In this document: positions 1 to 64,000 of the stretch, in pieces
How the letters are laid out: every line of letters starts with the position of its first letter
Numbering within the stretch: position 1 is the stretch's first letter
DNA from: Marinifilum flexuosum
GTDB taxonomy: Bacteria > Bacteroidota > Bacteroidia > Bacteroidales > Marinifilaceae
Reading direction: 5' to 3'
Assembly (NCBI RefSeq): GCF_003610555.1
Contig: NZ_RAPQ01000008.1
Location: forward strand, 1,046,490 to 1,110,489
Length of the DNA: 64,000 bases
Position numbers and translations under genes: made by a program
The notes under the pieces: generated by a model
The model's database searches: none
Told to the model about the DNA's origin: nothing
What the model saw: the letters and a program-made list of their open reading frames with translations, nothing else

Positions 1-157
1 CCAGTAACAAAGCTGCACCAACATTAAATTTAGAATATGGAGCATAAGAGCGATGAGCCGCATCTTTGGCCTGATTAACCAATGCTTGATCTTCTTTCGA
101 AAGTTCGTCTATCGAATCGTATTCGTAAACTGTTGTTATAATTTGTGTTTTCTTCAT
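1..157 (-). CDS. cdd: Cytidine deaminase, N-terminal part (cut by window edge)
   Basis: An open frame begins with ATG at 157 on the minus strand and runs off the left edge, giving about 52 residues. Residues about 33-49 read AHRSYAPYSKFNVGAAL, which is the N-terminal signature of homotetrameric cytidine deaminases, hydrolases that convert cytidine/deoxycytidine to uridine/deoxyuridine in pyrimidine salvage. The zinc-binding HAE and PCxxC motifs would lie outside the window, so catalytic competence cannot be judged. The 258 bases between this start and the divergent glucosaminidase gene hold both promoters; no clear -7 box was assigned. Confidence 0.88.
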   Translation of the reverse strand, partial: MKKTQIITTVYEYDSIDELSKEDQALVNQAKDAAHRSYAPYSKFNVGAALLL

Positions 158-415
158 TTTATAGCCATTAGTAAGCAGTATTAAGTAATTGGTTATATAC
201 TAACTACTCGTACTCATAAATATACAATAGTTTCGATAATATTTACTAAAACATCATCGTTAGCTTATCAACGGAATATCTTGTGAATAAAAATTGATAC
301 AGAAATATCAATGGATAACAGGATTGTTATATTTTTATGGTTGTTTTTGAAATCGGAACGAAGATATACATAAATTTTGATTTCTCATTTATTATCGCTT
401 TTACTTTAGATTTTT

Positions 416-1351
416 ATGAAGAAAATTATCTTATACACACTACTTGTAATTGTCACATGCTCAAGTGTGTTTGCAAAAAATTATACCAGAAAAGAATACA
501 TTCAAAAATATAAAGATTTAGCGATTCGAGAAATGGAACGCACTGGTATTCCAGCCAGTATCACAATGGCTCAGGGAGTATTAGAGTCACAAAATGGTAA
601 TTCTCTTTTGGCGCGCAAGGCCAATAACCATTTTGGAATCAAATGTCACGATTGGGTTGGGCCGAGTATGAAATTCGATGATGACAAAAAAAATGAGTGC
701 TTCAGAAAATATACTAACCCATATGAGTCGTATAAGGATCATTCAAAATTCCTGACAACACGTTCGCGATATGCTTTTTTATTCAAGTACCGATCGGATG
801 ATTACAAACGTTGGGCGCATGGATTAAAAAAAGCAGGTTATGCCACAGACCCAAAATATGCCCACAAGTTGATTAGTATTATTGAAGCTGAACATTTGTA
901 TAAATTAGATAGAAAAGGAGCAGGTAAAGATTTTGTTGTAAGCAAACCTGATGATACTGAATTGGCAGATATAGATGGTGATTTAAGTATTGATCCATTT
1001 GGAGCCCGATTGGAAGAGGCCAATGGTATTCATTATATCGTAACCAAAAAAGGTGATACTTTCTATAGTATTGAGAAGAACTTGGGAGTAGAACGTAAAA
1101 AGTTACTTCGTTATAATGATCTTCCTAAAAACTACATTTTACAGATTGATCAGAGATTATATCTGCATAACAAGCGAAATAAAGCTGCCCGCGGCTATAA
1201 TTTCCACCGTGTAAAAGAAGGTGAATCATTGTATGGTATTTCGCAGCAGTATGGTGTGAAATTGAAGAGACTTTGCAAGTACAATGGAGTGAAGAAAAAT
1301 TACAAAGTTCAGACAGGTGAGCGTATTTGGTTACGCAAAAAGAAAAGATAG
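416..1351 (+). CDS. Exported glucosaminidase with two LysM domains
   Basis: The 311-residue protein has a signal peptide (residues 1-20, ending SSVFA), a GH73/FlgJ-type endo-beta-N-acetylglucosaminidase domain (about 28-162) and two LysM peptidoglycan-binding modules (about 206-250 and 262-306). The segment ITMAQGVLESQNGNS contains the conserved glutamate (E57) expected to be the general acid, and KANNHFGIKC is the usual following block. The predicted role is cleavage of glycan strands in the periplasm during cell-wall growth or separation. The gene is monocistronic and ends at a strong hairpin shared with the convergent DoxX-like gene. Function is inferred from domain architecture, which is common in Bacteroidota. 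Confidence 0.9.
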   Translation: MKKIILYTLLVIVTCSSVFAKNYTRKEYIQKYKDLAIREMERTGIPASITMAQGVLESQNGNSLLARKANNHFGIKCHDWVGPSMKFDDDKKNECFRKYTNPYESYKDHSKFLTTRSRYAFLFKYRSDDYKRWAHGLKKAGYATDPKYAHKLISIIEAEHLYKLDRKGAGKDFVVSKPDDTELADIDGDLSIDPFGARLEEANGIHYIVTKKGDTFYSIEKNLGVERKKLLRYNDLPKNYILQIDQRLYLHNKRNKAARGYNFHRVKEGESLYGISQQYGVKLKRLCKYNGVKKNYKVQTGERIWLRKKKR

Positions 1352-1375
1352 TTAATATTGAAATTCAATAGGTGT

Positions 1376-1405
1376 AAAATCCGGTTCCTGAGAACCGGAT
1401 TTTTT
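1376..1405. terminator. Bidirectional intrinsic terminator
   Basis: A perfect 10-bp stem, AATCCGGTTC / GAACCGGATT with a four-base loop, is flanked by an A-run on the left and a T-run on the right. It can therefore end transcripts from both the glucosaminidase gene (+) and the DoxX-like gene (-). Confidence 0.9.
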
Positions 1406-1412
1406 AGTACAC

Positions 1413-1868
1413 TTATTTTTTCGAATAGATCAAACTACCACCAATAGTTAGTGCAGCCGATATAATCATGATGTTTTTGATGACATATTGGCCTTCGAGA
1501 GTTGGAAGTAAAATGTTTCCTCCTTGAAAAGTAACTTCAGGAAGTATAAACAAGGGCATAAACGTTCCTGTCATTTGAAGGAATAATAAGCCAATAGCGA
1601 TGCGTGTGCTTTTTTTAAACAAGAAGAAAATCCCAATTAACACTTCCCACCATCCAATAATATCAACCCAGGTTTCAGCAGCGAATAATGGCATCCAGCT
1701 AACGGTTGATTTTACCAAAGGTATCGCAGCTGATAGACCAATTGGCTTTAGTATACCAAACCAAATGAAAATCACAGCAAATGATATGCGAATGGCAGGT
1801 ATAGATAATCTTTGCATGTACTTGGCAATTTTACGATCCAGTTCTTTAAATTTTATATTCATGATCAT
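1413..1868 (-). CDS. DoxX/DUF417-like integral membrane protein
   Basis: The 151-residue protein has about four hydrophobic segments (roughly residues 24-42, 68-84, 90-110, 130-147). The block AVIFIWFGILKPIGL near the first segment, the WWEVLIGIFFL segment, and the late GQYVIKNIMIISAA helix resemble the DoxX superfamily, including the DUF417/RclC branch linked to reactive-chlorine or redox stress. No catalytic residues are evident, so the biochemical role is unknown. Two start codons are possible (MIM... at 1868 or MNIK... at 1862). The gene is convergent with the preceding gene and shares its terminator. Confidence 0.7.
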   Translation of the reverse strand: MIMNIKFKELDRKIAKYMQRLSIPAIRISFAVIFIWFGILKPIGLSAAIPLVKSTVSWMPLFAAETWVDIIGWWEVLIGIFFLFKKSTRIAIGLLFLQMTGTFMPLFILPEVTFQGGNILLPTLEGQYVIKNIMIISAALTIGGSLIYSKK

Positions 1869-2153
1869 CTTAATTTAGTTAATACAATAGTCCAATATTA
1901 CTGTCATTAGAAATAAAAGACTTATAAGTCTTAAATGTATATTTTTTTCTATTTCTAATATATGTTGGAGAGCAGATGTGGGGAAGGGTATCCTTATTTC
2001 AAAGTAAAGAGGTAGTTGGAGAATTAGATTAATGAGTTTTGGTTAGGAAATAATCAGAGAATCATATAAATTCAACAGTTATAATAAAACACACAAGTTG
2101 TAGTGTCTACCTTCAACCAAAAATGCACTTCAACTCATCCTAAAACCAATCAT

Positions 2154-5100
2154 ATGAATACTTTTACAAGCGGCCTAAGACGGATGTTTGTAGTTTTGGC
2201 ATTAACAGGCCTTATTCTACCTGCGCATTCTGTTTTGGCAAAGAAAAAGACAAAAGAACCTGCAAAAGATTCTTTAATCAATTCAAGTTTAGTTAGCGGA
2301 TTAAAATTTAGAGGGATAGGTCCTGCTACCACTTCAGGACGAATTTCTGATTTTGCAGTTAATCCGAATAATCATAGTGAGTACTATGTGGCAGTTTCGA
2401 GTGGTAATATTTTTAAAACCATAAACAATGGTACCACATGGAAACCAGTTTTCGATAAGTATGGATCTTACTCAATTGGAGTGGTCACAATGGATCCGAA
2501 CAACAGCAATGTGGTTTGGGCTGGTACTGGTGAGAACAATCACCAGCGAGCATTGGGCTATGGTGATGGTGTATATAAAACCATGGATGGCGGTAAGAGC
2601 TGGAAAAACATTGGTTTAAAAGAATCTCGCCATATTGGTGGCATCGTAATCGATCCTCGCAATTCTGATGTTGTATTTGTTGCTGCCGAAGGTTCGGTTT
2701 GGGGACCAGGAGGTGATCGTGGTTTGTACAAGACAAGCGATGGTGGTAAAAACTGGAAAAAAGTTCTTAATATCAGCGAAAACACAGGTGTGAACAATGT
2801 AATTATCGATCAGGTTGATCCTGATATCATGTATGCAACTTCGGAACAGCGACGTCGACATGTACATGCAAAAATTAATGGCGGACCAGAATCAGCCATC
2901 TATAAATCAACGGATGGTGGAGAAAATTGGCGTAAACTGAAGTCTGGATTACCTTCAGGACATATTGGAGGAATGGGCATTGCCGTGTCTCCGGTAAATC
3001 ACAACTATGTTTATGCCATAATTGAAGCTGCTATGGGCAGTGGTTTCTATCGTTCTACCGATAGAGGAGAATCATGGTCTAAAATGAGCGATCATGTGAG
3101 CAGTGGACAATATTACAATGAAATTTATTGCGATCCTGTTGATGTTGATAAAGTATATTCAGTTGAAACCTTTAGTCATTTTACAGAAGATGGAGGGAAA
3201 ACCTGGAAACGCTTTGGATTGAAAAATCGCCATGTTGATGATCATGCACTTTGGATTGATCCGACAGATACCAATCACATAATGATTGGTGGTGATGGTG
3301 GTATTTATGAAAGTTTCGATGCAGGAGAGACCTATGTATTCAAATCTAATCTATCGGTAACACAGTTTTACAGAGTTCAAGTAGATAATGCACTACCATT
3401 CTACAATGTTTATGGAGGAACTCAAGACAATAATACACTTGGAGGGCCGTCTCAAAATATTAGCCGCAGAGGTGTAACCAATGATGAGTGGGAACCAATT
3501 CTAGGTGGTGATGGTTTTTGGGCGCAGATTGATCCAAAAGATCCAAATATTGTGTATTGCGAATATCAGTATGGAAATTCATATCGATACGATAAACAAA
3601 GCGGAGAAAAAATCAATATTAAACCTCGCGAAAGAAAAGGCGAATTGGCCTACAAGTGGAATTGGAATGCTCCTATGATTTTGTCGGCTCACAAACATAC
3701 TCGTTTGTATGTTGCAGCCAATAAAGTATTCCGCAGCGATGATCGTGGAAATTCATGGGAGGTAATTAGTGAAGACTTAACTACAGGCAAAGACCGTGAT
3801 TCGTTTAAGGTGATGGGCAAATATTGGAGTGCTGATGCAGTGAAGAAGCATGTTTCTACTTCGCAGTTTGGTACCATTGTTTCTATGGCAGAATCTCCAA
3901 AGAATGAGAACTTGTTGTATGCAGGAACCGACGATGGATTAATTCAGGTAAGTGAACAAGGTGGAAATACATGGATGAAATATGCTACATTCCCGGGAAT
4001 TCCTCAATACACCTATGTTAGTGATATCATGCCATCAAAACATGATGAGAATGTTGTTTATGCTTCTTTTGATAACAGAAAGAGAGATGATTTTAAGCCA
4101 TACATTTTGAAGAGTGCTGATAAGGGAAAAACCTGGACCAATATTGCTGGTAATTTGCCAAAGAATGGAACGGTTCATACCATCGAGCAAGATTTTAAAG
4201 ATCCAAGTTTACTATTTGTAGGAACCGAGTTCGGAATCTTCTTTACAAAGAATAATGGAACAAATTGGGTACAATTGAAGTCTGGTATTCCTACCATTGC
4301 TGTGCGCGATTTAACCATCCAGGAACGCGAGTGCGATTTGGTTGCGGCAAGTTTTGGACGTGGATTCTTTATTCTGGATGATTACTCTCCATTACGATCA
4401 GTAAATCCAGAAATGGTAGAGAAAAAGGCTGAATTGTTCCCTGTAAAAGATGCTTTAATGTACATTCAGAAAGGTGGAAAAGGAAGTATGGGACATACCT
4501 ATTTTACAGCTCCTAACCCTGCCTTTGGTGCTACATTTACTTACTATTTAAAGGAAGTGCCAAAAACGGCAAAGCAAGCCCGTCAGAAGATAGAGAAGGA
4601 CTTGTTTAAGAATGGTGAATTTATTCCTCAGCCAAGCTGGAAAGAGCTGGAAGATGAGAAGAAAGAAGTTGCACCTTACCTTTTGTTCACCATTAAGGAT
4701 GTGGATGGAGAAGAGATCCGAAAGATAGCAACAAGTGCTAAAAAAGGTATTAATCGTGTGAATTGGGATTTAAAATTCCCATCAGTTTCACCTGTGAAGA
4801 ATAAGGAGTTTAAGCCTACTAAAAAAGGTAGATCGGGAATGTTCGTTATGCCTGGTGACTATCAGATTGAAATGGGAATGGTAGCAAATGGCAAATACGA
4901 AATGTTGGCAGAAGGCATGCAATTTAAAACAGTTACTCTAAACAACAGAACATTACCTGCCGAAAACCGAAAAGAATTGGTAAAATTCCAGCAAAAAGTA
5001 GCACGTATGTCAAAGGCGATTCAGGGTAGCATGCAAGTAGTAGAAGCTTTTAAAGCCAAAATAGCTGCCATTAAAACAGCTTTGGTACAAACTCCGGGAA

Positions 5101-5444
5101 TTCCAGCCAATGTATCAGAAAAAGTTGAGGAATTATCAATTGAGTTAAACGAAATTGAATTCTTGTTTGAAGGAGTACCGGCAAGAGCAAGTTGGGAAGA
5201 AATACCACCGGCTCAGATTCCAATTTCAAATAGAATCAATAATATTGTTTGGTCGCATTGGGCAAGTACTTCAGGAGTTACCCAAACTCAGAAAGATCAG
5301 TTCGAGATATTGAAAGAGGAGTTCCCGGCTGCATTGAAGAGCTTACAGAAATTGGCTGGAGATATGAAGTGGGTGGAAGCAGAATTGGAAAAACAAGGTG
5401 CTCCCTGGACACCGGGTCGAATTCCAACTTACACAGTAGAGTAA
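2154..5444 (+). CDS. Large exported BNR/VPS10-type beta-propeller protein
   Basis: The open frame extends to a GTG at 2103, but the ATG at 2154 starts a good signal peptide (MNTFTSGLRRMFVVLALTGL... ending SVLA), giving about 1096 residues. At least ten BNR/Asp-box-like turns are visible (GGKSWKN, GGKNWKK, GGENWRK, RGESWSK, GGKTWKR, RGNSWEV, GGNTWMK, KGKTWTN, NGTNWVQ), typical of sortilin/VPS10-like propellers. Such proteins are often labelled glycosyl hydrolase in Bacteroidota, but no catalytic sialidase-type Arg triad was identified, so enzymatic activity is unproven. The C-terminal 300 residues are helical and unassigned. Probably periplasmic or secreted. The gene stands alone and ends at a hairpin at 5491. 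Confidence 0.8.
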   Translation: MNTFTSGLRRMFVVLALTGLILPAHSVLAKKKTKEPAKDSLINSSLVSGLKFRGIGPATTSGRISDFAVNPNNHSEYYVAVSSGNIFKTINNGTTWKPVFDKYGSYSIGVVTMDPNNSNVVWAGTGENNHQRALGYGDGVYKTMDGGKSWKNIGLKESRHIGGIVIDPRNSDVVFVAAEGSVWGPGGDRGLYKTSDGGKNWKKVLNISENTGVNNVIIDQVDPDIMYATSEQRRRHVHAKINGGPESAIYKSTDGGENWRKLKSGLPSGHIGGMGIAVSPVNHNYVYAIIEAAMGSGFYRSTDRGESWSKMSDHVSSGQYYNEIYCDPVDVDKVYSVETFSHFTEDGGKTWKRFGLKNRHVDDHALWIDPTDTNHIMIGGDGGIYESFDAGETYVFKSNLSVTQFYRVQVDNALPFYNVYGGTQDNNTLGGPSQNISRRGVTNDEWEPILGGDGFWAQIDPKDPNIVYCEYQYGNSYRYDKQSGEKINIKPRERKGELAYKWNWNAPMILSAHKHTRLYVAANKVFRSDDRGNSWEVISEDLTTGKDRDSFKVMGKYWSADAVKKHVSTSQFGTIVSMAESPKNENLLYAGTDDGLIQVSEQGGNTWMKYATFPGIPQYTYVSDIMPSKHDENVVYASFDNRKRDDFKPYILKSADKGKTWTNIAGNLPKNGTVHTIEQDFKDPSLLFVGTEFGIFFTKNNGTNWVQLKSGIPTIAVRDLTIQERECDLVAASFGRGFFILDDYSPLRSVNPEMVEKKAELFPVKDALMYIQKGGKGSMGHTYFTAPNPAFGATFTYYLKEVPKTAKQARQKIEKDLFKNGEFIPQPSWKELEDEKKEVAPYLLFTIKDVDGEEIRKIATSAKKGINRVNWDLKFPSVSPVKNKEFKPTKKGRSGMFVMPGDYQIEMGMVANGKYEMLAEGMQFKTVTLNNRTLPAENRKELVKFQQKVARMSKAIQGSMQVVEAFKAKIAAIKTALVQTPGIPANVSEKVEELSIELNEIEFLFEGVPARASWEEIPPAQIPISNRINNIVWSHWASTSGVTQTQKDQFEILKEEFPAALKSLQKLAGDMKWVEAELEKQGAPWTPGRIPTYTVE

Positions 5445-5490
5445 AAGTCGAAAAGAGATTGTAACAATTGAAAAACAGTTGTTCTTGATT

Positions 5491-5519
5491 AGAGACAAGG
5501 CATTGCCTTGTCTCTTTTT
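5491..5519 (+). terminator. Terminator formed by a dispersed palindrome
   Basis: AGAGACAAGG / CCTTGTCTCT with a short loop is followed by TTTTTAT. It is well placed to terminate the propeller gene. It is also the best-formed member of a small palindrome family seen at 6042, 31132 and 34113, whose core is AGAC..GCATTGC..GTCT. Confidence 0.8.
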
Positions 5520-5634
5520 ATAGCATATTTTTTTGTGCAAAATCAGATTAATAGGTGTAATTTTTGGCATTGTTTTGGTGGTAACATCAATTCTAAAAAA
5601 TTATAAACTAATCTGTAATCAATAAAGTTGAATC

Positions 5635-5982
5635 ATGAAAAAAGCAATCTTTTATTGTCTTGGTGTTGTACTATTGGCATCCTGCCAGATGACACAAACC
5701 ATTGTTACTCCACCTGCCAATGTAAATGTTCCGAAAAATGCACTTTTTATTTCTCAATCGGGAACCGAAAATTCTTTAATGCAAACCGTTATCGATTTGG
5801 AAAATAACGAAATGGTAGTGCTTACCTACAGTTATGCAAATATCGAAAATGTAACACGCACCGGAGTGTATTTAAATCCTGATGATTATCGAAACATGAA
5901 AATTGTAGGAACAGATGCACCATACTCCAAGGAGGAAGAGGAAAAGCAACCTGCTCACCTAAATGATTCTAAAGAGAAATAA
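5635..5982 (+). CDS. Small lipoprotein of unknown function
   Basis: The 115-residue protein starts with a lipoprotein signal (MKKAIFYCLGVVLLASC, lipobox LASC with Cys17), so it should be lipid-anchored. The mature part is short and soluble with an acidic/lysine-rich tail (EEEEKQ). I do not recognise the family. It is flanked by two hairpin terminators (5491 and 6000), implying its own transcript. Confidence 0.75.
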   Translation: MKKAIFYCLGVVLLASCQMTQTIVTPPANVNVPKNALFISQSGTENSLMQTVIDLENNEMVVLTYSYANIENVTRTGVYLNPDDYRNMKIVGTDAPYSKEEEEKQPAHLNDSKEK

Positions 5983-5999
5983 AAATGAATGAAATATAA

Positions 6000-6036
6000 A
6001 AAGGGATAAGTCAATTGCGGCTTATCCCTTTGTTAT
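6000..6036 (+). terminator. Intrinsic terminator
   Basis: The stem AAAGGGATAAG / CTTATCCCTTT with a ten-base loop is followed by TGTTATTT. It lies directly after the lipoprotein gene. Confidence 0.75.
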
Positions 6037-6041
6037 TTGGA

Positions 6042-6066
6042 GTAGAGACAAGACATTGCCTTTACT
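6042..6066. repeat. Degenerate copy of the AGAGAC..GCATTGC palindrome
   Basis: GTAGAGACAAGACATTGCC matches the left half of the palindromes at 5491 and 34113; the right half has decayed to TTTACTA. It sits between the lipoprotein terminator and the convergent membrane-protein gene. Confidence 0.55.
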
Positions 6067-6096
6067 ATATTATTTAATGCTATATAAAATTTAAAA

Positions 6097-6477
6097 TCAT
6101 TCCCCCAACTGATCTTTGGTTCTGCTTAAAAGGAAAGAATCGGCCAGTTGAATGGCTGTAATAATAAATAGTACAAAGGCAATTGGATATTTAAATTGAA
6201 TTACGAAATCAAGAAGAATGTTTGCCTCTTTCAGTTCAAAATAGAACAAGAATGCAACAGTAAAAGCCATAATTACAAATAGGCCTAGCGACATCATCAG
6301 GTGGCGCAACAAGGCTTCTCTAATTGATTTTCTCTTCTCCACTTTTTCCACCACATTATCGGCAAAATCAATTGGAATATTTAGCTCGAAATCATCTTCT
6401 AAAATTTCTTTCAGCAATTGATCCACATTTTGGAATTCGTCCTCAGTATGTTTTCCTCTGTAGCTATGCATATCCAT
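6097..6477 (-). CDS. Two-TM membrane protein coupled to the ECF sigma factor (possible anti-sigma)
   Basis: The 126-residue protein has a soluble N-terminal half (acidic, residues 1-55) followed by two hydrophobic segments (about 62-82 and 92-112). Its ATG overlaps the TAA of the upstream sigma-factor gene by one base, a typical translational-coupling arrangement. Position and topology (cytoplasmic N-terminal region plus membrane segments) suggest it regulates that sigma factor, but no zinc-binding HxxxCxxC anti-sigma motif is present. The anti-sigma role is therefore an inference from context. Confidence 0.65.
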   Translation of the reverse strand: MDMHSYRGKHTEDEFQNVDQLLKEILEDDFELNIPIDFADNVVEKVEKRKSIREALLRHLMMSLGLFVIMAFTVAFLFYFELKEANILLDFVIQFKYPIAFVLFIITAIQLADSFLLSRTKDQLGE

Positions 6478-7040
6478 TAGTATTTAATTTGTACCAACTC
6501 ACTTTTCTCTATTAATTCTTTCAGCATTTTCCTTGCCCTGAAAATGTAATTCTTAACCGTTCCAACAGGCAAACCTGTTATTTCAACGATCTCTTTGTAT
6601 CCCATCTCCTCAAGGTGGTACAAACTTAAAACAGTTTTGTACTGTGTGGGCAATTCATCAATCATTTTTCGAAGGTGGAATTTTAATTCATTCGATTCTG
6701 CAATTTTTTGAGGGTGTTCCTCAGTTATCATGTCCGAATGTAAAAATTCACGTTCATTGTCATCAATATCAGTATCGGGCTTTCTTTTTTTCAAATGATT
6801 AATGGTAACCCGATAAGCAATGGTTGCAATCCATGTTGAAAGTTTTGAATCTCCTCGAAATTCAGGCAGCTTCTGATGCACCTTAATAAATACTTCCTGA
6901 CAGACATCCTCCAAATCTTCCTGCTGATTTAGCAAACGTGCTGCCACGTGAAATACAAGGCGCTCGTATTGCTTTACCAAAAACCGAAAGGCCTGTGGAT
7001 TGCCGTTATTTATCTGATTTATCAGCTCTGTTTCCTTCAT
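6477..7040 (-). CDS. ECF-type RNA polymerase sigma factor
   Basis: The 187-residue protein has sigma region 2 at about residues 10-80 (QEDLEDVCQEVFIKVHQKL, then FRGDSKLSTWIATIAYR) and sigma region 4 at about 128-180 (LPTQYKTVLSLYHLEEMGYK, then GLPVGTVKNYIFRARKML). These are hallmarks of SigE/RpoE-like group IV sigma factors that recruit RNA polymerase to stress or envelope regulons. It forms a two-gene unit with the overlapping membrane protein. The target regulon is not evident; the divergent gene at 7314 could be one target. Confidence 0.92.
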   Translation of the reverse strand: MKETELINQINNGNPQAFRFLVKQYERLVFHVAARLLNQQEDLEDVCQEVFIKVHQKLPEFRGDSKLSTWIATIAYRVTINHLKKRKPDTDIDDNEREFLHSDMITEEHPQKIAESNELKFHLRKMIDELPTQYKTVLSLYHLEEMGYKEIVEITGLPVGTVKNYIFRARKMLKELIEKSELVQIKY

Positions 7041-7105
7041 CTTCTGTTGCAGTAGACAAGCAAGGTAAGAAATAGGTTGCAGAAAATTTAAATATTTTTT
7101 GCTTT

Positions 7106-7219
7106 ACCTCATCCTATCCTTCTCCTGAAGGAGAAGAGAACAAATTTTCAATTAAGGCAATAGATTAATGTTTGCAGAATTCCTCTTCTCCTCAAGGAGA
7201 AGGGGCCAGGGGATGAGGT
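7106..7219. repeat. Composite inverted repeat in the divergent promoter region
   Basis: Outer arms ACCTCATCC (7106-7114) and GGATGAGGT (7211-7219) enclose two internal palindromes, CTTCTCCTGAAGGAGAAG and a similar CTTCTCCTCAAGGAGAAG. CT-rich/AG-rich hairpins of this style recur between genes in many bacteria. The element separates the sigma-factor gene from the divergent gene at 7314, and its right end supplies the GTG at 7218, which argues against that codon being a real start. Confidence 0.7.
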
Positions 7220-7313
7220 GAAAAAAATAAAAAAAATCCATCAAGCTGCAACCTTTTTTAAACCACCATGGTCTACTAGGCAAAATAGATTGAAAAACTT
7301 AAAATTTAAAATT

Positions 7314-7685
7314 ATGCATATTGGAGAATTATTAATGGCAGCGGTGATATTTTATAGTATTATAAAATTTGTACAAATCATGTCATCGCATTTTCTGAAA
7401 AGAAAAATTATTAAAACCGGTCATTTAGACCGTGCAGAGATTTTAGATCAAAACACAGAAGTGGAAGTAAAAAAGCAAGTGCAATACGATCAGTATCCTG
7501 CATTGAAGTGGGGATTGGTAGCATTTTTTGGTGGACTAGGTTTTGTTGTTCTTGAAATTCTGGGAGCTTATTATCCTGAGTTTAAAAGCTACAGAAGTGC
7601 AATGCCTTTCGGAATTTTCTTTGTATTTACTTCTATTGGTTTCTTGTTGTACTATGTGATCATGAGTAACAAGGCAAAAGAATAG
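7314..7685 (+). CDS. Small membrane protein, DUF6249-like
   Basis: The frame is open from a GTG at 7218 inside the upstream repeat, but ATG 7314 gives a sensible membrane protein (MHIGELLMAAVIFYSIIKF...) of 123 residues. There are three hydrophobic segments (about 4-22, 62-80, 95-115) and a charged region between the first and second. The pattern of an N-terminal anchor, a basic stretch and two closing helices resembles DUF6249-type proteins that often sit beside sigma-factor genes in Bacteroidota; that assignment is tentative. Confidence 0.6.
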   Translation: MHIGELLMAAVIFYSIIKFVQIMSSHFLKRKIIKTGHLDRAEILDQNTEVEVKKQVQYDQYPALKWGLVAFFGGLGFVVLEILGAYYPEFKSYRSAMPFGIFFVFTSIGFLLYYVIMSNKAKE

Positions 7686-7708
7686 AAAATAAATATCCCA
7701 ATAAAGCG

Positions 7709-7745
7709 AGGCTGTTCAATTCATTTTGGGCAGCCTTGTTTTGTT
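7709..7745 (+). terminator. Possible terminator
   Basis: A short AGGCTG / CAGCCT stem with a long loop is followed by TTGTTTTGTTT just after the membrane-protein gene. It is weak. Confidence 0.45.
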
Positions 7746-7790
7746 TGTAACATTTAGTAAAATAAAAACCGCTGTAGCCCAGTATTTACC

Positions 7791-8135
7791 GATCCGAGTT
7801 AATAAAATAGCATCCGAGTAGCAAAATATACCTTCTGAGTTAACAATTACCCCATCTGAGTAGCTTAAAAACCCATCTGAGTAGTCCCAATACCCTTCTG
7901 AGTTATCAATTAACCCGTATGAGTAGTTGAAATACCCATCGGAGTTACCAATATTGGCATCTGAGTAAGCCAAATACCCTTCTGAGTTGAACAAGAAGGG
8001 ATAAATACTAACTCGGATAGGAAAGTTAATAACTCAGATGGCAAAAATACTTACTTGCATGGGTAGAATATCAACTCGCAAGGCAATTTGACTAATTTGT
8101 TTAATGAATTTGCTTACTCAAACAGATGGTGCATA
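7791..8135. repeat. Array A: 21-bp-phased degenerate repeats that reverse orientation
   Basis: The trinucleotide GAG of the unit core (TCTGAGT) recurs at 7796, 7816, 7837, 7858, 7879, 7900, 7921, 7942, 7963 and 7984, i.e. every 21 bases after the first step. From 8012 the core is inverted (ACTCGG, ACTCAG) with CTC/CTT at 8012, 8033, 8054, 8075 and 8117, again on a 21-base grid. Unit sequences differ strongly; only the core and spacing persist. An open frame on the minus strand across it (7716-7994) is a by-product of the 7-codon period. The 290 bases from 8136 to 8427 hold a small AATATCTTA/TAAGATATT hairpin and nothing else recognised. Confidence 0.85.
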
Positions 8136-8427
8136 GGCAAAGAGCTGAAAATGCTGCAATTTTATAGAAGGAAGCAAGGCAAAAAGAGAACAGTTGAATA
8201 CTGTTGCCAAAATATCTTAGCATAAGATATTTATTTTTAGGATTATTGTTTAAATTCACATGCCTAAGACATCTAAAATTATCAGTTTATACAAGCAGAT
8301 TGGACATGTAAGCTGATAAGAGTAGGGAATAAAAGAAAAATAAGCATAGCTTTTTTAAGCTTATAAATAAGTTAGGCTTAATTGGGTAACTATGCACAAA
8401 GAATATGACTCTAATTAATTTATATAA

Positions 8428-9186
8428 ATGAACACATTACTAAAAATCTCTTTGATTTTACTCCTTGTATTAAGTCTATTAGGGATTGCAGATTATTACA
8501 TCCCAGACTGCTCATTATTTCAAGATTACATTAGAGGTACTTTTACAGAAACTATTGGAATTCTGGTGACTATAGTTTTAATTGAAATTATTTTGAGTAA
8601 TAGTAGGAAGAAAGAACATGAAATTCTCATTAACAAAAGTGCTATCAGAGCTATCGAAATGATTAATATTTCATTGGAAAATTATAATAGAGCAGCCTTT
8701 GATATTGCAACACCTTCGGACAAAAAACACCTTATGACGAATAAAACACTAGACGATAATTTCTTATTTGCAGATTTATGTGAGTTATTTGAAAGCAGTA
8801 ATTCATTGATATTTGAAGGTATATTTGTAAGTAAGATTGAAGTATATTTTGACAAACTCGACCACTTAGCTCAAACTATTAAAACAGCTTTATATCAAGT
8901 TGATTTATCTTATCACAATGAACTATCTAAATTACTAATTGATTTCATTAAGTATATTGAAGAATATTATCCTAAAAATGGAATATTAAAAGACAAAACA
9001 CAATCTTTGGGTGATGGCAAAATGAAAGATGAAATAAAAAAGATTATTTCTGAACACACTGGAAATGTGGAATACGAAGGAACTGTAAAGGACAAATATG
9101 TAAGACTATATGAAATTATTAGATATATAAATAATTTTAAAAAGGGATATAAAAAACTTGAACTTGATATTAGAATGAAAAACTAA
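8428..9186 (+). CDS. Orphan two-TM protein of unknown function
   Basis: The 252-residue protein has two N-terminal hydrophobic segments (about residues 5-22 and 38-57) followed by a long charged, helical cytoplasmic domain. I recognise no family. Its base and codon use are more AT-rich than neighbouring housekeeping genes. It is isolated between array A and a hairpin-like element (9187-9356), so it may be a recently acquired accessory gene. A membrane-anchored sensor or defence-type role is possible but unsupported. Confidence 0.65.
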   Translation: MNTLLKISLILLLVLSLLGIADYYIPDCSLFQDYIRGTFTETIGILVTIVLIEIILSNSRKKEHEILINKSAIRAIEMINISLENYNRAAFDIATPSDKKHLMTNKTLDDNFLFADLCELFESSNSLIFEGIFVSKIEVYFDKLDHLAQTIKTALYQVDLSYHNELSKLLIDFIKYIEEYYPKNGILKDKTQSLGDGKMKDEIKKIISEHTGNVEYEGTVKDKYVRLYEIIRYINNFKKGYKKLELDIRMKN

Positions 9187-9356
9187 GCCTAGCACGCTAG
9201 TATAAAGCATTTGGCGTTCGTGAACAAGGAAGATAGGTTGGGTAATCAAACACCGCCAAATCTTTGATTTGGCTCCAAGAGTTTTGGTGGTATGGTTTCG
9301 TTAAATCGCCAATCGCTTCATCTAGCCAACCGTTGAATTTTCTTAAAGAATTGCAT
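9187..9356. other. Element with broken inverted repeats after the orphan gene
   Basis: The segment begins GCCTAGCACGCTAGTATAAA right after the stop codon and contains ATTTGGCG (about 9209) and CGCCAAAT (about 9254), plus GATTTGGCT. This gene-plus-hairpin layout recalls attC-like or other cassette-end elements of Bacteroidota, but no distal mate of GCCTAGCACGC is present before the next terminator, so it would be truncated. No integrase is in the window. Confidence 0.3.
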
Positions 9357-9391
9357 CAAAAAAAGCGCCTCCCACAACAGGAGGCGCTTCG
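9357..9391 (-). terminator. Terminator of the beta-oxidation operon
   Basis: The stem AAGCGCCTCC / GGAGGCGCTT (9363-9389) has a run of A residues on its left, which reads as a U-tract on the minus strand, 20 bases after the stop of the acyl-CoA dehydrogenase gene. Confidence 0.9.
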
Positions 9392-9411
9392 CATACTAAG
9401 CCAATCTTTAA

Positions 9412-11196
9412 CTAAAAACAATATTTATTCTCCTCGATTAATTTCTTGGCAATCATTCGGCGTTCTTCTTTGCTGTTTAGTCCGCTATGCTTGGTAAAGC
9501 GTTTCAAGCCTAAAAGCATCATGCGCAATTCGTCGCCCGATGAAATGCTATTGGTAGCATCTTTGGCATTTTTGTGAATGCGATCGGCAGCATCGTAAAA
9601 GAAGACCTTACATATGGCAATTTGTTCCTTACAGGCTTCTTCTCCTTTAGTTTCTACCAACTTTTTAACGCGTAGCAATAACGATTCAGCCTGATAACAA
9701 TCCGTAATGATATCTGAGATGTTCATTAGGATTTCCTGCTCCTTACTTAGCTTTTGCATGAACTTCTGAGCAGCAGCACCAGCTATCAGTAAAGCACACT
9801 TTTTAAATCCCTCTACCAATTTGCTTTCAGCAGCCAATAGGCTGGTATCTTCTTCTCCAAAATCAGGAATCGACATTAACTCTTTGGCAACTGCTTGTGA
9901 AGCGGCCAACAATGGCAGTTCGTTCTTGAAGGCCTTGCGCAAAAGGTAATCTACCACCAACATGCGGTTGATTTCGTTGGTTCCCTCAAAAATACGATTG
10001 ATACGAGCATCGCGATAAGCACGTTCCATTGGAGCTTCGGCAGAGTATCCCATACCACCATAAATCTGTACGCCCTCGTCCACCACATAATCCAAAACTT
10101 CGGATGCAGCAACTTTCAGAATGGCAGCTTCTGCAGCAAATTCCTTCTGTGCCTGTACAGATGCTTGCTCCTTACTCATTCCTTCTTCAATTAAATGATG
10201 CTTGGTGTTCTGAATATCGTTACTACAGCGGTAAATTGCTGACTCTATAGCATAGGTTCGAGTAGCCTGCTCGGCGATTTTGTACTGAATCGCTCCAAAA
10301 TTAGCAATCTCGGTACCAAACTGAATACGTTCATTGGCATAGTTAATGGAATTGGAGATAACCTTTTTTCCAGCTCCTAAAACGGCAGCAGCCAATTTAA
10401 TCCTTCCATTGTTTAGGATATTCAAGGCAATCTTAAAGCCTTCACCTCTTTCTCCCAAAAGGTTTTCAACAGGAATTTCACAATCTTCAAAGAACATCAT
10501 GCAGGTTGAAGACCCTTTGATACCCATTTTCTTTTCTTCCTGTCCTAAACTAATTCCTGGAAAGCTTTTTTCTATAATGAAAGCACTTAAGTTCTTATCA
10601 TCATCAATCTTGGCAAAAACGGTGTAAATGTCAGCAAACCCACCATTGGTAATCCACATTTTTTGTCCGTTCAAAATGTATTTCGAACCATCATCAGAAA
10701 GTTTTACCTTACTCTTTCCCGAATTGGCATCCGATCCAGATCCTGGCTCCGTCAAACAATAAGCTCCTTTGTATTCGCCACTGGCAAGCATAGGCAAATA
10801 CTTTTCTTTTTGCTCTTGCGTTCCATAGTAGAGGATAGGAAGCGTTCCAATTCCCACATGAGCCGCATAGGCTACCGCAAACGAGCTGTAAGTGCCCATT
10901 ACCTCGGTGCTCAGCATGGATGTATTCATATCCTGGCCAAATCCGCCATACTCTTCGGGAATTGCAATGCCAAGTAGACCCAATTCACCTGCTTTGTCTA
11001 GTAAATCGGTCATTAAACCTTCTTCCTGTTCATCAATTCTGTCCTGCATTGGAAATATTTCTTTCTCCTGGAAATCTCTGCAGGTATCCATGATCATTTT
11101 TTGTTCTTCCGATATCTCTTCCGGAATAAAAATATCTTGTGGCATCGTTTCTTTCACCAGAAACTGTCCGCCTTTTACTGTTTTAATCTTTTCCAT
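9412..11196 (-). CDS. Acyl-CoA dehydrogenase (FadE/VLCAD-like, long form)
   Basis: The FAD flavoenzyme catalyses the first, alpha-beta desaturating step of beta-oxidation. In the 594-residue protein the ACAD N-terminal, middle and C-terminal domains are clear: YCLTEPGSGSDANSGKSK (FAD/substrate block), WITNGG, and YGGMGYSAEAPMERAYRDAR followed by RIFEGTNEINRM, where the Glu of EGT is the expected catalytic base. An extra C-terminal helical domain of about 170 residues is as in long ACADs (VLCAD/ACAD9, Bacillus FadE). It is the last gene of the fad operon, after thiolase with a 105-base low-complexity spacer. Confidence 0.92.
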   Translation of the reverse strand: MEKIKTVKGGQFLVKETMPQDIFIPEEISEEQKMIMDTCRDFQEKEIFPMQDRIDEQEEGLMTDLLDKAGELGLLGIAIPEEYGGFGQDMNTSMLSTEVMGTYSSFAVAYAAHVGIGTLPILYYGTQEQKEKYLPMLASGEYKGAYCLTEPGSGSDANSGKSKVKLSDDGSKYILNGQKMWITNGGFADIYTVFAKIDDDKNLSAFIIEKSFPGISLGQEEKKMGIKGSSTCMMFFEDCEIPVENLLGERGEGFKIALNILNNGRIKLAAAVLGAGKKVISNSINYANERIQFGTEIANFGAIQYKIAEQATRTYAIESAIYRCSNDIQNTKHHLIEEGMSKEQASVQAQKEFAAEAAILKVAASEVLDYVVDEGVQIYGGMGYSAEAPMERAYRDARINRIFEGTNEINRMLVVDYLLRKAFKNELPLLAASQAVAKELMSIPDFGEEDTSLLAAESKLVEGFKKCALLIAGAAAQKFMQKLSKEQEILMNISDIITDCYQAESLLLRVKKLVETKGEEACKEQIAICKVFFYDAADRIHKNAKDATNSISSGDELRMMLLGLKRFTKHSGLNSKEERRMIAKKLIEENKYCF

Positions 11197-11301
11197 GTTT
11201 GTTAATGTTTAATGATTAGAGATCAATGATAATTGTCTAGTGTTTAATGATTATTGTCTAATGATTGGCATTTAGAATCACTTATAATTAAACCTTAATT
11301 A
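11197..11301. repeat. Low-complexity spacer inside the fad operon
   Basis: Short degenerate copies of AATGATTA / TGTCTAATGATT fill the gap between the thiolase and dehydrogenase genes. A similar but different spacer (TTATCAGTTATCAGTAAACA) fills 12487-12533. No ORF or hairpin of note. Confidence 0.5.
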
Positions 11302-12486
11302 TTAACCATTATTCATTAGTTCAAAAATACCAGCAGCACCTTGCCCCGATCCTACGCACATGGTAACCATGCCATATTTTTGATTTCTTTTCTTCATTTC
11401 GTGCAAGAGTTGAACCGAAAGTTTTGTTCCTGTACATCCCAATGGGTGTCCCAAAGCAATGGCTCCACCATTTACATTGGTGATATCAGGATTCATGTCC
11501 AGTTCTCTCATTACTGATAAGGCCTGAACTGCGAAAGCTTCGTTCAATTCGATTTGCTCTATTTGGTTCATGTTTATTCCTGATCGTTTTAAAACTTTAG
11601 GAATGGCTTCAACAGGTCCAATTCCCATGTGTTTTGGCTCAACACCAGCTACAGCATAAGAAACAAAGCGAGCAATTGGCTGCACGTTTAATTGTTTCAA
11701 CATCTTTTCCGATACCACCAAAACAAATGCTGCTCCATCGGATGTTTGTGAAGAATTTCCAGCCGTAACAGTACCACGTTGATCGAACACTGGTCTTAAT
11801 TTCGATAATCCTTCTATGCTGGTATCAGCTCTTGGCCCTTCATCAGTGGCAACAATGTGTTCTTTGGTTTCAGCTTTCTCTTGGCTGTTCACAAAAGTCT
11901 CCGATACTGTAATAGGAACAATTTCATCTACAAAACGGTTCGCAGCTAATGCCTCTAGAGCCTTCCTGTGTGAGTGAAATGCAAATTCATCCTGATCTTC
12001 TCTTGATATTTTGTACTTTTTCTGCAAGGCTTCTGCTGTAATTCCCATGTTCCAGTAGTAATCGGGATTCGATTTGGCTATTCCCAGGTTGGGAACCAAT
12101 CGCCAGCCACCCATTGGCATGAGCGACATCATCTCCACACCACCTGCAAGAATACAATCTGCCAAGCCAGCTTCAATTTTCGATGCGGCAATGGCTATGG
12201 TTTCCAGGCCAGATGAGCAGTAACGATTCACGGTCATTCCCGGAACCTGTATATTATCCAAACCCATTAAGGAGATCATTCTTCCGATATTCAATCCTTG
12301 TTCAGCTTCGGGCGTTGCATTTCCTACAATCACATCGTCAACTAGTAAAGGATCAAGACTTGGGGTTTTCTCCATAATGTGTTTTACCACCCTTGCGGCC
12401 ATATCATCAGGCCTGATGAGGCGAAGCTTTCCCTTTTTTGCTTTGCCTATGGCGGTTCTATATGCGGCTACTATATATGCGTTCAT
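11302..12486 (-). CDS. fadA: Acetyl-CoA C-acyltransferase (thiolase)
   Basis: This is the last step of beta-oxidation, thiolytic cleavage of 3-ketoacyl-CoA. From ATG 12486 (a TTG three codons upstream is less likely) the protein is 394 residues, the normal thiolase length. The acylated cysteine is in NRYCSSGLE (Cys90), the catalytic His in [16 protein letters not shown], and the second Cys in CVGSGQG. It lies between fadN and fadE in the same order as the Bacillus fadN-fadA-fadE operon, which supports a degradative rather than biosynthetic thiolase. Confidence 0.93.
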
Positions 12487-12533
12487 ATTTGTCAATTATC
12501 AGTTATCAGTAAACAGTTATCAATCACCAATTA

Positions 12534-14933
12534 TTAGTTTCGAAGGATTTTTCCTTTTTGTAGTAGGCTTTGCATGCGTTCCATTGTTTTCTTTTGCTGG
12601 CAAAGTCGTACGAAAGCAATTCTTTCCAGATCGAGTAAATATTTTTCCGATACTTGGGCAGGTTCGCTCAATTCGCCACCACTTAGTACTTTCCCAAGCT
12701 CTACGGACAAGTGCTTGTCGTATTCCGAGATGAAATTTCCTACTTCCATTCCATCTGCACCCGAATAAACCAAAGCCAATCCTTCACTTCCCAGTACAGT
12801 AATGTCTTTGGTTGGAAGAGGAGGAGTGTAGCCTTTTTCAAGCATCAATAAGGCAGCCTTTTTAGCATAGCTTAATTGGTGTTTTTTGCTAATGATTACT
12901 TCATCCACATCCTTTCGGAGATATCCCAGGTCGAATGCTTCGTAAGCCGACATTGATACCTTTGCTTGACCGATACTTAAGAATTTATCTCGGAAACGGT
13001 TGGTTCGGATATCATCCTGAGCAATCTCTTTGGACAATCGGTAAGCAAATTCTTTGGTTCCTCCACCAGCCGGAATTACGCCAACACCCAATTCAACCAA
13101 TCCCATGTAGGTCTCGGCATGAGCAATTACTTTGTCGGTATGCATACACAGTTCACATCCTCCTCCCAGAGTCATGCCATGTGGTGCGGCAATTACCGGA
13201 ACCGAAGCATACTTTAACTTCAGCATGGTATTTTGGAAAGTGCGAACAACCATGTCTAATTCTTCAAACTCCTGCTCAATGGCCAGCATAAATACCAATC
13301 CAATATTGGCTCCAGCCGAGAAGTTTTCCCCTTCGTTCGAGATGACCAAAGCTTGATAATCGCTTTCGGCCAACTCAATGGCTTTATTAATACCTTGTAT
13401 GATTTCACTGCCAATGGTATTCATCTTGGTGTGGAACTCAAGGTTGATAATACCATCTCCAAGGTCGATGATACTTGCACCTTCGTTACTCCAAATGGTT
13501 TTAGAAGAGCGAATATTATTTAGAAGAACCAGATTTTCGGTTCCAGGAATGGTTTGGTGAGCATTCGAATTTACATCATAGTACTGTTTTAAGCCGTCTT
13601 TCAATTGGTAGAAACTTAGGTCTTCCTGAACCATATTGTACACCCAATTGGCGGCCTTATATCCCATAGCTTCCATCATGCCCAAAGTCTTTTTTACACC
13701 TAAGCTTTCCCAAATCTCGAATGGACCCATTTCCCAGGCAAAACCCGAACAGATGGCTTCATCAATTTTGTAGAGATCATCAGTAATCTCAGGCATTCGG
13801 TTCGAAACGTAGGCAAATAAACCGAAGAATAGCTTCTGATAGAATTGATTTACCTTGCTGTTTCCTTTTAGGAGAACTTTAAAACGATCATTAAGATGAG
13901 GTACAGCCTTGGCTGCTTCAAATTCACCAAACTTTACCCTTTGTTTTTCCTGATACTCGAAACTATCCAGATTCAAGCTTAAAATCTCACTTTTGCCTTC
14001 CGTCTTTATCTTTTTATAAAATCCCTGTCCGGTTTTTGATCCCAACCATTGGTTGCCCATCATGTGTTGAATAAACTCCGGAATCTGGAAAACATCTTTG
14101 GCTTCATCATCTTGCAGTGCTTTCTGAAGGTTTTGTGCAACAAATACCAAAGTATCCAAACCAACAACATCGCAAGTACGGAAGGTAGCAGATTTGGGTC
14201 TTCCAATGATTGGTCCTGTAAGTTTATCGATTTCTTCAACCGAAAATCCAAATTCATCAATCAGGTGAAAAACCGACATCATCGAATAAACACCAACTCG
14301 GTTGGCAATAAATGCAGGAGTATCCTTACAACTTACTACCGATTTGCCTAAAAACCTTTCTCCAAAATCAGTCAAAAAATCCAATACTTCCTGATTTGTT
14401 TTAGGGGAAGGAATAATTTCTAACAATTTCAAATACCTCGGAGGATTGAAGAAATGAGTGCCGCAAAAATGAGCTACAAAATCTTCCGACCTTCCTTGAA
14501 TCAACATCTGAATAGGAATGCCTGATGTATTGGTCGTAATCAGGGAATCAGGTTTCCGATGCTCTTCAATTTTGGTATAGAGTTCTTGTTTGATTTTTAG
14601 ATTTTCGATAATGACTTCTATTATCCAGTCGCATTCAGCGATTTTATGAAGGTCATCTTCGAAATTACCCGTTGTAATTCTGCTAGCATAAGCTTTTAAA
14701 TACAATGGAGCAGGTTTTAGTTTTGTTGCTTTCAGAAAAAGATCGTTTACAATTCTGTTTCTTACTATGGGATGATCTGAAGACAGACCAGCCTTTTGTT
14801 CTTTTTCGTTAAGTTCCTTTGCAGGCATATCCAATAATAAAACCTCGATGCCTATATTGGCAAAATGACATGCAATTTGAGCGCCCATGACTCCTGCACC
14901 CAAAACTGCAACTTTTCTAATTTTTCGAGTCAT
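12534..14933 (-). CDS. fadN: FadN-type 3-hydroxyacyl-CoA dehydrogenase / enoyl-CoA hydratase
   Basis: The 799-residue bifunctional enzyme handles hydration and NAD-dependent oxidation in beta-oxidation. The N-terminal Rossmann fold has VAVLGAGVMGAQ (residues 8-19) and the 3HCDH catalytic region has HFCGTHFFNPPRYLKLLEII; a second 3HCDH domain follows to about residue 480. The C-terminal crotonase-type domain (about 490-700) has FSAGANI and GMTLGGGCEL oxyanion-hole motifs. The domain order (dehydrogenase first) is that of FadN, not of E. coli FadB. Gene spacing to fadA is 47 bases. Confidence 0.92.
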   Translation of the reverse strand: MTRKIRKVAVLGAGVMGAQIACHFANIGIEVLLLDMPAKELNEKEQKAGLSSDHPIVRNRIVNDLFLKATKLKPAPLYLKAYASRITTGNFEDDLHKIAECDWIIEVIIENLKIKQELYTKIEEHRKPDSLITTNTSGIPIQMLIQGRSEDFVAHFCGTHFFNPPRYLKLLEIIPSPKTNQEVLDFLTDFGERFLGKSVVSCKDTPAFIANRVGVYSMMSVFHLIDEFGFSVEEIDKLTGPIIGRPKSATFRTCDVVGLDTLVFVAQNLQKALQDDEAKDVFQIPEFIQHMMGNQWLGSKTGQGFYKKIKTEGKSEILSLNLDSFEYQEKQRVKFGEFEAAKAVPHLNDRFKVLLKGNSKVNQFYQKLFFGLFAYVSNRMPEITDDLYKIDEAICSGFAWEMGPFEIWESLGVKKTLGMMEAMGYKAANWVYNMVQEDLSFYQLKDGLKQYYDVNSNAHQTIPGTENLVLLNNIRSSKTIWSNEGASIIDLGDGIINLEFHTKMNTIGSEIIQGINKAIELAESDYQALVISNEGENFSAGANIGLVFMLAIEQEFEELDMVVRTFQNTMLKLKYASVPVIAAPHGMTLGGGCELCMHTDKVIAHAETYMGLVELGVGVIPAGGGTKEFAYRLSKEIAQDDIRTNRFRDKFLSIGQAKVSMSAYEAFDLGYLRKDVDEVIISKKHQLSYAKKAALLMLEKGYTPPLPTKDITVLGSEGLALVYSGADGMEVGNFISEYDKHLSVELGKVLSGGELSEPAQVSEKYLLDLERIAFVRLCQQKKTMERMQSLLQKGKILRN

Positions 14934-14967
14934 ATTTTTATTTGTTATAGTGTGTGTGAATACTTAT

Positions 14968-16752
14968 TTAAAGTTCTTCTTCGTAGGCGTATATATCTCG
15001 AATCAGATTGTCGTATTTGTCTTTTAAAACTTTTCTTTTGAGTTTTAAGGTTGGCGATAATTCTCCGGATTCAGGAGTCCATACATTTGAAACCAGTCGA
15101 CTGGTTTTAATCTTCTTTGGTCGATCGAGATTTACATTGGTTTTCTCAACCTCTTTCCAGATTCGTATTTGAATACGCTCATTTTTAATAATCTCTCCCG
15201 GACTAATAAAATCCAATTTCTTTCTTTTGCAGTATTCTTTTAGGAATTCAAAATCCGGAGAAATTAATACAGAAGGAAAGCGTCTGAATTCACCTATAAC
15301 AATTGCCTGGTCGATAAAAGGAGATTCCTTCAGTTTATTTTCAATTACCTGCGGAGCGATATAAATACCACCTGAAGTTTTAAAAATTTCCTTCTTTCGA
15401 TCGGTGATTTTGAGGAATCGATCTTCCACCATACAGCCAATATCACCAGTATGAAACCAACCATCTTTATCGATAACTTCATTGGTTAGTTCTGGATTTT
15501 TGTAATATCCCAGCATGATATTTGGTCCTCTAGCCAGAATTTCTCCATCATCTGCAATTTTAACCTCTACACCATCTAAAACAGGACCTACGGTTCCAAA
15601 CTTTACATCTGGGTAGGAGTTTTGATTTGCCGCAATAATAGGAGAGGTTTCCGTTAATCCATATCCTTCCTGAACAGGAATGCCAGCAGCCCAAAATAAA
15701 CGCTCTAACCTAACCTGAAGCGCAGCTCCGCCCGAACACATGAACATGATGTTACCACCAAGAGCTTCCTGCCATTTGCTAAAAATTAACTTTCTGGCAA
15801 TTTTCAATTTGAATTCATACCACCAGCCATTTGCTCTGTTCAGTTCATATTTTTGACCAAGATTAACAGCCCATAAGAACAAAGATTTCTTTATGGCAGG
15901 CAAACTTTTTCCCTTCGCCATGATCTTGTCATATACTTTTTCCAGTAATCGGGGAACGGTGGCAAACCCATGAGGTTTAATTTCTCGCAAATTATCGCCA
16001 ATGGTTTCCATACTTTCAGCATAATAGATACTAATTCCTTTGTATTGATACTGATAGTTAACCATTCGCTCATAAACATGGTTGATTGGTAAAAAACTCA
16101 AACACTTGTGGCTTGAATTTAAAATTAAACGTGCAGCCGAAGCCAGCACATTACTTGTGAAGTTTTTGTGCGATAACATTACACCTTTAGGGTTGCCTGT
16201 TGTTCCCGATGTATATATGATTGTAACCACATCTTGAGGTTCAATATCGTTTTTGATGGATTCTAGTGTAACCTGGTGCTTGTTGCCAAGCTCTTTTCCA
16301 ATGTCCAATAGTCTAATCCAATGTGCAACAGCTTTTATTTTATCAAAAGTGTATACTTCTTTAATAGATGGATGATCATTGAGGAGTGGTTCAATTTTGT
16401 AGTACAATTCATCACTGGAAACGAAAATTAAGCTTGGTTCACAATGGCGAATAATAAAATCGTAGCTTTTAGCACTAATTGTAGGATACAAAGGCACATG
16501 AATTACTCCAATTTGTGCCAAAGCCATATCAACAAAATTCCATTCAGGCCTGTTGTTTGATATGGTAATCACTCGATCACCTTTTTTTAGTCCGCTTTCC
16601 AATAAGGCATAACTGATTAAATCAGCATATTCCAAATATTGTTCTGTGGAATAGGTAATCCATTTGCCATCTTCTTTCTTTGCGAAAGCATCTGTTTTAT
16701 CAGGATAATTTTCCCGATAAACATCTAATAAGTCGAAAATGCGCGTAACCAT
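14968..16752 (-). CDS. Long-chain fatty acid-CoA ligase (AMP-binding)
   Basis: Activates fatty acids to acyl-CoA through an acyl-adenylate. In the 594-residue protein the P-loop-like motif IIYTSGTTGNPKGVMLSH (about residues 184-201), the YGLTETSP motif, and the hinge/C-terminal motif GWFHTGDIG...DRKKEIFKTSGG are intact. It is the first gene of the leftward operon ligase - fadN - fadA - fadE (35 bases before fadN), supplying substrate for the next three enzymes. Regulatory candidates lie in the 288-base upstream region (see 16782). Confidence 0.93.
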   Translation of the reverse strand: MVTRIFDLLDVYRENYPDKTDAFAKKEDGKWITYSTEQYLEYADLISYALLESGLKKGDRVITISNNRPEWNFVDMALAQIGVIHVPLYPTISAKSYDFIIRHCEPSLIFVSSDELYYKIEPLLNDHPSIKEVYTFDKIKAVAHWIRLLDIGKELGNKHQVTLESIKNDIEPQDVVTIIYTSGTTGNPKGVMLSHKNFTSNVLASAARLILNSSHKCLSFLPINHVYERMVNYQYQYKGISIYYAESMETIGDNLREIKPHGFATVPRLLEKVYDKIMAKGKSLPAIKKSLFLWAVNLGQKYELNRANGWWYEFKLKIARKLIFSKWQEALGGNIMFMCSGGAALQVRLERLFWAAGIPVQEGYGLTETSPIIAANQNSYPDVKFGTVGPVLDGVEVKIADDGEILARGPNIMLGYYKNPELTNEVIDKDGWFHTGDIGCMVEDRFLKITDRKKEIFKTSGGIYIAPQVIENKLKESPFIDQAIVIGEFRRFPSVLISPDFEFLKEYCKRKKLDFISPGEIIKNERIQIRIWKEVEKTNVNLDRPKKIKTSRLVSNVWTPESGELSPTLKLKRKVLKDKYDNLIRDIYAYEEEL

Positions 16753-16781
16753 AATTTAAAGTTTAAGTATGTAAGGCATTA

Positions 16782-16853
16782 CAGCATTTCAAAATGAGTT
16801 CGAAGCATTTTGATGCGCAGGAACTTAATCTCTAATAATTAGAGGTGAGAGAT
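16782..16853. promoter_or_regulatory. Upstream region of the fad operon: two array-C-like units and a palindrome
   Basis: CAGCATTTCAAAATGAGTTCG and the next unit, AAGCATTTTGATGCGCAGG..., occupy 16782-16823 with 21-base spacing and share the 14-mer CAGCATTTCAAAAT with the array at 61 kb. Immediately beyond, CTCTAATAATTAGAG (16830-16844) is a perfect 7-1-7 palindrome nested in AATCTCT/AGAGATT. The location just upstream of the first fad gene makes it a plausible operator, but no known FadR-type consensus was matched. Confidence 0.45.
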
Positions 16854-17003
16854 TTAGTGTTGATTTAAGTTTTGTGTAAGAAGTTGTATTGGGAATTGGT
16901 TTCGGAGATTTTCCGAAATCTTTTTACACTTACATAAAATTTACAAAAAGGAATCTGAAAATAAAAGAATAATTGGTAAGAATTCTTTTTTATTTGGTAA
17001 GCG

Positions 17004-17034
17004 AAAAAAAAAGGAAGCTTTTGGGCTTCCTTTT
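17004..17034. terminator. Terminator after fmt
   Basis: The stem AAGGAAGC / GCTTCCTT (17011-17032) with a six-base loop has an A-run on the left, giving a U-tract for the leftward fmt transcript. Confidence 0.85.
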
Positions 17035-17039
17035 AAATT

Positions 17040-17996
17040 TTATAAGTGATAGTTGGATATTTGTTGAAATCCGCGAAGAAAATCTTCGACTTTCATTCTT
17101 TTCTTGCCGGCTTGTTGTAGAATTGTAATGGATAGGAAACCACCTTCTACAGCCACTTTTAAATAAGTTTTGCCATCGGTGTGCAAACTACCTATTTCTT
17201 TGTCGTGATTTTCAATTGTTTTTTCGGTTGTGAAAACTTTTAGGCCGATCTTTTTTCCTTCTTTATTCGGAATCAATTCTGTCCATGATGCTGGGTACGG
17301 ACTTAATCCTCGAATTAAATTGTGAATGGAATTGATATTCTTAGTCCAATCAATCTTACAGTCTTCTTTAAAGATTTTTGGTGCAGATTTTAATTCGTCT
17401 GCAGCAATACTTTCCTGTGGGATTTGTGGATAGTCATTGGCTTCGATTGCTTTAACTGTTTTAACAACCAAATCAGCACCAATATTCATTAGCTTATCAT
17501 GGATGATTTCAGCATTGTCGTTTTCACCAATCTCAGTTTTTTCCTGAAAAATGATGTTACCTGTATCAATTTCGTGCTTTAAAAGAAATGTAGATACACC
17601 AGTTTCTTTATCACCATTAATGATTGCCCAGTTAATTGGCGCAGCACCACGATATTGAGGAAGCAAGGAAGCATGAAGATTTAGAGTACCAAATTTTGGC
17701 ATGTTCCAAACTACCTCAGGTAACATTTTAAATGCAACCACAACCTGCAAATCAGCTTCTAGTGATTTAAGTTCTGCTAGAAATTCTTCATTTCTGAATT
17801 TTTCAGGCTGTAAAATTTTCAATCCTTTTTCTGCAGCAAACTTTTTAACTGCTGCTTCTTGTATTTTTTGACCTCTACCTGCAGGTTTATCCGGGTTGGT
17901 TACAACACCAACTACATTAACCCCTGCATTTAAAAGAGCTTCAAGAGGAGCCACCGCAAAATCGGGTGTACCCATGTATACTACACGTAAATTCAT
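17040..17996 (-). CDS. fmt: Methionyl-tRNA formyltransferase
   Basis: Formylates initiator Met-tRNA using 10-formyl-tetrahydrofolate. The 318-residue length is normal. RVVYMGTPDFAVAPL starts the N-terminal Rossmann fold, and the catalytic block LHASLLPQYRGAAPINW carries the conserved Asn-His-Asp context. The C-terminal OB-like domain is complete. It is the last gene of a tight leftward operon behind a DUF5522 gene (one base gap). Confidence 0.97.
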   Translation of the reverse strand: MNLRVVYMGTPDFAVAPLEALLNAGVNVVGVVTNPDKPAGRGQKIQEAAVKKFAAEKGLKILQPEKFRNEEFLAELKSLEADLQVVVAFKMLPEVVWNMPKFGTLNLHASLLPQYRGAAPINWAIINGDKETGVSTFLLKHEIDTGNIIFQEKTEIGENDNAEIIHDKLMNIGADLVVKTVKAIEANDYPQIPQESIAADELKSAPKIFKEDCKIDWTKNINSIHNLIRGLSPYPASWTELIPNKEGKKIGLKVFTTEKTIENHDKEIGSLHTDGKTYLKVAVEGGFLSITILQQAGKKRMKVEDFLRGFQQISNYHL

Positions 17997-17997
17997 A

Positions 17998-18165
17998 TTA
18001 TTCCTTTAAGTTCCGGTTTCCTTTATTGTGTTTTGGAAAATAAGGGCAATGTTTGCATCCATTGCCACAGCAATATCCTCTTTCGGTAAGGTATTTTTTT
18101 GTCATGATTCTATAACCATCAGGATGCATATAGTAATCGATATCTGGTTTTAAATCGTCAAACAT
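17998..18165 (-). CDS. DUF5522 small cysteine-rich protein
   Basis: The 55-residue protein starts at ATG 18165 and stops at 17998. It contains RGYCCGNGCKHCPY, the signature of the DUF5522 family, whose four clustered cysteines (CC-x3-C-x2-C) suggest metal binding, probably zinc. It fits with one-base gaps between the NTF2-like lipoprotein gene and fmt, so it is clearly part of the operon. Function is unknown. It is easily missed because of its size. Confidence 0.9.
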   Translation of the reverse strand: MFDDLKPDIDYYMHPDGYRIMTKKYLTERGYCCGNGCKHCPYFPKHNKGNRNLKE

Positions 18166-18166
18166 A

Positions 18167-18637
18167 TTAGTTTTGTTTAATTTTTAAAAACTCTTTTATG
18201 CTTTCGTTTTTAATGGTAACCGAAAGATGATAGTGAGATATTTTATATTCGTTGTTTTCAATAACCAATACGCCAGAAGCTCTACAAACTCCCATCCAGG
18301 TATTTAAAAGTTCATCGAACCAAATGGTTTTCTTGTCTTCCGAAGTATAAATTTTTCTATCAAAAGCTTTAAAATCCCAGGTTGTTCCCTTTTCAAAATA
18401 TGGCTTGCAAAAATTGAGGAACTCTTGTCTTGTCCATCTTTCCGATGGATCGGTTCCAATGTAGGTTGCATTTTCGGTCATTAAGCCAAAATACTTTTCT
18501 AAATCAGCATCAGCGGCAGCCTTATGCCAATCATTAAGAAGTTGGTTGACTTCTTTTTCGGAATATGCTACTTGTTTTGTGCAAGCAGAGAATGATCCGA
18601 AAAATGCAATTAGAATAATGAATATAGATTTATGCAT
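18167..18637 (-). CDS. NTF2/SnoaL-like (DUF4440) lipoprotein
   Basis: From ATG 18637 the product is 156 residues with a lipoprotein signal (MHKSIFIILIAFFGSFSAC, lipobox FSAC). The body (VNQLLNDWHKAAADADLEKY, then FGLMTENATYIGTD, ERWTRQEF, ending in a beta-rich HYHLSVTIK) matches the cone-shaped NTF2/SnoaL fold of DUF4440 proteins. The ligand is unknown. The start codon overlaps the end of the upstream LptF/G gene by eight bases, supporting this start over the longer frame at 18685. Confidence 0.8.
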   Translation of the reverse strand: MHKSIFIILIAFFGSFSACTKQVAYSEKEVNQLLNDWHKAAADADLEKYFGLMTENATYIGTDPSERWTRQEFLNFCKPYFEKGTTWDFKAFDRKIYTSEDKKTIWFDELLNTWMGVCRASGVLVIENNEYKISHYHLSVTIKNESIKEFLKIKQN

Positions 18638-20087
18638 TTTTCTTTTTGAAAAATTTAGCTGGGTTAATCTTTTTAAAGAAATCAATATAATTCTCGATGT
18701 TGAAAACAGCAGAATCAGTAGTTGCTTTGTAGGTTAATACAATTCCCAACGGAAGAATTATCAGTGATGAAATCCACATTCCAATTGCTGGAGGAAGAAC
18801 CAATTCTTTGGCAAATCGTTCACCAGTCATAGAAATAATGTAATAGAAAATAAAGAATAACACCGATACAATTACTGGCATTCCCAAGCCTCCTTTACGG
18901 ATGATTGCACCAAGAGGAGCTCCAATAAAGAAGAAAATTAAACATGCAAAAGGGAGTGTGAATTTTCTATGCCACTCATTGGAGAATTTTTTAATCCATT
19001 TTTCTTGTACTAAAAGATCTCCTTCCTTTCGCGATACAGTTTCTCTGGCTTTTCTGGCAAAACTAAGAGCTGAACTTACCGAGGTTAATTGTTTTGTGAT
19101 TGTAGCAGATTTAAATAACGAATCTACATTTAGAGTTTTTGCTGAAAGATCTTGCGATTTCAAAGAATCTTTTCGCATAGATTTTGATTCTTTCTTAAAG
19201 TAATGTCTTGCTAGTAATCCGGTAACAAGTCTCTTTTTTTCATTTTGTAATTTTCCTTGTAACGAATCTTCAGAATGTACCAATTGTTTTAGATTTAGCA
19301 TTCTGTAGTTCTTGCTATATCTATCCTCGCTACCTCTTTTTAATTCAGTGCTTCTAAGGGGAACATTTGTTTTATATTCCTGAAATTTAATCCTTCGTGA
19401 AGGATGTTTTTTATCTCTTCTAGATTTGGTTTTTACCTCCTGATACATATTACCACTGTACAAAGTAAGAGCCATATTCTTCTTATCAGGAGAAGTAACC
19501 ATTGTGCCAGAATCAGCAACTGTTACATTAGTATTTCCTCTTCCTTCTCGATGATCGTAAATCAAAATTTTATGCATCATACCGGTTTCCTTATCAATGT
19601 CGTCCACCTTAATGCTAAAATTGGGAAGATCATTAGTGAAAATACCTTCTTTAAGGATTAGTTCTGGCTTTTGATTTTTAATATCAATTAATAATGATGT
19701 AGTTTTTAAGGATGCAACCGGCATTACATAGTTGGCAAAGAAAAAAGCACTAATACTTATAATCACCACAAGAGTGGTAAGTGGTTGCATGATTCTCTGC
19801 AAGGAAATTCCCGCAGCTTTCATAGCTGTTAATTCATAATTCTCTCCCATATTCCCAAAGGTCATAATGGAAGCCAAAAGAATAGCCAAAGGCAGTGCCA
19901 TTGGAACTAAAGTAGCAGAAACGTAAAATAAAAATTCAGCAATTACCGTCCACTCTAATCCTTTTCCGACAAGTTCATCGATATATCGCCAAAGGAATTG
20001 CATGAGTAAGACAAACATGCAGATAAAGAAAGTAAAGGCCAATGGCCCAAGAAAACTTTTAAGAATAAATGAATGTAAACGTTTCAT
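18630..20087 (-). CDS. LptF/LptG-family permease (YjgP/YjgQ)
   Basis: The inner-membrane subunit belongs to the LPS-export ABC transporter that extracts lipopolysaccharide and passes it to the periplasmic bridge. In the 485-residue protein the N-terminal TM set (LHSFILKSFLGPLAFTFFIC, and LPLAILLASIMTFGNMGENY with the coupling helix GENYELTAMKAAGISL) and the C-terminal TM set (FIGAPLGAIIRKGGLGMPV) flank a periplasmic jellyroll domain with a charged insertion. Only one LptF/G-type gene is present here; its partner is presumably elsewhere. First gene of the operon leading to fmt. Confidence 0.92.
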   Translation of the reverse strand: MKRLHSFILKSFLGPLAFTFFICMFVLLMQFLWRYIDELVGKGLEWTVIAEFLFYVSATLVPMALPLAILLASIMTFGNMGENYELTAMKAAGISLQRIMQPLTTLVVIISISAFFFANYVMPVASLKTTSLLIDIKNQKPELILKEGIFTNDLPNFSIKVDDIDKETGMMHKILIYDHREGRGNTNVTVADSGTMVTSPDKKNMALTLYSGNMYQEVKTKSRRDKKHPSRRIKFQEYKTNVPLRSTELKRGSEDRYSKNYRMLNLKQLVHSEDSLQGKLQNEKKRLVTGLLARHYFKKESKSMRKDSLKSQDLSAKTLNVDSLFKSATITKQLTSVSSALSFARKARETVSRKEGDLLVQEKWIKKFSNEWHRKFTLPFACLIFFFIGAPLGAIIRKGGLGMPVIVSVLFFIFYYIISMTGERFAKELVLPPAIGMWISSLIILPLGIVLTYKATTDSAVFNIENYIDFFKKINPAKFFKKKNA

Positions 20088-20149
20088 TCTAAAATATTTT
20101 AATTGAAGCGAGATCTAAATTTTATTATATGGATATCGCATTGCTACCT

Positions 20150-20186
20150 AAAAAATAAGACCAATAACTTGCAGAAACTGGTCTTA
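20150..20186 (-). terminator. Terminator of the START-like gene
   Basis: TAAGACCA / TGGTCTTA with a 15-base loop, preceded on the plus strand by AAAAAAT, gives a U-tract on the minus strand between the START-like gene and the LptF/G operon. Confidence 0.65.
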
Positions 20187-20244
20187 CATAGCTTACAAAA
20201 ATAAGCTAATTATTTAGGATTTGGTGTTATGATTTGTTAAAAAA

Positions 20245-20631
20245 TCATATTCCCAATACATGTTTTAATTCGGCAATTTGAGTATCCCAAAGTTCAATGC
20301 TTTCTTCTATTTCATCTTCATCAGCAAAATCGGTAATGATTAGAGATAGGTCATTGGTAAGGGCATCAATTTCTATCTTAAATTCGAAATAGCTGTCTTC
20401 ATCTTCACTATCAAGCCAGTGGAAGCGAATTAAACGATTATCTTTCTTGGTTATTAATTCTGCTTGCTGTTCCGATCCATCCCAAATGAAAGTATAAACT
20501 TTACCTTTTTGATTTACATCATCAGCAAACCATTCTGATAATCCACTTGGATTACTAAGTCGATCGAAAATCACTTTTTGCGAAGCTTGTAGTACATATT
20601 CCAGTTCAAATTGTTTCATCTGTTGGGGCAT
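20245..20631 (-). CDS. START-like domain protein
   Basis: The 128-residue protein has QFELEYVLQASQKVIFDRLS, then GLSEWFADDVN and FIWDGSEQQAEL, matching the Bacteroidota START-like (SRPBCC/AHSA1-related) family of small ligand-binding cups. The physiological ligand is unknown. An alternative start at 20619 (MKQFELEY) would match family members better and costs four residues. Monocistronic. Confidence 0.85.
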   Translation of the reverse strand: MPQQMKQFELEYVLQASQKVIFDRLSNPSGLSEWFADDVNQKGKVYTFIWDGSEQQAELITKKDNRLIRFHWLDSEDEDSYFEFKIEIDALTNDLSLIITDFADEDEIEESIELWDTQIAELKHVLGI

Positions 20632-20942
20632 AAATGTTTTGATAATAAAATAAGGGGATTAAGTTTGTCTTGATAAATTTTTCCCCCAGTATTAAAATAC
20701 TACACTAAAAAGGTGAAATGTAAGTCAATACTTAAATTTCGCGCAAGATACTTAAGAATTTTCTAATAATAAAAACTGATTCTTAAATCTTTAGCTTTTC
20801 TCATATTGTTAATTCTCAAATATACTTATTTTACCTGCACCATATAAGTTAAGAAAATTTTACAAATCGATAAATTAAATCATTTACAATTTAAGAATTG
20901 AAAAAAAATGTAAAATGATTTTTTTTTAAAGAAAAAGGATTC
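20632..20942. other. Intergenic region between the START-like gene and the first tRNA
   Basis: AT-rich, no ORF. CAAATATA at 20817-20824 reads TATATTTG on the minus strand and could be the -7 box for the START-like gene with a leader of about 180 bases. T/A tracts precede the tRNA promoter. Nothing else is seen. Confidence 0.4.
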
Positions 20943-20950
20943 TATATTTG
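20943..20950 (+). promoter_or_regulatory. -7 box of tRNA-Met copy 1
   Basis: TATATTTG matches the Bacteroidota TAnnTTTG -7 element and is followed by GCACCGCA, exactly as upstream of the second tRNA copy (21374), 18 bases before the tRNA. Confidence 0.75.
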
Positions 20951-20968
20951 CACCGCATTAGAAAAAAC

Positions 20969-21042
20969 GGCGAGGTAGCTCAGTTGGTTAGAGCGCATGA
21001 TTCATAATCATGAGGTCGGCGGTTCAAACCCGCCTCTCGCTA
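20969..21042 (+). tRNA. tRNA-Met (CAT), copy 1
   Basis: A 74-base cloverleaf: acceptor GGCGAGG/TCTCGCT (with G-U pairs), D arm GCTC..GAGC, anticodon stem CATGA/TCATG with loop TTCATAA (anticodon CAT), T arm GGCGG-TTCAAAC-CCGCC, discriminator A. CCA is not encoded. The anticodon CAT could also be a lysidine-modified Ile tRNA; elongator Met is my preferred reading. Identical to the copy at 21401. Confidence 0.95.
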
Positions 21043-21046
21043 CTAC

Positions 21047-21077
21047 AAGGGAAACAATGAAAATTGTTTCCCTTTTT
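21047..21077 (+). terminator. Terminator of tRNA copy 1
   Basis: AAGGGAAACAAT / ATTGTTTCCCTT stem with GAAA loop and TTTTTT tail. Confidence 0.92.
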
Positions 21078-21373
21078 TCTTGCCTTAAAATTTCTTTACC
21101 TACAATTGTATCGAAAGATCAATAGTCTATGCTTTTTTGAAAATTCAATAGAAAGGATGCAAATCTGACTCAATGTTTGCAATAAAAACGGCAAAAGAGA
21201 AGACACTTTTTCGTAAATATATCCTCCAAGCATAAGTGAAATGTAATGTTGTAAAAAAAATCAATATTTTTTTCAACTTGTAACATTTCTGTAAAACAGA
21301 TAGTTTAAGGAGTCGCGTTATTTCTTTGTAAAGATTTTTAGAAAAAAGATTTTTTTTAGAAATAAAATGCCTT
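21078..21373. other. Spacer between the two tRNA genes
   Basis: AT-rich, no ORF of note and no hairpin beyond the tRNA terminator. The last 30 bases resemble the upstream region of copy 1 (T-tract, AGAAA, then the -7 box), as expected from a duplication. Confidence 0.5.
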
Positions 21374-21381
21374 TATATTTG
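21374..21381 (+). promoter_or_regulatory. -7 box of tRNA-Met copy 2
   Basis: TATATTTGCACCGCA is the same 15-mer as before copy 1 and lies 19 bases before the tRNA; TAnnTTTG class. Confidence 0.75.
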
Positions 21382-21400
21382 CACCGCAATCAAGCAAAAC

Positions 21401-21474
21401 GGCGAGGTAGCTCAGTTGGTTAGAGCGCATGATTCATAATCATGAGGTCGGCGGTTCAAACCCGCCTCTCGCTA
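21401..21474 (+). tRNA. tRNA-Met (CAT), copy 2
   Basis: Base-for-base identical to the tRNA at 20969, 74 bases, anticodon CAT. It has its own promoter and terminator, so the two are independent transcription units made by tandem duplication. Confidence 0.95.
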
Positions 21475-21475
21475 C

Positions 21476-21506
21476 AAAAAGGATGACTTTAGGTCATCCT
21501 TTTTTG
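21476..21506 (+). terminator. Terminator of tRNA copy 2
   Basis: AAAAAGGATGAC / GTCATCCTTTTTT hairpin, different in sequence from the copy 1 terminator. Confidence 0.9.
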
Positions 21507-21560
21507 TTTTATATATCTCCATTTTTTATAAGAGTTGATTTTAATAGAGATCAATTCTTT

Positions 21561-21568
21561 TATCTTTG
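21561..21568 (+). promoter_or_regulatory. -7 box of the DUF4494 gene
   Basis: TATCTTTG, TAnnTTTG class, with TTG 23 bases upstream (21535) as a possible -33 element; 78 bases before the ATG at 21647. Confidence 0.6.
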
Positions 21569-21646
21569 TTATCCGTTAAAATAAAATATCAATGTTAAAA
21601 GTAACCAGAGCTATGTGGTGCTTTTAGAACTAAATAATGTAATCGT

Positions 21647-22153
21647 ATGAACAATTGGTTTGAGTGTAAAGTGAAGTATGTTAAGGTGGATGAAGTATCA
21701 GGAAAAGAGAAAAAAGTATCGGAGCCATATTTGGTGGATGCAATGTCTTTTACCGAAGCCGAGGCCAGAATTCACAAAGAACTGGAGCAAATGATTAGTG
21801 GGGAGTTTAATGTAACCAATATCAGCAAATCAAACATCACAGAATTGTATCCTAATGACAATGGTGACCGCTGGTTTAAAGCTAAAGTTGCATTTATTGA
21901 TGTGGATGAGGCATCTGGTAAGGAAAAGAAAAGCAATAATTACATGCTTGCACAGGCAAATAATGTGAAACAAGCATATGAATTCCTTGAAGAATGCTTA
22001 AGTGACATGATAGTACCTTATGAGATTCCAGCAGTTTCAGAAAGTCCAATTATGGATATCTTCCCATTTTTTAGTGATGAGGTGAATGAAGAAATTCCTG
22101 AAAATCTAAAACCAGTTTCGGAAATTGAACCGAATGATAACGAATTTGAATAG
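21647..22153 (+). CDS. DUF4494 protein with internal duplication
   Basis: The 168-residue cytosolic protein belongs to the Bacteroidota DUF4494 family. The two halves align: WFECKVKYVKVDEVSGKEKK (about 3-22) with WFKAKVAFIDVDEASGKEKK (about 76-95), and NITELYPND with PIMDIFPFF. The fold is thus a tandem of two similar modules. The tail (from about 145) is acidic. Function is unknown. The stop codon is embedded in the terminator palindrome. Confidence 0.85.
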   Translation: MNNWFECKVKYVKVDEVSGKEKKVSEPYLVDAMSFTEAEARIHKELEQMISGEFNVTNISKSNITELYPNDNGDRWFKAKVAFIDVDEASGKEKKSNNYMLAQANNVKQAYEFLEECLSDMIVPYEIPAVSESPIMDIFPFFSDEVNEEIPENLKPVSEIEPNDNEFE

Positions 22154-22182
22154 ATCAGAAATTTCTGATCTATTTTTTTTCG
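22151..22182 (+). terminator. Terminator overlapping the DUF4494 stop codon
   Basis: TAGATCAGAAATTTCTGATCTA is a perfect 22-base palindrome whose first three bases are the stop codon; an eight-base T-run follows. Confidence 0.85.
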
Positions 22183-22448
22183 AAAACGATTGTTTTCTGT
22201 TGAAAAACATACGTCAAGCTTGTTGTTACTGTAAAGTAATGTGTGGTTAATTGTCAGAAAACCAGTAGATATGAATATGTGTGAATTGATATTTTGATTT
22301 TTTGTGTTTTTCGTGGTGAAATTTCTTTTCTCTACTACATTTGTCAGCATAAATAAACAACAAAAAACAGACTTGAATAAGTTTTGACTTTTAAGATGAG
22401 GGGATCTTTATGAAGTCAGATTTATTGATTTAAACGTATAATCACACC

Positions 22449-23855
22449 ATGAAAACAAGAACTGAACACGACTTAATTGGCTACAAAGAGGTGCCAGCTG
22501 ATGCATATTATGGCATTCAAACTTTAAGAGCAGTTGAAAACTTTGACATTTGCGGTGTTAAATTAAGTGCATATCCAAACTTTATTAAAGGTTTGGCAAT
22601 GGTAAAATGGGCAGCAGCTAAAGCGAACAACGATCTTAACCTACTAACTGACGATGTAACTGAAGCGATTACCAAGGCATGTGAAGAGCTTATTGATGGA
22701 AAACACCATGATCATTTTCCTGTTGATATGATTCAGGGAGGTGCTGGAACATCTACCAATATGAATGCCAACGAGGTGATTGCCAACAGAGCATTGGAAA
22801 TTCTTGGATATCAAAAAGGTGAATACGAACACTGTCATCCAAACAACCACATTAACCTATCTCAGTCAACAAATGATGCATATCCAACTGCAATTAAAAT
22901 TGCATTAATGTATATGAATGAGAATTTGGTGGCAGGCTTAAAATCATTGATTACTGCATTTAGAGCTAAAGGGGAAGAGTTCAAGGATGTTTTAAAAATG
23001 GGTAGAACTCAGCTGCAAGATGCTGTGCCTATGACATTGGGACAAGAATTTGAAGCTTGGGCTGTAAACCTTGAAGAGGAAATTCAAAGATTGAACGAAA
23101 ATGCAAAATTGTTCCTTGAAGTAAACATGGGAGCAACTGCTATTGGTACAGGAATTAACTCGGAGCCTGGTTACTCAGATAAATGTGTTGCACACCTAAA
23201 CGAAATTACAAATCTTCCAATTGTATTGGCTGGTAACTTAATCGAAGCTACTCCTGATACTGGTTCGTATGTAATGTACTCATCAGCAGTGAAGCGTTTG
23301 GCTGTTAAGCTTTCAAAAATCTGTAACGACTTAAGATTGTTATCTTCAGGACCACGTTGTGGATTGAATGAAATCAACTTGCCAAAAATGCAACCAGGAT
23401 CATCTATCATGCCAGGTAAAGTAAACCCGGTAATTCCTGAGGTTGTAAACCAAATTGCTTACAAGGTAATTGGTAACGATTTAACTGTAACTTTTGCTGC
23501 AGAAGCAGGTCAGTTGGAATTGAATGTAATGGAACCAGTTTTGGTTCGTGCTATTTTTGAATCAATGGAAATGTTGGAGAATGGAATGGCAACATTAAAA
23601 GAAAGATGTATTGAAGGAATTACAGCAAATGTTGAGCACTGTAAAGAAATGGTTCTAAACAGTATCGGTATTGTAACAGCTGTTAATCCTACATTAGGAT
23701 ATGAAGCTTCTTCGAGAATTGCCAAAAGAGCGTTGGCAGAAAACCGAAGTGTTTACGATTTAATTCTTGAAGAAGGATTATTGACAAAAGAGAAGCTAGA
23801 CGAAATTCTTTCTCCGGAAAGAATGATTAAGCCTCAAAAATTTGTTGAAGCTTAA
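22449..23855 (+). CDS. aspA: Aspartate ammonia-lyase (aspartase)
   Basis: Converts L-aspartate to fumarate and ammonia, linking amino acid use to fumarate respiration. The 468-residue length is right. The family signature GSSIMPGKVNPVIPEVVNQ, with the flexible-loop catalytic serine, is present, and TEHDLIGYKEVPADAYYG is the typical N-terminus. GAGTSTNMNANEVIANRA and HPNNHINLSQSTNDAYPT are substrate-binding blocks; this wording favours aspartase over fumarase C. Single gene. Confidence 0.95.
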   Translation: MKTRTEHDLIGYKEVPADAYYGIQTLRAVENFDICGVKLSAYPNFIKGLAMVKWAAAKANNDLNLLTDDVTEAITKACEELIDGKHHDHFPVDMIQGGAGTSTNMNANEVIANRALEILGYQKGEYEHCHPNNHINLSQSTNDAYPTAIKIALMYMNENLVAGLKSLITAFRAKGEEFKDVLKMGRTQLQDAVPMTLGQEFEAWAVNLEEEIQRLNENAKLFLEVNMGATAIGTGINSEPGYSDKCVAHLNEITNLPIVLAGNLIEATPDTGSYVMYSSAVKRLAVKLSKICNDLRLLSSGPRCGLNEINLPKMQPGSSIMPGKVNPVIPEVVNQIAYKVIGNDLTVTFAAEAGQLELNVMEPVLVRAIFESMEMLENGMATLKERCIEGITANVEHCKEMVLNSIGIVTAVNPTLGYEASSRIAKRALAENRSVYDLILEEGLLTKEKLDEILSPERMIKPQKFVEA

Positions 23856-23954
23856 AGGATTGATTTTAACCGAAATTTGGTTAATTACTTTGTTTCTTAA
23901 ACAACAATCCAATTTAACTTGGAAAATACTCTATCATTGAGTTCTTGGCGCATT

Positions 23955-23993
23955 AAAGAGGTTGATTCGATTTTCGATTCAACCTCTTTTATT
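23955..23993 (+). terminator. Terminator of aspA
   Basis: AAAGAGGTTGA / TCAACCTCTTT stem with TTATTT tail, 100 bases after the stop. Confidence 0.85.
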
Positions 23994-24010
23994 TAAATGA
24001 AAGTTTGGAA

Positions 24011-24098
24011 CAGTCAAACAGTCAAACAGTCGAACAGTCGAACAGTCGAACAGTCAAACAGTCAAACAGTCGAATAGTCGAATAGTCAAACGGTCGAA
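24011..24098. repeat. 8-bp tandem repeat, 11 units
   Basis: Eleven head-to-tail copies of (C/T)(A/G)GTC(A/G)AA, e.g. CAGTCAAA and CAGTCGAA, without indels. The unit period is 8 bases; no ORF. It is a simple satellite between the aspA terminator and trmO. Confidence 0.95.
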
Positions 24099-24168
24099 CT
24101 TGAGCAGAGAAAAAATAACAATGCAAATTAGAATTGTTACATTTATCTGATTACAAAAAAGAAATGTC

Positions 24169-24669
24169 ATGTCGGAAATAAGTTTTACATCCATAGGAAC
24201 AATCTACACACCCCACAAAACCAGGGAAAATATGCCCATTCAGCCTCTGAGTGCAAGAGGTGTTAAGGCAAGAGTGGAATTAAATCCTGAATTGCTTGAT
24301 GGATTAAGAGATTTAGAGTCTTTTTCGCATGTAATATTGATTTATCACCTACATAAATCGGAAGGCTACGAATTGGATGTAAAACCATTCATGGACGATA
24401 AAACCCATGGTTTATTTGCTACCAGAGCACCCCGAAGACCCAATGCCATTGGAATGTCAACAGTCAAGCTGATCTCAATAGAAGGAAATGTTTTGCATGT
24501 TGAGGATGTGGATATCCTGGATGGAACCCCTTTGCTTGATATCAAACCTTTCTTCTCGAAATTTGATAATCGTCCGGATGCAGTATCAGGCTGGTTAGAT
24601 GAGAAGTGGAAAGAGAAGAATCGTGAAATAAAATCGGACAAGCGATTTATTAACCTGAGTTCGATTTAA
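24169..24669 (+). CDS. trmO: TrmO/TsaA-family tRNA methyltransferase
   Basis: The 166-residue protein is of the TsaA/YaeB beta-barrel family that N6-methylates threonylcarbamoyl-A37 in tRNA using S-adenosylmethionine. FTSIGTIYTPHKTRENMPIQ is the N-terminal block and TRAPRRPNAIGMSTVKL the SAM-binding signature, followed by DILDGTPLLDIKPF. The extreme C-terminal codons and stop (24651-24669) belong to a large imperfect palindrome reaching 24918, so the last residues may be shaped by that repeat. Confidence 0.9.
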   Translation: MSEISFTSIGTIYTPHKTRENMPIQPLSARGVKARVELNPELLDGLRDLESFSHVILIYHLHKSEGYELDVKPFMDDKTHGLFATRAPRRPNAIGMSTVKLISIEGNVLHVEDVDILDGTPLLDIKPFFSKFDNRPDAVSGWLDEKWKEKNREIKSDKRFINLSSI

Positions 24670-24918
24670 AATATTGTCACAGATTACACTGGTTTTGACT
24701 AGAAATTTTCTCAAATTTCCGAAGGAATATCGGGATATTTCGAGGTGATTTGAGGAAATTTATGCCAAAAGCAGGTAAATTCTTTGAAAAAATCATCTTC
24801 ATCCAATCTTTACTTTAAAAACTTTTCAAAATATCCCGATATTCTTTCTGATTTTTTAAAACAAATCTTGAATAAATCTGATTTTCTGTGTCAGTTATTT
24901 TAAATCGAACTCAGGTTA
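24651..24918. repeat. 268-bp decayed palindrome including the trmO stop codon
   Basis: Perfect 23-base outer arms (24651-24673 and 24896-24918; core CCTGAGTTCGATTTAAAATA) and perfect 15-base inner arms (24725-24739 and 24830-24844; AATATCGGGATATT) share the same centre at 24784.5, with equal 51-base spacers on both sides. The whole is therefore one ancient inverted duplication rather than unrelated hairpins. Confidence 0.88.
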
Positions 24919-24980
24919 TTAAATAAAGTGTGGAAATTTAATCTGAATGCTTCAAAATTGATTGGAATTTTGTGGAAATG

Positions 24981-25250
24981 CACTTCAGACGGTCGGAAGT
25001 ACATTACCACAAATGGTAGAATACTTCAAACGCTCTGAACTGTATTGCCACAAATGGCAGAGCATCTCAGACGGTCTGGACTGTATTGTCCTAACATGGC
25101 AGAGCACCTCAAACGGTCTGAAGTACATTGCCACGAATGGCAGCCTACCTCAATTCATCTGAACTGCATTTCCCGACGTGGCAATGCGCCTCAAACGGTC
25201 TGAATCATACTACCACAAATGGAAGTCAACTTCAGACGCTCTGAACAAGA
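24981..25250. repeat. Array B: 41-bp period made of two alternating palindromic half units
   Basis: Seven copies of TTCA(G/A)AC(G)GTCTGAA-like palindrome start at 24985, 25026, 25067, 25109, 25150, 25191 and 25232 (spacing 41-42). Midway between them lies a second palindrome of the form TGCCACAAATGGCA, 20-21 bases on. Units diverge strongly but phase holds. It ends against the hemH stop codon at 25256. Confidence 0.85.
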
Positions 25251-25255
25251 CTATC

Positions 25256-26266
25256 TTATTTTGTAACCAAATCTTTAAGGGTTTCAATCCATTTTGGATG
25301 ATCATTCAAACTCTCTACCAATACCAGTTCATTACCACCATTTTCTTCAAACAGCTCACCGTACTCTAAACCAATTTCGATGGTGGTTTCAAGGCAATCG
25401 GCTACGAAGGCAGGACTAAATACCATTAGTTTTTTCGAACCTTTCTGGGCTTGTTCAATTACCACCTTATCCGAAAAAGGTTCCAGCCAGTTTTTGTCCA
25501 GTCGTGATTGAAAGGCAACGGTATATTTCTCTTTAGGGATATTTAATTTTTCAGCCAGAAGTTTACTGGTTTCGTAGCAAGTTGCACGGTAGCAAAAATA
25601 ATCGGTATCAGGTCGGAATTGTTTGTCACAATCGCAATCCTTACAGTTTTTGTTAGGATGAACCTTATTTACCTGTCTTAACGGCAAGCCATGATAAGAG
25701 AAAATGAAGTGATCAAAATCATTCAGATCATGCTTGTTTGCGTTATCAACTATTGTATTTAGGTATCCTTCATGGTCGAAAAACTGATTTACCAATTTTA
25801 TTTCGGGTATCACCTCCCAGCTTCTGATAATCTCCATGGCCTTTTCGAAAGTAGAACCTGTAGTTGAAGAGGCATATTGTGGATACATTGGCAAAATGAT
25901 CAATTTGTCAGGCATATCCAATCGGATCTTCTCCAAAACTCTTTTCATGGATGGTTCCTGGTAACGCATGGCCAATTCTACCTTAAAATTCTTGTCCAAC
26001 TCTTTTTGAAGTAGATCCTTTACTTTTTCACCATAAATCATCAAAGGAGATCCATCTTTGGTCCACAATTGCTTGTATATTTTCGATGATCCTTTGGCTC
26101 TAAACGGTACAATAATCAGGTTAACCAATATTTTTCGTAGCAACCAAGGGATATCAATTACTCTTCTGTCGTTCAAAAATTCGAATAAGTAGGTACGAAC
26201 ATCAGATACATTGGGACTTTTAGGTGTTCCTAAATTAAGAAGCAGGACAGTAGTTTTCTTAGACAT
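25256..26266 (-). CDS. hemH: Ferrochelatase
   Basis: Inserts Fe2+ into a porphyrin at the end of haem synthesis. In the 336-residue protein, LLLNLGTPKSP opens the family, FSYHGLPLRQ has the catalytic His, and FVADCLETTIEIG the conserved Glu. A cysteine cluster NCKDCDCDKQ and the later FCYRATCYET give five to six cysteines in 25 residues, more than in classic E. coli HemH, which may indicate a metal or Fe-S site as known in some bacterial ferrochelatases. It follows hemF (90-base gap) in the same direction. Confidence 0.94.
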   Translation of the reverse strand: MSKKTTVLLLNLGTPKSPNVSDVRTYLFEFLNDRRVIDIPWLLRKILVNLIIVPFRAKGSSKIYKQLWTKDGSPLMIYGEKVKDLLQKELDKNFKVELAMRYQEPSMKRVLEKIRLDMPDKLIILPMYPQYASSTTGSTFEKAMEIIRSWEVIPEIKLVNQFFDHEGYLNTIVDNANKHDLNDFDHFIFSYHGLPLRQVNKVHPNKNCKDCDCDKQFRPDTDYFCYRATCYETSKLLAEKLNIPKEKYTVAFQSRLDKNWLEPFSDKVVIEQAQKGSKKLMVFSPAFVADCLETTIEIGLEYGELFEENGGNELVLVESLNDHPKWIETLKDLVTK

Positions 26267-26356
26267 AGTGTTTTATTAGCAACAATTAAAAAAGGAAATG
26301 CATTATACATTTCCTCTCTGAAATTAATATTTTTTTTTGATTAAGCTAAAAACAAC

Positions 26357-27262
26357 TTAAACCGAAATTGGTTCAAGCCAATTGATGTCTTTTTTTAAAA
26401 GTTGTAAGGTTTCTGCCTCTTTCGATCCTTCATTCACTTCGTATTGATAGGTCCATTTTACTTCTGGCGGCATACTTACCAAAATCGATTCGGTTCTTCC
26501 ATTGGTGTCCAGTCCGAATTTGGTTCCCTTATCCAATACCAGGTTAAACTCAACATATCTTCCTCTGCGATGCAATTGCCAGTCTTTTTCCTGCTCGCTG
26601 TACAATTTAGATGCATTGCTTCGCATGATTTCGCAATAGGTTGGAGCAAAGAGTTCTCCTACATCCATAACAAAGGCGAATAGATCTTCTTTTGTCATTC
26701 CCATGGAATCATTCAAATGATCGAAGAAAATGCCTCCAATGCCTCGTGTTTCATTTCTGAATGGCAAATAGAAATATTCATCGGCCCAAGGCTTGAATTT
26801 ACTGTAAAATTCAGGATTGTGTTTGTCGCAAACTTCTTTCAATTTTAGGTGAAATTCTTTTGCCTGATTTTTATCTACGTAAATTGGAGTGAGATCTATC
26901 CCTCCTCCGAACCAATAGGTACCATCATTCAATTCAAAGTAGCGAACATTTATATGAATAATGGGTACATGAGGATTTTCGGGGTGCATGATTAAGGAAA
27001 CACCTGTTGCAAAAAAATCATCAGCCTCAAGCTTTAATTTGTTCTTTATTTTTTCAGGTAACTCGCCATGAACAGCCGAAAATTGAACGCCACCTTTCTC
27101 TATGATATTTCCATTTTTAATAACGCGGCTTCTTCCACCTCCACCAGCTTCACGTTCCCATATATCTTCATGAAATTGTGCACCTCCATCGCAATTCTCC
27201 AATGCTTTGGTGATCTTGTCTTGCAATTTTTTAAATTCTTCGGCTATGTATTCTTTTTGCAT
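26357..27262 (-). CDS. hemF: Oxygen-dependent coproporphyrinogen III oxidase
   Basis: Catalyses oxidative decarboxylation of coproporphyrinogen III to protoporphyrinogen IX using O2. The 301-residue length is normal. IHINVRYFELNDGTYWFGGG and IDLTPIYVD, and the block GRYVEFNLVLDKGTKFGL, are the family signatures. Presence of the O2-dependent enzyme suggests the organism grows with oxygen at least some of the time. Forms an operon with the DUF6787-like gene upstream (16 bases) and hemH downstream. Confidence 0.95.
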   Translation of the reverse strand: MQKEYIAEEFKKLQDKITKALENCDGGAQFHEDIWEREAGGGGRSRVIKNGNIIEKGGVQFSAVHGELPEKIKNKLKLEADDFFATGVSLIMHPENPHVPIIHINVRYFELNDGTYWFGGGIDLTPIYVDKNQAKEFHLKLKEVCDKHNPEFYSKFKPWADEYFYLPFRNETRGIGGIFFDHLNDSMGMTKEDLFAFVMDVGELFAPTYCEIMRSNASKLYSEQEKDWQLHRRGRYVEFNLVLDKGTKFGLDTNGRTESILVSMPPEVKWTYQYEVNEGSKEAETLQLLKKDINWLEPISV

Positions 27263-27278
27263 ATTGTGTTCTGTTTGT

Positions 27279-27596
27279 TTAGCATGATTTTGTAGCAGTC
27301 TTGTTGCTTTTCTTCTGAAATCGACTCAACATTTTCTTCTCAAAATTCCAAAAGAAACGGAATTGTCCGAAAAGCGTTCCCACTATCAAAAGTAAAACCT
27401 GGTATGTAGGAGTGATGATTAGAATGCTTAGCAAGATTCTTAGGAAAATATTTGTGTCAGCATTAATCGAGAAGTATTCAAATATCGGATTACGAACCAA
27501 AACAGATAAACTGCCAGTAATCGAGAATACAATTAGAATAACTACGAGTTGTAGGTTTGAATTGATTTGCCAGCGCTTTTTTAGTTTTTCAAACAT
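27279..27596 (-). CDS. DUF6787-like small membrane protein
   Basis: The 105-residue protein has two hydrophobic segments (about 17-35 and 49-75) and a basic C-terminus. The N-terminal KKRWQIN and the late GTLFGQFRFFWNFEKKML resemble the Bacteroidota DUF6787 family (tentative). It is the first gene before hemF, so a link to haem metabolism or oxygen-regulated membrane function is suggested only by position. Confidence 0.6.
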   Translation of the reverse strand: MFEKLKKRWQINSNLQLVVILIVFSITGSLSVLVRNPIFEYFSINADTNIFLRILLSILIITPTYQVLLLIVGTLFGQFRFFWNFEKKMLSRFQKKSNKTATKSC

Positions 27597-27627
27597 GAAG
27601 TTCTATTTAGAATTGTTTCAGATAAGA

Positions 27628-27635
27628 CAAATATA
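27628..27635 (-). promoter_or_regulatory. -7 box of the hem operon
   Basis: CAAATATA reads TATATTTG on the minus strand, TAnnTTTG class, 32 bases before the ATG at 27596. Confidence 0.6.
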
Positions 27636-27728
27636 ATATAAAATACCTTTAGGTCTGAAATGGCGTTTGAGAAATCTGTTTGATTTTATTGATTGCCTAA
27701 TAGAGGAGGAATGCCAGAATTATTGGCA

Positions 27729-27758
27729 TAAAAAAAACCGCCTCAAATTGAGACGGTT
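27729..27758 (-). terminator. Terminator of the POT transporter gene
   Basis: AAACCG(C)CTCA / TGAG(A)CGGTTT hairpin with an A-run on its left (U-tract on the minus strand). Confidence 0.85.
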
Positions 27759-27781
27759 TCCAGAAATATATTTTTAGTTTC

Positions 27782-29302
27782 TTATTTCGAAACTCTTTCA
27801 AGCCATTTAAGCATGAATAGCATAGTAAACATAGAGATGAAACATGCTACAACAAATACTGACCAAGTAGCCCAAATTGGAATGTTTTTATAGAAAATTG
27901 CACCAATAATTAGTAACTGGTTACCTAAACCTGTTGCTAATAACCATAGACCTTGCATTAAACCCTGAAGTTTTGGAGGCGCTACTTTCGATACAAATGA
28001 GATACCAAGAGGACTAATGAATAACTCAGCGATAGTTAAGATTAGGTAAGTTCCAATCAATAAGAAAGGAGTTACTTTTTGTGCTGCTGGAAGTTCACCC
28101 ATAGCTCTAACTTCATCAAGGTTTGGAAGTCCGAAAGAACCAAGTGTCATTACAACGAAACCTAATGCTGCAATACCCATACCAATAGCAATTTTAGCAG
28201 GAGTAGAAGGTTCTTTACCCTTAGCATCTAACCATCCGAAGAATCCCATTACAACCGGAGTTAAGAATACCACGAAGAATGGGTTAGCAGCCTGGAACAT
28301 TTCAGCTGTAATATTCCAACTTCCTAGTTTCAATAAAGTGTAATCCTTAGCAAAGAAAGTAAGAGTTAAACCATTTTGGTGGAATGAGAACCAGAAGAAG
28401 ATAACCACACCAAATACAGCTAATAAAGCGTAAATTCTTTGCTTAACTTCTGCTAATGGCATTTCAATCTCAGCTAATTCTTCAGATGATTTTTGCTGTT
28501 TTGAAGCAGGATCTGGAAATCCTTTTTTATTCTTCATGTAAACCACCATAGAGATAAGCATAGCTAAAATCGCTACAGCAAATGAATAGTGGAAGCCAGT
28601 ATTAAATGTATCAAGATACTTGCTTGAAAATTCACCAAGGTTGGCAATAGATACAGATGAAGCTCCATTAGCTAGAGTTTCTAATTTGGCCATTGCATCA
28701 GCACCCATGTTAGCACCTTTCTCAATGTATTCATGACATAGTGCAGGAAGGTTGGCATCGTAAGTATAACCAGAACGACCTAACCACCAGTTACGAACTG
28801 CAGGAGCAATAAATGGAGCGAAAATAGCACCAATGTTAATAAACATATAGAACAATGAGAATCCAGAATCACGTTTTGAAGCGTATTGAGGATTATCATA
28901 CATCTGACCAACCAAAGCTTGTAGGTTACCTTTGAATAGACCATTACCAAAAGAAATGGTGAATAGTGCTAAACAAGTCATGATAATAAGGAACGTTTTA
29001 TTGTCCTGAGTTACATTTGTTGGAATACTTAAGAATAAGTAACCAAAACTCATCATGATTAAACCCGTGAAAATGGTTCCTTTGTAGTTACGCAATTTAT
29101 CAGCGATAAGACCGCCAAAGAAAGCCATACCATAAATTGAGAAGTAGAAAGTTGAGTAGATCCAGCCCGATCCAGTTTCGTCCAATCCAAATTTTGACAT
29201 AAGGAAAAGACTCAAAATAGCCATCATTGTGTAGAAGCCGAAGCGTTCTCCCATGTTGGCTACTGCCGCAGGAATTAGTCCTTTAGGATGTCCTTTAAAC
29301 AT
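27782..29302 (-). CDS. POT-family proton-coupled peptide transporter
   Basis: The 506-residue inner-membrane protein belongs to the PTR/POT (SLC15) branch of MFS, importing di-/tripeptides with protons. The ExxER-type signature appears as MGERFGFYTM (residues 17-26), followed by FGGLIADKL and the NGLFKGNLQALVGQMY and FYMFINIGAIFAPFIAP blocks. About 12-14 TM helices are visible with an inserted periplasmic loop around residues 165-225. Monocistronic; a likely -7 box lies at 29351. It may feed the dipeptidase PepD encoded 3 kb away. Confidence 0.92.
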   Translation of the reverse strand: MFKGHPKGLIPAAVANMGERFGFYTMMAILSLFLMSKFGLDETGSGWIYSTFYFSIYGMAFFGGLIADKLRNYKGTIFTGLIMMSFGYLFLSIPTNVTQDNKTFLIIMTCLALFTISFGNGLFKGNLQALVGQMYDNPQYASKRDSGFSLFYMFINIGAIFAPFIAPAVRNWWLGRSGYTYDANLPALCHEYIEKGANMGADAMAKLETLANGASSVSIANLGEFSSKYLDTFNTGFHYSFAVAILAMLISMVVYMKNKKGFPDPASKQQKSSEELAEIEMPLAEVKQRIYALLAVFGVVIFFWFSFHQNGLTLTFFAKDYTLLKLGSWNITAEMFQAANPFFVVFLTPVVMGFFGWLDAKGKEPSTPAKIAIGMGIAALGFVVMTLGSFGLPNLDEVRAMGELPAAQKVTPFLLIGTYLILTIAELFISPLGISFVSKVAPPKLQGLMQGLWLLATGLGNQLLIIGAIFYKNIPIWATWSVFVVACFISMFTMLFMLKWLERVSK

Positions 29303-29350
29303 AAATGTTAGTTTTAATTTATAATAGTTTCGTTTCAGTTATGAAAGTGA

Positions 29351-29358
29351 CAAATATA
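29351..29358 (-). promoter_or_regulatory. -7 box of the POT gene
   Basis: CAAATATA (TATATTTG on the minus strand), 49 bases before the start codon. Confidence 0.55.
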
Positions 29359-29448
29359 TAGAAAAAATCAGAAGTCCATAATGATTTGTAAGCGTTTCGA
29401 TCGAATTTAAATCGTTTTCGTAGGAAGTGGCGAATTTCAAAAGTTTAG

Positions 29449-29456
29449 TATCTTTG
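29449..29456 (+). promoter_or_regulatory. Possible -7 box upstream of nnr
   Basis: TATCTTTG, TAnnTTTG class, 157 bases before the nnr start. The rest of the 311-base divergent region (29303-29613) shows nothing else. Confidence 0.45.
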
Positions 29457-29613
29457 ATAGGAAAGCCCATTTTGCTGTGTGTTTGGCACTTTTGGTATTG
29501 TTTTTGGATAGGTGCTACTTGTTGGTAACATGTTATTAAAAAGCAATCCTAATAAGAGTGTTCGCATACAATATCAATTACAATTTTACGTCTAAATAGA
29601 AACCGATAGAACC

Positions 29614-31125
29614 ATGAAAATATTTCCCGCCTCTAAAATTGCAGAGATTGATTCCTTTACCATCGAAAATGAACCCATTGAATCAATAGACTTAATGGAG
29701 AGAGCTTCGAGCAAATTCTTCAAGAAAATTATGAAGAGATTCCCTGCTCCCAGAAACTGTAAAGTTTTTGTAGGGCCTGGAAATAATGGAGGCGATGGTT
29801 TGGCTGTAGCCAGAATGTTAGCAGAAAAGAACTATGCTGTTGAGGTTTTTATCATCAAAATCTCAAATCAGCTTTCGAAAGATGCGGAGGTAAATCTGCA
29901 GCGCTTGAAATTGATTAAAAGTGTTGATATTTATGAATTAGCTTCGATTGATGCAATGCCTTGGCTTTTTCCGGATGATATTGTGATTGATGCTATTTTT
30001 GGTTCAGGACTTTCGAGACCCATTGAAGGTTTGGTTTTTGAGGTGATAAAAGCAATCAATGCCAGTGAGGCGAGCGTTGTGGCTGTGGACATACCTTCGG
30101 GTTTAATGGGAGAAGACAATTCAAAGAACAATTACCAAGGAATTGTAAAAGCCGATTTGACTTTAAGTTTTCAATTTCCAAAGTTGGCTTTTTTGTTTCC
30201 GGAAAATGCAGAGTATGTAGGAGAGTGGGAAGTTTTACCTATTGGCTTACATCCCGAAATTATTAAGCAGGAGCAAACTCCTTATAAAATGTTGAATCGC
30301 GAGTTTGTAAAATCTTTATTAATGCCCAGAAAAAAGTTCGATCATAAAGGCACATACGGTCATGGTTTATTAATAAGTGGAAGCTATGGGAAAATGGGAG
30401 CGGCCATTTTGGCATCGCGCGCAAGCTTGCGTTCTGGGATTGGCTTGTTAACTTCACACATACCGAGGTTAGGCTATGAAATTATGCAGACTGCAGTTCC
30501 CGAGGCAATGGTGAGTATCGATCGTTCGGATATCATTTTTACAGAATTTCCGGATTTAAGTCAATTTAAAGCGGTAGCCATAGGTCCAGGTATCGATAAA
30601 AAGCAAAATTCTTATTGTGCCATGATCAATTTATTGAAAGAAGTAAAAACACCTATGGTGATTGATGCTGATGCCATTAATATTTTAGGAGAGCATCCTG
30701 AATTGAAGGCAGATTTACCAATGGGCTCTGTATTTACACCACATCCAAAGGAATTTGAGCGATTGGTTGGAAAATCAGATGATAGTTTTACGCGCAATAA
30801 CATGCAACGTGAGTTTGCCAGGGAATATGGTGTAACTCTTGTATTAAAAGGAGCTTATACGGCTATTGCTTGTCCTGAGGGAAGTGTTTATTTCAATTCA
30901 ACGGGAAATCCAGGTATGGCAACTGCAGGAAGTGGAGATGTGCTTACAGGAATAATATTATCTTTGCTTTCGCAAGGATATTCTTCGAAAGTGGCGACAA
31001 TTATTGGAGTATATCTTCATGGTTTGGCAGGCGATTTAGCATCAGAGAAAGTAGGATATGAAGCTTTAACAGCTAGCGATATTATCGACTTTCTGCCAAA
31101 GGCATGGTTAAGGTTGAAAAAATAG
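29614..31125 (+). CDS. nnr: Bifunctional NAD(P)H-hydrate repair enzyme (epimerase + dehydratase)
   Basis: Repairs hydrated NAD(P)H. The 503-residue fusion has an N-terminal YjeF_N epimerase domain (about 1-210; FVGPGNNGGDGLAVARML, and VVAVDIPSGLMGE) and a C-terminal ribokinase-like ADP/ATP-dependent dehydratase domain (about 230-500; YGHGLLISGSYGKMGAAILA, FTPHPKEFERL, and the phosphate-binding NPGMATAGSGDVLTG). Both active sites look intact. A degenerate palindrome and the DUF4831 gene follow directly. Confidence 0.95.
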   Translation: MKIFPASKIAEIDSFTIENEPIESIDLMERASSKFFKKIMKRFPAPRNCKVFVGPGNNGGDGLAVARMLAEKNYAVEVFIIKISNQLSKDAEVNLQRLKLIKSVDIYELASIDAMPWLFPDDIVIDAIFGSGLSRPIEGLVFEVIKAINASEASVVAVDIPSGLMGEDNSKNNYQGIVKADLTLSFQFPKLAFLFPENAEYVGEWEVLPIGLHPEIIKQEQTPYKMLNREFVKSLLMPRKKFDHKGTYGHGLLISGSYGKMGAAILASRASLRSGIGLLTSHIPRLGYEIMQTAVPEAMVSIDRSDIIFTEFPDLSQFKAVAIGPGIDKKQNSYCAMINLLKEVKTPMVIDADAINILGEHPELKADLPMGSVFTPHPKEFERLVGKSDDSFTRNNMQREFAREYGVTLVLKGAYTAIACPEGSVYFNSTGNPGMATAGSGDVLTGIILSLLSQGYSSKVATIIGVYLHGLAGDLASEKVGYEALTASDIIDFLPKAWLRLKK

Positions 31126-31131
31126 GGAATT

Positions 31132-31159
31132 GTAGAGAGGTTAATTGCTATGTCTCTAC
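31132..31159. repeat. Member of the dispersed palindrome family
   Basis: GTAGAGAGGTTAATTGCTATGTCTCTAC: outer GTAGAGA / TCTCTAC arms are perfect and the interior is decayed. It lies between the nnr stop and the DUF4831 start, where it extends the DUF4831 reading frame artificially upstream. Confidence 0.65.
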
Positions 31160-31175
31160 GCAAAACGAAAATAAA

Positions 31176-32318
31176 ATGAACAGAAACATTTTTAAATTAC
31201 TAGTAGCAATTTTGATTGTTGGTGGAACAATTGGAAATGTAAACGCACAAAAGCGCAGAACTTTAGAAACTCCAAACACGGTTATTTATGCTTTACCACA
31301 AACAGTATTAAAAGTTGATGTGGTGGCTGAAAAAACGATCATGAAAAAAGGACCTTTTGCCGATTATGCAAAAAAATACCTTGGTATTTCTGATGTTGTA
31401 ACCAATGATGGTGTAGAGTGGAAATTAAAATCGATAGAGCTAAATGGATTAGGAGAGGTTGATCCTGATCAGTACTATAAAATAACTACTTCGGTTGATT
31501 ATGAACCAAGTTTAATTTCTTTAACTCCTGAAGGTTTGATTCGCGGATTTAACGTGAAGAATTCTTCTTTTGAAAATGTAGAAAAAGAGATTATTTCTCT
31601 CACTTCTGAAGAAGTTAAGATGGAATACGGAAAATTCTCAATTGACCCAATCGTTAAGTTTAAAGAGGATACCACATACCAGGTTGTGGAAACAGATACA
31701 GCATTTATTAAAGTGCCGGTTTTGGAAAAGCAGGCTCTTACCAAATCGGTAGAAGAGAAAGCAGAAGAAGCGGCTCACCAGATTTTTAAATTGAGAAAGA
31801 GAAGATTTAAAATTTTGACTTCGAATTATGAAGTGCTACCTCCTGATGGAAAAGCATATGAAGTATTGGTGAAAGAATTGGCGAAATTGGAAGAAGATTA
31901 CATTTCGATGTTTGTGGGTAAAAAAGTGAGCATTCAGAAGGCTTATCAATTTTCATATGCACCAAAGCAAGGCGAAAATGGTGGCGTTATTTTCCGTATG
32001 TCGCCACAAATGGGACCTGTTGGAGTGAACGATTTAGGAGGTCGCCCGGTTAGAGTAGATTTTAAAAACTTGAATGTTACCAACCAGTTGGCAATACTGC
32101 CATCGGCGGGAGTGAATCCTCAAACTCAAATTGCATATAGAATACCAGGTATGGCTGATGTATCCATTTCAAATGGCAAAAGTGTTTTACTAAAGAAACG
32201 CATGCCAATTGCACAGTTTGGTAAAATTGCAAAAATGCCAGCTGAAGTTCTGTTAAATGAGAATTTCAGTATTGAATTCTATCCAGAACTAGGTTCGATA
32301 AAGGAGGTAACAAAGTAA
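31176..32318 (+). CDS. DUF4831 exported protein
   Basis: The open frame begins at 31104 inside nnr, but ATG 31176 starts a signal peptide (MNRNIFKLLVAILIVGGTIG, ending NVNA) and gives 380 residues. TVIYALPQTVLKVDVVAEKT and the following PFADYAKKYLGI are characteristic of the DUF4831 family of Bacteroidota. It is probably periplasmic or outer-membrane associated; function unknown. It is 50 bases downstream of nnr and may be cotranscribed. Confidence 0.85.
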   Translation: MNRNIFKLLVAILIVGGTIGNVNAQKRRTLETPNTVIYALPQTVLKVDVVAEKTIMKKGPFADYAKKYLGISDVVTNDGVEWKLKSIELNGLGEVDPDQYYKITTSVDYEPSLISLTPEGLIRGFNVKNSSFENVEKEIISLTSEEVKMEYGKFSIDPIVKFKEDTTYQVVETDTAFIKVPVLEKQALTKSVEEKAEEAAHQIFKLRKRRFKILTSNYEVLPPDGKAYEVLVKELAKLEEDYISMFVGKKVSIQKAYQFSYAPKQGENGGVIFRMSPQMGPVGVNDLGGRPVRVDFKNLNVTNQLAILPSAGVNPQTQIAYRIPGMADVSISNGKSVLLKKRMPIAQFGKIAKMPAEVLLNENFSIEFYPELGSIKEVTK

Positions 32319-32379
32319 TATCAGTACTCAATATGGGATTCTGACTGTAGTTTAGGTTCTCAATATTTAATTTAAAAAA

Positions 32380-32431
32380 TCAAAACCCAAGTCTCAAAAT
32401 CCATAATTGGATTTTGGAATTTGGGTTTTGA
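32380..32431. repeat. 52-bp imperfect palindrome
   Basis: TCAAAACCCAA / TTGGGTTTTGA outer arms and CAAAATCCA / TGGATTTTG inner arms share one centre (32405.5); about 21 of 26 positions pair. There is no T-run. It may end the DUF4831 transcript, but it looks more like a decayed long palindrome. Confidence 0.7.
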
Positions 32432-32508
32432 AGTTTCAATAGTTTCTTAAAAATCCTTAATTCCGATTCTCTTTTGCAATAAGTCTTTCCGCCTTTCTCA
32501 AAAAATAT

Positions 32509-32516
32509 TACCTTTA
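32509..32516 (+). promoter_or_regulatory. Possible -7 box of pepD
   Basis: TACCTTTA, one mismatch to TAnnTTTG, 45 bases before the start. The gene also has an unusually good Shine-Dalgarno sequence for this window (GGAGG at 32548, nine bases before ATG). Confidence 0.45.
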
Positions 32517-32561
32517 GTGCTCTTAAATAATAAACACAAAATTTAACGGAGGAAATATATA

Positions 32562-34037
32562 ATGAGCAAAGAAATTTTAAGCCTCGAGCCTAAAGCAATC
32601 TGGGAAAATTTTTATTCTCTAACTCAGATTCCACGTCCATCTAAACATGAAGATGCGATTCAGGATTTTATGATGAAGTTTGGTCAGGATTTAGGTCTTG
32701 AAACCATTAAGGATGCAGTTGGTAATATCATTATCAAGAAGCCAGCTACTCCAGGTTACGAAGATCGTCAAGGTGTTGTATTGCAGGGTCACCTAGATAT
32801 GGTTCCACAAAAAAATGCTGATACAGTTCACGATTTTGAAAAAGATCCGATTACTGCTATTATTGATGGTGAGTGGGTAACTGCTGATGGTACTACTTTA
32901 GGTGCTGATAACGGTATGGGAGTTGCAGCTGCAATGGCTGTTCTACAGGCTACAGATATTGAGCACGGTCCGGTTGAGGCTTTGTTTACTGCTGACGAAG
33001 AAACAGGTATGACTGGTGCTTTCGGTCTTCAGAATGATGTTTTAGATGGTAATATCCTTTTAAACATGGATTCGGAAGATGAAGGTGAACTTTACGTTGG
33101 TTGTGCTGGTGGTATCGATGCAAATGTTAGCATGAAGTACAAAGAAGAGAAGTTGGAAAAAGGATATGTTGCTTACAAACTTTACATGAAAGGTTTGAAA
33201 GGTGGTCACTCAGGAATGGAAATTATTCTTGGTCGTGGTAACTCTAACAAGTTGTTGTTCCGCTTCATGAAATATGCTACTAAAAACTTTAAGCTAAAAT
33301 TGGCTTCTGTTGATGGTGGTTCACTTCGTAACGCAATTCCACGTGAATCTTTCGCAGTAGTTGCTGTACCAGAAAAATACAATGAGAAATTCTTAGCTGC
33401 AATTGCTGAATTCGAAGCTACTTACAAGGCAGAATTATCAGCTGTTGAACCAGATTTGGCATTCTTTGCTGAAGCAACTGATGTACCTAAGAAAGTATTC
33501 AAGAAAAAATCTCAGAAGAATTTAATTAATGCTATTTACGCTTGTCCTAATGGTGTTATTCGTATGAGTGATGATATGCCAGGATTGGTTGAAACTTCTT
33601 TGAATCTTGCACGTGTTTACAGCGAAAATGGTGTAATTACCATTCAAGCTTTGATTCGTTCATCTGTAAATTCAGCTAAGGAAGATTTAGCTCAAATGGT
33701 TTCTTCTACTTTCGAAATGGTAGGTGGAAAAGTAAAATTGGAAGGTGAATATCCAGGGTGGAAACCAAATATGGAATCTCCTATTTTGAAAACCATGCAG
33801 ACTGTTTACAACGACAAGTATGGTAAGATTCCTGAAATCAAAGCAATTCACGCAGGTTTAGAGTGTGGTTTGTTAGGAGCTGTTTATCCAAACTGGGATA
33901 TGATTTCATTCGGACCAACAATCCGTTTCCCTCACTCTCCAGATGAGAAAGTGAAGATTGATACTGTAGCTAAATTCTATGATTTCTTAATTGAAACTTT
34001 GAAGAATGTTCCGGTAAAAGAAGCTGTTGAAGCATAA
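32562..34037 (+). CDS. pepD: Aminoacyl-histidine dipeptidase (cytosol non-specific dipeptidase, M20C)
   Basis: The zinc-dependent dipeptidase hydrolyses Xaa-His and other dipeptides in the cytosol. It has 491 residues. Metal ligands are seen in LQGHLDMV (His, with the Asp two residues on), GADNGMG (bridging Asp) and the catalytic DEETGMTG. The central lid/dimerisation domain (GLKGGHSGMEI) and the final SFGPTIRFPHSPDEKV with a His ligand are intact. Strong ribosome-binding site and clean terminator suggest high expression. Confidence 0.95.
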   Translation: MSKEILSLEPKAIWENFYSLTQIPRPSKHEDAIQDFMMKFGQDLGLETIKDAVGNIIIKKPATPGYEDRQGVVLQGHLDMVPQKNADTVHDFEKDPITAIIDGEWVTADGTTLGADNGMGVAAAMAVLQATDIEHGPVEALFTADEETGMTGAFGLQNDVLDGNILLNMDSEDEGELYVGCAGGIDANVSMKYKEEKLEKGYVAYKLYMKGLKGGHSGMEIILGRGNSNKLLFRFMKYATKNFKLKLASVDGGSLRNAIPRESFAVVAVPEKYNEKFLAAIAEFEATYKAELSAVEPDLAFFAEATDVPKKVFKKKSQKNLINAIYACPNGVIRMSDDMPGLVETSLNLARVYSENGVITIQALIRSSVNSAKEDLAQMVSSTFEMVGGKVKLEGEYPGWKPNMESPILKTMQTVYNDKYGKIPEIKAIHAGLECGLLGAVYPNWDMISFGPTIRFPHSPDEKVKIDTVAKFYDFLIETLKNVPVKEAVEA

Positions 34038-34058
34038 TTTAATGCGATCAGATATAGT

Positions 34059-34087
34059 AAAGGACGTACGTTGTACGTCCTTTTTTT
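34059..34087 (+). terminator. Terminator of pepD
   Basis: AAAGGACGTAC / GTACGTCCTTT with a three-base loop and T-run. Confidence 0.92.
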
Positions 34088-34112
34088 GCATCTAGATTTT
34101 ATTGTGTCTATT

Positions 34113-34141
34113 GTAAAGACGTAGCATTGCTACGTCTCTAC
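34113..34141. repeat. Dispersed palindrome, well-preserved copy
   Basis: GTAAAGACGTAGCA / TGCTACGTCTCTAC is nearly perfect over 29 bases. It overlaps the last bases and stop codon of the convergent DUF2062 gene and may serve as its terminator. Confidence 0.75.
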
Positions 34142-34587
34142 CTAAATTTCTTCAGTAAAATTAATATTACCAAATAAAGAACACTACCAACGCCACTGGC
34201 AACAATTAAGGAGCCAAGAGCAAACTGTAGGTAGTTTTCACCCAGTGTTTTTAAATCCATTAAATCGGGGACCTCTGTTTGAAAGTGTCCTGTTAGTACA
34301 AAAGCTCCGGTTTGATAACCAGCTATAAGAATTAAAGGAATTATTGGAGGTATACTACTAATGTTAACCGTTACCAAAACCAGAACTTTGTTAAGGCGTA
34401 GCAAAACAGCCAGCGATAATGCCAATGCAGTTTGGAACCCCCAGCTTGGAGAAAAAGCAATAAATGCACCCAAGGCCAAAGAAATAGCAATTACTGAATT
34501 AGAATTGTTGGCTGCTGTGATTTCTGCTACAATAGCTTTTTTAATTCTCGATGGTCTGAATTTTTCTATATATGCTTGATAATTCAT
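34138..34587 (-). CDS. DUF2062 membrane protein
   Basis: From ATG 34587 (preferred over a TTG at 34611) the protein has 149 residues. SVIAISLALGAFIAFSPSWG and FQTALALSLAVLLRLNKVL, with the later SIPPIIPLILIAGYQTG, are the DUF2062 signature, with three to four TM segments. Family members are often next to glycosyltransferase or lipid genes, but not here, so the role is unknown. Confidence 0.85.
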   Translation of the reverse strand: MNYQAYIEKFRPSRIKKAIVAEITAANNSNSVIAISLALGAFIAFSPSWGFQTALALSLAVLLRLNKVLVLVTVNISSIPPIIPLILIAGYQTGAFVLTGHFQTEVPDLMDLKTLGENYLQFALGSLIVASGVGSVLYLVILILLKKFR

Positions 34588-34654
34588 ATCTGTCCAACTT
34601 TTCCTACCCAATTAACAAATCGGAATTAAAAATGTTCGATTAACTGTTTACTGA

Positions 34655-35773
34655 TCACTGTATACTGTTCATTGTTTTAATCCATTTTCCTTCAGTTGTC
34701 AGAAAATCTTTCATTAAATTGACAGTCATGCATGAGTGAACAGGCAATATTCCAATAAGATCTCCGATTGTAAACTGATCAAACAAATCATCGCTACAAC
34801 GAATAATTCCATGCTCTTGAGAAATGCTTGCCAGGAATCCACCACCTAGTATTTCACTCCAGCCATTATCGGTTATTCGTACCAAACTACCGAAGAGTTT
34901 TGTGCCTTCGTCGTCAGCCTCAATAAATTCTTTGGAGAAATGAACACCACCACCATGAATCACCAATTCGTTTCTGTCGATATTACGTGCAATTACAGGA
35001 CAAGCCATTGCTACGGCAATTTCGTTTTCGTCACAAGATCCCAGTACATATTGCATAATGTCATAAAATACAAAATTACCCGGTCGAAGTTCATCTATGC
35101 CATAAAACTCTTCACTTATGCTACATGCAGGAGTATCGCCAAGAGAAACTTCAATGTTTGGGATTTCTTTGCGGAATACATCCTTTAACTCATTTAAATC
35201 CAGTAGCGTTTTGCTGTGATTCTTGTATATTTCGTTTTGATCTTTTGCATTGTAATTATGTCCGGAATGAGCCAGGAATCCTTTGCAATTCAACTTTTCC
35301 GTCTCTTTCATCAGATCAATTAGAATTCTGAATGATCCTATTGCTTCAGAAGGCAAACCACATCTATGATAACCGGTATCTACCTTAATAAAAATACCTA
35401 CAGAATGTTTCAATTCCGACTCTAAAAAGAGAATGGCTTCTCTCGATTCAACTACCAGATTCAATTGAATTTTGGAAGCCAAATCGTTAATTAAATCAAT
35501 TTCACGTACGTTAACAGGAATGGCTACAGTAATATCCTTCCAGCCATGATCAGCAAAATATGCTGCCATTTCAATTGATGAAACAGCAATATTTTCAATC
35601 CCTTTTTCTTTGAACCAATTTCCTACTTCAGAAGATTGATGAGTTTTAAAGTGCGGACGTAAACGTGCATTGGCTTTCTGAGCCCTTGCTATCATGGCTT
35701 CGATGTTGGTCATGCACTTTTGCTTGTCAAGAAGTAAAGTAGGGCGAATTATTTTCGAATCTAGTTTATTCAT
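34655..35773 (-). CDS. D-threonine aldolase / D-serine dehydratase-like PLP enzyme
   Basis: The 372-residue fold-type III PLP enzyme has an N-terminal alanine-racemase-like barrel with RLRPHFKTHQSS (PLP lysine K43) and a C-terminal D-serine-dehydratase-like domain. A metal site is indicated by SQEHGII and PVHSCMTVNLM, where His and Cys are the known ligands of the DSD1/D-TA family. It probably degrades a D-hydroxy-amino acid such as D-threonine or D-serine; the exact substrate cannot be told. Codirectional with pncB, 39 bases apart. Confidence 0.85.
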   Translation of the reverse strand: MNKLDSKIIRPTLLLDKQKCMTNIEAMIARAQKANARLRPHFKTHQSSEVGNWFKEKGIENIAVSSIEMAAYFADHGWKDITVAIPVNVREIDLINDLASKIQLNLVVESREAILFLESELKHSVGIFIKVDTGYHRCGLPSEAIGSFRILIDLMKETEKLNCKGFLAHSGHNYNAKDQNEIYKNHSKTLLDLNELKDVFRKEIPNIEVSLGDTPACSISEEFYGIDELRPGNFVFYDIMQYVLGSCDENEIAVAMACPVIARNIDRNELVIHGGGVHFSKEFIEADDEGTKLFGSLVRITDNGWSEILGGGFLASISQEHGIIRCSDDLFDQFTIGDLIGILPVHSCMTVNLMKDFLTTEGKWIKTMNSIQ

Positions 35774-35812
35774 CGGGCTTTTGTCTATTGAAAGTGATAC
35801 TGGATATAAAAT

Positions 35813-37231
35813 CTATTTTATTCTTTCTCGGATATTTTTAAGTATACCGTCTCTCAGGTCAAGTAAATTTTCAGATATTCCAACCTTATAAATATGAGGA
35901 CTTATAAAGCGCTTGTGCTCGTCAGGCAATTGATTAAACCTCTGCTTTAGGTATGCATTGATTTCGCTTGGAGTTTTCTCTTCGATAAGAATTTCACCAT
36001 TTTCCATTACTTTTTGAGTTAACTCTTCGGCTCTATAGTTGCTTACCTCAGTATTTTTATCTCTATGGAATGGGTGGTAAATTTTGTTTGCACTTTCTTC
36101 ATTAGCAAGTAAAATTCCATCTCTAAAAAACTTCCCATCCTTATCAAAATATCTGATCAATTTCTTTTTTCCTGGAATGGTAATTTTTTCGATATTCTCT
36201 GATATTTTCAATCGAGGATTTCCATTGTTTTCAACCAATTTGTAAACTCCATCCAAAGCACCGGTATCCTTTCCTGTTACCAATTCAGTTCCAATTCCAT
36301 AACCATCGATTCTTGCACCTTGTTCGTTCAAACTTTTAATTACGTATTCGTTTAATTGGTTTGAAGCAAATATCTGAACATAGTCTAAGCCTTCATCATC
36401 AAGCATTTTTCTGGCCTTTTTACTCAAATATGCCAAGTCACCGCTATCTAGTCGAATGCCAATTAATTTATTTCCTTTCTCTTCTAATTCTTTAGCAATA
36501 ATTATTGCATTTGGAACGCCCGATTTTAGCGTATTGTAGGTGTCAACAAGAAGAACTGTACTTGTTGGATTTATTTCTGCATATTTTCTGAAAGCTTCCA
36601 ATTCATCATCGAAACTTTGTACCCAAGCATGAGCTTGAGTTCCTGATACTGGAATATCATAGTTGAATCCACTGTATACATTGGATGTAGAATCTGCACC
36701 TCCGATTACGGCTGCTCGTGAAGCATGAACTCCTCCTAATCCTTGAGCTCTTCTCAAACCAAAATCAGCGAAAGCTTTTTCTCCAATTACATTTCTAATG
36801 CGACATGCTTTGGTTGCAATAAGCGATTGAAAGTTTAAGTAGTTTAGAAGAAGGGTTTCGATTAACTGAGCTTCAATGATATTTCCTTCTACACGAACAA
36901 TTGGTTCATTGGGAAATACAATTTCACCTTCGCGAACACTATAAATGGTGGCATTGAATTTAAAATCCTTCAAATAATTTAAGAACTCTTCTCGTAGGCC
37001 AGACTTCCTTAAAAACTTGATGTTTTTATCGTCATACCTGAAGTGTTGTAATATTTTTAAAAGATCGTAAAGGCCGGCAAAAACAAGGTATCCACCTTTA
37101 TATGGATTCGTTCGGTAATAGTAATCGAAAACAGTTTGCTCTTGTTTTTTGCCACTTAGGAAGTAGCCTTGTGCCATTGTCAGCTCATAAAAATCTGTGT
37201 ATAAGCCTGCATTTTCCGTTAATGTGTTCAT
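35813..37231 (-). CDS. pncB: Nicotinate phosphoribosyltransferase
   Basis: The first enzyme of NAD salvage from nicotinate (Preiss-Handler). It has 472 residues. YTDFYELTMAQGYF at the N-terminus, FGLRRAQG...SRAAVIGGADSTSNV, GTQAHAWVQSF (containing the phosphorylatable His), and RLDSGDLAYLSKKAR are typical. With nnr nearby, two NAD homeostasis genes lie within 8 kb, though not in one operon. A TATATTTG box sits 28 bases upstream. Confidence 0.94.
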   Translation of the reverse strand: MNTLTENAGLYTDFYELTMAQGYFLSGKKQEQTVFDYYYRTNPYKGGYLVFAGLYDLLKILQHFRYDDKNIKFLRKSGLREEFLNYLKDFKFNATIYSVREGEIVFPNEPIVRVEGNIIEAQLIETLLLNYLNFQSLIATKACRIRNVIGEKAFADFGLRRAQGLGGVHASRAAVIGGADSTSNVYSGFNYDIPVSGTQAHAWVQSFDDELEAFRKYAEINPTSTVLLVDTYNTLKSGVPNAIIIAKELEEKGNKLIGIRLDSGDLAYLSKKARKMLDDEGLDYVQIFASNQLNEYVIKSLNEQGARIDGYGIGTELVTGKDTGALDGVYKLVENNGNPRLKISENIEKITIPGKKKLIRYFDKDGKFFRDGILLANEESANKIYHPFHRDKNTEVSNYRAEELTQKVMENGEILIEEKTPSEINAYLKQRFNQLPDEHKRFISPHIYKVGISENLLDLRDGILKNIRERIK

Positions 37232-37258
37232 CGGATTTATTTAAAATAAAAATCACCT

Positions 37259-37266
37259 CAAATATA
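37259..37266 (-). promoter_or_regulatory. -7 box of pncB
   Basis: CAAATATA (TATATTTG on the minus strand), 28 bases before the pncB ATG. Confidence 0.6.
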
Positions 37267-37402
37267 GGGATTATCTGCCTTACAAACCTGAAATGTGGAA
37301 TCATTATAGATAAGTTAAATATGTTTATAACCATTTGTTACTATCTGTATTAATCCTAAATTAGCGGCCTTTTAAAAAATTAAACAACAAAAACTTATAA
37401 AA

Positions 37403-38788
37403 ATGGTAATGACTGCGCAATTAAAGGAATCTATTAGAGATTCTAAATCGGCCAGATGGTTTGTTTTGATTACAGTATCGTTTTTGATGCTTACAGGATA
37501 TTTCTTTACAGATATCATGTCACCTTTACAGGGAATGTTGAGAGATCAAATGGGTTGGTCAAACTCATCTTACGGAACATTTGCCGGATCATATTCAGTT
37601 TTGAATGTATTCTGTTTGATGCTGATCTTTGGAGGTATTATTCTTGATAAAGCTGGTATTCGCTTTACTGGAACTTTCTTTGTTGGGGTAATGATTTTTG
37701 GGGCATTTCTTAACTATTACGCCATGACTGATACATTTAATAATGGTGGTTTAGGATATGAATTTCTGAATTCATTTTTAACAGATTATAAGCCTTCATT
37801 AAAGATGGCTATGATTGGATATGCATTATTCGGTGTAGGTGTTGAAATTGCTGGGATTACTGTTTCGCGTATTATTGTGAAGTGGTTTAAAGGTAAAGAA
37901 ATGGCATTGGCAATGGGATTGGAAATGGCATGTGCTCGTGGAGGTATGTTAATTGCATTTACTGCTTCTCCATTTATGACAGGTGCTGATAAAGTTATAT
38001 CTCGTCCATTGGCATTTGGTGTAATCTTATTAATTATTGGGTTATTAGCATTTTTTGTTCACAATATGATGGATAAAAAATTGGATGCTGAAGTAGCAGC
38101 TGATGAAACTGTAGAATCTTCGGAAGATGAATTTAAGATTTCTGATGTATTCTTATTGTTCAAGAATCCTGGTTTCTTGCTAATCGCATTTCTTTGTGTA
38201 TTGTTTTATTCTGCTATTTTCCCATTTACCAAATTCGCTCCCGACTTGATGGTGCAGAAGTATGGTTTTGCTGAAGAGTTTTCAGGATGGATTGTTGGAT
38301 TACTTCCAATTGGTACTATGGTGTTAACTCCTGTTTTTGGAGCTTTTATGGATAAGAAAGGGAAATCTGCAAGTATCATGATGTTAGGATCATTACTATT
38401 GATTTTTTCTCACGTTATTTTTGCTTACCTACCAAGTAATACCGCATTTGCTTTTGTTGCTATGGTTGTATTGGGATTTGCATTTTCTTTCGTGCCAGCA
38501 GCAATGTGGCCATCTGTACCAAAAATTATTCCTGAATCACGTTTAGGTTCTGCTTATGCAATGATCTTCATGATTCAGAATGTTGGTTTGATGTTGTTTC
38601 CAATGTTATTAGGATATGTATTGGATCAATCAAATCAGGGATTAGCAGAAGGAGCTTCATTGGACTATACTAGTTCAATGACCCTAATGGTAGGTTGTGG
38701 TATTGCAGCTTTAGTTGTAGCTTTCTTCCTACGTGTTGTAGATAAAAAGAAAGGATATGGTTTAGATTTACCAAATATTCAGAAATAA
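37403..38788 (+). CDS. MFS transporter, paralogue 1 of 3
   Basis: The 461-residue carrier has 12 predicted TM helices and a central cytoplasmic linker (about residues 225-250, acidic). The block ISRIIVKWFKGKEMALAMG-like (here TVSRIIVKWFKGKEMALAMG) after TM5, and the C-terminal FVPAAMWPSVPKIIPESRLG and KKGYGLDLPNIQK, are shared with the genes at 39050 and 41417. The fold is MFS (nitrate/oxalate-porter-like layout); the substrate is not deducible. The start could also be the ATG two codons later (37409). Confidence 0.85.
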   Translation: MVMTAQLKESIRDSKSARWFVLITVSFLMLTGYFFTDIMSPLQGMLRDQMGWSNSSYGTFAGSYSVLNVFCLMLIFGGIILDKAGIRFTGTFFVGVMIFGAFLNYYAMTDTFNNGGLGYEFLNSFLTDYKPSLKMAMIGYALFGVGVEIAGITVSRIIVKWFKGKEMALAMGLEMACARGGMLIAFTASPFMTGADKVISRPLAFGVILLIIGLLAFFVHNMMDKKLDAEVAADETVESSEDEFKISDVFLLFKNPGFLLIAFLCVLFYSAIFPFTKFAPDLMVQKYGFAEEFSGWIVGLLPIGTMVLTPVFGAFMDKKGKSASIMMLGSLLLIFSHVIFAYLPSNTAFAFVAMVVLGFAFSFVPAAMWPSVPKIIPESRLGSAYAMIFMIQNVGLMLFPMLLGYVLDQSNQGLAEGASLDYTSSMTLMVGCGIAALVVAFFLRVVDKKKGYGLDLPNIQK

Positions 38789-38914
38789 TTTATATCATTT
38801 CTGCTTAAATATTAAAAATTGGAATAGTACCGATGGATATTTAAGTCCTGGTTACAAATACACTGCAGTTACTGGGAATTTGAATACTTTTCGGAACCAA
38901 TCAAACATATTATG

Positions 38915-38945
38915 AAAGTCGCCTAATGGGCGACTTTTTTTGTGT
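38915..38945 (+). terminator. Terminator of MFS 1
   Basis: AAAGTCGCC / GGGCGACTTT with TAAT loop and T-run. Confidence 0.9.
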
Positions 38946-39049
38946 CTTGTGTTCTAGTATGAATTCAGTCATTTGTTTTTTAAGTCATTAATCTTAATTT
39001 AGTGAGCTCCTAAAATGATTAACAAAAGTTTAACCCTAAAAAAATAATA

Positions 39050-40489
39050 ATGACAGACGCTATTAAAAAGACGTTGAGAGAAAACGCAGGTGCCCGTTGG
39101 TTTGTGTTAATTCTCGTTTCGGTAACTATGCTTATTGCATATACCTTTATGGAGGTGCTTTCTCCTCTTCAAACTCAAATTCAAAGTACTTACGGATGGA
39201 GTGGTACCGATTGGGGAATTGTTACCGGAGCTCAGGGATACTTGAATGTATTTGCATTTATGCTGATTTTTGCTGGAATCATTCTTGATAAGATGGGTAT
39301 CAAATTTACCGCAGTAGGATCTGGTTTGGTGATGATTATTGGTGCTACTATTAAGTACTATGCATTTGCTCACAATTATGAAGTGGGAGCAACAATCATT
39401 GGAATCGATGCTAGAGTATTTACTTCTGCAGCTGGTTTTGCTGTATTCTGTGTGGGTGCCGAAGGTGCTGGTATTACTGTATCAAGAATCATTGTAAAAT
39501 GGTTTAAAGGAAAAGAGATGGCTTTGGCTATGGGTACCGAAATGGCATTGGCTCGTTTAGGTTCATTCCTTGCTTTATTTGGATCTCCACGTATTGCAAA
39601 AGCTTTTGATATACCTACAACGGTATTGGTAGGAACGATTGCCTTAAGTATTGCATTAATTCTTTTCATTGTTTATTGTGTGATGGATGTGAAATTAGAC
39701 AAGCAAATTGAAGATGAGGCTGAGGAAGAAGAACCATTTAAAATTGCTGATCTTGGTTTGATCATTAAGAGCAAAGGTTTCTGGTATATTGCGATCCTTT
39801 GTTTGTTATTCTATTCAGCAGTATTCCCATTCTATAAATTTTCATCAGGTTTGATGGTTAATAAGTTTGGTATTGACCCTTCAACCGCGGGTGATATTCC
39901 ATCTATTTTGCCATTTGGTACAATCCTGTTAACACCTCTTTTCGGTTTTATTTACGATAAGTTAGGTAAGGGTGCTTCTATTATGATTTTGGGAGCTGTA
40001 TTACTGGTGATTGTTCATACCATCTTCTATTTGCCAGCGCTTACTGCAACTTGGGTTGCTATTGCAGCTGTAATTCTTTTAGGAATTGCTTTCTCTTTGG
40101 TTCCTTCGGCAATGTGGCCATCGGTTCCAAAAATTATCCCAGAGAAACAATTGGGATCGGCTTATGCTTTGATTTTCTACGTACAGAACATTGGTCTAAT
40201 GTTGGTTCCAATTCTTTTAGGAATTGTTTTGGATAAGACTAATCCTGGTGTAAACGAGAAAATTGAAACTGCAATTGCAAACTTCAGAGCAGAAGGTGTA
40301 CCTGCTAACGATATTTCTGCTAAAGTTCAGGGATTAAGAGAAATTGGTGAAATTCCAATGTTCGATTATTCTTCAACCTGGCTAATTTTTGTAGGATTAA
40401 CGATTCTTGCTACCATTTTTGGTTTCTTATTGAAAGCGGAAGACAAGAAGCAAGGTTACGGTCTTGAATTGCCAAATATTCAAAAATAA
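39050..40489 (+). CDS. MFS transporter, paralogue 2 of 3
   Basis: The 479-residue protein is closely similar to the genes on both sides: ARWFVLILVSVTMLIAY near the start, SRIIVKWFKGKEMALAMGTE, LVPSAMWPSVPKIIPEKQLG, and the tail KKQGYGLELPNIQK. It carries an extra charged loop near residues 405-435 (ETAIANFRAEGVPANDISAK) before the last TM pair, which the other two lack. It has its own terminator, so the three carriers are separate transcription units. Substrate unknown. Confidence 0.85.
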   Translation: MTDAIKKTLRENAGARWFVLILVSVTMLIAYTFMEVLSPLQTQIQSTYGWSGTDWGIVTGAQGYLNVFAFMLIFAGIILDKMGIKFTAVGSGLVMIIGATIKYYAFAHNYEVGATIIGIDARVFTSAAGFAVFCVGAEGAGITVSRIIVKWFKGKEMALAMGTEMALARLGSFLALFGSPRIAKAFDIPTTVLVGTIALSIALILFIVYCVMDVKLDKQIEDEAEEEEPFKIADLGLIIKSKGFWYIAILCLLFYSAVFPFYKFSSGLMVNKFGIDPSTAGDIPSILPFGTILLTPLFGFIYDKLGKGASIMILGAVLLVIVHTIFYLPALTATWVAIAAVILLGIAFSLVPSAMWPSVPKIIPEKQLGSAYALIFYVQNIGLMLVPILLGIVLDKTNPGVNEKIETAIANFRAEGVPANDISAKVQGLREIGEIPMFDYSSTWLIFVGLTILATIFGFLLKAEDKKQGYGLELPNIQK

Positions 40490-40509
40490 TTGAATTAAGA
40501 TATTGTTTT

Positions 40510-40549
40510 AAAACCGCCTTGAACGCTATGTTTAAGGCGGTTTTTTTTA
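40510..40549 (+). terminator. Terminator of MFS 2
   Basis: AAAACCGCCTT / AAGGCGGTTTT with a 13-base loop and a long T-run. Confidence 0.9.
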
Positions 40550-40562
40550 CCGATAAAACCCA

Positions 40563-40612
40563 AGGCTAACAAGATCCAAAGGTGCTGTCAGGTTTTCCTG
40601 ATCTGTTAGCCT
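40563..40612. repeat. Inverted repeat at the left edge of array D
   Basis: AGGCTAACAAGATC and GATCTGTTAGCCT (one base shorter) pair across about 24 bases. GCTGCTAACAGCG follows nearby. No T-run. Confidence 0.6.
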
Positions 40613-40682
40613 GCGAAGCTGCTAACAGCGTCAGAGATGATGCTTCACGACAAAGAACAATCCGAATAAGCAAAGATGAGCA

Positions 40683-41102
40683 GCATCTTTATTGGGAGTA
40701 ACAGAGTAAATTGCTATCCAGTACCCCAAATTTGGGGTACTGGATAGCAATTTTCCCCTTTCAACCCTCAAACTTTCTATCCCGAAGCTCGATCAAGGGC
40801 AAAAGCATAGAAAATTTGGTATATGCTTATAGCAATTATCCTCTAGCTTAGGGCAAGTTATCTCTCTCCGAGCCCATTATTTCTATAGTAAGGGGCAAAC
40901 TTTCTCTTCAAGAGACCTGAATTGCTCTCAAGAATATCGAATGTCTCAAAAAAAAGATAGCAATTTGCTATCCGTACCCCAAAAATTTGGGTCACCATTA
41001 GGAAAGCCGAGGGTACAACCCCCAATGTTGACCCTCCCTAGGGGAAATTTCTTATCCACGATAGCAATTTAGAGGATAGCAAGCCTTTGTCCGATGATCA
41101 GG
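40683..41102. repeat. Array D: about 20 units on an exact 21-bp grid
   Basis: With units counted from 40746 in steps of 21 (40767, 40788 ... 41061, 41082), nearly every unit has an A/T core such as CAATTT, CAAACT, AAATTT or GAAATTT at the same offset (bases 3-10), flanked by G/C-rich GGG/CCC or GATAG/CTATC. Many units are self-palindromic around AATT. The unit sequence varies freely; the phase does not. It includes the perfect 46-bp palindrome at 40708. No ORF. Confidence 0.85.
40708..40753. repeat. Perfect 46-bp palindrome
   Basis: Left arm AAATTGCTATCCAGTACCCC followed by AAA, right arm its exact complement, with centre between 40730 and 40731 and zero loop. Related shorter palindromes recur at 40956-40994 (GATAGCAATTTGCTATC, then CCCCAAAAATTTGGG). 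Confidence 0.95.
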
Positions 41103-41260
41103 AGAGAAAGTTTCACATGTAAGAGTTCAGTTAGCAGAAAAAAAGGACAAGAGTAAAGGTAGAAAAGAGAAATGTTTCGGTTTGAGGTAGCATTGTCTCA
41201 ATTCATGCTGCTTTTATGGATCGTTTAATGTTGACCTAAGTATGAACACTGCGGTCTAAT

Positions 41261-41352
41261 AATACCCGAGTCTAAGGTATTCCAATACCTCACCCTGCCT
41301 TAGCCTAATACCCCAAGCCAGGGTATTATAATACCTTAATCTAAGGTAGACT
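41261..41352. repeat. Short 23-bp-phased palindromic array
   Basis: AATACC begins at 41261, 41284, 41307 and 41330, exactly 23 apart; each unit is roughly AATACC...CTAAGGTATT, i.e. palindromic. It ends 65 bases before the MFS 3 start and could be read as a cluster of operator-like sites. Confidence 0.8.
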
Positions 41353-41416
41353 ATTTATTATGCCATCTGAAAAAGCTTTTGTATTTTCGGTGCTTCTTAT
41401 AACTAACACTAAACTA

Positions 41417-42781
41417 ATGAATACAGAAGCTTTAAAAAACTCCTTGCGTGATTCCGTTGTTACCCGATGGGCAATGCTCTTTACAGTTGGATTTGTATTG
41501 GCAGCTAACTATTATTTCTATGATGCTTTATCACCATTAAAATCAACCTTAACCAGAGAGCTTGGATTCGATAGTACCGATTTTGGACTGTTTGTCTCGG
41601 TATATTCAGTACCCAATGTTTTTTTGCTAATGGCAGTTTTTGGGGGAGTAATTCTTGATAAACTGGGTATTCGTAGAACTGGATTCATGTTTATTGCATT
41701 TATGGCACTAGGAGCTTTGCTTACTGCTTATGGAGCTAGTGATATGTACCGTAATGAAGGTTTAGGCTACGCTTTCATGTCATCTTTTATGCCTGGATAT
41801 TCACCAGAGTTAAAAATGATGTTATTGGGGCGATTTTTATTTGGCTTAGGAGCGGAAACCAGTATTGTTGTAATTAGTAAAATCATTGTAAAGTGGTTTA
41901 AAGGAAAAGAGCTTGCTTTGGCATTTGGTGTAAAGCTCGGTTTGGCTAGAACTGGATCTATGTTGGCATTAATGCTATCACCTAGATTAATTAATTCTGA
42001 AGCGGGGTGGACAGTGGCAACATGGTTTGCAGCTTTCTTTGTAACTACGGCACTTCTTGTATTTTTGATTTATATGATGTTCGACTTGAAGTTGGATAAG
42101 CAAGTTGAGAAAAGTACACTCGAATCTAAATCAGATCCATTCAAGTTTTCAGATCTTGGAAAGTTGATTACAAATCGATCGTTTATTTTTGTTACTCTTT
42201 TGTGTTTGACCTTTTATTCAGCAGTGTTTCCATTTTTTGCATTTTCGGCAGATTTCTTTAAAAACAAGTTTGGCTTAACTGAAATCCAAAGTGGTGATAT
42301 TGCAGCTATGATGCCACTAGGAACCATGTTGTTTACTCCTATTTTTGGATTTTTTGTAGATAAGTATGGGAAAGCAGCATCCTTGATGATATATGGGTCA
42401 TTAATATTAACAATTGTACATCTTACTTTTGCATTTACTACAGTTACTCCATATGTTATGATGGTGGTTTTGGGCTTAGCATTCTCGTTAGTACCAGCAG
42501 CAATGTGGCCTTCTGTTGCTAAAATGATTGATGAAAAGAGAATTGGTTCTGCATATGGTTTCATGTTTTCAGTCCAGAATTTAGGTCTCTGGGCTTTCCC
42601 AATTTTAGCAGGAATGATTTTGGATGGTACTAATCCCGTAGGGACAGAAAGTTTAGATTATACTTATACAATGATCATGTTTTCTGGTTTGGGAATTGTT
42701 GGATTTATCTTTGCCTTGTTGTTAAAACGAGAGGATAAAGTATCAGGATACGGTTTAGAGTTGCCTTCGAATAGTAAATAG
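41417..42781 (+). CDS. MFS transporter, paralogue 3 of 3
   Basis: From ATG 41417 (the frame is open from 41360, but alignment to the paralogues starts at MNTEALKNSLRD) the protein has 454 residues. It keeps ISKIIVKWFKGKELALAFG, LVPAAMWPSVAKMIDEKRIG and GYGLELPSNSK. It is more diverged than copies 1 and 2 are from each other, by eye. It is separated from copy 2 by the 900-base repeat region, with a palindromic 23-bp array directly upstream. Substrate unknown. Confidence 0.85.
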   Translation: MNTEALKNSLRDSVVTRWAMLFTVGFVLAANYYFYDALSPLKSTLTRELGFDSTDFGLFVSVYSVPNVFLLMAVFGGVILDKLGIRRTGFMFIAFMALGALLTAYGASDMYRNEGLGYAFMSSFMPGYSPELKMMLLGRFLFGLGAETSIVVISKIIVKWFKGKELALAFGVKLGLARTGSMLALMLSPRLINSEAGWTVATWFAAFFVTTALLVFLIYMMFDLKLDKQVEKSTLESKSDPFKFSDLGKLITNRSFIFVTLLCLTFYSAVFPFFAFSADFFKNKFGLTEIQSGDIAAMMPLGTMLFTPIFGFFVDKYGKAASLMIYGSLILTIVHLTFAFTTVTPYVMMVVLGLAFSLVPAAMWPSVAKMIDEKRIGSAYGFMFSVQNLGLWAFPILAGMILDGTNPVGTESLDYTYTMIMFSGLGIVGFIFALLLKREDKVSGYGLELPSNSK

Positions 42782-42800
42782 AGATATTTCAATATAAAAA

Positions 42801-42834
42801 ACGAAGCTGTCAATGATTTGGCAGCTTTTTTTGT
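42801..42834 (+). terminator. Terminator of MFS 3
   Basis: GAAGCTGTCAA / TTGGCAGCTTTTTTT hairpin with T-run. Confidence 0.85.
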
Positions 42835-42988
42835 GTCTGAAACTTAGTGTATTGAATGAAATATGATAAAGAAATCATATTTTCTGAGTAGGGTAATGTT
42901 CTATTTTATCGTTTTATTAATAGACAAAACTTAAAACTACTCGCAACCTTTTTATTAATGATGCATCTGTAAAATAAAAAATTGCCTT

Positions 42989-43618
42989 ATGAAAGTACGA
43001 CTAATTTATGCTGGAATAGCCTTGTTCTTATTTGTTTCATGTTCTACTGTATCGAATACAGCAAGAATTAATACCAAAACGATAGAGCAAAAAAACGATA
43101 ATCAAATTAGCATGCAGTTTCTAGGAAATGACAATTGCTGTATTGAAATGAAAGATTGCGAAGGTGTTTGGAATCATGAGAATAAAACAATCTACATGAC
43201 AGGTTTAATTGCAGACAGTGATTGTCTGGATACTGCTGAAGAAATTAGTATTGGAGTACAAGGAGTAGACTTACATAACATTAAGTTTCCGTATGTAGTT
43301 TGTGGCGAATTTGATGAATCGGGTTATGTATCCTGGTATAATGAAGAGGAGGTACAAAGAGAAAGAAATTTTTGTAATAAGACAGGTGTTTGTGAATATC
43401 AGGGCAATGTGAAAAAAGACAAAATTAAACTCACATTAACTGGATTTGAAAACAACGTATTATACGGAAGTTTTGAAGGGCGAATTTTTCTAAAAGGCAC
43501 TGGTAAGTTGAAATTTGTGAAGACAAGTGAATACAAAGATATCAGTAATGGAACTTTTAGTGTAAATCTAACAAATGAGCAGTTTAAAAAGCGAACTAAT
43601 TATTTGGTAAATAGATAG
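42989..43618 (+). CDS. Lipoprotein of unknown function
   Basis: The 209-residue protein has a lipoprotein signal (MKVRLIYAGIALFLFVSC, Cys18). The mature protein has paired cysteines (NDNCCIEMKDCEG, then DSDCLD, VVCGEF, NFCNKTGVCEY), which in the periplasm would form disulfides, and a beta-rich layout. Family not recognised. Confidence 0.7.
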   Translation: MKVRLIYAGIALFLFVSCSTVSNTARINTKTIEQKNDNQISMQFLGNDNCCIEMKDCEGVWNHENKTIYMTGLIADSDCLDTAEEISIGVQGVDLHNIKFPYVVCGEFDESGYVSWYNEEEVQRERNFCNKTGVCEYQGNVKKDKIKLTLTGFENNVLYGSFEGRIFLKGTGKLKFVKTSEYKDISNGTFSVNLTNEQFKKRTNYLVNR

Positions 43619-43685
43619 ATCAGAATTAAAATCACCCGGGAATTATTATTGAATCGATTTGTCGAACAATTAAAAACGTAAAACG

Positions 43686-44222
43686 ATGAGGAAATTAGTG
43701 AAACTATTAGTTGCTGTATTTCTTTTGTCGGGTGGTATGCTAATTTCTGATAAGGTTCAGGCTAAACGAGCTTACAAAAAATTAGTAGTAAAGCATAAAA
43801 GGTACAAACGATATCCTGCAAAAGGAACACATGTTTTGTATGTGAATTCTGCAAAAAGAATAAAACATAGCAAAGGTGTGTTTTATCATGCAAATGGAAT
43901 TTATTATAAAAAATCAACCCGGGGATACAAGATTGTTGCTGCACCGGTAGGAATTAGGGTTAAGGTGCTACCGGCAAAGCACGTTCGAATTGTTTTAAAT
44001 GGTCGTAACTATTTTTACCATTACGGCACCTATTACATTGCGTTAGGAAAAAGGTATGAAATTGTTACGCCTCCTGTTGGCATACAAGTAGACAATTTGC
44101 CCAATGGGTACAAATTGATTACGAAAAATGGTAGAACATTTTATGTGGTCGATGGAGTGTATTACAAACGCGTTATTTTAAAAAATGGCGTAAGAGTATT
44201 CCAGGTTGTACGTGCAGTATGA
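43686..44222 (+). CDS. DUF6515-type exported repeat protein
   Basis: The 178-residue protein has a signal peptide (MRKLVKLLVAVFLLSGGMLI, cleaved about VQA-K26). Three repeats of the type HANGIYYKKSTRGYKIVAAP-VGI, HYGTYYIALGKRYEIVTPP-VGI and VDGVYYKRVILKNGVRVFQV match DUF6515. Very basic (many K/R/Y). Possibly envelope-associated; molecular function unknown. Confidence 0.8.
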   Translation: MRKLVKLLVAVFLLSGGMLISDKVQAKRAYKKLVVKHKRYKRYPAKGTHVLYVNSAKRIKHSKGVFYHANGIYYKKSTRGYKIVAAPVGIRVKVLPAKHVRIVLNGRNYFYHYGTYYIALGKRYEIVTPPVGIQVDNLPNGYKLITKNGRTFYVVDGVYYKRVILKNGVRVFQVVRAV

Positions 44223-44254
44223 AAAAAAAATCCCGCTTAATAGCGGGATTTTCT
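44222..44254. terminator. Bidirectional terminator (DUF6515 / purA)
   Basis: AATCCCGCT / AGCGGGATT with TAAT loop, A-run on the left and TTTCT on the right, between convergent genes. Confidence 0.9.
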
Positions 44255-44272
44255 ATATAATATATGTTGATC

Positions 44273-45544
44273 TTAGTCAATCATTCTGTCGATTGTTTGT
44301 GCTCGGTTAGGACCTACCGAAACAACTTTTACAGGAACTCCTGTTTCTTTCTCAATGAAATCAATATACGCATTAAATTCTTCCGGGAATTCATTTTCAT
44401 GAGTCATTGAAGTCATATCAGTTTTCCATCCTTTAAATTCAGTGTAAACTGGCTCAATATCCTCAGTCATTTCGTAAGGAACGTGTGCTACTTCCTGACC
44501 ATTTACTTTGTATGAAGTACAGATTTTAACGCTTTCAAAATCATCCATAACATCTGATTTCATCATGGTTAATTCAGTAACGCCATTAATCATGATAGAA
44601 TACTTCAATGATACTAAATCTAACCAACCACAACGTCTTGGACGACCTGTAGTAGAGCCGTACTCATTACCATTGTCTCTTAATTTTTGTCCATCTTCAT
44701 CGAACAATTCAGTAGGGAATGGTCCCATACCTACACGAGTACAATAAGCTTTAAAAATACCAATAACATTACCAATTCTGTTAGGAGCAACACCTAAACC
44801 AGTACAAGCACCAGCACAAACAGTGTTCGAAGATGTTACGAATGGGTATGAACCAAAATCAATATCCAATAGAGTACCTTGAGCACCTTCCGCAAGAATT
44901 GATTTGTTTTCTTTTAATGCATCGTTTAGGAATTGTTCGCTATCGATGTGTTGGAATTCGCTAAGAACTTTAATTCCTTCGAACCATTCAGCTTCGTACT
45001 CAGAAATATCATAGTCGAACTCGTAGAATTTATCAAGCATCTGACGGTGCTTAGCAACTAAAAGATCGTATTTTTCTTTAAAATTACTGTTAATATCACC
45101 AACTCTTAAACCGTTTCTACCAGTTTTGTCCATATAAGTTGGGCCAATACCTTTAAGAGTAGAACCAATTTTCGATTTTCCTTTGGCAGCTTCCGAAGCA
45201 GCATCAAGAATTCTGTGAGATGGTAAAATTAAATGTGCTTTCTTAGAAATGAATAAAGATTTAGATAAATCAATACCCAATCCTTTAATTCCTTCAATCT
45301 CTTTTTTAAAGATTACAGGATCAATAACAACACCATTACCAATTACATTGATTTTATCATCACGGAAAATACCAGAAGGGATAGTGTGTAAAACGTGTTT
45401 AATCTCGTTAAATTCTAAGGTATGTCCTGCATTTGGTCCACCCTGAAAACGGGTAATTAAATCGTACTTTGGGGTCAGTACATCCACAACTTTTCCTTTA
45501 CCTTCATCTCCCCACTGGAGGCCTAAAAGCACATCAACTTTCAT
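44273..45544 (-). CDS. purA: Adenylosuccinate synthetase
   Basis: GTP-dependent first step from IMP to AMP. It has 423 residues. LGLQWGDEGKGKVVDVL (P-loop-like, catalytic Asp), QGGPNAGHT, GSTLKGIGPTYMDK, and GSTTGRPRRCGWLDLVSLKY are diagnostic. It follows the fur and RelA/SpoT genes in the same direction but has a terminator between it and fur. Confidence 0.97.
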   Translation of the reverse strand: MKVDVLLGLQWGDEGKGKVVDVLTPKYDLITRFQGGPNAGHTLEFNEIKHVLHTIPSGIFRDDKINVIGNGVVIDPVIFKKEIEGIKGLGIDLSKSLFISKKAHLILPSHRILDAASEAAKGKSKIGSTLKGIGPTYMDKTGRNGLRVGDINSNFKEKYDLLVAKHRQMLDKFYEFDYDISEYEAEWFEGIKVLSEFQHIDSEQFLNDALKENKSILAEGAQGTLLDIDFGSYPFVTSSNTVCAGACTGLGVAPNRIGNVIGIFKAYCTRVGMGPFPTELFDEDGQKLRDNGNEYGSTTGRPRRCGWLDLVSLKYSIMINGVTELTMMKSDVMDDFESVKICTSYKVNGQEVAHVPYEMTEDIEPVYTEFKGWKTDMTSMTHENEFPEEFNAYIDFIEKETGVPVKVVSVGPNRAQTIDRMID

Positions 45545-45737
45545 CTTGTCTAATAATTTGATTTAAATCTTATAATCTAATTTACCGGACCGAATTGTTA
45601 TTTTTTCGGATTTATAAAACGGTTCGGATTTGATGTTAAATCTTGAAGGATGGTTACAAGTTTTAACAGTCAAAGGTAGTAATTATTTTGATATTGCTTT
45701 GTAGAAAATTCAGCTTGTTGATAAAATGTGCAGATAC

Positions 45738-45766
45738 AAAAAAACCTCTTGTTTTAAGAGGTTTTT
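45738..45766 (-). terminator. Terminator of fur
   Basis: AAACCTCTT / AAGAGGTTT with an A-run at left (U-tract on the minus strand), so purA is probably transcribed separately. Confidence 0.85.
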
Positions 45767-45790
45767 AGAGAAATATGATTGTTGATAAAT

Positions 45791-46249
45791 CTAGTTGTTT
45801 TCTAGTTTTCTACATTCCTGACAAGTGCCGTAGATATACAATGAGTGATGTGAAACTTTAAAATCCATATCATCAGATACATTTCTTCTTACATCATCAA
45901 GTCTTGTGTCGCAGAATTCTAACACTTTTCCACAACGAGTGCAAATTAAGTGGTCGTGCTTGTTGCTATCGTAAGCCTTTTCGAATTGAGCAATATTTTT
46001 ACCAAATTGATGCTTGATTACCAACTTGCAATCTAGAAGCAAATCTATAGTATTATAAAGAGTTGCTCTACTTACACGATAATTTTTGTTTTTCATAAAT
46101 ATGTAAAGAGATTCGATATCGAAATGCCCTTCGCGTGAGTAAATCTCATCTAAAATAGCATATCTTTCAGGGGTTTTTCGATGTCCCTTTTTCTGAAGAT
46201 ATTCGGTAAACATCTTCTTTACAATTTCTTTGGTGTCCTCGTTGCTCAT
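45791..46249 (-). CDS. Fur-family transcriptional regulator
   Basis: The 152-residue metal-dependent repressor has an N-terminal winged helix ([14 protein letters not shown], with [19 protein letters not shown] as recognition region) and a C-terminal metal/dimer domain with [19 protein letters not shown] and a second CQEC pair, i.e. the two CxxC structural zinc sites. Fur, PerR and Zur cannot be told apart by eye. In the spacer to relA/spoT, TTATTTAGAATAA (46329-46341) is an imperfect Fur-box-like palindrome that may mediate autoregulation. Confidence 0.9.
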
Positions 46250-46349
46250 ATCTTAAAAATAACCTAGGTGTTATCTAATCTAATTTAAAATAATGGTCTA
46301 AAATAGTAATTTTTTTTAGAAATAAAACCTTATTTAGAATAAATTTTAT

Positions 46350-48608
46350 CTAGGAATATTCTTCAATATTTTCGATACGTTTCACGTTATCAAGGCCTTT
46401 GATCTTAATCAATTTCACGATAAGGTTGTTAAGGTCTTCCGTATTGTGAACGTAAAGGTGAATCAGTCCTTCGAAAACGCCATCGTGACTTTCGAAATGA
46501 AGAGATCTCATATTTACGTCATGATCTTTTGAGATAATATTGGTTACCTCGTTCACAATTCCAATTTTATCAATGCCTGAAAGCTCAATAACAGCAAGGA
46601 AAGACATTAATCTATGACTGGTCCAGTCGGCTGCTAAGATTCGATCTCCCTGACTTGACATCAGTTTTAAGGCATTTGGACATTTTCGTTTGTGAATGGT
46701 TACATTGTTGGCCATATCTAAATAACCAAGAACCTCGTCACCTGGAATGGGCTTACAGCAAGTGGCAATTTTGTAGGACTCGTTGGCAGCCATTTCATTA
46801 AGCATGAAAGTTTTCTTCTTATCAATGGTTGGTTTTACGTCCTCAACTGTTTCTTCTACAGCTTCTTCATCTTTTGTTTCTTCCTTGTCGCGATCTCCAA
46901 AAAAGTTAAGTCTCCAATATTTAATGAACTTACTGCGCGATTTTCTGCGAACAACAGCTTCTATTTCGTTAATATCGATTTTACCCATACCAACCTTATA
47001 GAATAATTCTTCCTTACCGGATAGCTTATAATGTTCAAGCATTTTGCGTAAGGCTTTCGCATTTAGCTGAAATCCAACCTCTAAAAGTTGATCTTCTACC
47101 ATTCTGGCACCCTTGCTGGTATATTCTTTTCTCTCTTTCTTAAAAGCGGACTTTATTTTCGATTTGGCTTTTGCTGTAACAACAAATTCGGTCCACTCAT
47201 GTTTTGGAGATTGTTTTTCGGAGGTAAGGATTTCCACCTGATCGCCACTTTTAAGTACGTGACTAAGAGGAACCAAGCGGTGATTTACTTTAGCACCAAT
47301 GCATTGGTTGCCAATGTCTGTATGAATTTCATAGGCAAAATCCAGCGTGGTAGCATTTTTAGGTAAGGTTTTAATATGACCTTTAGGTGTAAAAACCTGA
47401 ATTTCCTGTGAAAACAGGTTCAGTTTAAATTCATCTAAAAATGCCATTGCATCGGCTTCAGGATTATCAAGAATTTCTCTTACATCCTTTAGCCATTTAT
47501 CAAGTTCCGAATCGCCGGAACCATTAATATTGTATTTTGAATGAACCGCAAATCCTTTTTCAGCAATATCGTCCATTCGTTCTGTTCTAATCTGAAATTC
47601 AACCCAATTTCCTTGAGGTCCCATTGCGGTAACATGTAAGGCTTCGTACCCATTTGCTTTTGGTGTACTAACCCAGTCTCTAATGCGCTCAGGTTTTGGT
47701 TTGTAGATATCGGTGATTAGAGAGTAAATATTCCAACATTGGTTTTTTTCAGGAATGCCTTCTTCAGGCTTAAAAACAACACGAACCGAAAGCAAGTCAT
47801 AAATTTCTTCTACGCTAACATTCTGAGTTTGCATTTTGGTCCAAATGGAATAAATGGAACGAGGACGGTTTTTTATGGAGCAGCGGATGTTATTGTCTTG
47901 CAGTTTTACTTCAATAGGCGCAATAATTCGCTCAATAAGCTTAGCTTGTTTGGCTTCCTGCTCTTTTATCTTCTCATCAATTAAGTTGTAATCATCAGGA
48001 TGCTCATATTTTAAACTTAGGTTTTCAAGCTCTGTTTTAATTGAGTACAAACCCATTCGGTGAGCTAGCGGAGCAAAAAGGAAAAGAGTTTCACCAGCAA
48101 TTTTCATTTGCTTGCGCAATGGCATGGAACTTAAGGTTCGCATGTTGTGCAGGCGATCTGCCATTTTTATCAGAATTACACGTAAATCATCTGATAAGGT
48201 GAGAAGCATTTTTCTGAAGTTTTCCGCTTGCATCGATGTTTTTTGATCAAAAACGCCTTTGATTTTGGTTAGTCCATCAACGATTTGAGATACTTTTTCT
48301 CCAAATAGATTTTCAATATCTTCAACGGTATAATCTGTATCTTCCACCACATCGTGAAGTAAAGCTGCAACAATCGATTTTGTACCAAGTCCCATTTCTT
48401 TGGCAGCAATATGAGCAACTTCAATTGGATGTAATATATATGGTTCTCCTGATTTTCTTCGTACACCTCTGTGGGCTTTCCAAGCAAATTGGAAAGCCTT
48501 CTCTATCATCTTACGACTCTCTTCAGCATGACTTCTTTTGCAGTCTTTTAAAAGAGCTTCATAAGCATCAAGTACTAATTGTTTATCTTTTTCGGTTTCA
48601 ACGTTCAT
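46350..48608 (-). CDS. Bifunctional (p)ppGpp synthetase/hydrolase (RelA/SpoT homologue)
   Basis: The 752-residue long RSH protein of the stringent response makes and degrades ppGpp. The HD hydrolase domain is intact (ILHPIEVAHIAA and ALLHDVVEDTDYT), the synthetase domain follows (VSVEEIYDLLSVRVVF to HVTAMGPQGNWVEFQIRT), then TGS (VFTPKGHIKTLPKNATTLDF), a zinc-finger/helical part with ATCCKPIPGD, and a C-terminal ACT domain. Both catalytic domains look active, so a Rel/SpoT-type bifunctional enzyme is likely. First in the leftward block with fur. Confidence 0.95.
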   Translation of the reverse strand: MNVETEKDKQLVLDAYEALLKDCKRSHAEESRKMIEKAFQFAWKAHRGVRRKSGEPYILHPIEVAHIAAKEMGLGTKSIVAALLHDVVEDTDYTVEDIENLFGEKVSQIVDGLTKIKGVFDQKTSMQAENFRKMLLTLSDDLRVILIKMADRLHNMRTLSSMPLRKQMKIAGETLFLFAPLAHRMGLYSIKTELENLSLKYEHPDDYNLIDEKIKEQEAKQAKLIERIIAPIEVKLQDNNIRCSIKNRPRSIYSIWTKMQTQNVSVEEIYDLLSVRVVFKPEEGIPEKNQCWNIYSLITDIYKPKPERIRDWVSTPKANGYEALHVTAMGPQGNWVEFQIRTERMDDIAEKGFAVHSKYNINGSGDSELDKWLKDVREILDNPEADAMAFLDEFKLNLFSQEIQVFTPKGHIKTLPKNATTLDFAYEIHTDIGNQCIGAKVNHRLVPLSHVLKSGDQVEILTSEKQSPKHEWTEFVVTAKAKSKIKSAFKKERKEYTSKGARMVEDQLLEVGFQLNAKALRKMLEHYKLSGKEELFYKVGMGKIDINEIEAVVRRKSRSKFIKYWRLNFFGDRDKEETKDEEAVEETVEDVKPTIDKKKTFMLNEMAANESYKIATCCKPIPGDEVLGYLDMANNVTIHKRKCPNALKLMSSQGDRILAADWTSHRLMSFLAVIELSGIDKIGIVNEVTNIISKDHDVNMRSLHFESHDGVFEGLIHLYVHNTEDLNNLIVKLIKIKGLDNVKRIENIEEYS

Positions 48609-48803
48609 AAATAAACTTGAGTTCTCTTCTTTGTTAATTTTAGTTGTAATCTCTAAATGTAGCGAAATCTAACTATTTTTTAATGCTTTGGTAAGCTTAA
48701 AATTGTACTATTTTCTATACAAATCTTCTTTAAAATGTATTTTAAGCAAGATTGCTGATAATTTATCCTATGATTTAATCGGTTTGTTAAAAACTAAGCG
48801 TTT

Positions 48804-50108
48804 TTAGATTGATTTTCTGCAATTGTCTGGACCACAAATAACTAATTTAAGATCTTCTTCTTGAAAATAAGTATTTGCCAAAGTTTTGATTTTTTCAGCA
48901 TCAACTGTTTTTAATTCTTTTATAAAGTTCTGATAGTAAGAGTTATCTAGTCCAAAAGGTAAATTCCCTTTTAAACTTTCAGAAAGAGCAAAAGGGCTAT
49001 CAAGATTACGTAGCATTTCACCAGAAATGTAATTTTTAACCAGATTCAATTCTTCATCTGATACCAATTCTTCTCTTAATCTTTTAATTTCTTTATAGAT
49101 TTCATCAATTGCCGCTTTGCAAACATCACTTCCTACTTCGGTTACAATTACAAAGTGTCCTCCTTTTAAATGAGAGATGATAATAGAATTAATTCCATAA
49201 GTATATCCTTTGTCTTCACGGATATTTTGCATTAAACGAGAACCAAAATAACCTCCAAGAATTAAATTGAAAAGATGCAGCGTAGTGTAATCTTTATGCG
49301 TTTTGTTGAAAATAGGTCGACCTATGCGAATGCAAGCCTGAACGGCATCATCTTTACATACAAAGCTTTTGTTCTCTTCTGATGATTGGATTTCGTGTTT
49401 TGCATCAATCAAATTATCTTTCTTAGGCCAAGCTTTCTTGCCAAATAGCTCTTCCAGTTTATCGATAACAGATTGATCAACTTTACCTGCAATGATAATT
49501 TTACAGTTATCCGGAATGTAATGCGTTTTGTAGAATTCCTTAACGGTATTGATATCTAATTTGTCGAACTCCGATTCATCGAAAATATTCGAGTAAGGAT
49601 GTTGTTTTCCATAGATTAAACTACTGAACTCATCTTTTGCTAGAACATTTGTTTTTTGATGTTCAATCTGAAATCGCTGTTTTTTATTCAAAAGAATGGT
49701 TTCAAATTCCTTTTGTGGGAAAATGGAACCTTTAATTAGGTTTTCGGTTATTTCAAGCGTTTCAGAAAGATGCTTATTCAAGGTGTACAAACAAACGCTT
49801 GCGTCGTGTTTGGCTGCAGAAAAACCAATGTAAGCTCCATAAAAGTCGAACTTTTCTGCAATTTCAGCAGCATTGTACTTGTTGGTTCCCTCGTTAAGCA
49901 TACTGTTGGCCATACTTGCTACGAGAGGTGAGTTTTGATACCATATTCCAGCATCAAAAATGAATTCTATTTTTAATACTTCCTGACTTCCTCCATTAAT
50001 TACATGTACCTGAATATCATTACTAAGGGTATATTTTGTATCTCCAAGAATCTCTATACTATCAACAGTTTTGAACTCAGGAGCAGTATTTCTATATAAT
50101 TTTTCCAT
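48804..50108 (-). CDS. M16-family peptidase-like subunit lacking the zinc motif
   Basis: From ATG 50108 (MEKLYRNTAPEF) the protein has 434 residues; the longer frame overlaps the upstream gene. It has the two-domain M16 fold (NSPLVASMANSMLNEGTNKY, and GYFGSRLMQNIREDKGYTYG), but the HxxEH zinc/catalytic motif is replaced by MANSM, so it should be the non-catalytic partner. Two bases separate it from the HxxEH-bearing gene upstream, as in heterodimeric bacterial M16 pairs. Substrate unknown. Confidence 0.88.
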   Translation of the reverse strand: MEKLYRNTAPEFKTVDSIEILGDTKYTLSNDIQVHVINGGSQEVLKIEFIFDAGIWYQNSPLVASMANSMLNEGTNKYNAAEIAEKFDFYGAYIGFSAAKHDASVCLYTLNKHLSETLEITENLIKGSIFPQKEFETILLNKKQRFQIEHQKTNVLAKDEFSSLIYGKQHPYSNIFDESEFDKLDINTVKEFYKTHYIPDNCKIIIAGKVDQSVIDKLEELFGKKAWPKKDNLIDAKHEIQSSEENKSFVCKDDAVQACIRIGRPIFNKTHKDYTTLHLFNLILGGYFGSRLMQNIREDKGYTYGINSIIISHLKGGHFVIVTEVGSDVCKAAIDEIYKEIKRLREELVSDEELNLVKNYISGEMLRNLDSPFALSESLKGNLPFGLDNSYYQNFIKELKTVDAEKIKTLANTYFQEEDLKLVICGPDNCRKSI

Positions 50109-50110
50109 TC

Positions 50111-51349
50111 CTATTTTTTTGCGTGATAATATAAAACTGAACAATTCTCTTTTCTAAAAAGCTTGGTTGATGTGTCTAGTATATCATCAATGCTTACTTT
50201 ACGATATTTCTCTACTTCGGTGTTAATATCATTCGCATCGCCAAGTAATTCGTGTGTAGCAAGATTCATTGCTTTGTTCAGGTAACTGATTTCTGAAAAT
50301 ACCAGGCTTGATTCAATCTTGTTTTTAACCTTTTGCAATTCGTAATCAGTAACCTTTTCTGTGGCAATTTTATTTAATTCTTCCCAAATTGCAGCTTCAG
50401 CTTCTTCAAAAGAAACTCCTTCGCTTAATTTACCAGTTACCAAAAATAGTCCAGGTTCAAAATCACCAGTAAGATATGCATCAATAGAAGAGAACAAGTT
50501 TCGTTCTTTTATCAGCTTTTGAAAAATTCTTGATGATTGACCATTTGATAAAACATCAGAAACCAAATCGGTAGAGTAGAACTCATTATCGGTTCTCTTC
50601 CCCATGTGGAAAGCCATATAAATTGCATCGAACGGAACATTGCGTTCTAAATGTAAAGTTCTAAATTCAGTTTGTTCTGGTTCTTCAGGGAGATTTCGCT
50701 CTGCAATTTCACGATGTTCAATTGGTCCGAACCATTTTTCTGCCAAGTGTTTTACATTCTCAGTTTTTACATTACCCGACACCACAAGTATTGCATTGTT
50801 TGGAGCATAGTGTTTAAAGAAGAATTCTTTTACTTCATTTAATTCTACGGTTTCAATCTGTTCAATTGATTTTCCAATTGTTGACCATTGATATGGATGC
50901 TTTTTGTATGCCAATGGGCGTAAATGCAACCAAACATCACCGTAAGGTTGGTTAAAATATCTCTGTTTAAACTCTTCAATTACAACATTTCGTTGAACTT
51001 CCAGACTTTTCTCACTGAAAGCCAAACTTAGCATTCTGTCGGATTCCAACCAAAATGCAGTTTCCAGATTATCCTTAGGAACTGTAAGGTAATAGTTGGT
51101 AACATCGTTGCTTGTCCATGCGTTGTTGTCTCCGCCAACCAATTGTAAAGGCTCATCGTAATTGGGAATGTTTACAGATCCACCAAACATCAAATGCTCA
51201 AATAAATGAGCAAAACCTGTGCGCTCAGGATTTTCATCTTTTGAACCAATATTGTATAAAAGGTTAACAGCAGCCATCGGAGTTGTTTCATCCCGATGTA
51301 CAATTACTCTTAATCCATTTTCAAGTGTAAATTTATCGAATTCTATCAT
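50111..51349 (-). CDS. M16-family zinc metallopeptidase, catalytic subunit
   Basis: The 412-residue protein has the inverted zinc motif HLFEH (GFAHLFEHLMFGGS, about residues 43-56) with the distal Glu expected in the helix around RNVVIEEFKQRY. It probably forms a clam-like heterodimer with the next gene, comparable to mitochondrial processing peptidase or other bacterial M16B pairs. No signal peptide, so cytosolic. The ATG directly abuts the TAA of the upstream flavoenzyme gene (zero gap), which suggests one operon. Confidence 0.92.
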   Translation of the reverse strand: MIEFDKFTLENGLRVIVHRDETTPMAAVNLLYNIGSKDENPERTGFAHLFEHLMFGGSVNIPNYDEPLQLVGGDNNAWTSNDVTNYYLTVPKDNLETAFWLESDRMLSLAFSEKSLEVQRNVVIEEFKQRYFNQPYGDVWLHLRPLAYKKHPYQWSTIGKSIEQIETVELNEVKEFFFKHYAPNNAILVVSGNVKTENVKHLAEKWFGPIEHREIAERNLPEEPEQTEFRTLHLERNVPFDAIYMAFHMGKRTDNEFYSTDLVSDVLSNGQSSRIFQKLIKERNLFSSIDAYLTGDFEPGLFLVTGKLSEGVSFEEAEAAIWEELNKIATEKVTDYELQKVKNKIESSLVFSEISYLNKAMNLATHELLGDANDINTEVEKYRKVSIDDILDTSTKLFRKENCSVLYYHAKK

Positions 51350-52297
51350 TTAGATATTGAATTTGGCTAAGCCAGTTAATGCTTCCTTGTATTCGGATTT
51401 TATCTCACTCACAATTTCTTCTACCGATTGGATTTTGGAAATTAAGGCCGAAACTTGTCCAATTTCCAATTCACCTTCTTCCAGGTTTCCTTCGAACATG
51501 CCTTTTTTAGCACGTCCTTTTCCTAGAAGCTCTCTCATTTCTTCCTGCGATGCACCTCTGCATTCAGCCTCATTAACTTGCTCAAAGAATTGATTTTTAA
51601 CCAGGCGGGTTGGAGCCAGTTTCTTAAGGGCCAATTTTGTTCCCCCTTCACCCAGTTCAATAACTGATTTTTTAAAATCAATATGCGCTGAAGATTCTTC
51701 AGCTACAGCAAAACGAGTTCCCATTTGTACACCATCGGCACCTAGAACCATTGCAGCCAACATGCTTTGTCCCGATCCAATTCCGCCGGCTGCTATTACT
51801 GGAAGAGTAGTTGCTTTTCTTACCGAAGGGATTAGTGTCATCGTAGTTGTTTCTTCTCTACCATTGTGTCCTCCGGCTTCAAAGCCTTCAGCAACAATCG
51901 CATCAACTCCAGCGTCTTCGCATTTTTTTGCAAAGAATGCGCTTGATACAACATGAACAACTGTAATTCCATGCTCTTTTAAAAATGGCGTCCATTTTTT
52001 AGGACTTCCTGCCGATGTGAAAACAATTTTCACTTCTTCCTCAATAATAATGTTCATGATTTTATCCATTTCAGGATATAATAATGGAACATTAACACCA
52101 AAAGGTTTAGAAGTAGCAGCTTTTGCTTTTTGAATGTGTTCTTTGAAAGTTTCGGGGTGCATTGATCCCGCACCAATTAAACCTAGACCGCCAGCATTAC
52201 TTACTGCTGAAGCCAATTTCCAACCCGAACACCATACCATTCCTCCTTGCACAAGAGGGAATTCTATTCCAAAAAGAGATGTAATTCTATTTGTCAT
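51350..52297 (-). CDS. Nitronate monooxygenase / FabK-like flavoprotein
   Basis: The 315-residue TIM-barrel FMN enzyme of the 2-nitropropane dioxygenase superfamily has PLVQGGMVWCSGWKLASAVS at the N-terminus, VNVPLLYP, VAEGFEAGGHNG with the catalytic His region, and AAGGIGSGQSMLAAMVLGAD plus GVQMGTRF for phosphate binding. FabK (enoyl-ACP reductase II) and nitronate monooxygenase are hard to tell apart by eye; the AEGFEAGGH block is shared by both. First gene of the operon with the two M16 genes. Confidence 0.82.
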   Translation of the reverse strand: MTNRITSLFGIEFPLVQGGMVWCSGWKLASAVSNAGGLGLIGAGSMHPETFKEHIQKAKAATSKPFGVNVPLLYPEMDKIMNIIIEEEVKIVFTSAGSPKKWTPFLKEHGITVVHVVSSAFFAKKCEDAGVDAIVAEGFEAGGHNGREETTTMTLIPSVRKATTLPVIAAGGIGSGQSMLAAMVLGADGVQMGTRFAVAEESSAHIDFKKSVIELGEGGTKLALKKLAPTRLVKNQFFEQVNEAECRGASQEEMRELLGKGRAKKGMFEGNLEEGELEIGQVSALISKIQSVEEIVSEIKSEYKEALTGLAKFNI

Positions 52298-52324
52298 TAT
52301 GTTATATTCTATTAGTATACAAGC

Positions 52325-52364
52325 AAAAAAGACACAAGAGCATTGTATTTTTCTTGTGCCTTAT
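52325..52364. terminator. Hairpin in the divergent region upstream of the flavoenzyme gene
   Basis: GACACAAGA / TCTTGTGCC (one mismatch) with an 12-base loop and an A-run on the left. It would act as a terminator on the minus strand, but it lies upstream of the gene, so it may instead be a leader/attenuator structure. The rest of 52298-52639 is AT-rich without features. Confidence 0.4.
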
Positions 52365-52639
52365 TAGATGAATTGTTCGATTGCAAATTTAGAAAAATTC
52401 TTGATAAGAATAAGATGTTGAAGTATGATTTTGAGCATATCAGTATTGGTAATGAAGGTTTTTATACATTTATTCTTTAGAATAATTATAGATATTGAAT
52501 TCTGATTAAATATTGGGTTCGAATTGTGCAAAGGTTCTTGTTTCTTACAATCAATATTACTTTTTTTATGCTCGAAAACATTTAGGGGGATTAACCATTA
52601 TCAATCAAGTAGTTTTGCTTGGTTTTATAAATTTATTGA

Positions 52640-54415
52640 GTGAAGAAAAAATCATTATTAGGACGTTTTTTAGTTTGGCGTTTAAAGCATGTGAGCGATC
52701 GTCAATTTATCTCATTTATGGCGGTACTTATCGGTATAACATCTGGTATTGCAGCAGTAATTATTAAAAACGCTGTACACTTTATCAGTGAGTTGCTCCA
52801 AAACAATTCGTCAGATCAGTACCAGAACATCCTTTATGTAATTTATCCTACCATAGGTATTACTGTCGCTGTGTTATTCATCAAGTTTGTGATTCGACGT
52901 CCTGTTCGACACGGAATACCAAATGTGCTATACAGTATTTCCAAGACCAATGGACAAATTAATCGCCACAATATGTTTTCCTCCATTGTTACCTCAGCAT
53001 TTACCGTAGGATTTGGTGGGTCGGTTGGACTGGAGGGACCAACTGTTGCAACAGGTGCAGCATTAGGATCGAATATTGGTAGGTTGTTTCATTTAAACTA
53101 TAAGCAAATTACTTTGTTATTGGGATGTGCTTGTGCCGGAGCAATGGCTGCTATTTTTAAAGCTCCAATTGCTGCCATAGTTTTTGCGATGGAAGTTATC
53201 ATGTTGGATCTTACCATGTGGTCTTTGGTACCACTTTTATTAGCTTCAGCTTCTGCAGTTTTAACATCTTATTTCTTTTTGGGAATGGATGTTTTATATC
53301 CATTCGAAGTTGAAAATGGTTTTGAAATGAGGGATTTGCCTTATTATATTTTGTTGGGCGTTTTTACGGGCTTGGTTGCTACTTATTTTACAAAATCATA
53401 CATGTTTATTCATGGTGTTTTTGAAAAAATAGATAATGTTTATAAAAAGTTATTGTTCGGAGCATTGTTTCTTGGGGTAATTATTTTCTTTTTTCCATCA
53501 TTGTTCGGAGAAGGCTATCATGCAATAAATGCATGTCTTTCGGGCGATTATTCATATCTCTACAACAATTCATTTTTCTATGCTTTACAAGATAACTTTT
53601 GGGTGTTTGTTGCTTTAATGGCAATGGTCATATTCTTTAAAGTTATTGCAGCATCAATCACCTTTGGAGCCGGTGGAGTAGGTGGTATTTTTGCACCAAC
53701 TTTGTTTATGGGCGTAAACTCGGGAGTACTGTTTGCAAAAGTTGTAGGGTATTTTGGACTAAGGGATTTGCCAGTAAATAACTTTGCCTTGATAGGAATG
53801 GCTGGAATGATTGCCGGAGTTTTGCATGCTCCGTTAACAGGACTTTTCTTGATTGCAGATATTTCAGGAGGTTATCAGCTTTTTGTTCCCTTAATGATTA
53901 CGGCAACCATTTCTTATGCTACGGTTAAAACTTTTGAACCTCATTCGGTTTATACCATTCAGCTGGCAAAAAGAAAAGAGCTAATGACTCACGATAAGGA
54001 TAAGAATGTACTTTCGCTTATGCGAGTTACCAAGTTGATTGAAAAGAATTTTAGTACCATCAATTCAGAAGCTACTCTTGGCGATTTGGTTAAAATTATA
54101 GCAAAAGCCCAACGTAACATCTTTATTGTAATTGATGATGAAAATAATTTTGAAGGAATTGTAAAATTGGATGATATTCGTGAAATCATGTTCCAACCAG
54201 AAAAATATGATAGTGTTTTTGTTCGCGATTTAATGGTAGTGCCACAGGTGGTTATTCAGCATGATGAATCGATGGCTGATGTTGCCAGAAAATATCAATA
54301 TTCCGATAAGTTTAATTTGGTTGTGCTAAAAGATGGAAAGTATTGTGGATGCGTTTCGCGTGCTCAAATATTCTCAACTTATCGTCGAATGTTGAAGCAC
54401 TTCTCGGAAGATTAA
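52640..54415 (+). CDS. ClC-type anion channel/transporter with CBS pair, paralogue 1
   Basis: The 591-residue membrane protein starts at GTG (52640), which aligns with the ATG of the paralogue at 54754. ClC hallmarks: RHGIPNVLYS (position of the GSGIP selectivity motif, about 90-99), GFGGSVGLEGP with the gating Glu E132, and GAGGVGGIFAPTLFMG (GxFxP). At the internal proton-glutamate position of E. coli ClC, the residue after E185 is Val (AMEV), as in channels. The C-terminal region (about 455-585) is a CBS pair. Ion selectivity not proven. Confidence 0.92.
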   Translation: MKKKSLLGRFLVWRLKHVSDRQFISFMAVLIGITSGIAAVIIKNAVHFISELLQNNSSDQYQNILYVIYPTIGITVAVLFIKFVIRRPVRHGIPNVLYSISKTNGQINRHNMFSSIVTSAFTVGFGGSVGLEGPTVATGAALGSNIGRLFHLNYKQITLLLGCACAGAMAAIFKAPIAAIVFAMEVIMLDLTMWSLVPLLLASASAVLTSYFFLGMDVLYPFEVENGFEMRDLPYYILLGVFTGLVATYFTKSYMFIHGVFEKIDNVYKKLLFGALFLGVIIFFFPSLFGEGYHAINACLSGDYSYLYNNSFFYALQDNFWVFVALMAMVIFFKVIAASITFGAGGVGGIFAPTLFMGVNSGVLFAKVVGYFGLRDLPVNNFALIGMAGMIAGVLHAPLTGLFLIADISGGYQLFVPLMITATISYATVKTFEPHSVYTIQLAKRKELMTHDKDKNVLSLMRVTKLIEKNFSTINSEATLGDLVKIIAKAQRNIFIVIDDENNFEGIVKLDDIREIMFQPEKYDSVFVRDLMVVPQVVIQHDESMADVARKYQYSDKFNLVVLKDGKYCGCVSRAQIFSTYRRMLKHFSED

Positions 54416-54561
54416 TGTTTACTTCATCAAATTGTCTTATTTATATCAGTTATAAAAGCAAACGTTTTCCTAATTGTAGCTGCTATTCAGAGCTTTAGTT
54501 TGATAATGAAAATCTTTTGAAAAAATCTGGTAAAAAGAGTTTATCCTTTCCAATTATCTAT

Positions 54562-54569
54562 TACATTTG
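54562..54569 (+). promoter_or_regulatory. -7 box upstream of ClC paralogue 2
   Basis: TACATTTG, TAnnTTTG class, followed by GCACTCG. It lies 185 bases before the ATG, leaving a long leader. Confidence 0.5.
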
Positions 54570-54599
54570 CACTCGATTTTTGAGGGATGTTTAATGATA

Positions 54600-54725
54600 G
54601 TAGTTCATAAGCATACCAAAATCAGCAAAGTACATGAACTCCGACTAACCGCCTGGTAGTTTTATGTAACTTACCCTAAGGCCGCCTGACTTCTGCAGCC
54701 ATCCGACCTTTTTTAATTTATGTAT
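54600..54725 (+). promoter_or_regulatory. Long leader of ClC paralogue 2, candidate structured RNA
   Basis: The leader contains CATGAACTCCGACTAACCGCC and, further on, TAAGGCCGCCTGACTTCTGC. The order ATGAA..CC, AACCGCC, GGC, CTGAnTTCTGC recalls the crcB-motif (fluoride) riboswitch that often precedes ClC-F genes, but the 5' GGnGATG half is poorly matched and no covariation can be tested here. Confidence 0.25.
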
Positions 54726-54753
54726 GTGGAATAGATAATCTTGATTCGGAGCA

Positions 54754-56529
54754 ATGAAGAATAAGAGTTTGCTTTCTCGATTTTTAATTTGGAGAGTAAA
54801 AAACATTAAGGAACGACAGTTTGTTTTAATTTTGAGTTTTTTGGTTGGAGTAGTGAGTGGTTTGGCTGCACTTGTACTCAAAAATACAATCCATTTTACC
54901 CATCATTTTCTAACTCATCGTTTACATGTAGAGTCTGCCAACTTGTTGTATTTGGCATATCCTGCTGTGGGTATATTACTAACTGTACTGTTCGTAAAGT
55001 TCTTTGTGAAGGATAACATTGGTCATGGGGTATCAAGAATATTATATGCCATTTCGAAAAAGAACTCACTGATAAAATCACATAATAACTATTCTTCGGT
55101 ACTGGCAAGTACTTTAACCATTGGTTTTGGTGGATCGGTGGGAGCAGAGGCTCCAGTAGTATTAACTGGTGCATCAATTGGTTCCAATCTTGGAAGAATG
55201 TTCCATATGAACCAGAAAATCATTACGCTAATGGTTGGTTGTGGAGCAGCAGGAGCAATCGGAGGAATCTTTAAAGCACCAATGGCCGGAATGGTATTTA
55301 CCTTGGAAGTTTTGATGTTGGATTTGACCATGGCATCCTTAATTCCACTTTTGATTTCATCAATTACAGGAGCTAGTATTGCTTATTTCTTTATGGGAAA
55401 AGGTGTTTTGCTTTCCTATGATGTAACAGAGCCATTCGTAATTGGCAACTTCCCATATTACATTCTTTTGGGGGTGTTTGCAGGATTGGTTTCGCTTTAT
55501 TTTACTCGATTTTCAATGTATTTGGAAGGCCAGTTTGATCGAATTACCAATTGCTATCGAAAAATGATGGTTGGAGGAATCTTATTGGGTATTCTGATCT
55601 TTTTATTTCCTCCCTTATATGGTGAGGGTTATACTACAATCCAGGCTTTATTAGATGGAAATCACACTCATTTGGTAAACAACAGTATCTTCTATTTTTT
55701 AAAAGATAATTACTGGTTGTTGTTGGGATATGTTGTGTTGATTTTAGGATTTAAGGTAATTGCATCAACGGTTACTACAGGTAGTGGTGGTGTTGGAGGT
55801 ATATTTGCACCTTCGTTATTTCTTGGCGGAGTTTCAGGTTTTTTTGTAGCCCGATTTATTAACGGTTTTAATTTTGTGAAACTGTCCGAAAGTAATTTTA
55901 CTTTAATTGGGATGGCAGGAATGATGGCTGGTGTTATGCATGCTCCATTAACTGCAATATTCCTGATTGTTGAAATTACCGGAGGATACGAGCTGTTCAT
56001 CCCAATCATGGTTACGGCAACAATTGCTTACTTGACCATTATGTATTTTGAACCACATTCAATCTACACCAAACGGTTGGCCAAACGTGGGGAGCTGATT
56101 ACTCACAATAAGGATAAAGCTGTTCTTACCTTAATGAAATTGGGCAAGGTAATCGAGACAGATTTGAAAAAAGTAAGTCCTGATGCCACATTAGGGGAGT
56201 TGGTGAAAATTATTTCGCACTCACAAAGAAATATTTTCCCTGTGGTTGATGAGGATGATAAGCTATTGGGAATTGTTCTTTTGGATGATATTCGACATAT
56301 CATGTTTAATCCAGAGATGTACGAGGAAACGTATGTAAGAAATTTAATGATAATGCCACCTGCCATACTGGATGCCAATGCTCCAATGGAAAAAGTGATG
56401 CGAAGATTTGAAGAAACAGGAGCTTGGAATCTTCCGGTAACGCAGGACGAAAAATATTTGGGATTTGTATCCAAAGCTAAAATCTTCAATGTATACCGAA
56501 GGGTTTTGGTGCACTTTTCAGATGAATAA
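54754..56529 (+). CDS. ClC-type anion channel/transporter with CBS pair, paralogue 2
   Basis: 591 residues, same length and layout as paralogue 1. The selectivity motifs are altered: HGVSRILY in place of HGIPNVLY, and GFGGSVGAEAP (E132 kept, but G-E-G-P has become A-E-A-P). GSGGVGGIFAPSLFLG and the CBS pair (TLMKLGKVIETDLKKVSPDA...) are conserved. The altered filter suggests a different anion preference or gating. A long leader (54570-54753) precedes it. Confidence 0.92.
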   Translation: MKNKSLLSRFLIWRVKNIKERQFVLILSFLVGVVSGLAALVLKNTIHFTHHFLTHRLHVESANLLYLAYPAVGILLTVLFVKFFVKDNIGHGVSRILYAISKKNSLIKSHNNYSSVLASTLTIGFGGSVGAEAPVVLTGASIGSNLGRMFHMNQKIITLMVGCGAAGAIGGIFKAPMAGMVFTLEVLMLDLTMASLIPLLISSITGASIAYFFMGKGVLLSYDVTEPFVIGNFPYYILLGVFAGLVSLYFTRFSMYLEGQFDRITNCYRKMMVGGILLGILIFLFPPLYGEGYTTIQALLDGNHTHLVNNSIFYFLKDNYWLLLGYVVLILGFKVIASTVTTGSGGVGGIFAPSLFLGGVSGFFVARFINGFNFVKLSESNFTLIGMAGMMAGVMHAPLTAIFLIVEITGGYELFIPIMVTATIAYLTIMYFEPHSIYTKRLAKRGELITHNKDKAVLTLMKLGKVIETDLKKVSPDATLGELVKIISHSQRNIFPVVDEDDKLLGIVLLDDIRHIMFNPEMYEETYVRNLMIMPPAILDANAPMEKVMRRFEETGAWNLPVTQDEKYLGFVSKAKIFNVYRRVLVHFSDE

Positions 56530-56561
56530 TAGTTTTATTTTAGATTAGTTTAGGTTAGATG

Positions 56562-56593
56562 AAAGCTTGCTCGGTTATGAGCAAGCTTTTTTC
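56562..56593 (+). terminator. Terminator of ClC paralogue 2
   Basis: AAAGCTTGCTC / GAGCAAGCTTT with a six-base loop and T-run. Confidence 0.9.
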
Positions 56594-56639
56594 TTACTAT
56601 TTGGAGCTTGGAATTTGATTGTTGGACTTTGATATTACT

Positions 56640-56647
56640 TACCTTTG
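56640..56647 (+). promoter_or_regulatory. -7 box of the formimidoylglutamase-like gene
   Basis: TACCTTTG, TAnnTTTG class, 19 bases before ATG 56667; TTTG 23 bases upstream could be the -33 element. Its location supports the internal start over 56619. Confidence 0.65.
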
Positions 56648-56666
56648 CAGCAATAAACTATTAATC

Positions 56667-57677
56667 ATGAACAACAAACATTACAAAACCATCGATCCGG
56701 ATATTTGGAAGGGAAGGATAGATGATGAGGAGGATTACGATGCTTTTCGTTGGCATCAGATTGTAAAACCCATAGATTTACTCGATTCGCAGGATAGAAC
56801 TTTAAATGGCTTTGGTTTATTGGGGTTTTGTTGCGACAAAGGAGTGCAAAGAAACCTTGGAAGAAAAGGAACCTCAAAGGCTCCCAACAGTATCCGAAAA
56901 GAAATGGCAAACCTGCCTTGCTCATTTCCACAAGGTACTAATATTTACGATTGTGGTAATATTGTAAGCAATGGAGTAGAATTGGAAGAGGTACAAAGTA
57001 TATTATCCGAAGCTGTTTACAAAATACTAAAAATGGGATTGTTTCCATTGATTTTAGGTGGAGGACACGAAATAGCCTATGGACATTATTTGGGAATTGA
57101 AAGATATTTGGCAGAGCAAGAAAATCAGGAGCTGGGAATATTTAATTTGGATGCTCATTTCGATATGCGTCCGTATCAAAAGGGTGCAAGTTCGGGAACC
57201 ATGTTTGCGCAGATTGCTGACCGCTGTAAAGAGAATGGAAAAGATTTTCGTTATATGGTTGCTGGTATCCAACAATATGGCAATACGGTGAGTTTGTTTA
57301 AAAAAGCTGATGATTTGGGCGTAAAATACCTAATGGCAAAAGATATCTCCAATGATAGCATGTTTGCCGTAGGACAGGACATTGTTCGATTTACCAAGAA
57401 GCAAAGAAAGATTTACATGACTCTTTGCTCTGATGTAATATCATCGGCATATGCACCAGGTGTGAGTGCACCACAGCCATTTGGTTTGCATCCCGAAATT
57501 ATTGTGAAGCTGATTAAAACCGTAATTCAATCTGGTAAGGTAGTTAGTTTTGATATTGCTGAAGTTTCACCGCGTTTCGATGAGGATAACCGTACCTCAA
57601 AATTGGCTGCAATTATCATTTTCGCTGTCATCAACTCGGTGGTTGAGTTTGGTTCAGCATCGGATTGTATTTGTTAG
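56667..57677 (+). CDS. Ureohydrolase, formimidoylglutamase (HutG)-like
   Basis: 336 residues from ATG 56667. Arginase/agmatinase-fold manganese enzymes show GGGHE, DAHxD, DxD and a late Glu; here ILGGGHEIAYGH, NLDAHFDMRP and SFDIAEVSPRFDEDNRTSKL are present, with APGVSAPQPFGL as in formimidoylglutamases of histidine degradation. Odd: the usual SxDxDxxDP block reads TLCSDVISS, so the first metal-ligand Asp appears to be Cys. No hut genes are adjacent, so a histidine-utilisation role is inferred from the family only. Confidence 0.8.
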   Translation: MNNKHYKTIDPDIWKGRIDDEEDYDAFRWHQIVKPIDLLDSQDRTLNGFGLLGFCCDKGVQRNLGRKGTSKAPNSIRKEMANLPCSFPQGTNIYDCGNIVSNGVELEEVQSILSEAVYKILKMGLFPLILGGGHEIAYGHYLGIERYLAEQENQELGIFNLDAHFDMRPYQKGASSGTMFAQIADRCKENGKDFRYMVAGIQQYGNTVSLFKKADDLGVKYLMAKDISNDSMFAVGQDIVRFTKKQRKIYMTLCSDVISSAYAPGVSAPQPFGLHPEIIVKLIKTVIQSGKVVSFDIAEVSPRFDEDNRTSKLAAIIIFAVINSVVEFGSASDCIC

Positions 57678-57702
57678 AAAAGAGAATAAGTATTAATGAA
57701 TA

Positions 57703-57740
57703 AACCCACTTGCAAATTTTATTGCAAGTGGGTTGTATGT
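57703..57740 (+). terminator. Terminator
   Basis: AACCCACTTGCAA / TTGCAAGTGGGTT, a perfect 13-bp stem; it can serve the gene at 56667. Confidence 0.85.
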
Positions 57741-57830
57741 TATTTCAAGATAAACTGTTTCAGAATCCGATAGAAATACTCAAACTAGGAGTTAACTTAG
57801 GTTCGGACTACAGTCAATAAAAAAAAAGAA

Positions 57831-58724
57831 TTAATCATTGTCAAATCTTGATTTAAATTTGGTAAAATTCCAATCTACAATAGTTCCTTGATTTAAAATA
57901 TATACACCGTTTTTATCAATTTTTTCAAAAAAACCAGATATAGCAATAGTATCTCCTTTTATAAAAGAGTTAGTGTTTTGTTTTCTTAATTTACAAAAAG
58001 CCAATTTTTCCCAACTTTTTAATACAGTAATTGGTTCATGATCTATTATTGTGTCTTTATAAAAAGTGCCGACTATACTTAATGATTGTTTCTGCGTAAT
58101 TTTTTTACGTTTATTTTCATAAAATACCAGAGAGTGTGGCATTTGTTTTTTCATGTTTTGAATGTGACAATTGTAGTACCAAACTAAATAATCTTTTTTG
58201 CCCCATAAATAATTAAAGATATTGAACTTTTGATATTCACGTTTATTGTATTGATGTTCATTATAGAATTTAAATTCATTAAAGAAAGAATCTTCATAGA
58301 TCGTATCTCCTTTTTGAAAATTTGAATCTAGTTTGCCATCAACACCAGCACTAATTAATATGAAAGATTCTTTTTTATTAGAGATTCTATTATATAAAGG
58401 CACATATAAAAGTGAAGAATTCTCTTGGGTAACAAACGGATCATTAAATAAATTATAAATAAAAAAATCTTGTTTGTTTTTATCCTTATAGTGCATTTTT
58501 GCTATAGACTTTAAGCTATCGGGTAAGTTGAAATTAAAATAAGGAAAAGAACTTAGTATGTTGCTTACATTTAATAAGTTTCCTCCGATTCTTGATCGGT
58601 CAACATTTTCAACTTTATTTTTATAGTCCTTTTGTAAATGACTATAAAAATATATCAATAAAGATATTGAAAGTATTAAAACTATAAATATTGATATTTT
58701 TTTCATATTAATGTATTTAGTCAT
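57831..58724 (-). CDS. Membrane-anchored protein of unknown function with pseudopilin-like motif
   Basis: The 297-residue protein has one N-terminal TM anchor (about residues 8-28, ISIFIVLILSISLLIYF), then a soluble exported domain. SFILISAGVDGKLDSNFQKG resembles the C-terminal ILxSxGPDG block of type II secretion pseudopilins (calcium site), but there is no prepilin cleavage motif. The start (ATGACTAA) overlaps the stop of the upstream ORF by eight bases, so the two are coupled. Family otherwise not recognised; very AT-rich, lysine-rich. Confidence 0.65.
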   Translation of the reverse strand: MTKYINMKKISIFIVLILSISLLIYFYSHLQKDYKNKVENVDRSRIGGNLLNVSNILSSFPYFNFNLPDSLKSIAKMHYKDKNKQDFFIYNLFNDPFVTQENSSLLYVPLYNRISNKKESFILISAGVDGKLDSNFQKGDTIYEDSFFNEFKFYNEHQYNKREYQKFNIFNYLWGKKDYLVWYYNCHIQNMKKQMPHSLVFYENKRKKITQKQSLSIVGTFYKDTIIDHEPITVLKSWEKLAFCKLRKQNTNSFIKGDTIAISGFFEKIDKNGVYILNQGTIVDWNFTKFKSRFDND

Positions 58725-59880
58725 TACACTCTTTTAAAGCATTTTTAAATAAATTCAGATTAGTTTCATCTAAATTGCTATTTTCACCAAGCTTAATTGA
58801 TAATAAAACTGCGCATGAACCACCAGTTAAAGAATTTTTCACGAAGTATTCGTAACCTGCCCAATACCCTGTTTTTGAATATCCGTTTGTATTAGCATTG
58901 AATTTATCAGGTAAATGGACGTATTCTCCTTCAGTGTAGATATTATCATACCCCATTACACTCATACTTACTGTCATATCTATAGTAATACCATTTATGA
59001 TAACTCTTCCAGCAAATTCTGCAGCATAGTTGTCTGATCCCATACTTCCAAAATCAAATATGTTGTTTAAGTCTATATGACCTCCGTTTTGCCATACTTT
59101 ATTTTCATACCTCATGGCATCCATTAAGTGTGCTATTCTATCGCCATTTGATAGGTTGAACCAAGATTTCTTATCAATGGAGTTTAATTCGTCGCAATCT
59201 TTTAGTTTTTTAGGTTCGGCATTTTTAGGGCTCCATTTAGTTGGATCTTCCGGTGGATTTCCACCGCCACCTTCTTGGTTGCCCCAAGGTAATTTTTCTC
59301 TTTCACCTGCAACCTCTCTACAAATCCATTCGAAGTTATATTCTCTGGAGCTATGACTGTACTTGTGGCTTATTAATTCTCCTCCCACATAAGTATCAAC
59401 CCAGTGATCAATTTCAGTTTCTACATACTCCATTCTACATTCTTCCTCAAAAGAACCAGCTTTTGTTCCTGTTTGATTCATAGAACCCAACAAATAACCA
59501 AGATCAGCTAAAATATCACAATCTATATAGTTGAACAATTTCTTGTCAAACAGCAAAAATAAACTCATAATGTAAGTTCTGTCAGGTACGTTGTCATAAC
59601 CTACTTCTACAAGAGGATTCAAATAAGCATCGAAATTGTACCTGTCAGTGTAATTAAAAAGTAACTTACCTGTAGCATTGTCATGCAAAATAATAATTAC
59701 TCCTTCGGTATAATTCGAATTTTCTCTTGCACAAGGAATAAAAGCCAATTTGTCAACATCGTAAGTATTGTAAATTGTGTAATCCCAAACTGGTAAACCT
59801 ACTTTGTCTTTAACTTGTTGTGCAAAATCCAAATTCTCCTGATAATAATTCATGATTTGATCTCTAAATTCAATATCCAA
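58717..59880 (-). CDS. Unknown protein, probably the body of a frameshifted lipoprotein
   Basis: The open frame of 387 residues begins only at a TTG (59880) and has no signal sequence. The frame stays open upstream past this point, alongside the end of the 64-residue lipoprotein ORF in another frame. Joining them by a -1 shift would give a roughly 450-residue lipoprotein. Features: a GGGGNPPEDP linker, cysteines in CRMEYVE and ICREVAG, and a C-terminal domain (HIDLNNIFDFGSMGSDNYAA). No known family. Confidence 0.6.
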   Translation of the reverse strand: MDIEFRDQIMNYYQENLDFAQQVKDKVGLPVWDYTIYNTYDVDKLAFIPCARENSNYTEGVIIILHDNATGKLLFNYTDRYNFDAYLNPLVEVGYDNVPDRTYIMSLFLLFDKKLFNYIDCDILADLGYLLGSMNQTGTKAGSFEEECRMEYVETEIDHWVDTYVGGELISHKYSHSSREYNFEWICREVAGEREKLPWGNQEGGGGNPPEDPTKWSPKNAEPKKLKDCDELNSIDKKSWFNLSNGDRIAHLMDAMRYENKVWQNGGHIDLNNIFDFGSMGSDNYAAEFAGRVIINGITIDMTVSMSVMGYDNIYTEGEYVHLPDKFNANTNGYSKTGYWAGYEYFVKNSLTGGSCAVLLSIKLGENSNLDETNLNLFKNALKECND

Positions 59881-59885
59881 ATCAC

Positions 59886-60080
59886 TTACCGTATGGTGTA
59901 AGAGGATTTTAGTGTGTTGGCATTGCCAATATCCTCGTTGTTACTTGAAATAAAGTTTGGATTAAAAAAGTTATCTTTCACATAACTTTCAACCATTGGA
60001 TTTTCATCGGTATGATAATCATCCTGACATGCCGTAGCAAAGGAAATAAAACATAGTAGTAAAATAAATGTTCTCTTCAT
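59886..60080 (-). CDS. Lipoprotein leader ORF, likely the N-terminus of the 58717 gene
   Basis: 64 residues starting MKRTFILLLCFISFATAC (lipobox ATAC, Cys18), then a short acidic stretch and an early stop. By itself it is too short for a typical lipoprotein. Its stop lies five bases before the TTG of the next ORF, and the sequence CTAAAATCC within its last codons has a four-A run where a one-base slip joins the frames. Either a pseudogene, a sequencing error, or programmed frameshifting. Confidence 0.6.
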   Translation of the reverse strand: MKRTFILLLCFISFATACQDDYHTDENPMVESYVKDNFFNPNFISSNNEDIGNANTLKSSYTIR

Positions 60081-60320
60081 TTTTTGTGATTTAATTAATA
60101 TTACATCTCTTAATTCTCGTTATGGTTAAAAGGTAACCTATAAACTTATATGTTGAAAAACATTATTAACCAAAAAATCGTTCCATTCCCCATTATACTT
60201 AAGTTTTGTTTATGATTTAATTTTAAAATAAACGTAATGTTTATTTATAATTTGTTATCCTGCGAATAAAATATTAAATTCTAAGCGTTTTATGTTTTTC
60301 TAATTTAAAATTCTAAACCA

Positions 60321-61067
60321 ATGACTAATCAAGAAAACTACGAATCAATTAAGGAAAACCTACTTGCTAAATCTGAAAGCGAAGTTAGTAAACCAGGAAT
60401 GCCTGTTGATACTTATATTGAAGAGGCAGAAGACAAATATTATTATGCTACACAAGATAAGGATAAGCTTGTTGTAGCAGGTTTAAAGGAAGAATACATC
60501 ACCAGTCTACCTGTTCGAATTGGGGCTTTGCGTCATGCTCAATCGCAATGGACCAAGGAATCGGAGAACAGAACCGAAGCATCAAAGCAATGGAAATTAT
60601 TATCGGAAGATGCCTTGGCTTTGCACAGGGTGCTGCTGCATGATTTTAGATTTGCCTATAGAAATGATGCAGGTAAGAAGAAAGTGGTGGACAAAATTGC
60701 TGAAGGTAGTGGTTATGGAGATCTGGTTCAGGATTTCAGTGATTTGGATGCCTTTGGGAAAGCAAATCCTGAAGAATTACTTGCCATTGGTTTTGATAAT
60801 ACCAAATTGGTAATGGCATTGGAGTTTGCAAATAGTTTGGGGCCATTACTTAGTGCCATTAATGGCGAAAGAGACGAGAATGATAAACCAAGTAAAGAAA
60901 TGAGAGATCGTGCCTACGTGTATCTTAAAGAAGCAATTGATCAGATATGTGAATACGGTAAATATGTATTCTGGGAGGACGAAGAACGATTGGAAAAATA
61001 CTCATCGGCATATTTCCGTAAATTAAGAGAAGAAAGACAAGAGAAAGAAGAAAGTATTACAGAATAA
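60321..61067 (+). CDS. Cytosolic helical protein of unknown function
   Basis: The 248-residue protein has no signal or TM, and is acidic and largely alpha-helical with a charged coiled C-terminus (RKLREERQEKEES). Residues 60-80 (TSLPVRIGALRHAQSQWTKE) and 160-190 contain the only hydrophobic patches. I do not recognise the family. It sits between the unknown lipoprotein locus (divergent) and array C, and has its own terminator. Confidence 0.7.
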   Translation: MTNQENYESIKENLLAKSESEVSKPGMPVDTYIEEAEDKYYYATQDKDKLVVAGLKEEYITSLPVRIGALRHAQSQWTKESENRTEASKQWKLLSEDALALHRVLLHDFRFAYRNDAGKKKVVDKIAEGSGYGDLVQDFSDLDAFGKANPEELLAIGFDNTKLVMALEFANSLGPLLSAINGERDENDKPSKEMRDRAYVYLKEAIDQICEYGKYVFWEDEERLEKYSSAYFRKLREERQEKEESITE

Positions 61068-61103
61068 TTTAATTGGTGTCTTCTTACAAATAGCCTTTTG
61101 TAC

Positions 61104-61139
61104 TCCCGGCTGCATGAAAGTGCAGTCGGGATTTTTTTA
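61104..61139 (+). terminator. Terminator
   Basis: TCCCGGCTGCA / TGCAGTCGGGA with a six-base loop and seven T residues. Confidence 0.9.
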
Positions 61140-61148
61140 GTATACCTT

Positions 61149-61550
61149 CTGAAAGCCCCGCGCAGACTAGGATGAACACACGCAGCGCGGCTTAAAAGTG
61201 TGCAGATTCAGCATATTTTTCCACAGCATTTCAAAATAAAATACAGCAAGAGTAATTTTTACGTAGATAAGCTTAAAAATGAGTAGGTATTTCAAAATTT
61301 TAAGAAGCAGGACCTAAAAATGCGAAGCATTGTATTAAAAATTAGAGGCGGAGCATTTTTTTACGCAGCATGGCTTCAAAATGAGTAGGCCTGACTTCAA
61401 AATGTCAACACTTGGATTAAAAATCCGAAGACTTGAGAATTTTTTCAGCAGTGGAACTTATTTTTGAGAAGCATCTTCTAAAAATGCAAAGGCCGATGTG
61501 ATTTTGGCGCAGCTAGGTTTGCTAATGAGTAGGTTTAATAATAACTACAC
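61149..61550. repeat. Array C: 21-bp-phased degenerate repeats
   Basis: From 61188 on, cutting every 21 bases (61209, 61230, 61251, 61272, 61293, 61314 ... 61524) places an A- or T-run (AAAAATG or TTTTTACG) at the start of almost every unit and GCAG/GTAGG/GAAG near the middle. Units appear in both orientations (e.g. CTTAAAAATGAGTAGG versus TTTTTTTACGCAGCATGG). Sequence identity between units is low; phase is kept for about 17 units. 61551-61837 holds no recognised feature apart from AT-rich leader. Confidence 0.8.
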
Positions 61551-61837
61551 AATCTAATGGTTATTCACTTTTATTCATACGCTTAAAATTTTCTTGCATT
61601 TGTCGGATGGGAGGCTCAAGATCAAAATAATCAATAGTGTGTGCGTTTAATAATTATTTTAATCATGCTCGTTTCATCATCAAATTTGTTAAATTAGGAG
61701 CTATAACCCAATTTAATACCGATTATTAATTGGTAAAGCCAATTGTACGTTTTACTTACATTAGCTAACTAATTATATATCGGCATTTCAATTTAATATC
61801 TCAATGTTTCACATTGAAATATAAATGGTATAAGCCT

Positions 61838-63613
61838 ATGGCAAGAACAACCCGCTGGCGCCGATTCTTAATTTGGCGATTAAAACATATCAACAACCAA
61901 AACTTCATGTTAATATTAAGTGTATTTGTTGGAGTTGCCTCCGGCATGACCGCTTTGATATTGAAAACTGCAGTATACCGTGGAAGAGAGTTTTTATTGG
62001 AAGGGATTGATTGGGCTTACCAGAATTACTTGTTTTTCTTGTATCCCATGATCGGAGTGGGCTTGACATTGTTGTTTAAGAAATTTATTATACGCGATTT
62101 TATTAAGCACAACATTACGGCCATTCTGCAGGCCATATCCAAGCGAAATAGCATTGTAAAGTTCCATAAAACCTACTCATCGGTAATTGGTTCCATTATT
62201 ACTGCTGGTTTTGGGGGGAGTATTGGATTGGAGTCACCAATCATTTCTTCGGGAGCAGCCATAGGTTCCAATATGGCTCGTAATTTTCATCTGAATTATA
62301 AAGAAATAACGGTAATGTTGGCATGTGGTGCTTCGGGTGCCATTGCTGCAATTTTTAATACACCCATTGCAGCCATTGTTTTTGCCCTGGAAGTTTTATT
62401 AATCGATTTGTCACGCTTTTCGTTAATACCACTTTTAATGGCCTCGGTAAGTGGTGCAATTACTACAAAGTTGTTTTTAGATGAAGAGATTCTGATAGAA
62501 TTTGCCATTAATACACCATTTGCGGCAAGGGATATTCCATTTTTCATTTTACTGGGAATCTTGTCGGGCTTTGTATCGGTTTATTTTACCCGTATGTTTT
62601 TGTGGATCGAAAATAAGTTTGAAGCCATAAAATTGTTGCGCCACCGAATGCTAATTGGCGGATTGGCATTGGGAGTTTTAATCTTCTATTTTCCTGCTCT
62701 TTATGGTGAGGGTTACAATACGGTAAAAGCGCTTATTGGAGGCAGGTTAGATGAAGTGTTTCGTTCGAGTTTATTCGAGAATTACACCGATGTTTGGTAT
62801 ATGGTGGTAATTTTTGTTGGAGCCATGGTGTTTCTAAAAGTAATTGCTACCTCCATTACTTTGGGTGCTGGTGGTATTGGTGGAATTTTTGCTCCTTCGG
62901 TATTTACCGGTGCCATGTTGGGCTTTGTATTTGTTTATTTATACAATCATTTTCAGCTAGGCGAACCATTGGATGCCAACAATTTTACTTTGGTAGGAAT
63001 GGCAAGTGTTTTAGGTGGGGTATTACAAGCACCCTTAACGGGGATTTTCCTGATTGCCGAAATTACCAGTGGTTACGAATTAATTGTTCCTTTGATGTTG
63101 TCTACAACCATATCATTCATCACGGTAAAGAGTTTGCAAAAAGAGTCGATTGTGACAACTCAGTTGGCCAGGAAAGGAGAGTTGATCACTCATAATAAAG
63201 ATAGGGCAGTGCTAACCTTTATGCAGCTGTCAAAGGTAATTGAGAAGGATTTAAAGAGTATTAACGAGAATGCTACCCTTGAGGATTTGATTCAAGTAAT
63301 CTCGAAATCGAAAAGGAATATCTACCCTGTATTAACCGAAGAAGGATATTTGATAGGAGTGGTGTTGTTGGATGATGTTCGGGAAATCATGTTTGACAAA
63401 GAGATGTACAATACACCAATAAGTAATGTGATGATTATGCCGCCAGCTTCTATTTCTTATAAAGACCCTATGGAGGTGGTATTAAAGAAATTTACCGAAA
63501 CAGGAGCTTGGAATTTACCTGTAATTGATGAAGGAAAATACATAGGTTTTGTTTCCAAATCGAAGTTGTTCTCGGCATATCGTCAGCATTTGGTGAAGAT
63601 TACGGCGGATTAG
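61838..63613 (+). CDS. ClC-type anion channel/transporter with CBS pair, paralogue 3
   Basis: From ATG 61838 (the open frame begins at a TTG eight codons earlier) it has 591 residues, exactly the length of paralogues 1 and 2, and residue numbers align: RDFIKHNITAIL in place of HGIP, GFGGSIGLESP with E132 kept (E-S-P instead of E-G-P), and GAGGIGGIFAPSVFTG. Position after E185 is Val. The CBS pair (MQLSKVIEKDLKSINENATL...) is complete. The filter is the most altered of the three. Confidence 0.92.
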   Translation: MARTTRWRRFLIWRLKHINNQNFMLILSVFVGVASGMTALILKTAVYRGREFLLEGIDWAYQNYLFFLYPMIGVGLTLLFKKFIIRDFIKHNITAILQAISKRNSIVKFHKTYSSVIGSIITAGFGGSIGLESPIISSGAAIGSNMARNFHLNYKEITVMLACGASGAIAAIFNTPIAAIVFALEVLLIDLSRFSLIPLLMASVSGAITTKLFLDEEILIEFAINTPFAARDIPFFILLGILSGFVSVYFTRMFLWIENKFEAIKLLRHRMLIGGLALGVLIFYFPALYGEGYNTVKALIGGRLDEVFRSSLFENYTDVWYMVVIFVGAMVFLKVIATSITLGAGGIGGIFAPSVFTGAMLGFVFVYLYNHFQLGEPLDANNFTLVGMASVLGGVLQAPLTGIFLIAEITSGYELIVPLMLSTTISFITVKSLQKESIVTTQLARKGELITHNKDRAVLTFMQLSKVIEKDLKSINENATLEDLIQVISKSKRNIYPVLTEEGYLIGVVLLDDVREIMFDKEMYNTPISNVMIMPPASISYKDPMEVVLKKFTETGAWNLPVIDEGKYIGFVSKSKLFSAYRQHLVKITAD

Positions 63614-63627
63614 TAGCATATAAAAAG

Positions 63628-63655
63628 GCCTGACAAAATGAATTGCCAGGCTGTG
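63628..63655 (+). terminator. Hairpin after ClC paralogue 3
   Basis: GCCTGACAA / TTGCCAGGC (one mismatch) with a short loop; weak tail. Confidence 0.4.
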
Positions 63656-63685
63656 TTTGAAAGGTATTAATAAATATGGATAGCA

Positions 63686-64000
63686 TTACAAATCTATAGT
63701 CTTGTTATGCATACCATTGTGTTTGCGATATATTGAATCTCTTTTCTGATAATATTCTCGTCTTTGTTCCAGGAAATCATTTCTTAATGAATCCAGTTCT
63801 CTTTGCATTTTGCTATTGTGTTCTTGTCTGAATTGTCTTCTGTTATTCATCATTTCTTCCAATTCTTTGAAAAAATCATTTCGACTCGAATCAGCTTGAT
63901 GAAAATTTCTGCGAAACATCTTTGAATCGAAGAAATCATTACCAAAAAAGTCATCCTTAAAAAAATCGTCAGAAAAGAATGGATGTTTGTTGTTTTTTTG
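63686..64000 (-). CDS. Charged helical protein, C-terminal part (cut by window edge)
   Basis: Open to the right edge; 104 codons visible. It contains an aromatic-acidic repeat (DDFFKDDFFGNDFF) followed by a long charged, Arg/Gln/Glu-rich helix likely to form a coiled coil (NNRRQFRQEHNSKMQRELDS). The first ATG in view (63919) is internal. I do not recognise the family. Confidence 0.6.
   Translation of the reverse strand, partial: QKNNKHPFFSDDFFKDDFFGNDFFDSKMFRRNFHQADSSRNDFFKELEEMMNNRRQFRQEHNSKMQRELDSLRNDFLEQRREYYQKRDSIYRKHNGMHNKTIDL

Follow-up and report, generated by a model that had tools for sequence, protein, structure and literature searches.

Intergenic arrays of diverged units spaced about two helical turns apart, which a first-pass annotation had noticed in a 64,000-nucleotide stretch of the Marinifilum flexuosum genome (the window), are linked to particular protein-coding genes, and these partner genes are the new element here. 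Judging from sequence, the arrays probably represent private rows of binding sites read by the adjoining protein. More tentatively, and with the balance somewhat against it, the gene-array pairs may form an unrecognised class that comprises at least three unrelated protein families in Bacteroidota and reaches Spirochaetota. In this class, each paralogue would read its own helically phased code, both would change together in close species, and arrays of the same code elsewhere would let the protein address, and perhaps bridge, selected loci of the chromosome. If true, this would assign a function to three little-characterised protein families in one step, and would provide orthogonal DNA-recognition pairs (protein plus code) with a natural recoding readable at a single locus. 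One could then test how a protein shifts specificity together with its ten or so binding sites, and whether bacteria organise their chromosome by private arrays.

The window contains the following features:
7785..8085, no strand: array 1, built of 21-bp units; the core TCTGAGT is forward as far as ~7990 and reverse-complemented after that
24981..25250, no strand: array 2, two dyads (TTCAGACGGTCTGAA and TGCCACAAATGGCA) in units of ~41 bp
40683..41102, no strand: array 3, weak 21-bp period, palindromes
41261..41352, no strand: array 3b, four 23-bp units, AATACC...GGTATT, recognised by eye
60321..61067, plus strand: encodes protein X (248 aa), from an unnamed family of all-helical proteins; array 4 lies after it
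61104..61131, plus strand: hairpin resembling a terminator (12-pair stem followed by a run of T), located after gene X and before array 4
61149..61545, no strand: array 4, degenerate, mean period ~20.5 bp (period score 10.8 at 20.50)

All four regions in which phased arrays had been proposed (arrays 1 to 4) gave autocorrelation peaks: array 1 at lags 21, 42 and 63 (identity 0.52, 0.52 and 0.50; mean 0.27), array 2 at lags 41 and 82 (0.58 and 0.49; mean 0.25), array 4 at lags 61, 41, 82, 20 and 21 (0.43-0.36; mean 0.27), and array 3 more weakly at lags 21, 42 and 63 (0.36-0.37; mean 0.25). Array 3 also contains a perfect 46-bp palindrome (40708-40753). As the annotation had stated, the four arrays are mutually unrelated in sequence, none being shared between them. 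The phenomenon is wider than was noted, and both computational checks proposed with it came out in its favour. The stacked intergenic autocorrelation of C1:1-800000 was highest at lag 21 (z 10.9), followed by lag 42 (z 9.7), and was also raised at lags 63, 84, 105 and 126 (z 3.7-5.2). With a period detector, 18 of 222 long intergenic regions in 800 kb of the Marinifilum genome scored > 8, 15 of these arrays having a period of 20.4-21.3 bp or double; none of 581 dinucleotide-shuffled control tiles reached even score 6. The overall array period is ~20.4-21.4 bp, so that the proposed spacing of 21 or 41-42 bp is not a fixed one. In the same stacked autocorrelation (C1:1-800000), lag 6 was likewise raised (z 5.7). 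No array was found by the period detector in 200 kb each of Labilibaculum filiforme and Fulvivirga marina; Sunxiuqinia indica has one array at 20.95 and one at 29.5.

Array units combine a conserved core of ~8 bp with a spacer whose identity is close to chance. In ten X arrays, with units picked by core match, mean identity was 0.86 in the core versus 0.38 in the spacer (chance 0.29). Between species, 35 of 421 core positions were substituted versus 171 of 882 spacer positions in six orthologous comparisons, and cores changed less than spacers in all six (one array counted twice). Hence, of the proposed constant phase with free sequence, the phase stands and the freedom does not extend to the cores. 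Phase-breaking indels are indeed depleted relative to substitutions: the arrays compared had 1-3 events per ~247 substitutions, versus 52 per 935 for intergenic DNA elsewhere. End gaps from unequal cutting were put aside by hand, and two gaps in array 1 (1 bp and 22 bp, net 21) were taken as zero or two events. The count leaves out array 4, the changed-core locus, array 2 versus McD1.5 (a single gap, of 41) and array 1 versus M. fragile, where gaps of 20, 1 and 2 occur and the right half has lost its array character. Whole-unit indels do occur, as neutral tandem duplication followed by decay would produce if in-register recombination kept the phase, and spacer identity is a little over chance. 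Nevertheless, we regard this origin as very improbable: core and spacer differ in conservation both within and between species, units stay near 20-23 bp across arrays unrelated in sequence, and arrays are linked to particular gene families.

One of these families is X, which is rare and multi-copy (9 matches in this genome, 35 across 5 genomes). Among the 30 copies tested (two partial copies and three without locus were left out), 29 have an array directly 3' at score > 7 (own genome 9/9, relatives 20/21), and the copy below the cut, L166, scores 6.2. On the 5' side, arrays were found in 0/9 own and 1/20 relatives' copies (score > 7). DUF6261 genes of the own genome show the opposite arrangement (5' array in 10/11, 3' in 0/11, score > 7), mostly with ~41 bp; here, 11 of 12 matches were tested, L300 having a broken frame, and L310 is the gene without array. 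In other genomes, the DUF6261 gene of G252 has no array, and in G034 two of three have one 5'. Furthermore, HU-like/DUF4469 genes possess short ~23-bp arrays 3', and Parabacteroides and a Treponema plasmid show the same. The best 3' period was 22.75-23.15 in 4/4 own genes examined, but only 1/4 (uniform test) or 2/4 (closer look) exceeded score 7, which counts against the binding-site reading; in the plasmid collection, the 3' flanks of 5/5 matches are array-like by eye (scores 6.2-11.9). Control genes, with the sample's partner genes left in, had an array 3' in 27/551 and 5' in 17/551 cases (~3-5%). Because geometry and side are particular to each partner family, a single architectural protein behind all arrays is unlikely. 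A single general flanking gene family was rejected as well, as only two pairs of flanking genes were related, the MFS genes on either side of array 3 and a pair of DUF6261 genes, and homology between X and DUF6261 was rejected too (hhalign probability 3%).

Protein X of the window matched nothing in Pfam at E 0.001; single members gave weak matches (best E 0.0003), and the 16 Pfam families weakly matched by 21 X proteins include no transposase. PHROGs, NCBIfam and PADLOC yielded weak matches only (best E 0.0063), among them one of X to a type I specificity subunit (E 0.0077). The AlphaFold2 model of X (pLDDT 91.8) matched nothing in fold searches against PDB and viral structures and has no recognised DNA-binding fold; sequence searches against solved structures gave no lead. 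Carriage of X by phage, plasmid or viral contigs was rejected, these collections giving no match. A DUF6261 fold search (PDB, E 0.001) likewise gave no match or recognised DNA-binding fold, and two DUF6261 proteins scanned had no PADLOC match and no transposase among their Pfam matches. The HU-type domain of HU-DUF4469 is annotated as DNA-binding (one protein scanned). Of 24 X sequences, 19 are acidic, which, like the lack of a recognised DNA-binding fold in X and DUF6261, counts against private binding sites.

For each window array, one or two long, diverged relatives occur at other sites of the genome (68-74% identity), plus shorter matches. The core of array 1 recurs at C1:98408 and in the array that lies 3' of X at C2:656638; array 2 has a relative at C1:516058, directly 3' of an uncharacterised 228-aa gene; the relative of array 3, at C7:15622, has no recognised gene of the X, DUF6261 or HU type beside it; and array 3b matches one on C4 that lies 3' of an HU-DUF4469 gene. 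The core finder detected no regularly spaced word in array 4 itself, whose word test against the array beside the X orthologue of D714 gave z 3.8 only; its relative at C1:771592 (core GCGCAGCG) matches that clearer array (CCGCAGCG). Of 26 orphan arrays, 7 match a master core (12/962 pairs pass, one being an array against itself and three DUF6261 pairs left uninterpreted; shuffled control 0 passes). The other 19, which count against private binding sites, have no accepted match in a master set that is incomplete; among them, own_658k adjoins an HU-DUF4469 gene and D714_154k a DUF6261 gene.

Protein and core differ jointly at one locus in four genomes, where the neighbour gene is 98-99% identical, X only 59-68%, and the cores are GGCTACAG, CTAACTGG, GCGATAGG and ATCAGGAG. 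The core was shared in 6/6 X pairs at >= 90% identity versus 3/409 pairs < 50%. Over all 435 pairs, X identity and core similarity are slightly negatively correlated (rank correlation, rho -0.13), the effect being confined to close pairs, some of which are orthologues that would share the array anyway. The L003/L182 pair (88% identity) fails the word test, and its cores look alike.

The dispersed relatives would also fit selfish repeats like REP/RAYT, copied from one intergenic site to another by the adjoining protein or a recruited factor, with phase and core reflecting the needs of the copying enzyme. In related species, the same site may have the array, none, or an unrelated replacement, and arrays prefer convergent gene ends (genomic-context test with 16 arrays: the 18 detector arrays minus 49k, 61k and 361k, plus 754k). 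This explanation is rather unlikely in our view, as the X proteins' Pfam matches contain no transposase, the long relatives per window array are few and diverged, several direct-repeat X arrays have no hairpins, and the same habit would be needed in three or more unrelated protein families.

The claim that units are palindromic or flip orientation holds for many arrays, some of which change orientation half way, whereas several X arrays consist of direct repeats in one orientation only. This bears on a role at the RNA level, with the array co-transcribed with its gene into guide-like or antitoxin-like RNAs (compare TIGR, CRISPR and type III toxin-antitoxin). In 8 of 11 palindromic arrays, both strands gave stable folds (z at most -2.8), which would also suit an RNA or a single-strand role; by eye, the arrays of L163, L168 and L158 sit between the X stop codon and a terminator-like hairpin, and DUF6261 arrays lie 5' of the gene like type III antitoxin repeats. 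However, a terminator-like hairpin precedes array 4 and, by eye, arrays at several other X loci; the terminator scanner found none before arrays 1 and 3, where longer-loop hairpins were seen by eye only. Moreover, 4/6 X-type forward arrays folded no better than shuffles on either strand, and RNA structure as the common denominator was rejected. With the mid-array switch of orientation, a near-helical, sometimes half-integer period unexpected for RNA, and a genome without Nop domain, an RNA element appears improbable. The arrays were also rejected as a known RNA family, the search giving only two tRNAs at gathering score.

Under the preferred reading as binding-site rows, each array would offer successive double-stranded DNA sites to one protein, the product of the gene next to a founding 'master' array. 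Since the sites lie about two helical turns apart, bound subunits would be placed on one DNA face and could contact each other; such cooperative binding, already suggested in the first-pass annotation, fits the sequence pattern best. The core would confer specificity, and the spacer would only hold the distance. Arrays without partner gene would be further sites for the same protein, so that possession of two or three arrays could enable a protein to mark loci that lie far apart, or to bridge them. As the sampled arrays prefer convergent gene ends, an architectural or insulating role is likely rather than promoter control; the DUF6261 arrays, being 5' of the gene, are the exception, for which autoregulation is possible.

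Our searches of open-licence papers turned up no description of such arrays, and the claim of novelty is based on this. CRISPR does not fit in geometry, the units of 20-23 bp with ~8-bp core differing from near-identical 24-48 bp repeats with regular spacers. TIGR-Tas was rejected because the Nop domain (PF01798) was not found in the genome, yet was found in 4/14 control genomes. LytTR regulators (AgrA, ComE) bind ~9-bp direct repeats with ~12-bp spacers, 21 bp apart, a geometry shared by X arrays; however, these operators usually consist of two repeats at a promoter, whereas arrays here have up to ~20, and only 2/15 LytTR genes of the genome have an array > score 7 in the flanks examined, so that this candidate was rejected. 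Clusters of parS, iterons and nucleation sites of nucleoid proteins likewise gather the sites of a protein that associates with itself, often close to the gene encoding it. Here, in contrast, there are many site sequences per genome, each tied to a different paralogue, and X has no recognised Pfam domain. In type III toxin-antitoxin systems, a ToxN-like nuclease is preceded by RNA repeats; DUF6261 also has its arrays 5', but without PDB fold match (E 0.001) or PADLOC match (2 proteins).

REP/REPIN sequences with their RAYT genes (REPtrons) are short palindromic intergenic repeats that are dispersed, and their partner gene has its own repeat on its flanks (PMC3116915; PMC3733652); to that extent they resemble the short, intergenic, palindromic arrays with dispersed relatives and repeat-flanked partner gene described here. 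The latter differ in their ~5-20 helically phased, strongly diverged units and several unrelated partner families; assignment to REP/RAYT fits poorly, with no HUH tyrosine transposase among the Pfam matches of 21 X and two DUF6261 proteins, and with one or two long relatives at 68-74% in place of many near-identical dispersed copies. Finally, HU-like/DUF4469 proteins (PF14848 plus PF14734) are known to Pfam, and PMC12724145 names a member from Treponema denticola, TDE_2259. In the sections of that paper cited here, the protein is discussed as a non-specific HU and an adjoining array goes unmentioned; private arrays beside HU-DUF4469 genes would instead suggest that these proteins have specific sites.

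In all four arrays of the window, the periods claimed in the first-pass annotation (21 bp or double) were confirmed. Elsewhere in the M. flexuosum genome (5.17 Mb, 16 contigs, among them C1, with the window at 1046490-1110489, and C2), one or two long sequences are related to each array (68-74% identity); these alignments are of equal length on both sides in four of five cases, the remaining one being off by 21 bases. The arrays and their affiliations are as follows, X being the protein encoded directly before array 4:

7785-8085, array 1; its core is that of the array adjoining the X gene at C2:656638
24981-25250, array 2; matches an array directly 3' of an uncharacterised 228-aa gene
40683-41102, array 3; its main part has a relative, but no known partner
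41261-41352, segment matching an array that belongs to an HU-DUF4469 gene (HU-like PF14848 plus DUF4469)
60321-61067 (+), X gene
61149-61545, array 4; adjoins its own X gene

Furthermore, positions 24008-24099 carry an 8-bp unit (GAACAGTC) in 11 copies. As the intergenic region holding it is 313 bp long here versus 235 and 236 bp in two relatives (~80 bp less), this is probably an ordinary, recent repeat.

The phase is a property of the genome. Stacked autocorrelation of intergenic DNA (C1:1-800000) peaks at lag 21, with lag 42 second and lags 63, 84, 105 and 126 also raised. A detector allowing any period of 10-60 bp scored above 8 in 18 of 222 intergenic regions of this interval, 15 of them at 20.4-21.3 bp or double (the others at 22.85, 56.2 and 59.75 bp); shuffled tiles gave no comparable signal (0/581 above score 6). 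The intergenic sequence C1:360829-361738 differs from the phased arrays in carrying an exact repeat at lag 120 (150 bases, identity 1.00). In 200 kb of Marinifilum D714, six regions scored above 7, five with periods of 20.6-20.95 bp or twice that and the sixth with 22.75 bp, and 200 kb of Sunxiuqinia indica contained one array at 20.95 and one at 29.5 bp. None were detected in 200 kb each of Labilibaculum filiforme and Fulvivirga marina or in 50 kb of E. coli.

The units were said to combine constant phase with free sequence, which is half right. In ten X arrays, spacers are 38% identical between units (chance, 29%), and the core mean is 86%, a value inflated by locating units via the core match. 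Between species, 35 of 421 core positions have changed versus 171 of 882 spacer positions; the spacers are nearly free and the cores are conserved. The phase itself is held: alignment of orthologous arrays between M. flexuosum and its relatives revealed 1 to 3 phase-breaking events per ~247 substitutions (hand tally of seven comparisons, leaving out array 1 versus M. fragile, array 2 versus isolate McD1.5, array 4 and the changed-core locus), versus 52 indels per 935 substitutions in 16 non-array intergenic regions compared with two relatives (Fisher p 0.0001 to 0.003). One or two helical units, amounting to exactly 21 or 41 bp, were gained or lost in L158/L155 (two array loci), array 1 versus D714 (net) and array 2 versus McD1.5. 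The ferrochelatase encoded in the window shares 93-97% identity with six Marinifilum records and 86% with a seventh. On its array side, array 2 is present in M. fragile and McD1.5, and about two of its units in D737. D714, M. breve and N1E240 carry an unrelated array there (~22.5 bp), and M. caeruleilacunae has none.

No Pfam family matches X (248 aa), which is predicted with high confidence to be all-helical (pLDDT 91.8); comparison of its fold with PDB and with viral models gave no match (best E 0.13 and 0.12, respectively). X is present in five of five genomes of the genus; a 395-genome draw of the phylum, with up to six candidates per genome scored, returned M. flexuosum and one weak match only. 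When gene flanks were tested uniformly (array counted if score >7), an array lay 3' of all nine M. flexuosum X genes and 20 of 21 in relatives, and 5' of 0/9 and 1/20, respectively; control genes had one in 27/551 cases on the 3' side and 17/551 on the 5' side. These arrays are direct repeats (best period 19.9-21.8 bp), several being followed by an opposite-orientation half.

Protein and core differ together. At one locus in four Marinifilum genomes, the neighbour gene is 98-99% identical and X only 59-68%, and every genome has its own core. X pairs share a core in 6/6 cases at ≥90% identity, 3/20 at 50-90% and 3/409 below 50%; since the rank correlation of X identity with core similarity over all pairs is slightly negative, core sharing follows a threshold rather than a trend. 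The array C1:591083-591657, which has no X neighbour, contains three consecutive cores in a single phase, two matching the changed-core locus arrays of M. flexuosum and D714 and the third resembling, by eye, that of another genome (G003).

Other families have arrays of their own. DUF6261 (PF19775) genes of M. flexuosum have a 5' array in 10 of 11 cases and a 3' array in none (uniform test), with periods of 40.6-41.9 bp in nine and 20.75 bp in one, many visibly palindromic; in G034, from another family of the same class, two of three DUF6261 genes (L296, L301) have 5' arrays of 41-42-bp units. HU-DUF4469 genes (further paralogues assigned by 27-30% identity) are followed by ~23-bp units in the four M. 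flexuosum cases examined (best period 22.75-23.15 in 4/4; 1/4 above score 7 in the uniform test, 2/4 in a closer look). Such units also follow four genes of Parabacteroides distasonis and one gene on a plasmid of Treponema saccharophilum, beginning at the stop codon or close to it (best period 22.75-23.75; scores 6.2-11.9). Geometry and side thus go with the protein family. Uncharacterised 228-aa genes at C1:515285-515971 (array 3') and C1:720658-721344 (array 5'), without Pfam match at E 0.01, possibly represent further partner families.

Because the two-turn spacing is held, the cores are conserved, the spacers are indifferent and the adjacent protein differs where the core differs, the arrays probably, as judged from sequence, consist of double-stranded DNA sites lined up for binding by the protein encoded next door. 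Neighbouring proteins would bind cooperatively, side by side along one DNA face. Against this stand the mostly acidic nature of X (19/24) and the absence of an accepted master, i.e., an array beside a partner gene, for 19 of 26 orphan arrays. RNA folding reaches z -2.8 or lower on both strands in 8 of 11 palindromic arrays, array 1 and one two-half X array; as a common feature it is ruled out by the X-type forward arrays, of which four of six tested, array 4 among them, show no structure on either strand. A general role in promoter control is unlikely, since 8 of 16 arrays sampled in M. flexuosum lie between convergent genes (versus 12 of the remaining 106 long intergenic regions; p 0.0008) and one of 16 between divergent genes. 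DUF6261 arrays, being 5' of the gene, may serve autoregulation. As a whole, the DNA sites may play a part in chromosome architecture.

The gene-array pairs appear to be undescribed, as no description was found in the open-licence literature searched. LytTR operators have the same geometry, but their gene linkage is absent here: a strong array lies near 2 of 15 LytTR genes (L280 and L284; C1:918883-919155 and C2:725680-725937, 20.75-20.95 bp). REP sequences and their RAYT genes (PMC3116915; PMC3733652) come closest as a precedent, but the phased arrays differ from them in enzyme, phasing and copy number alike.
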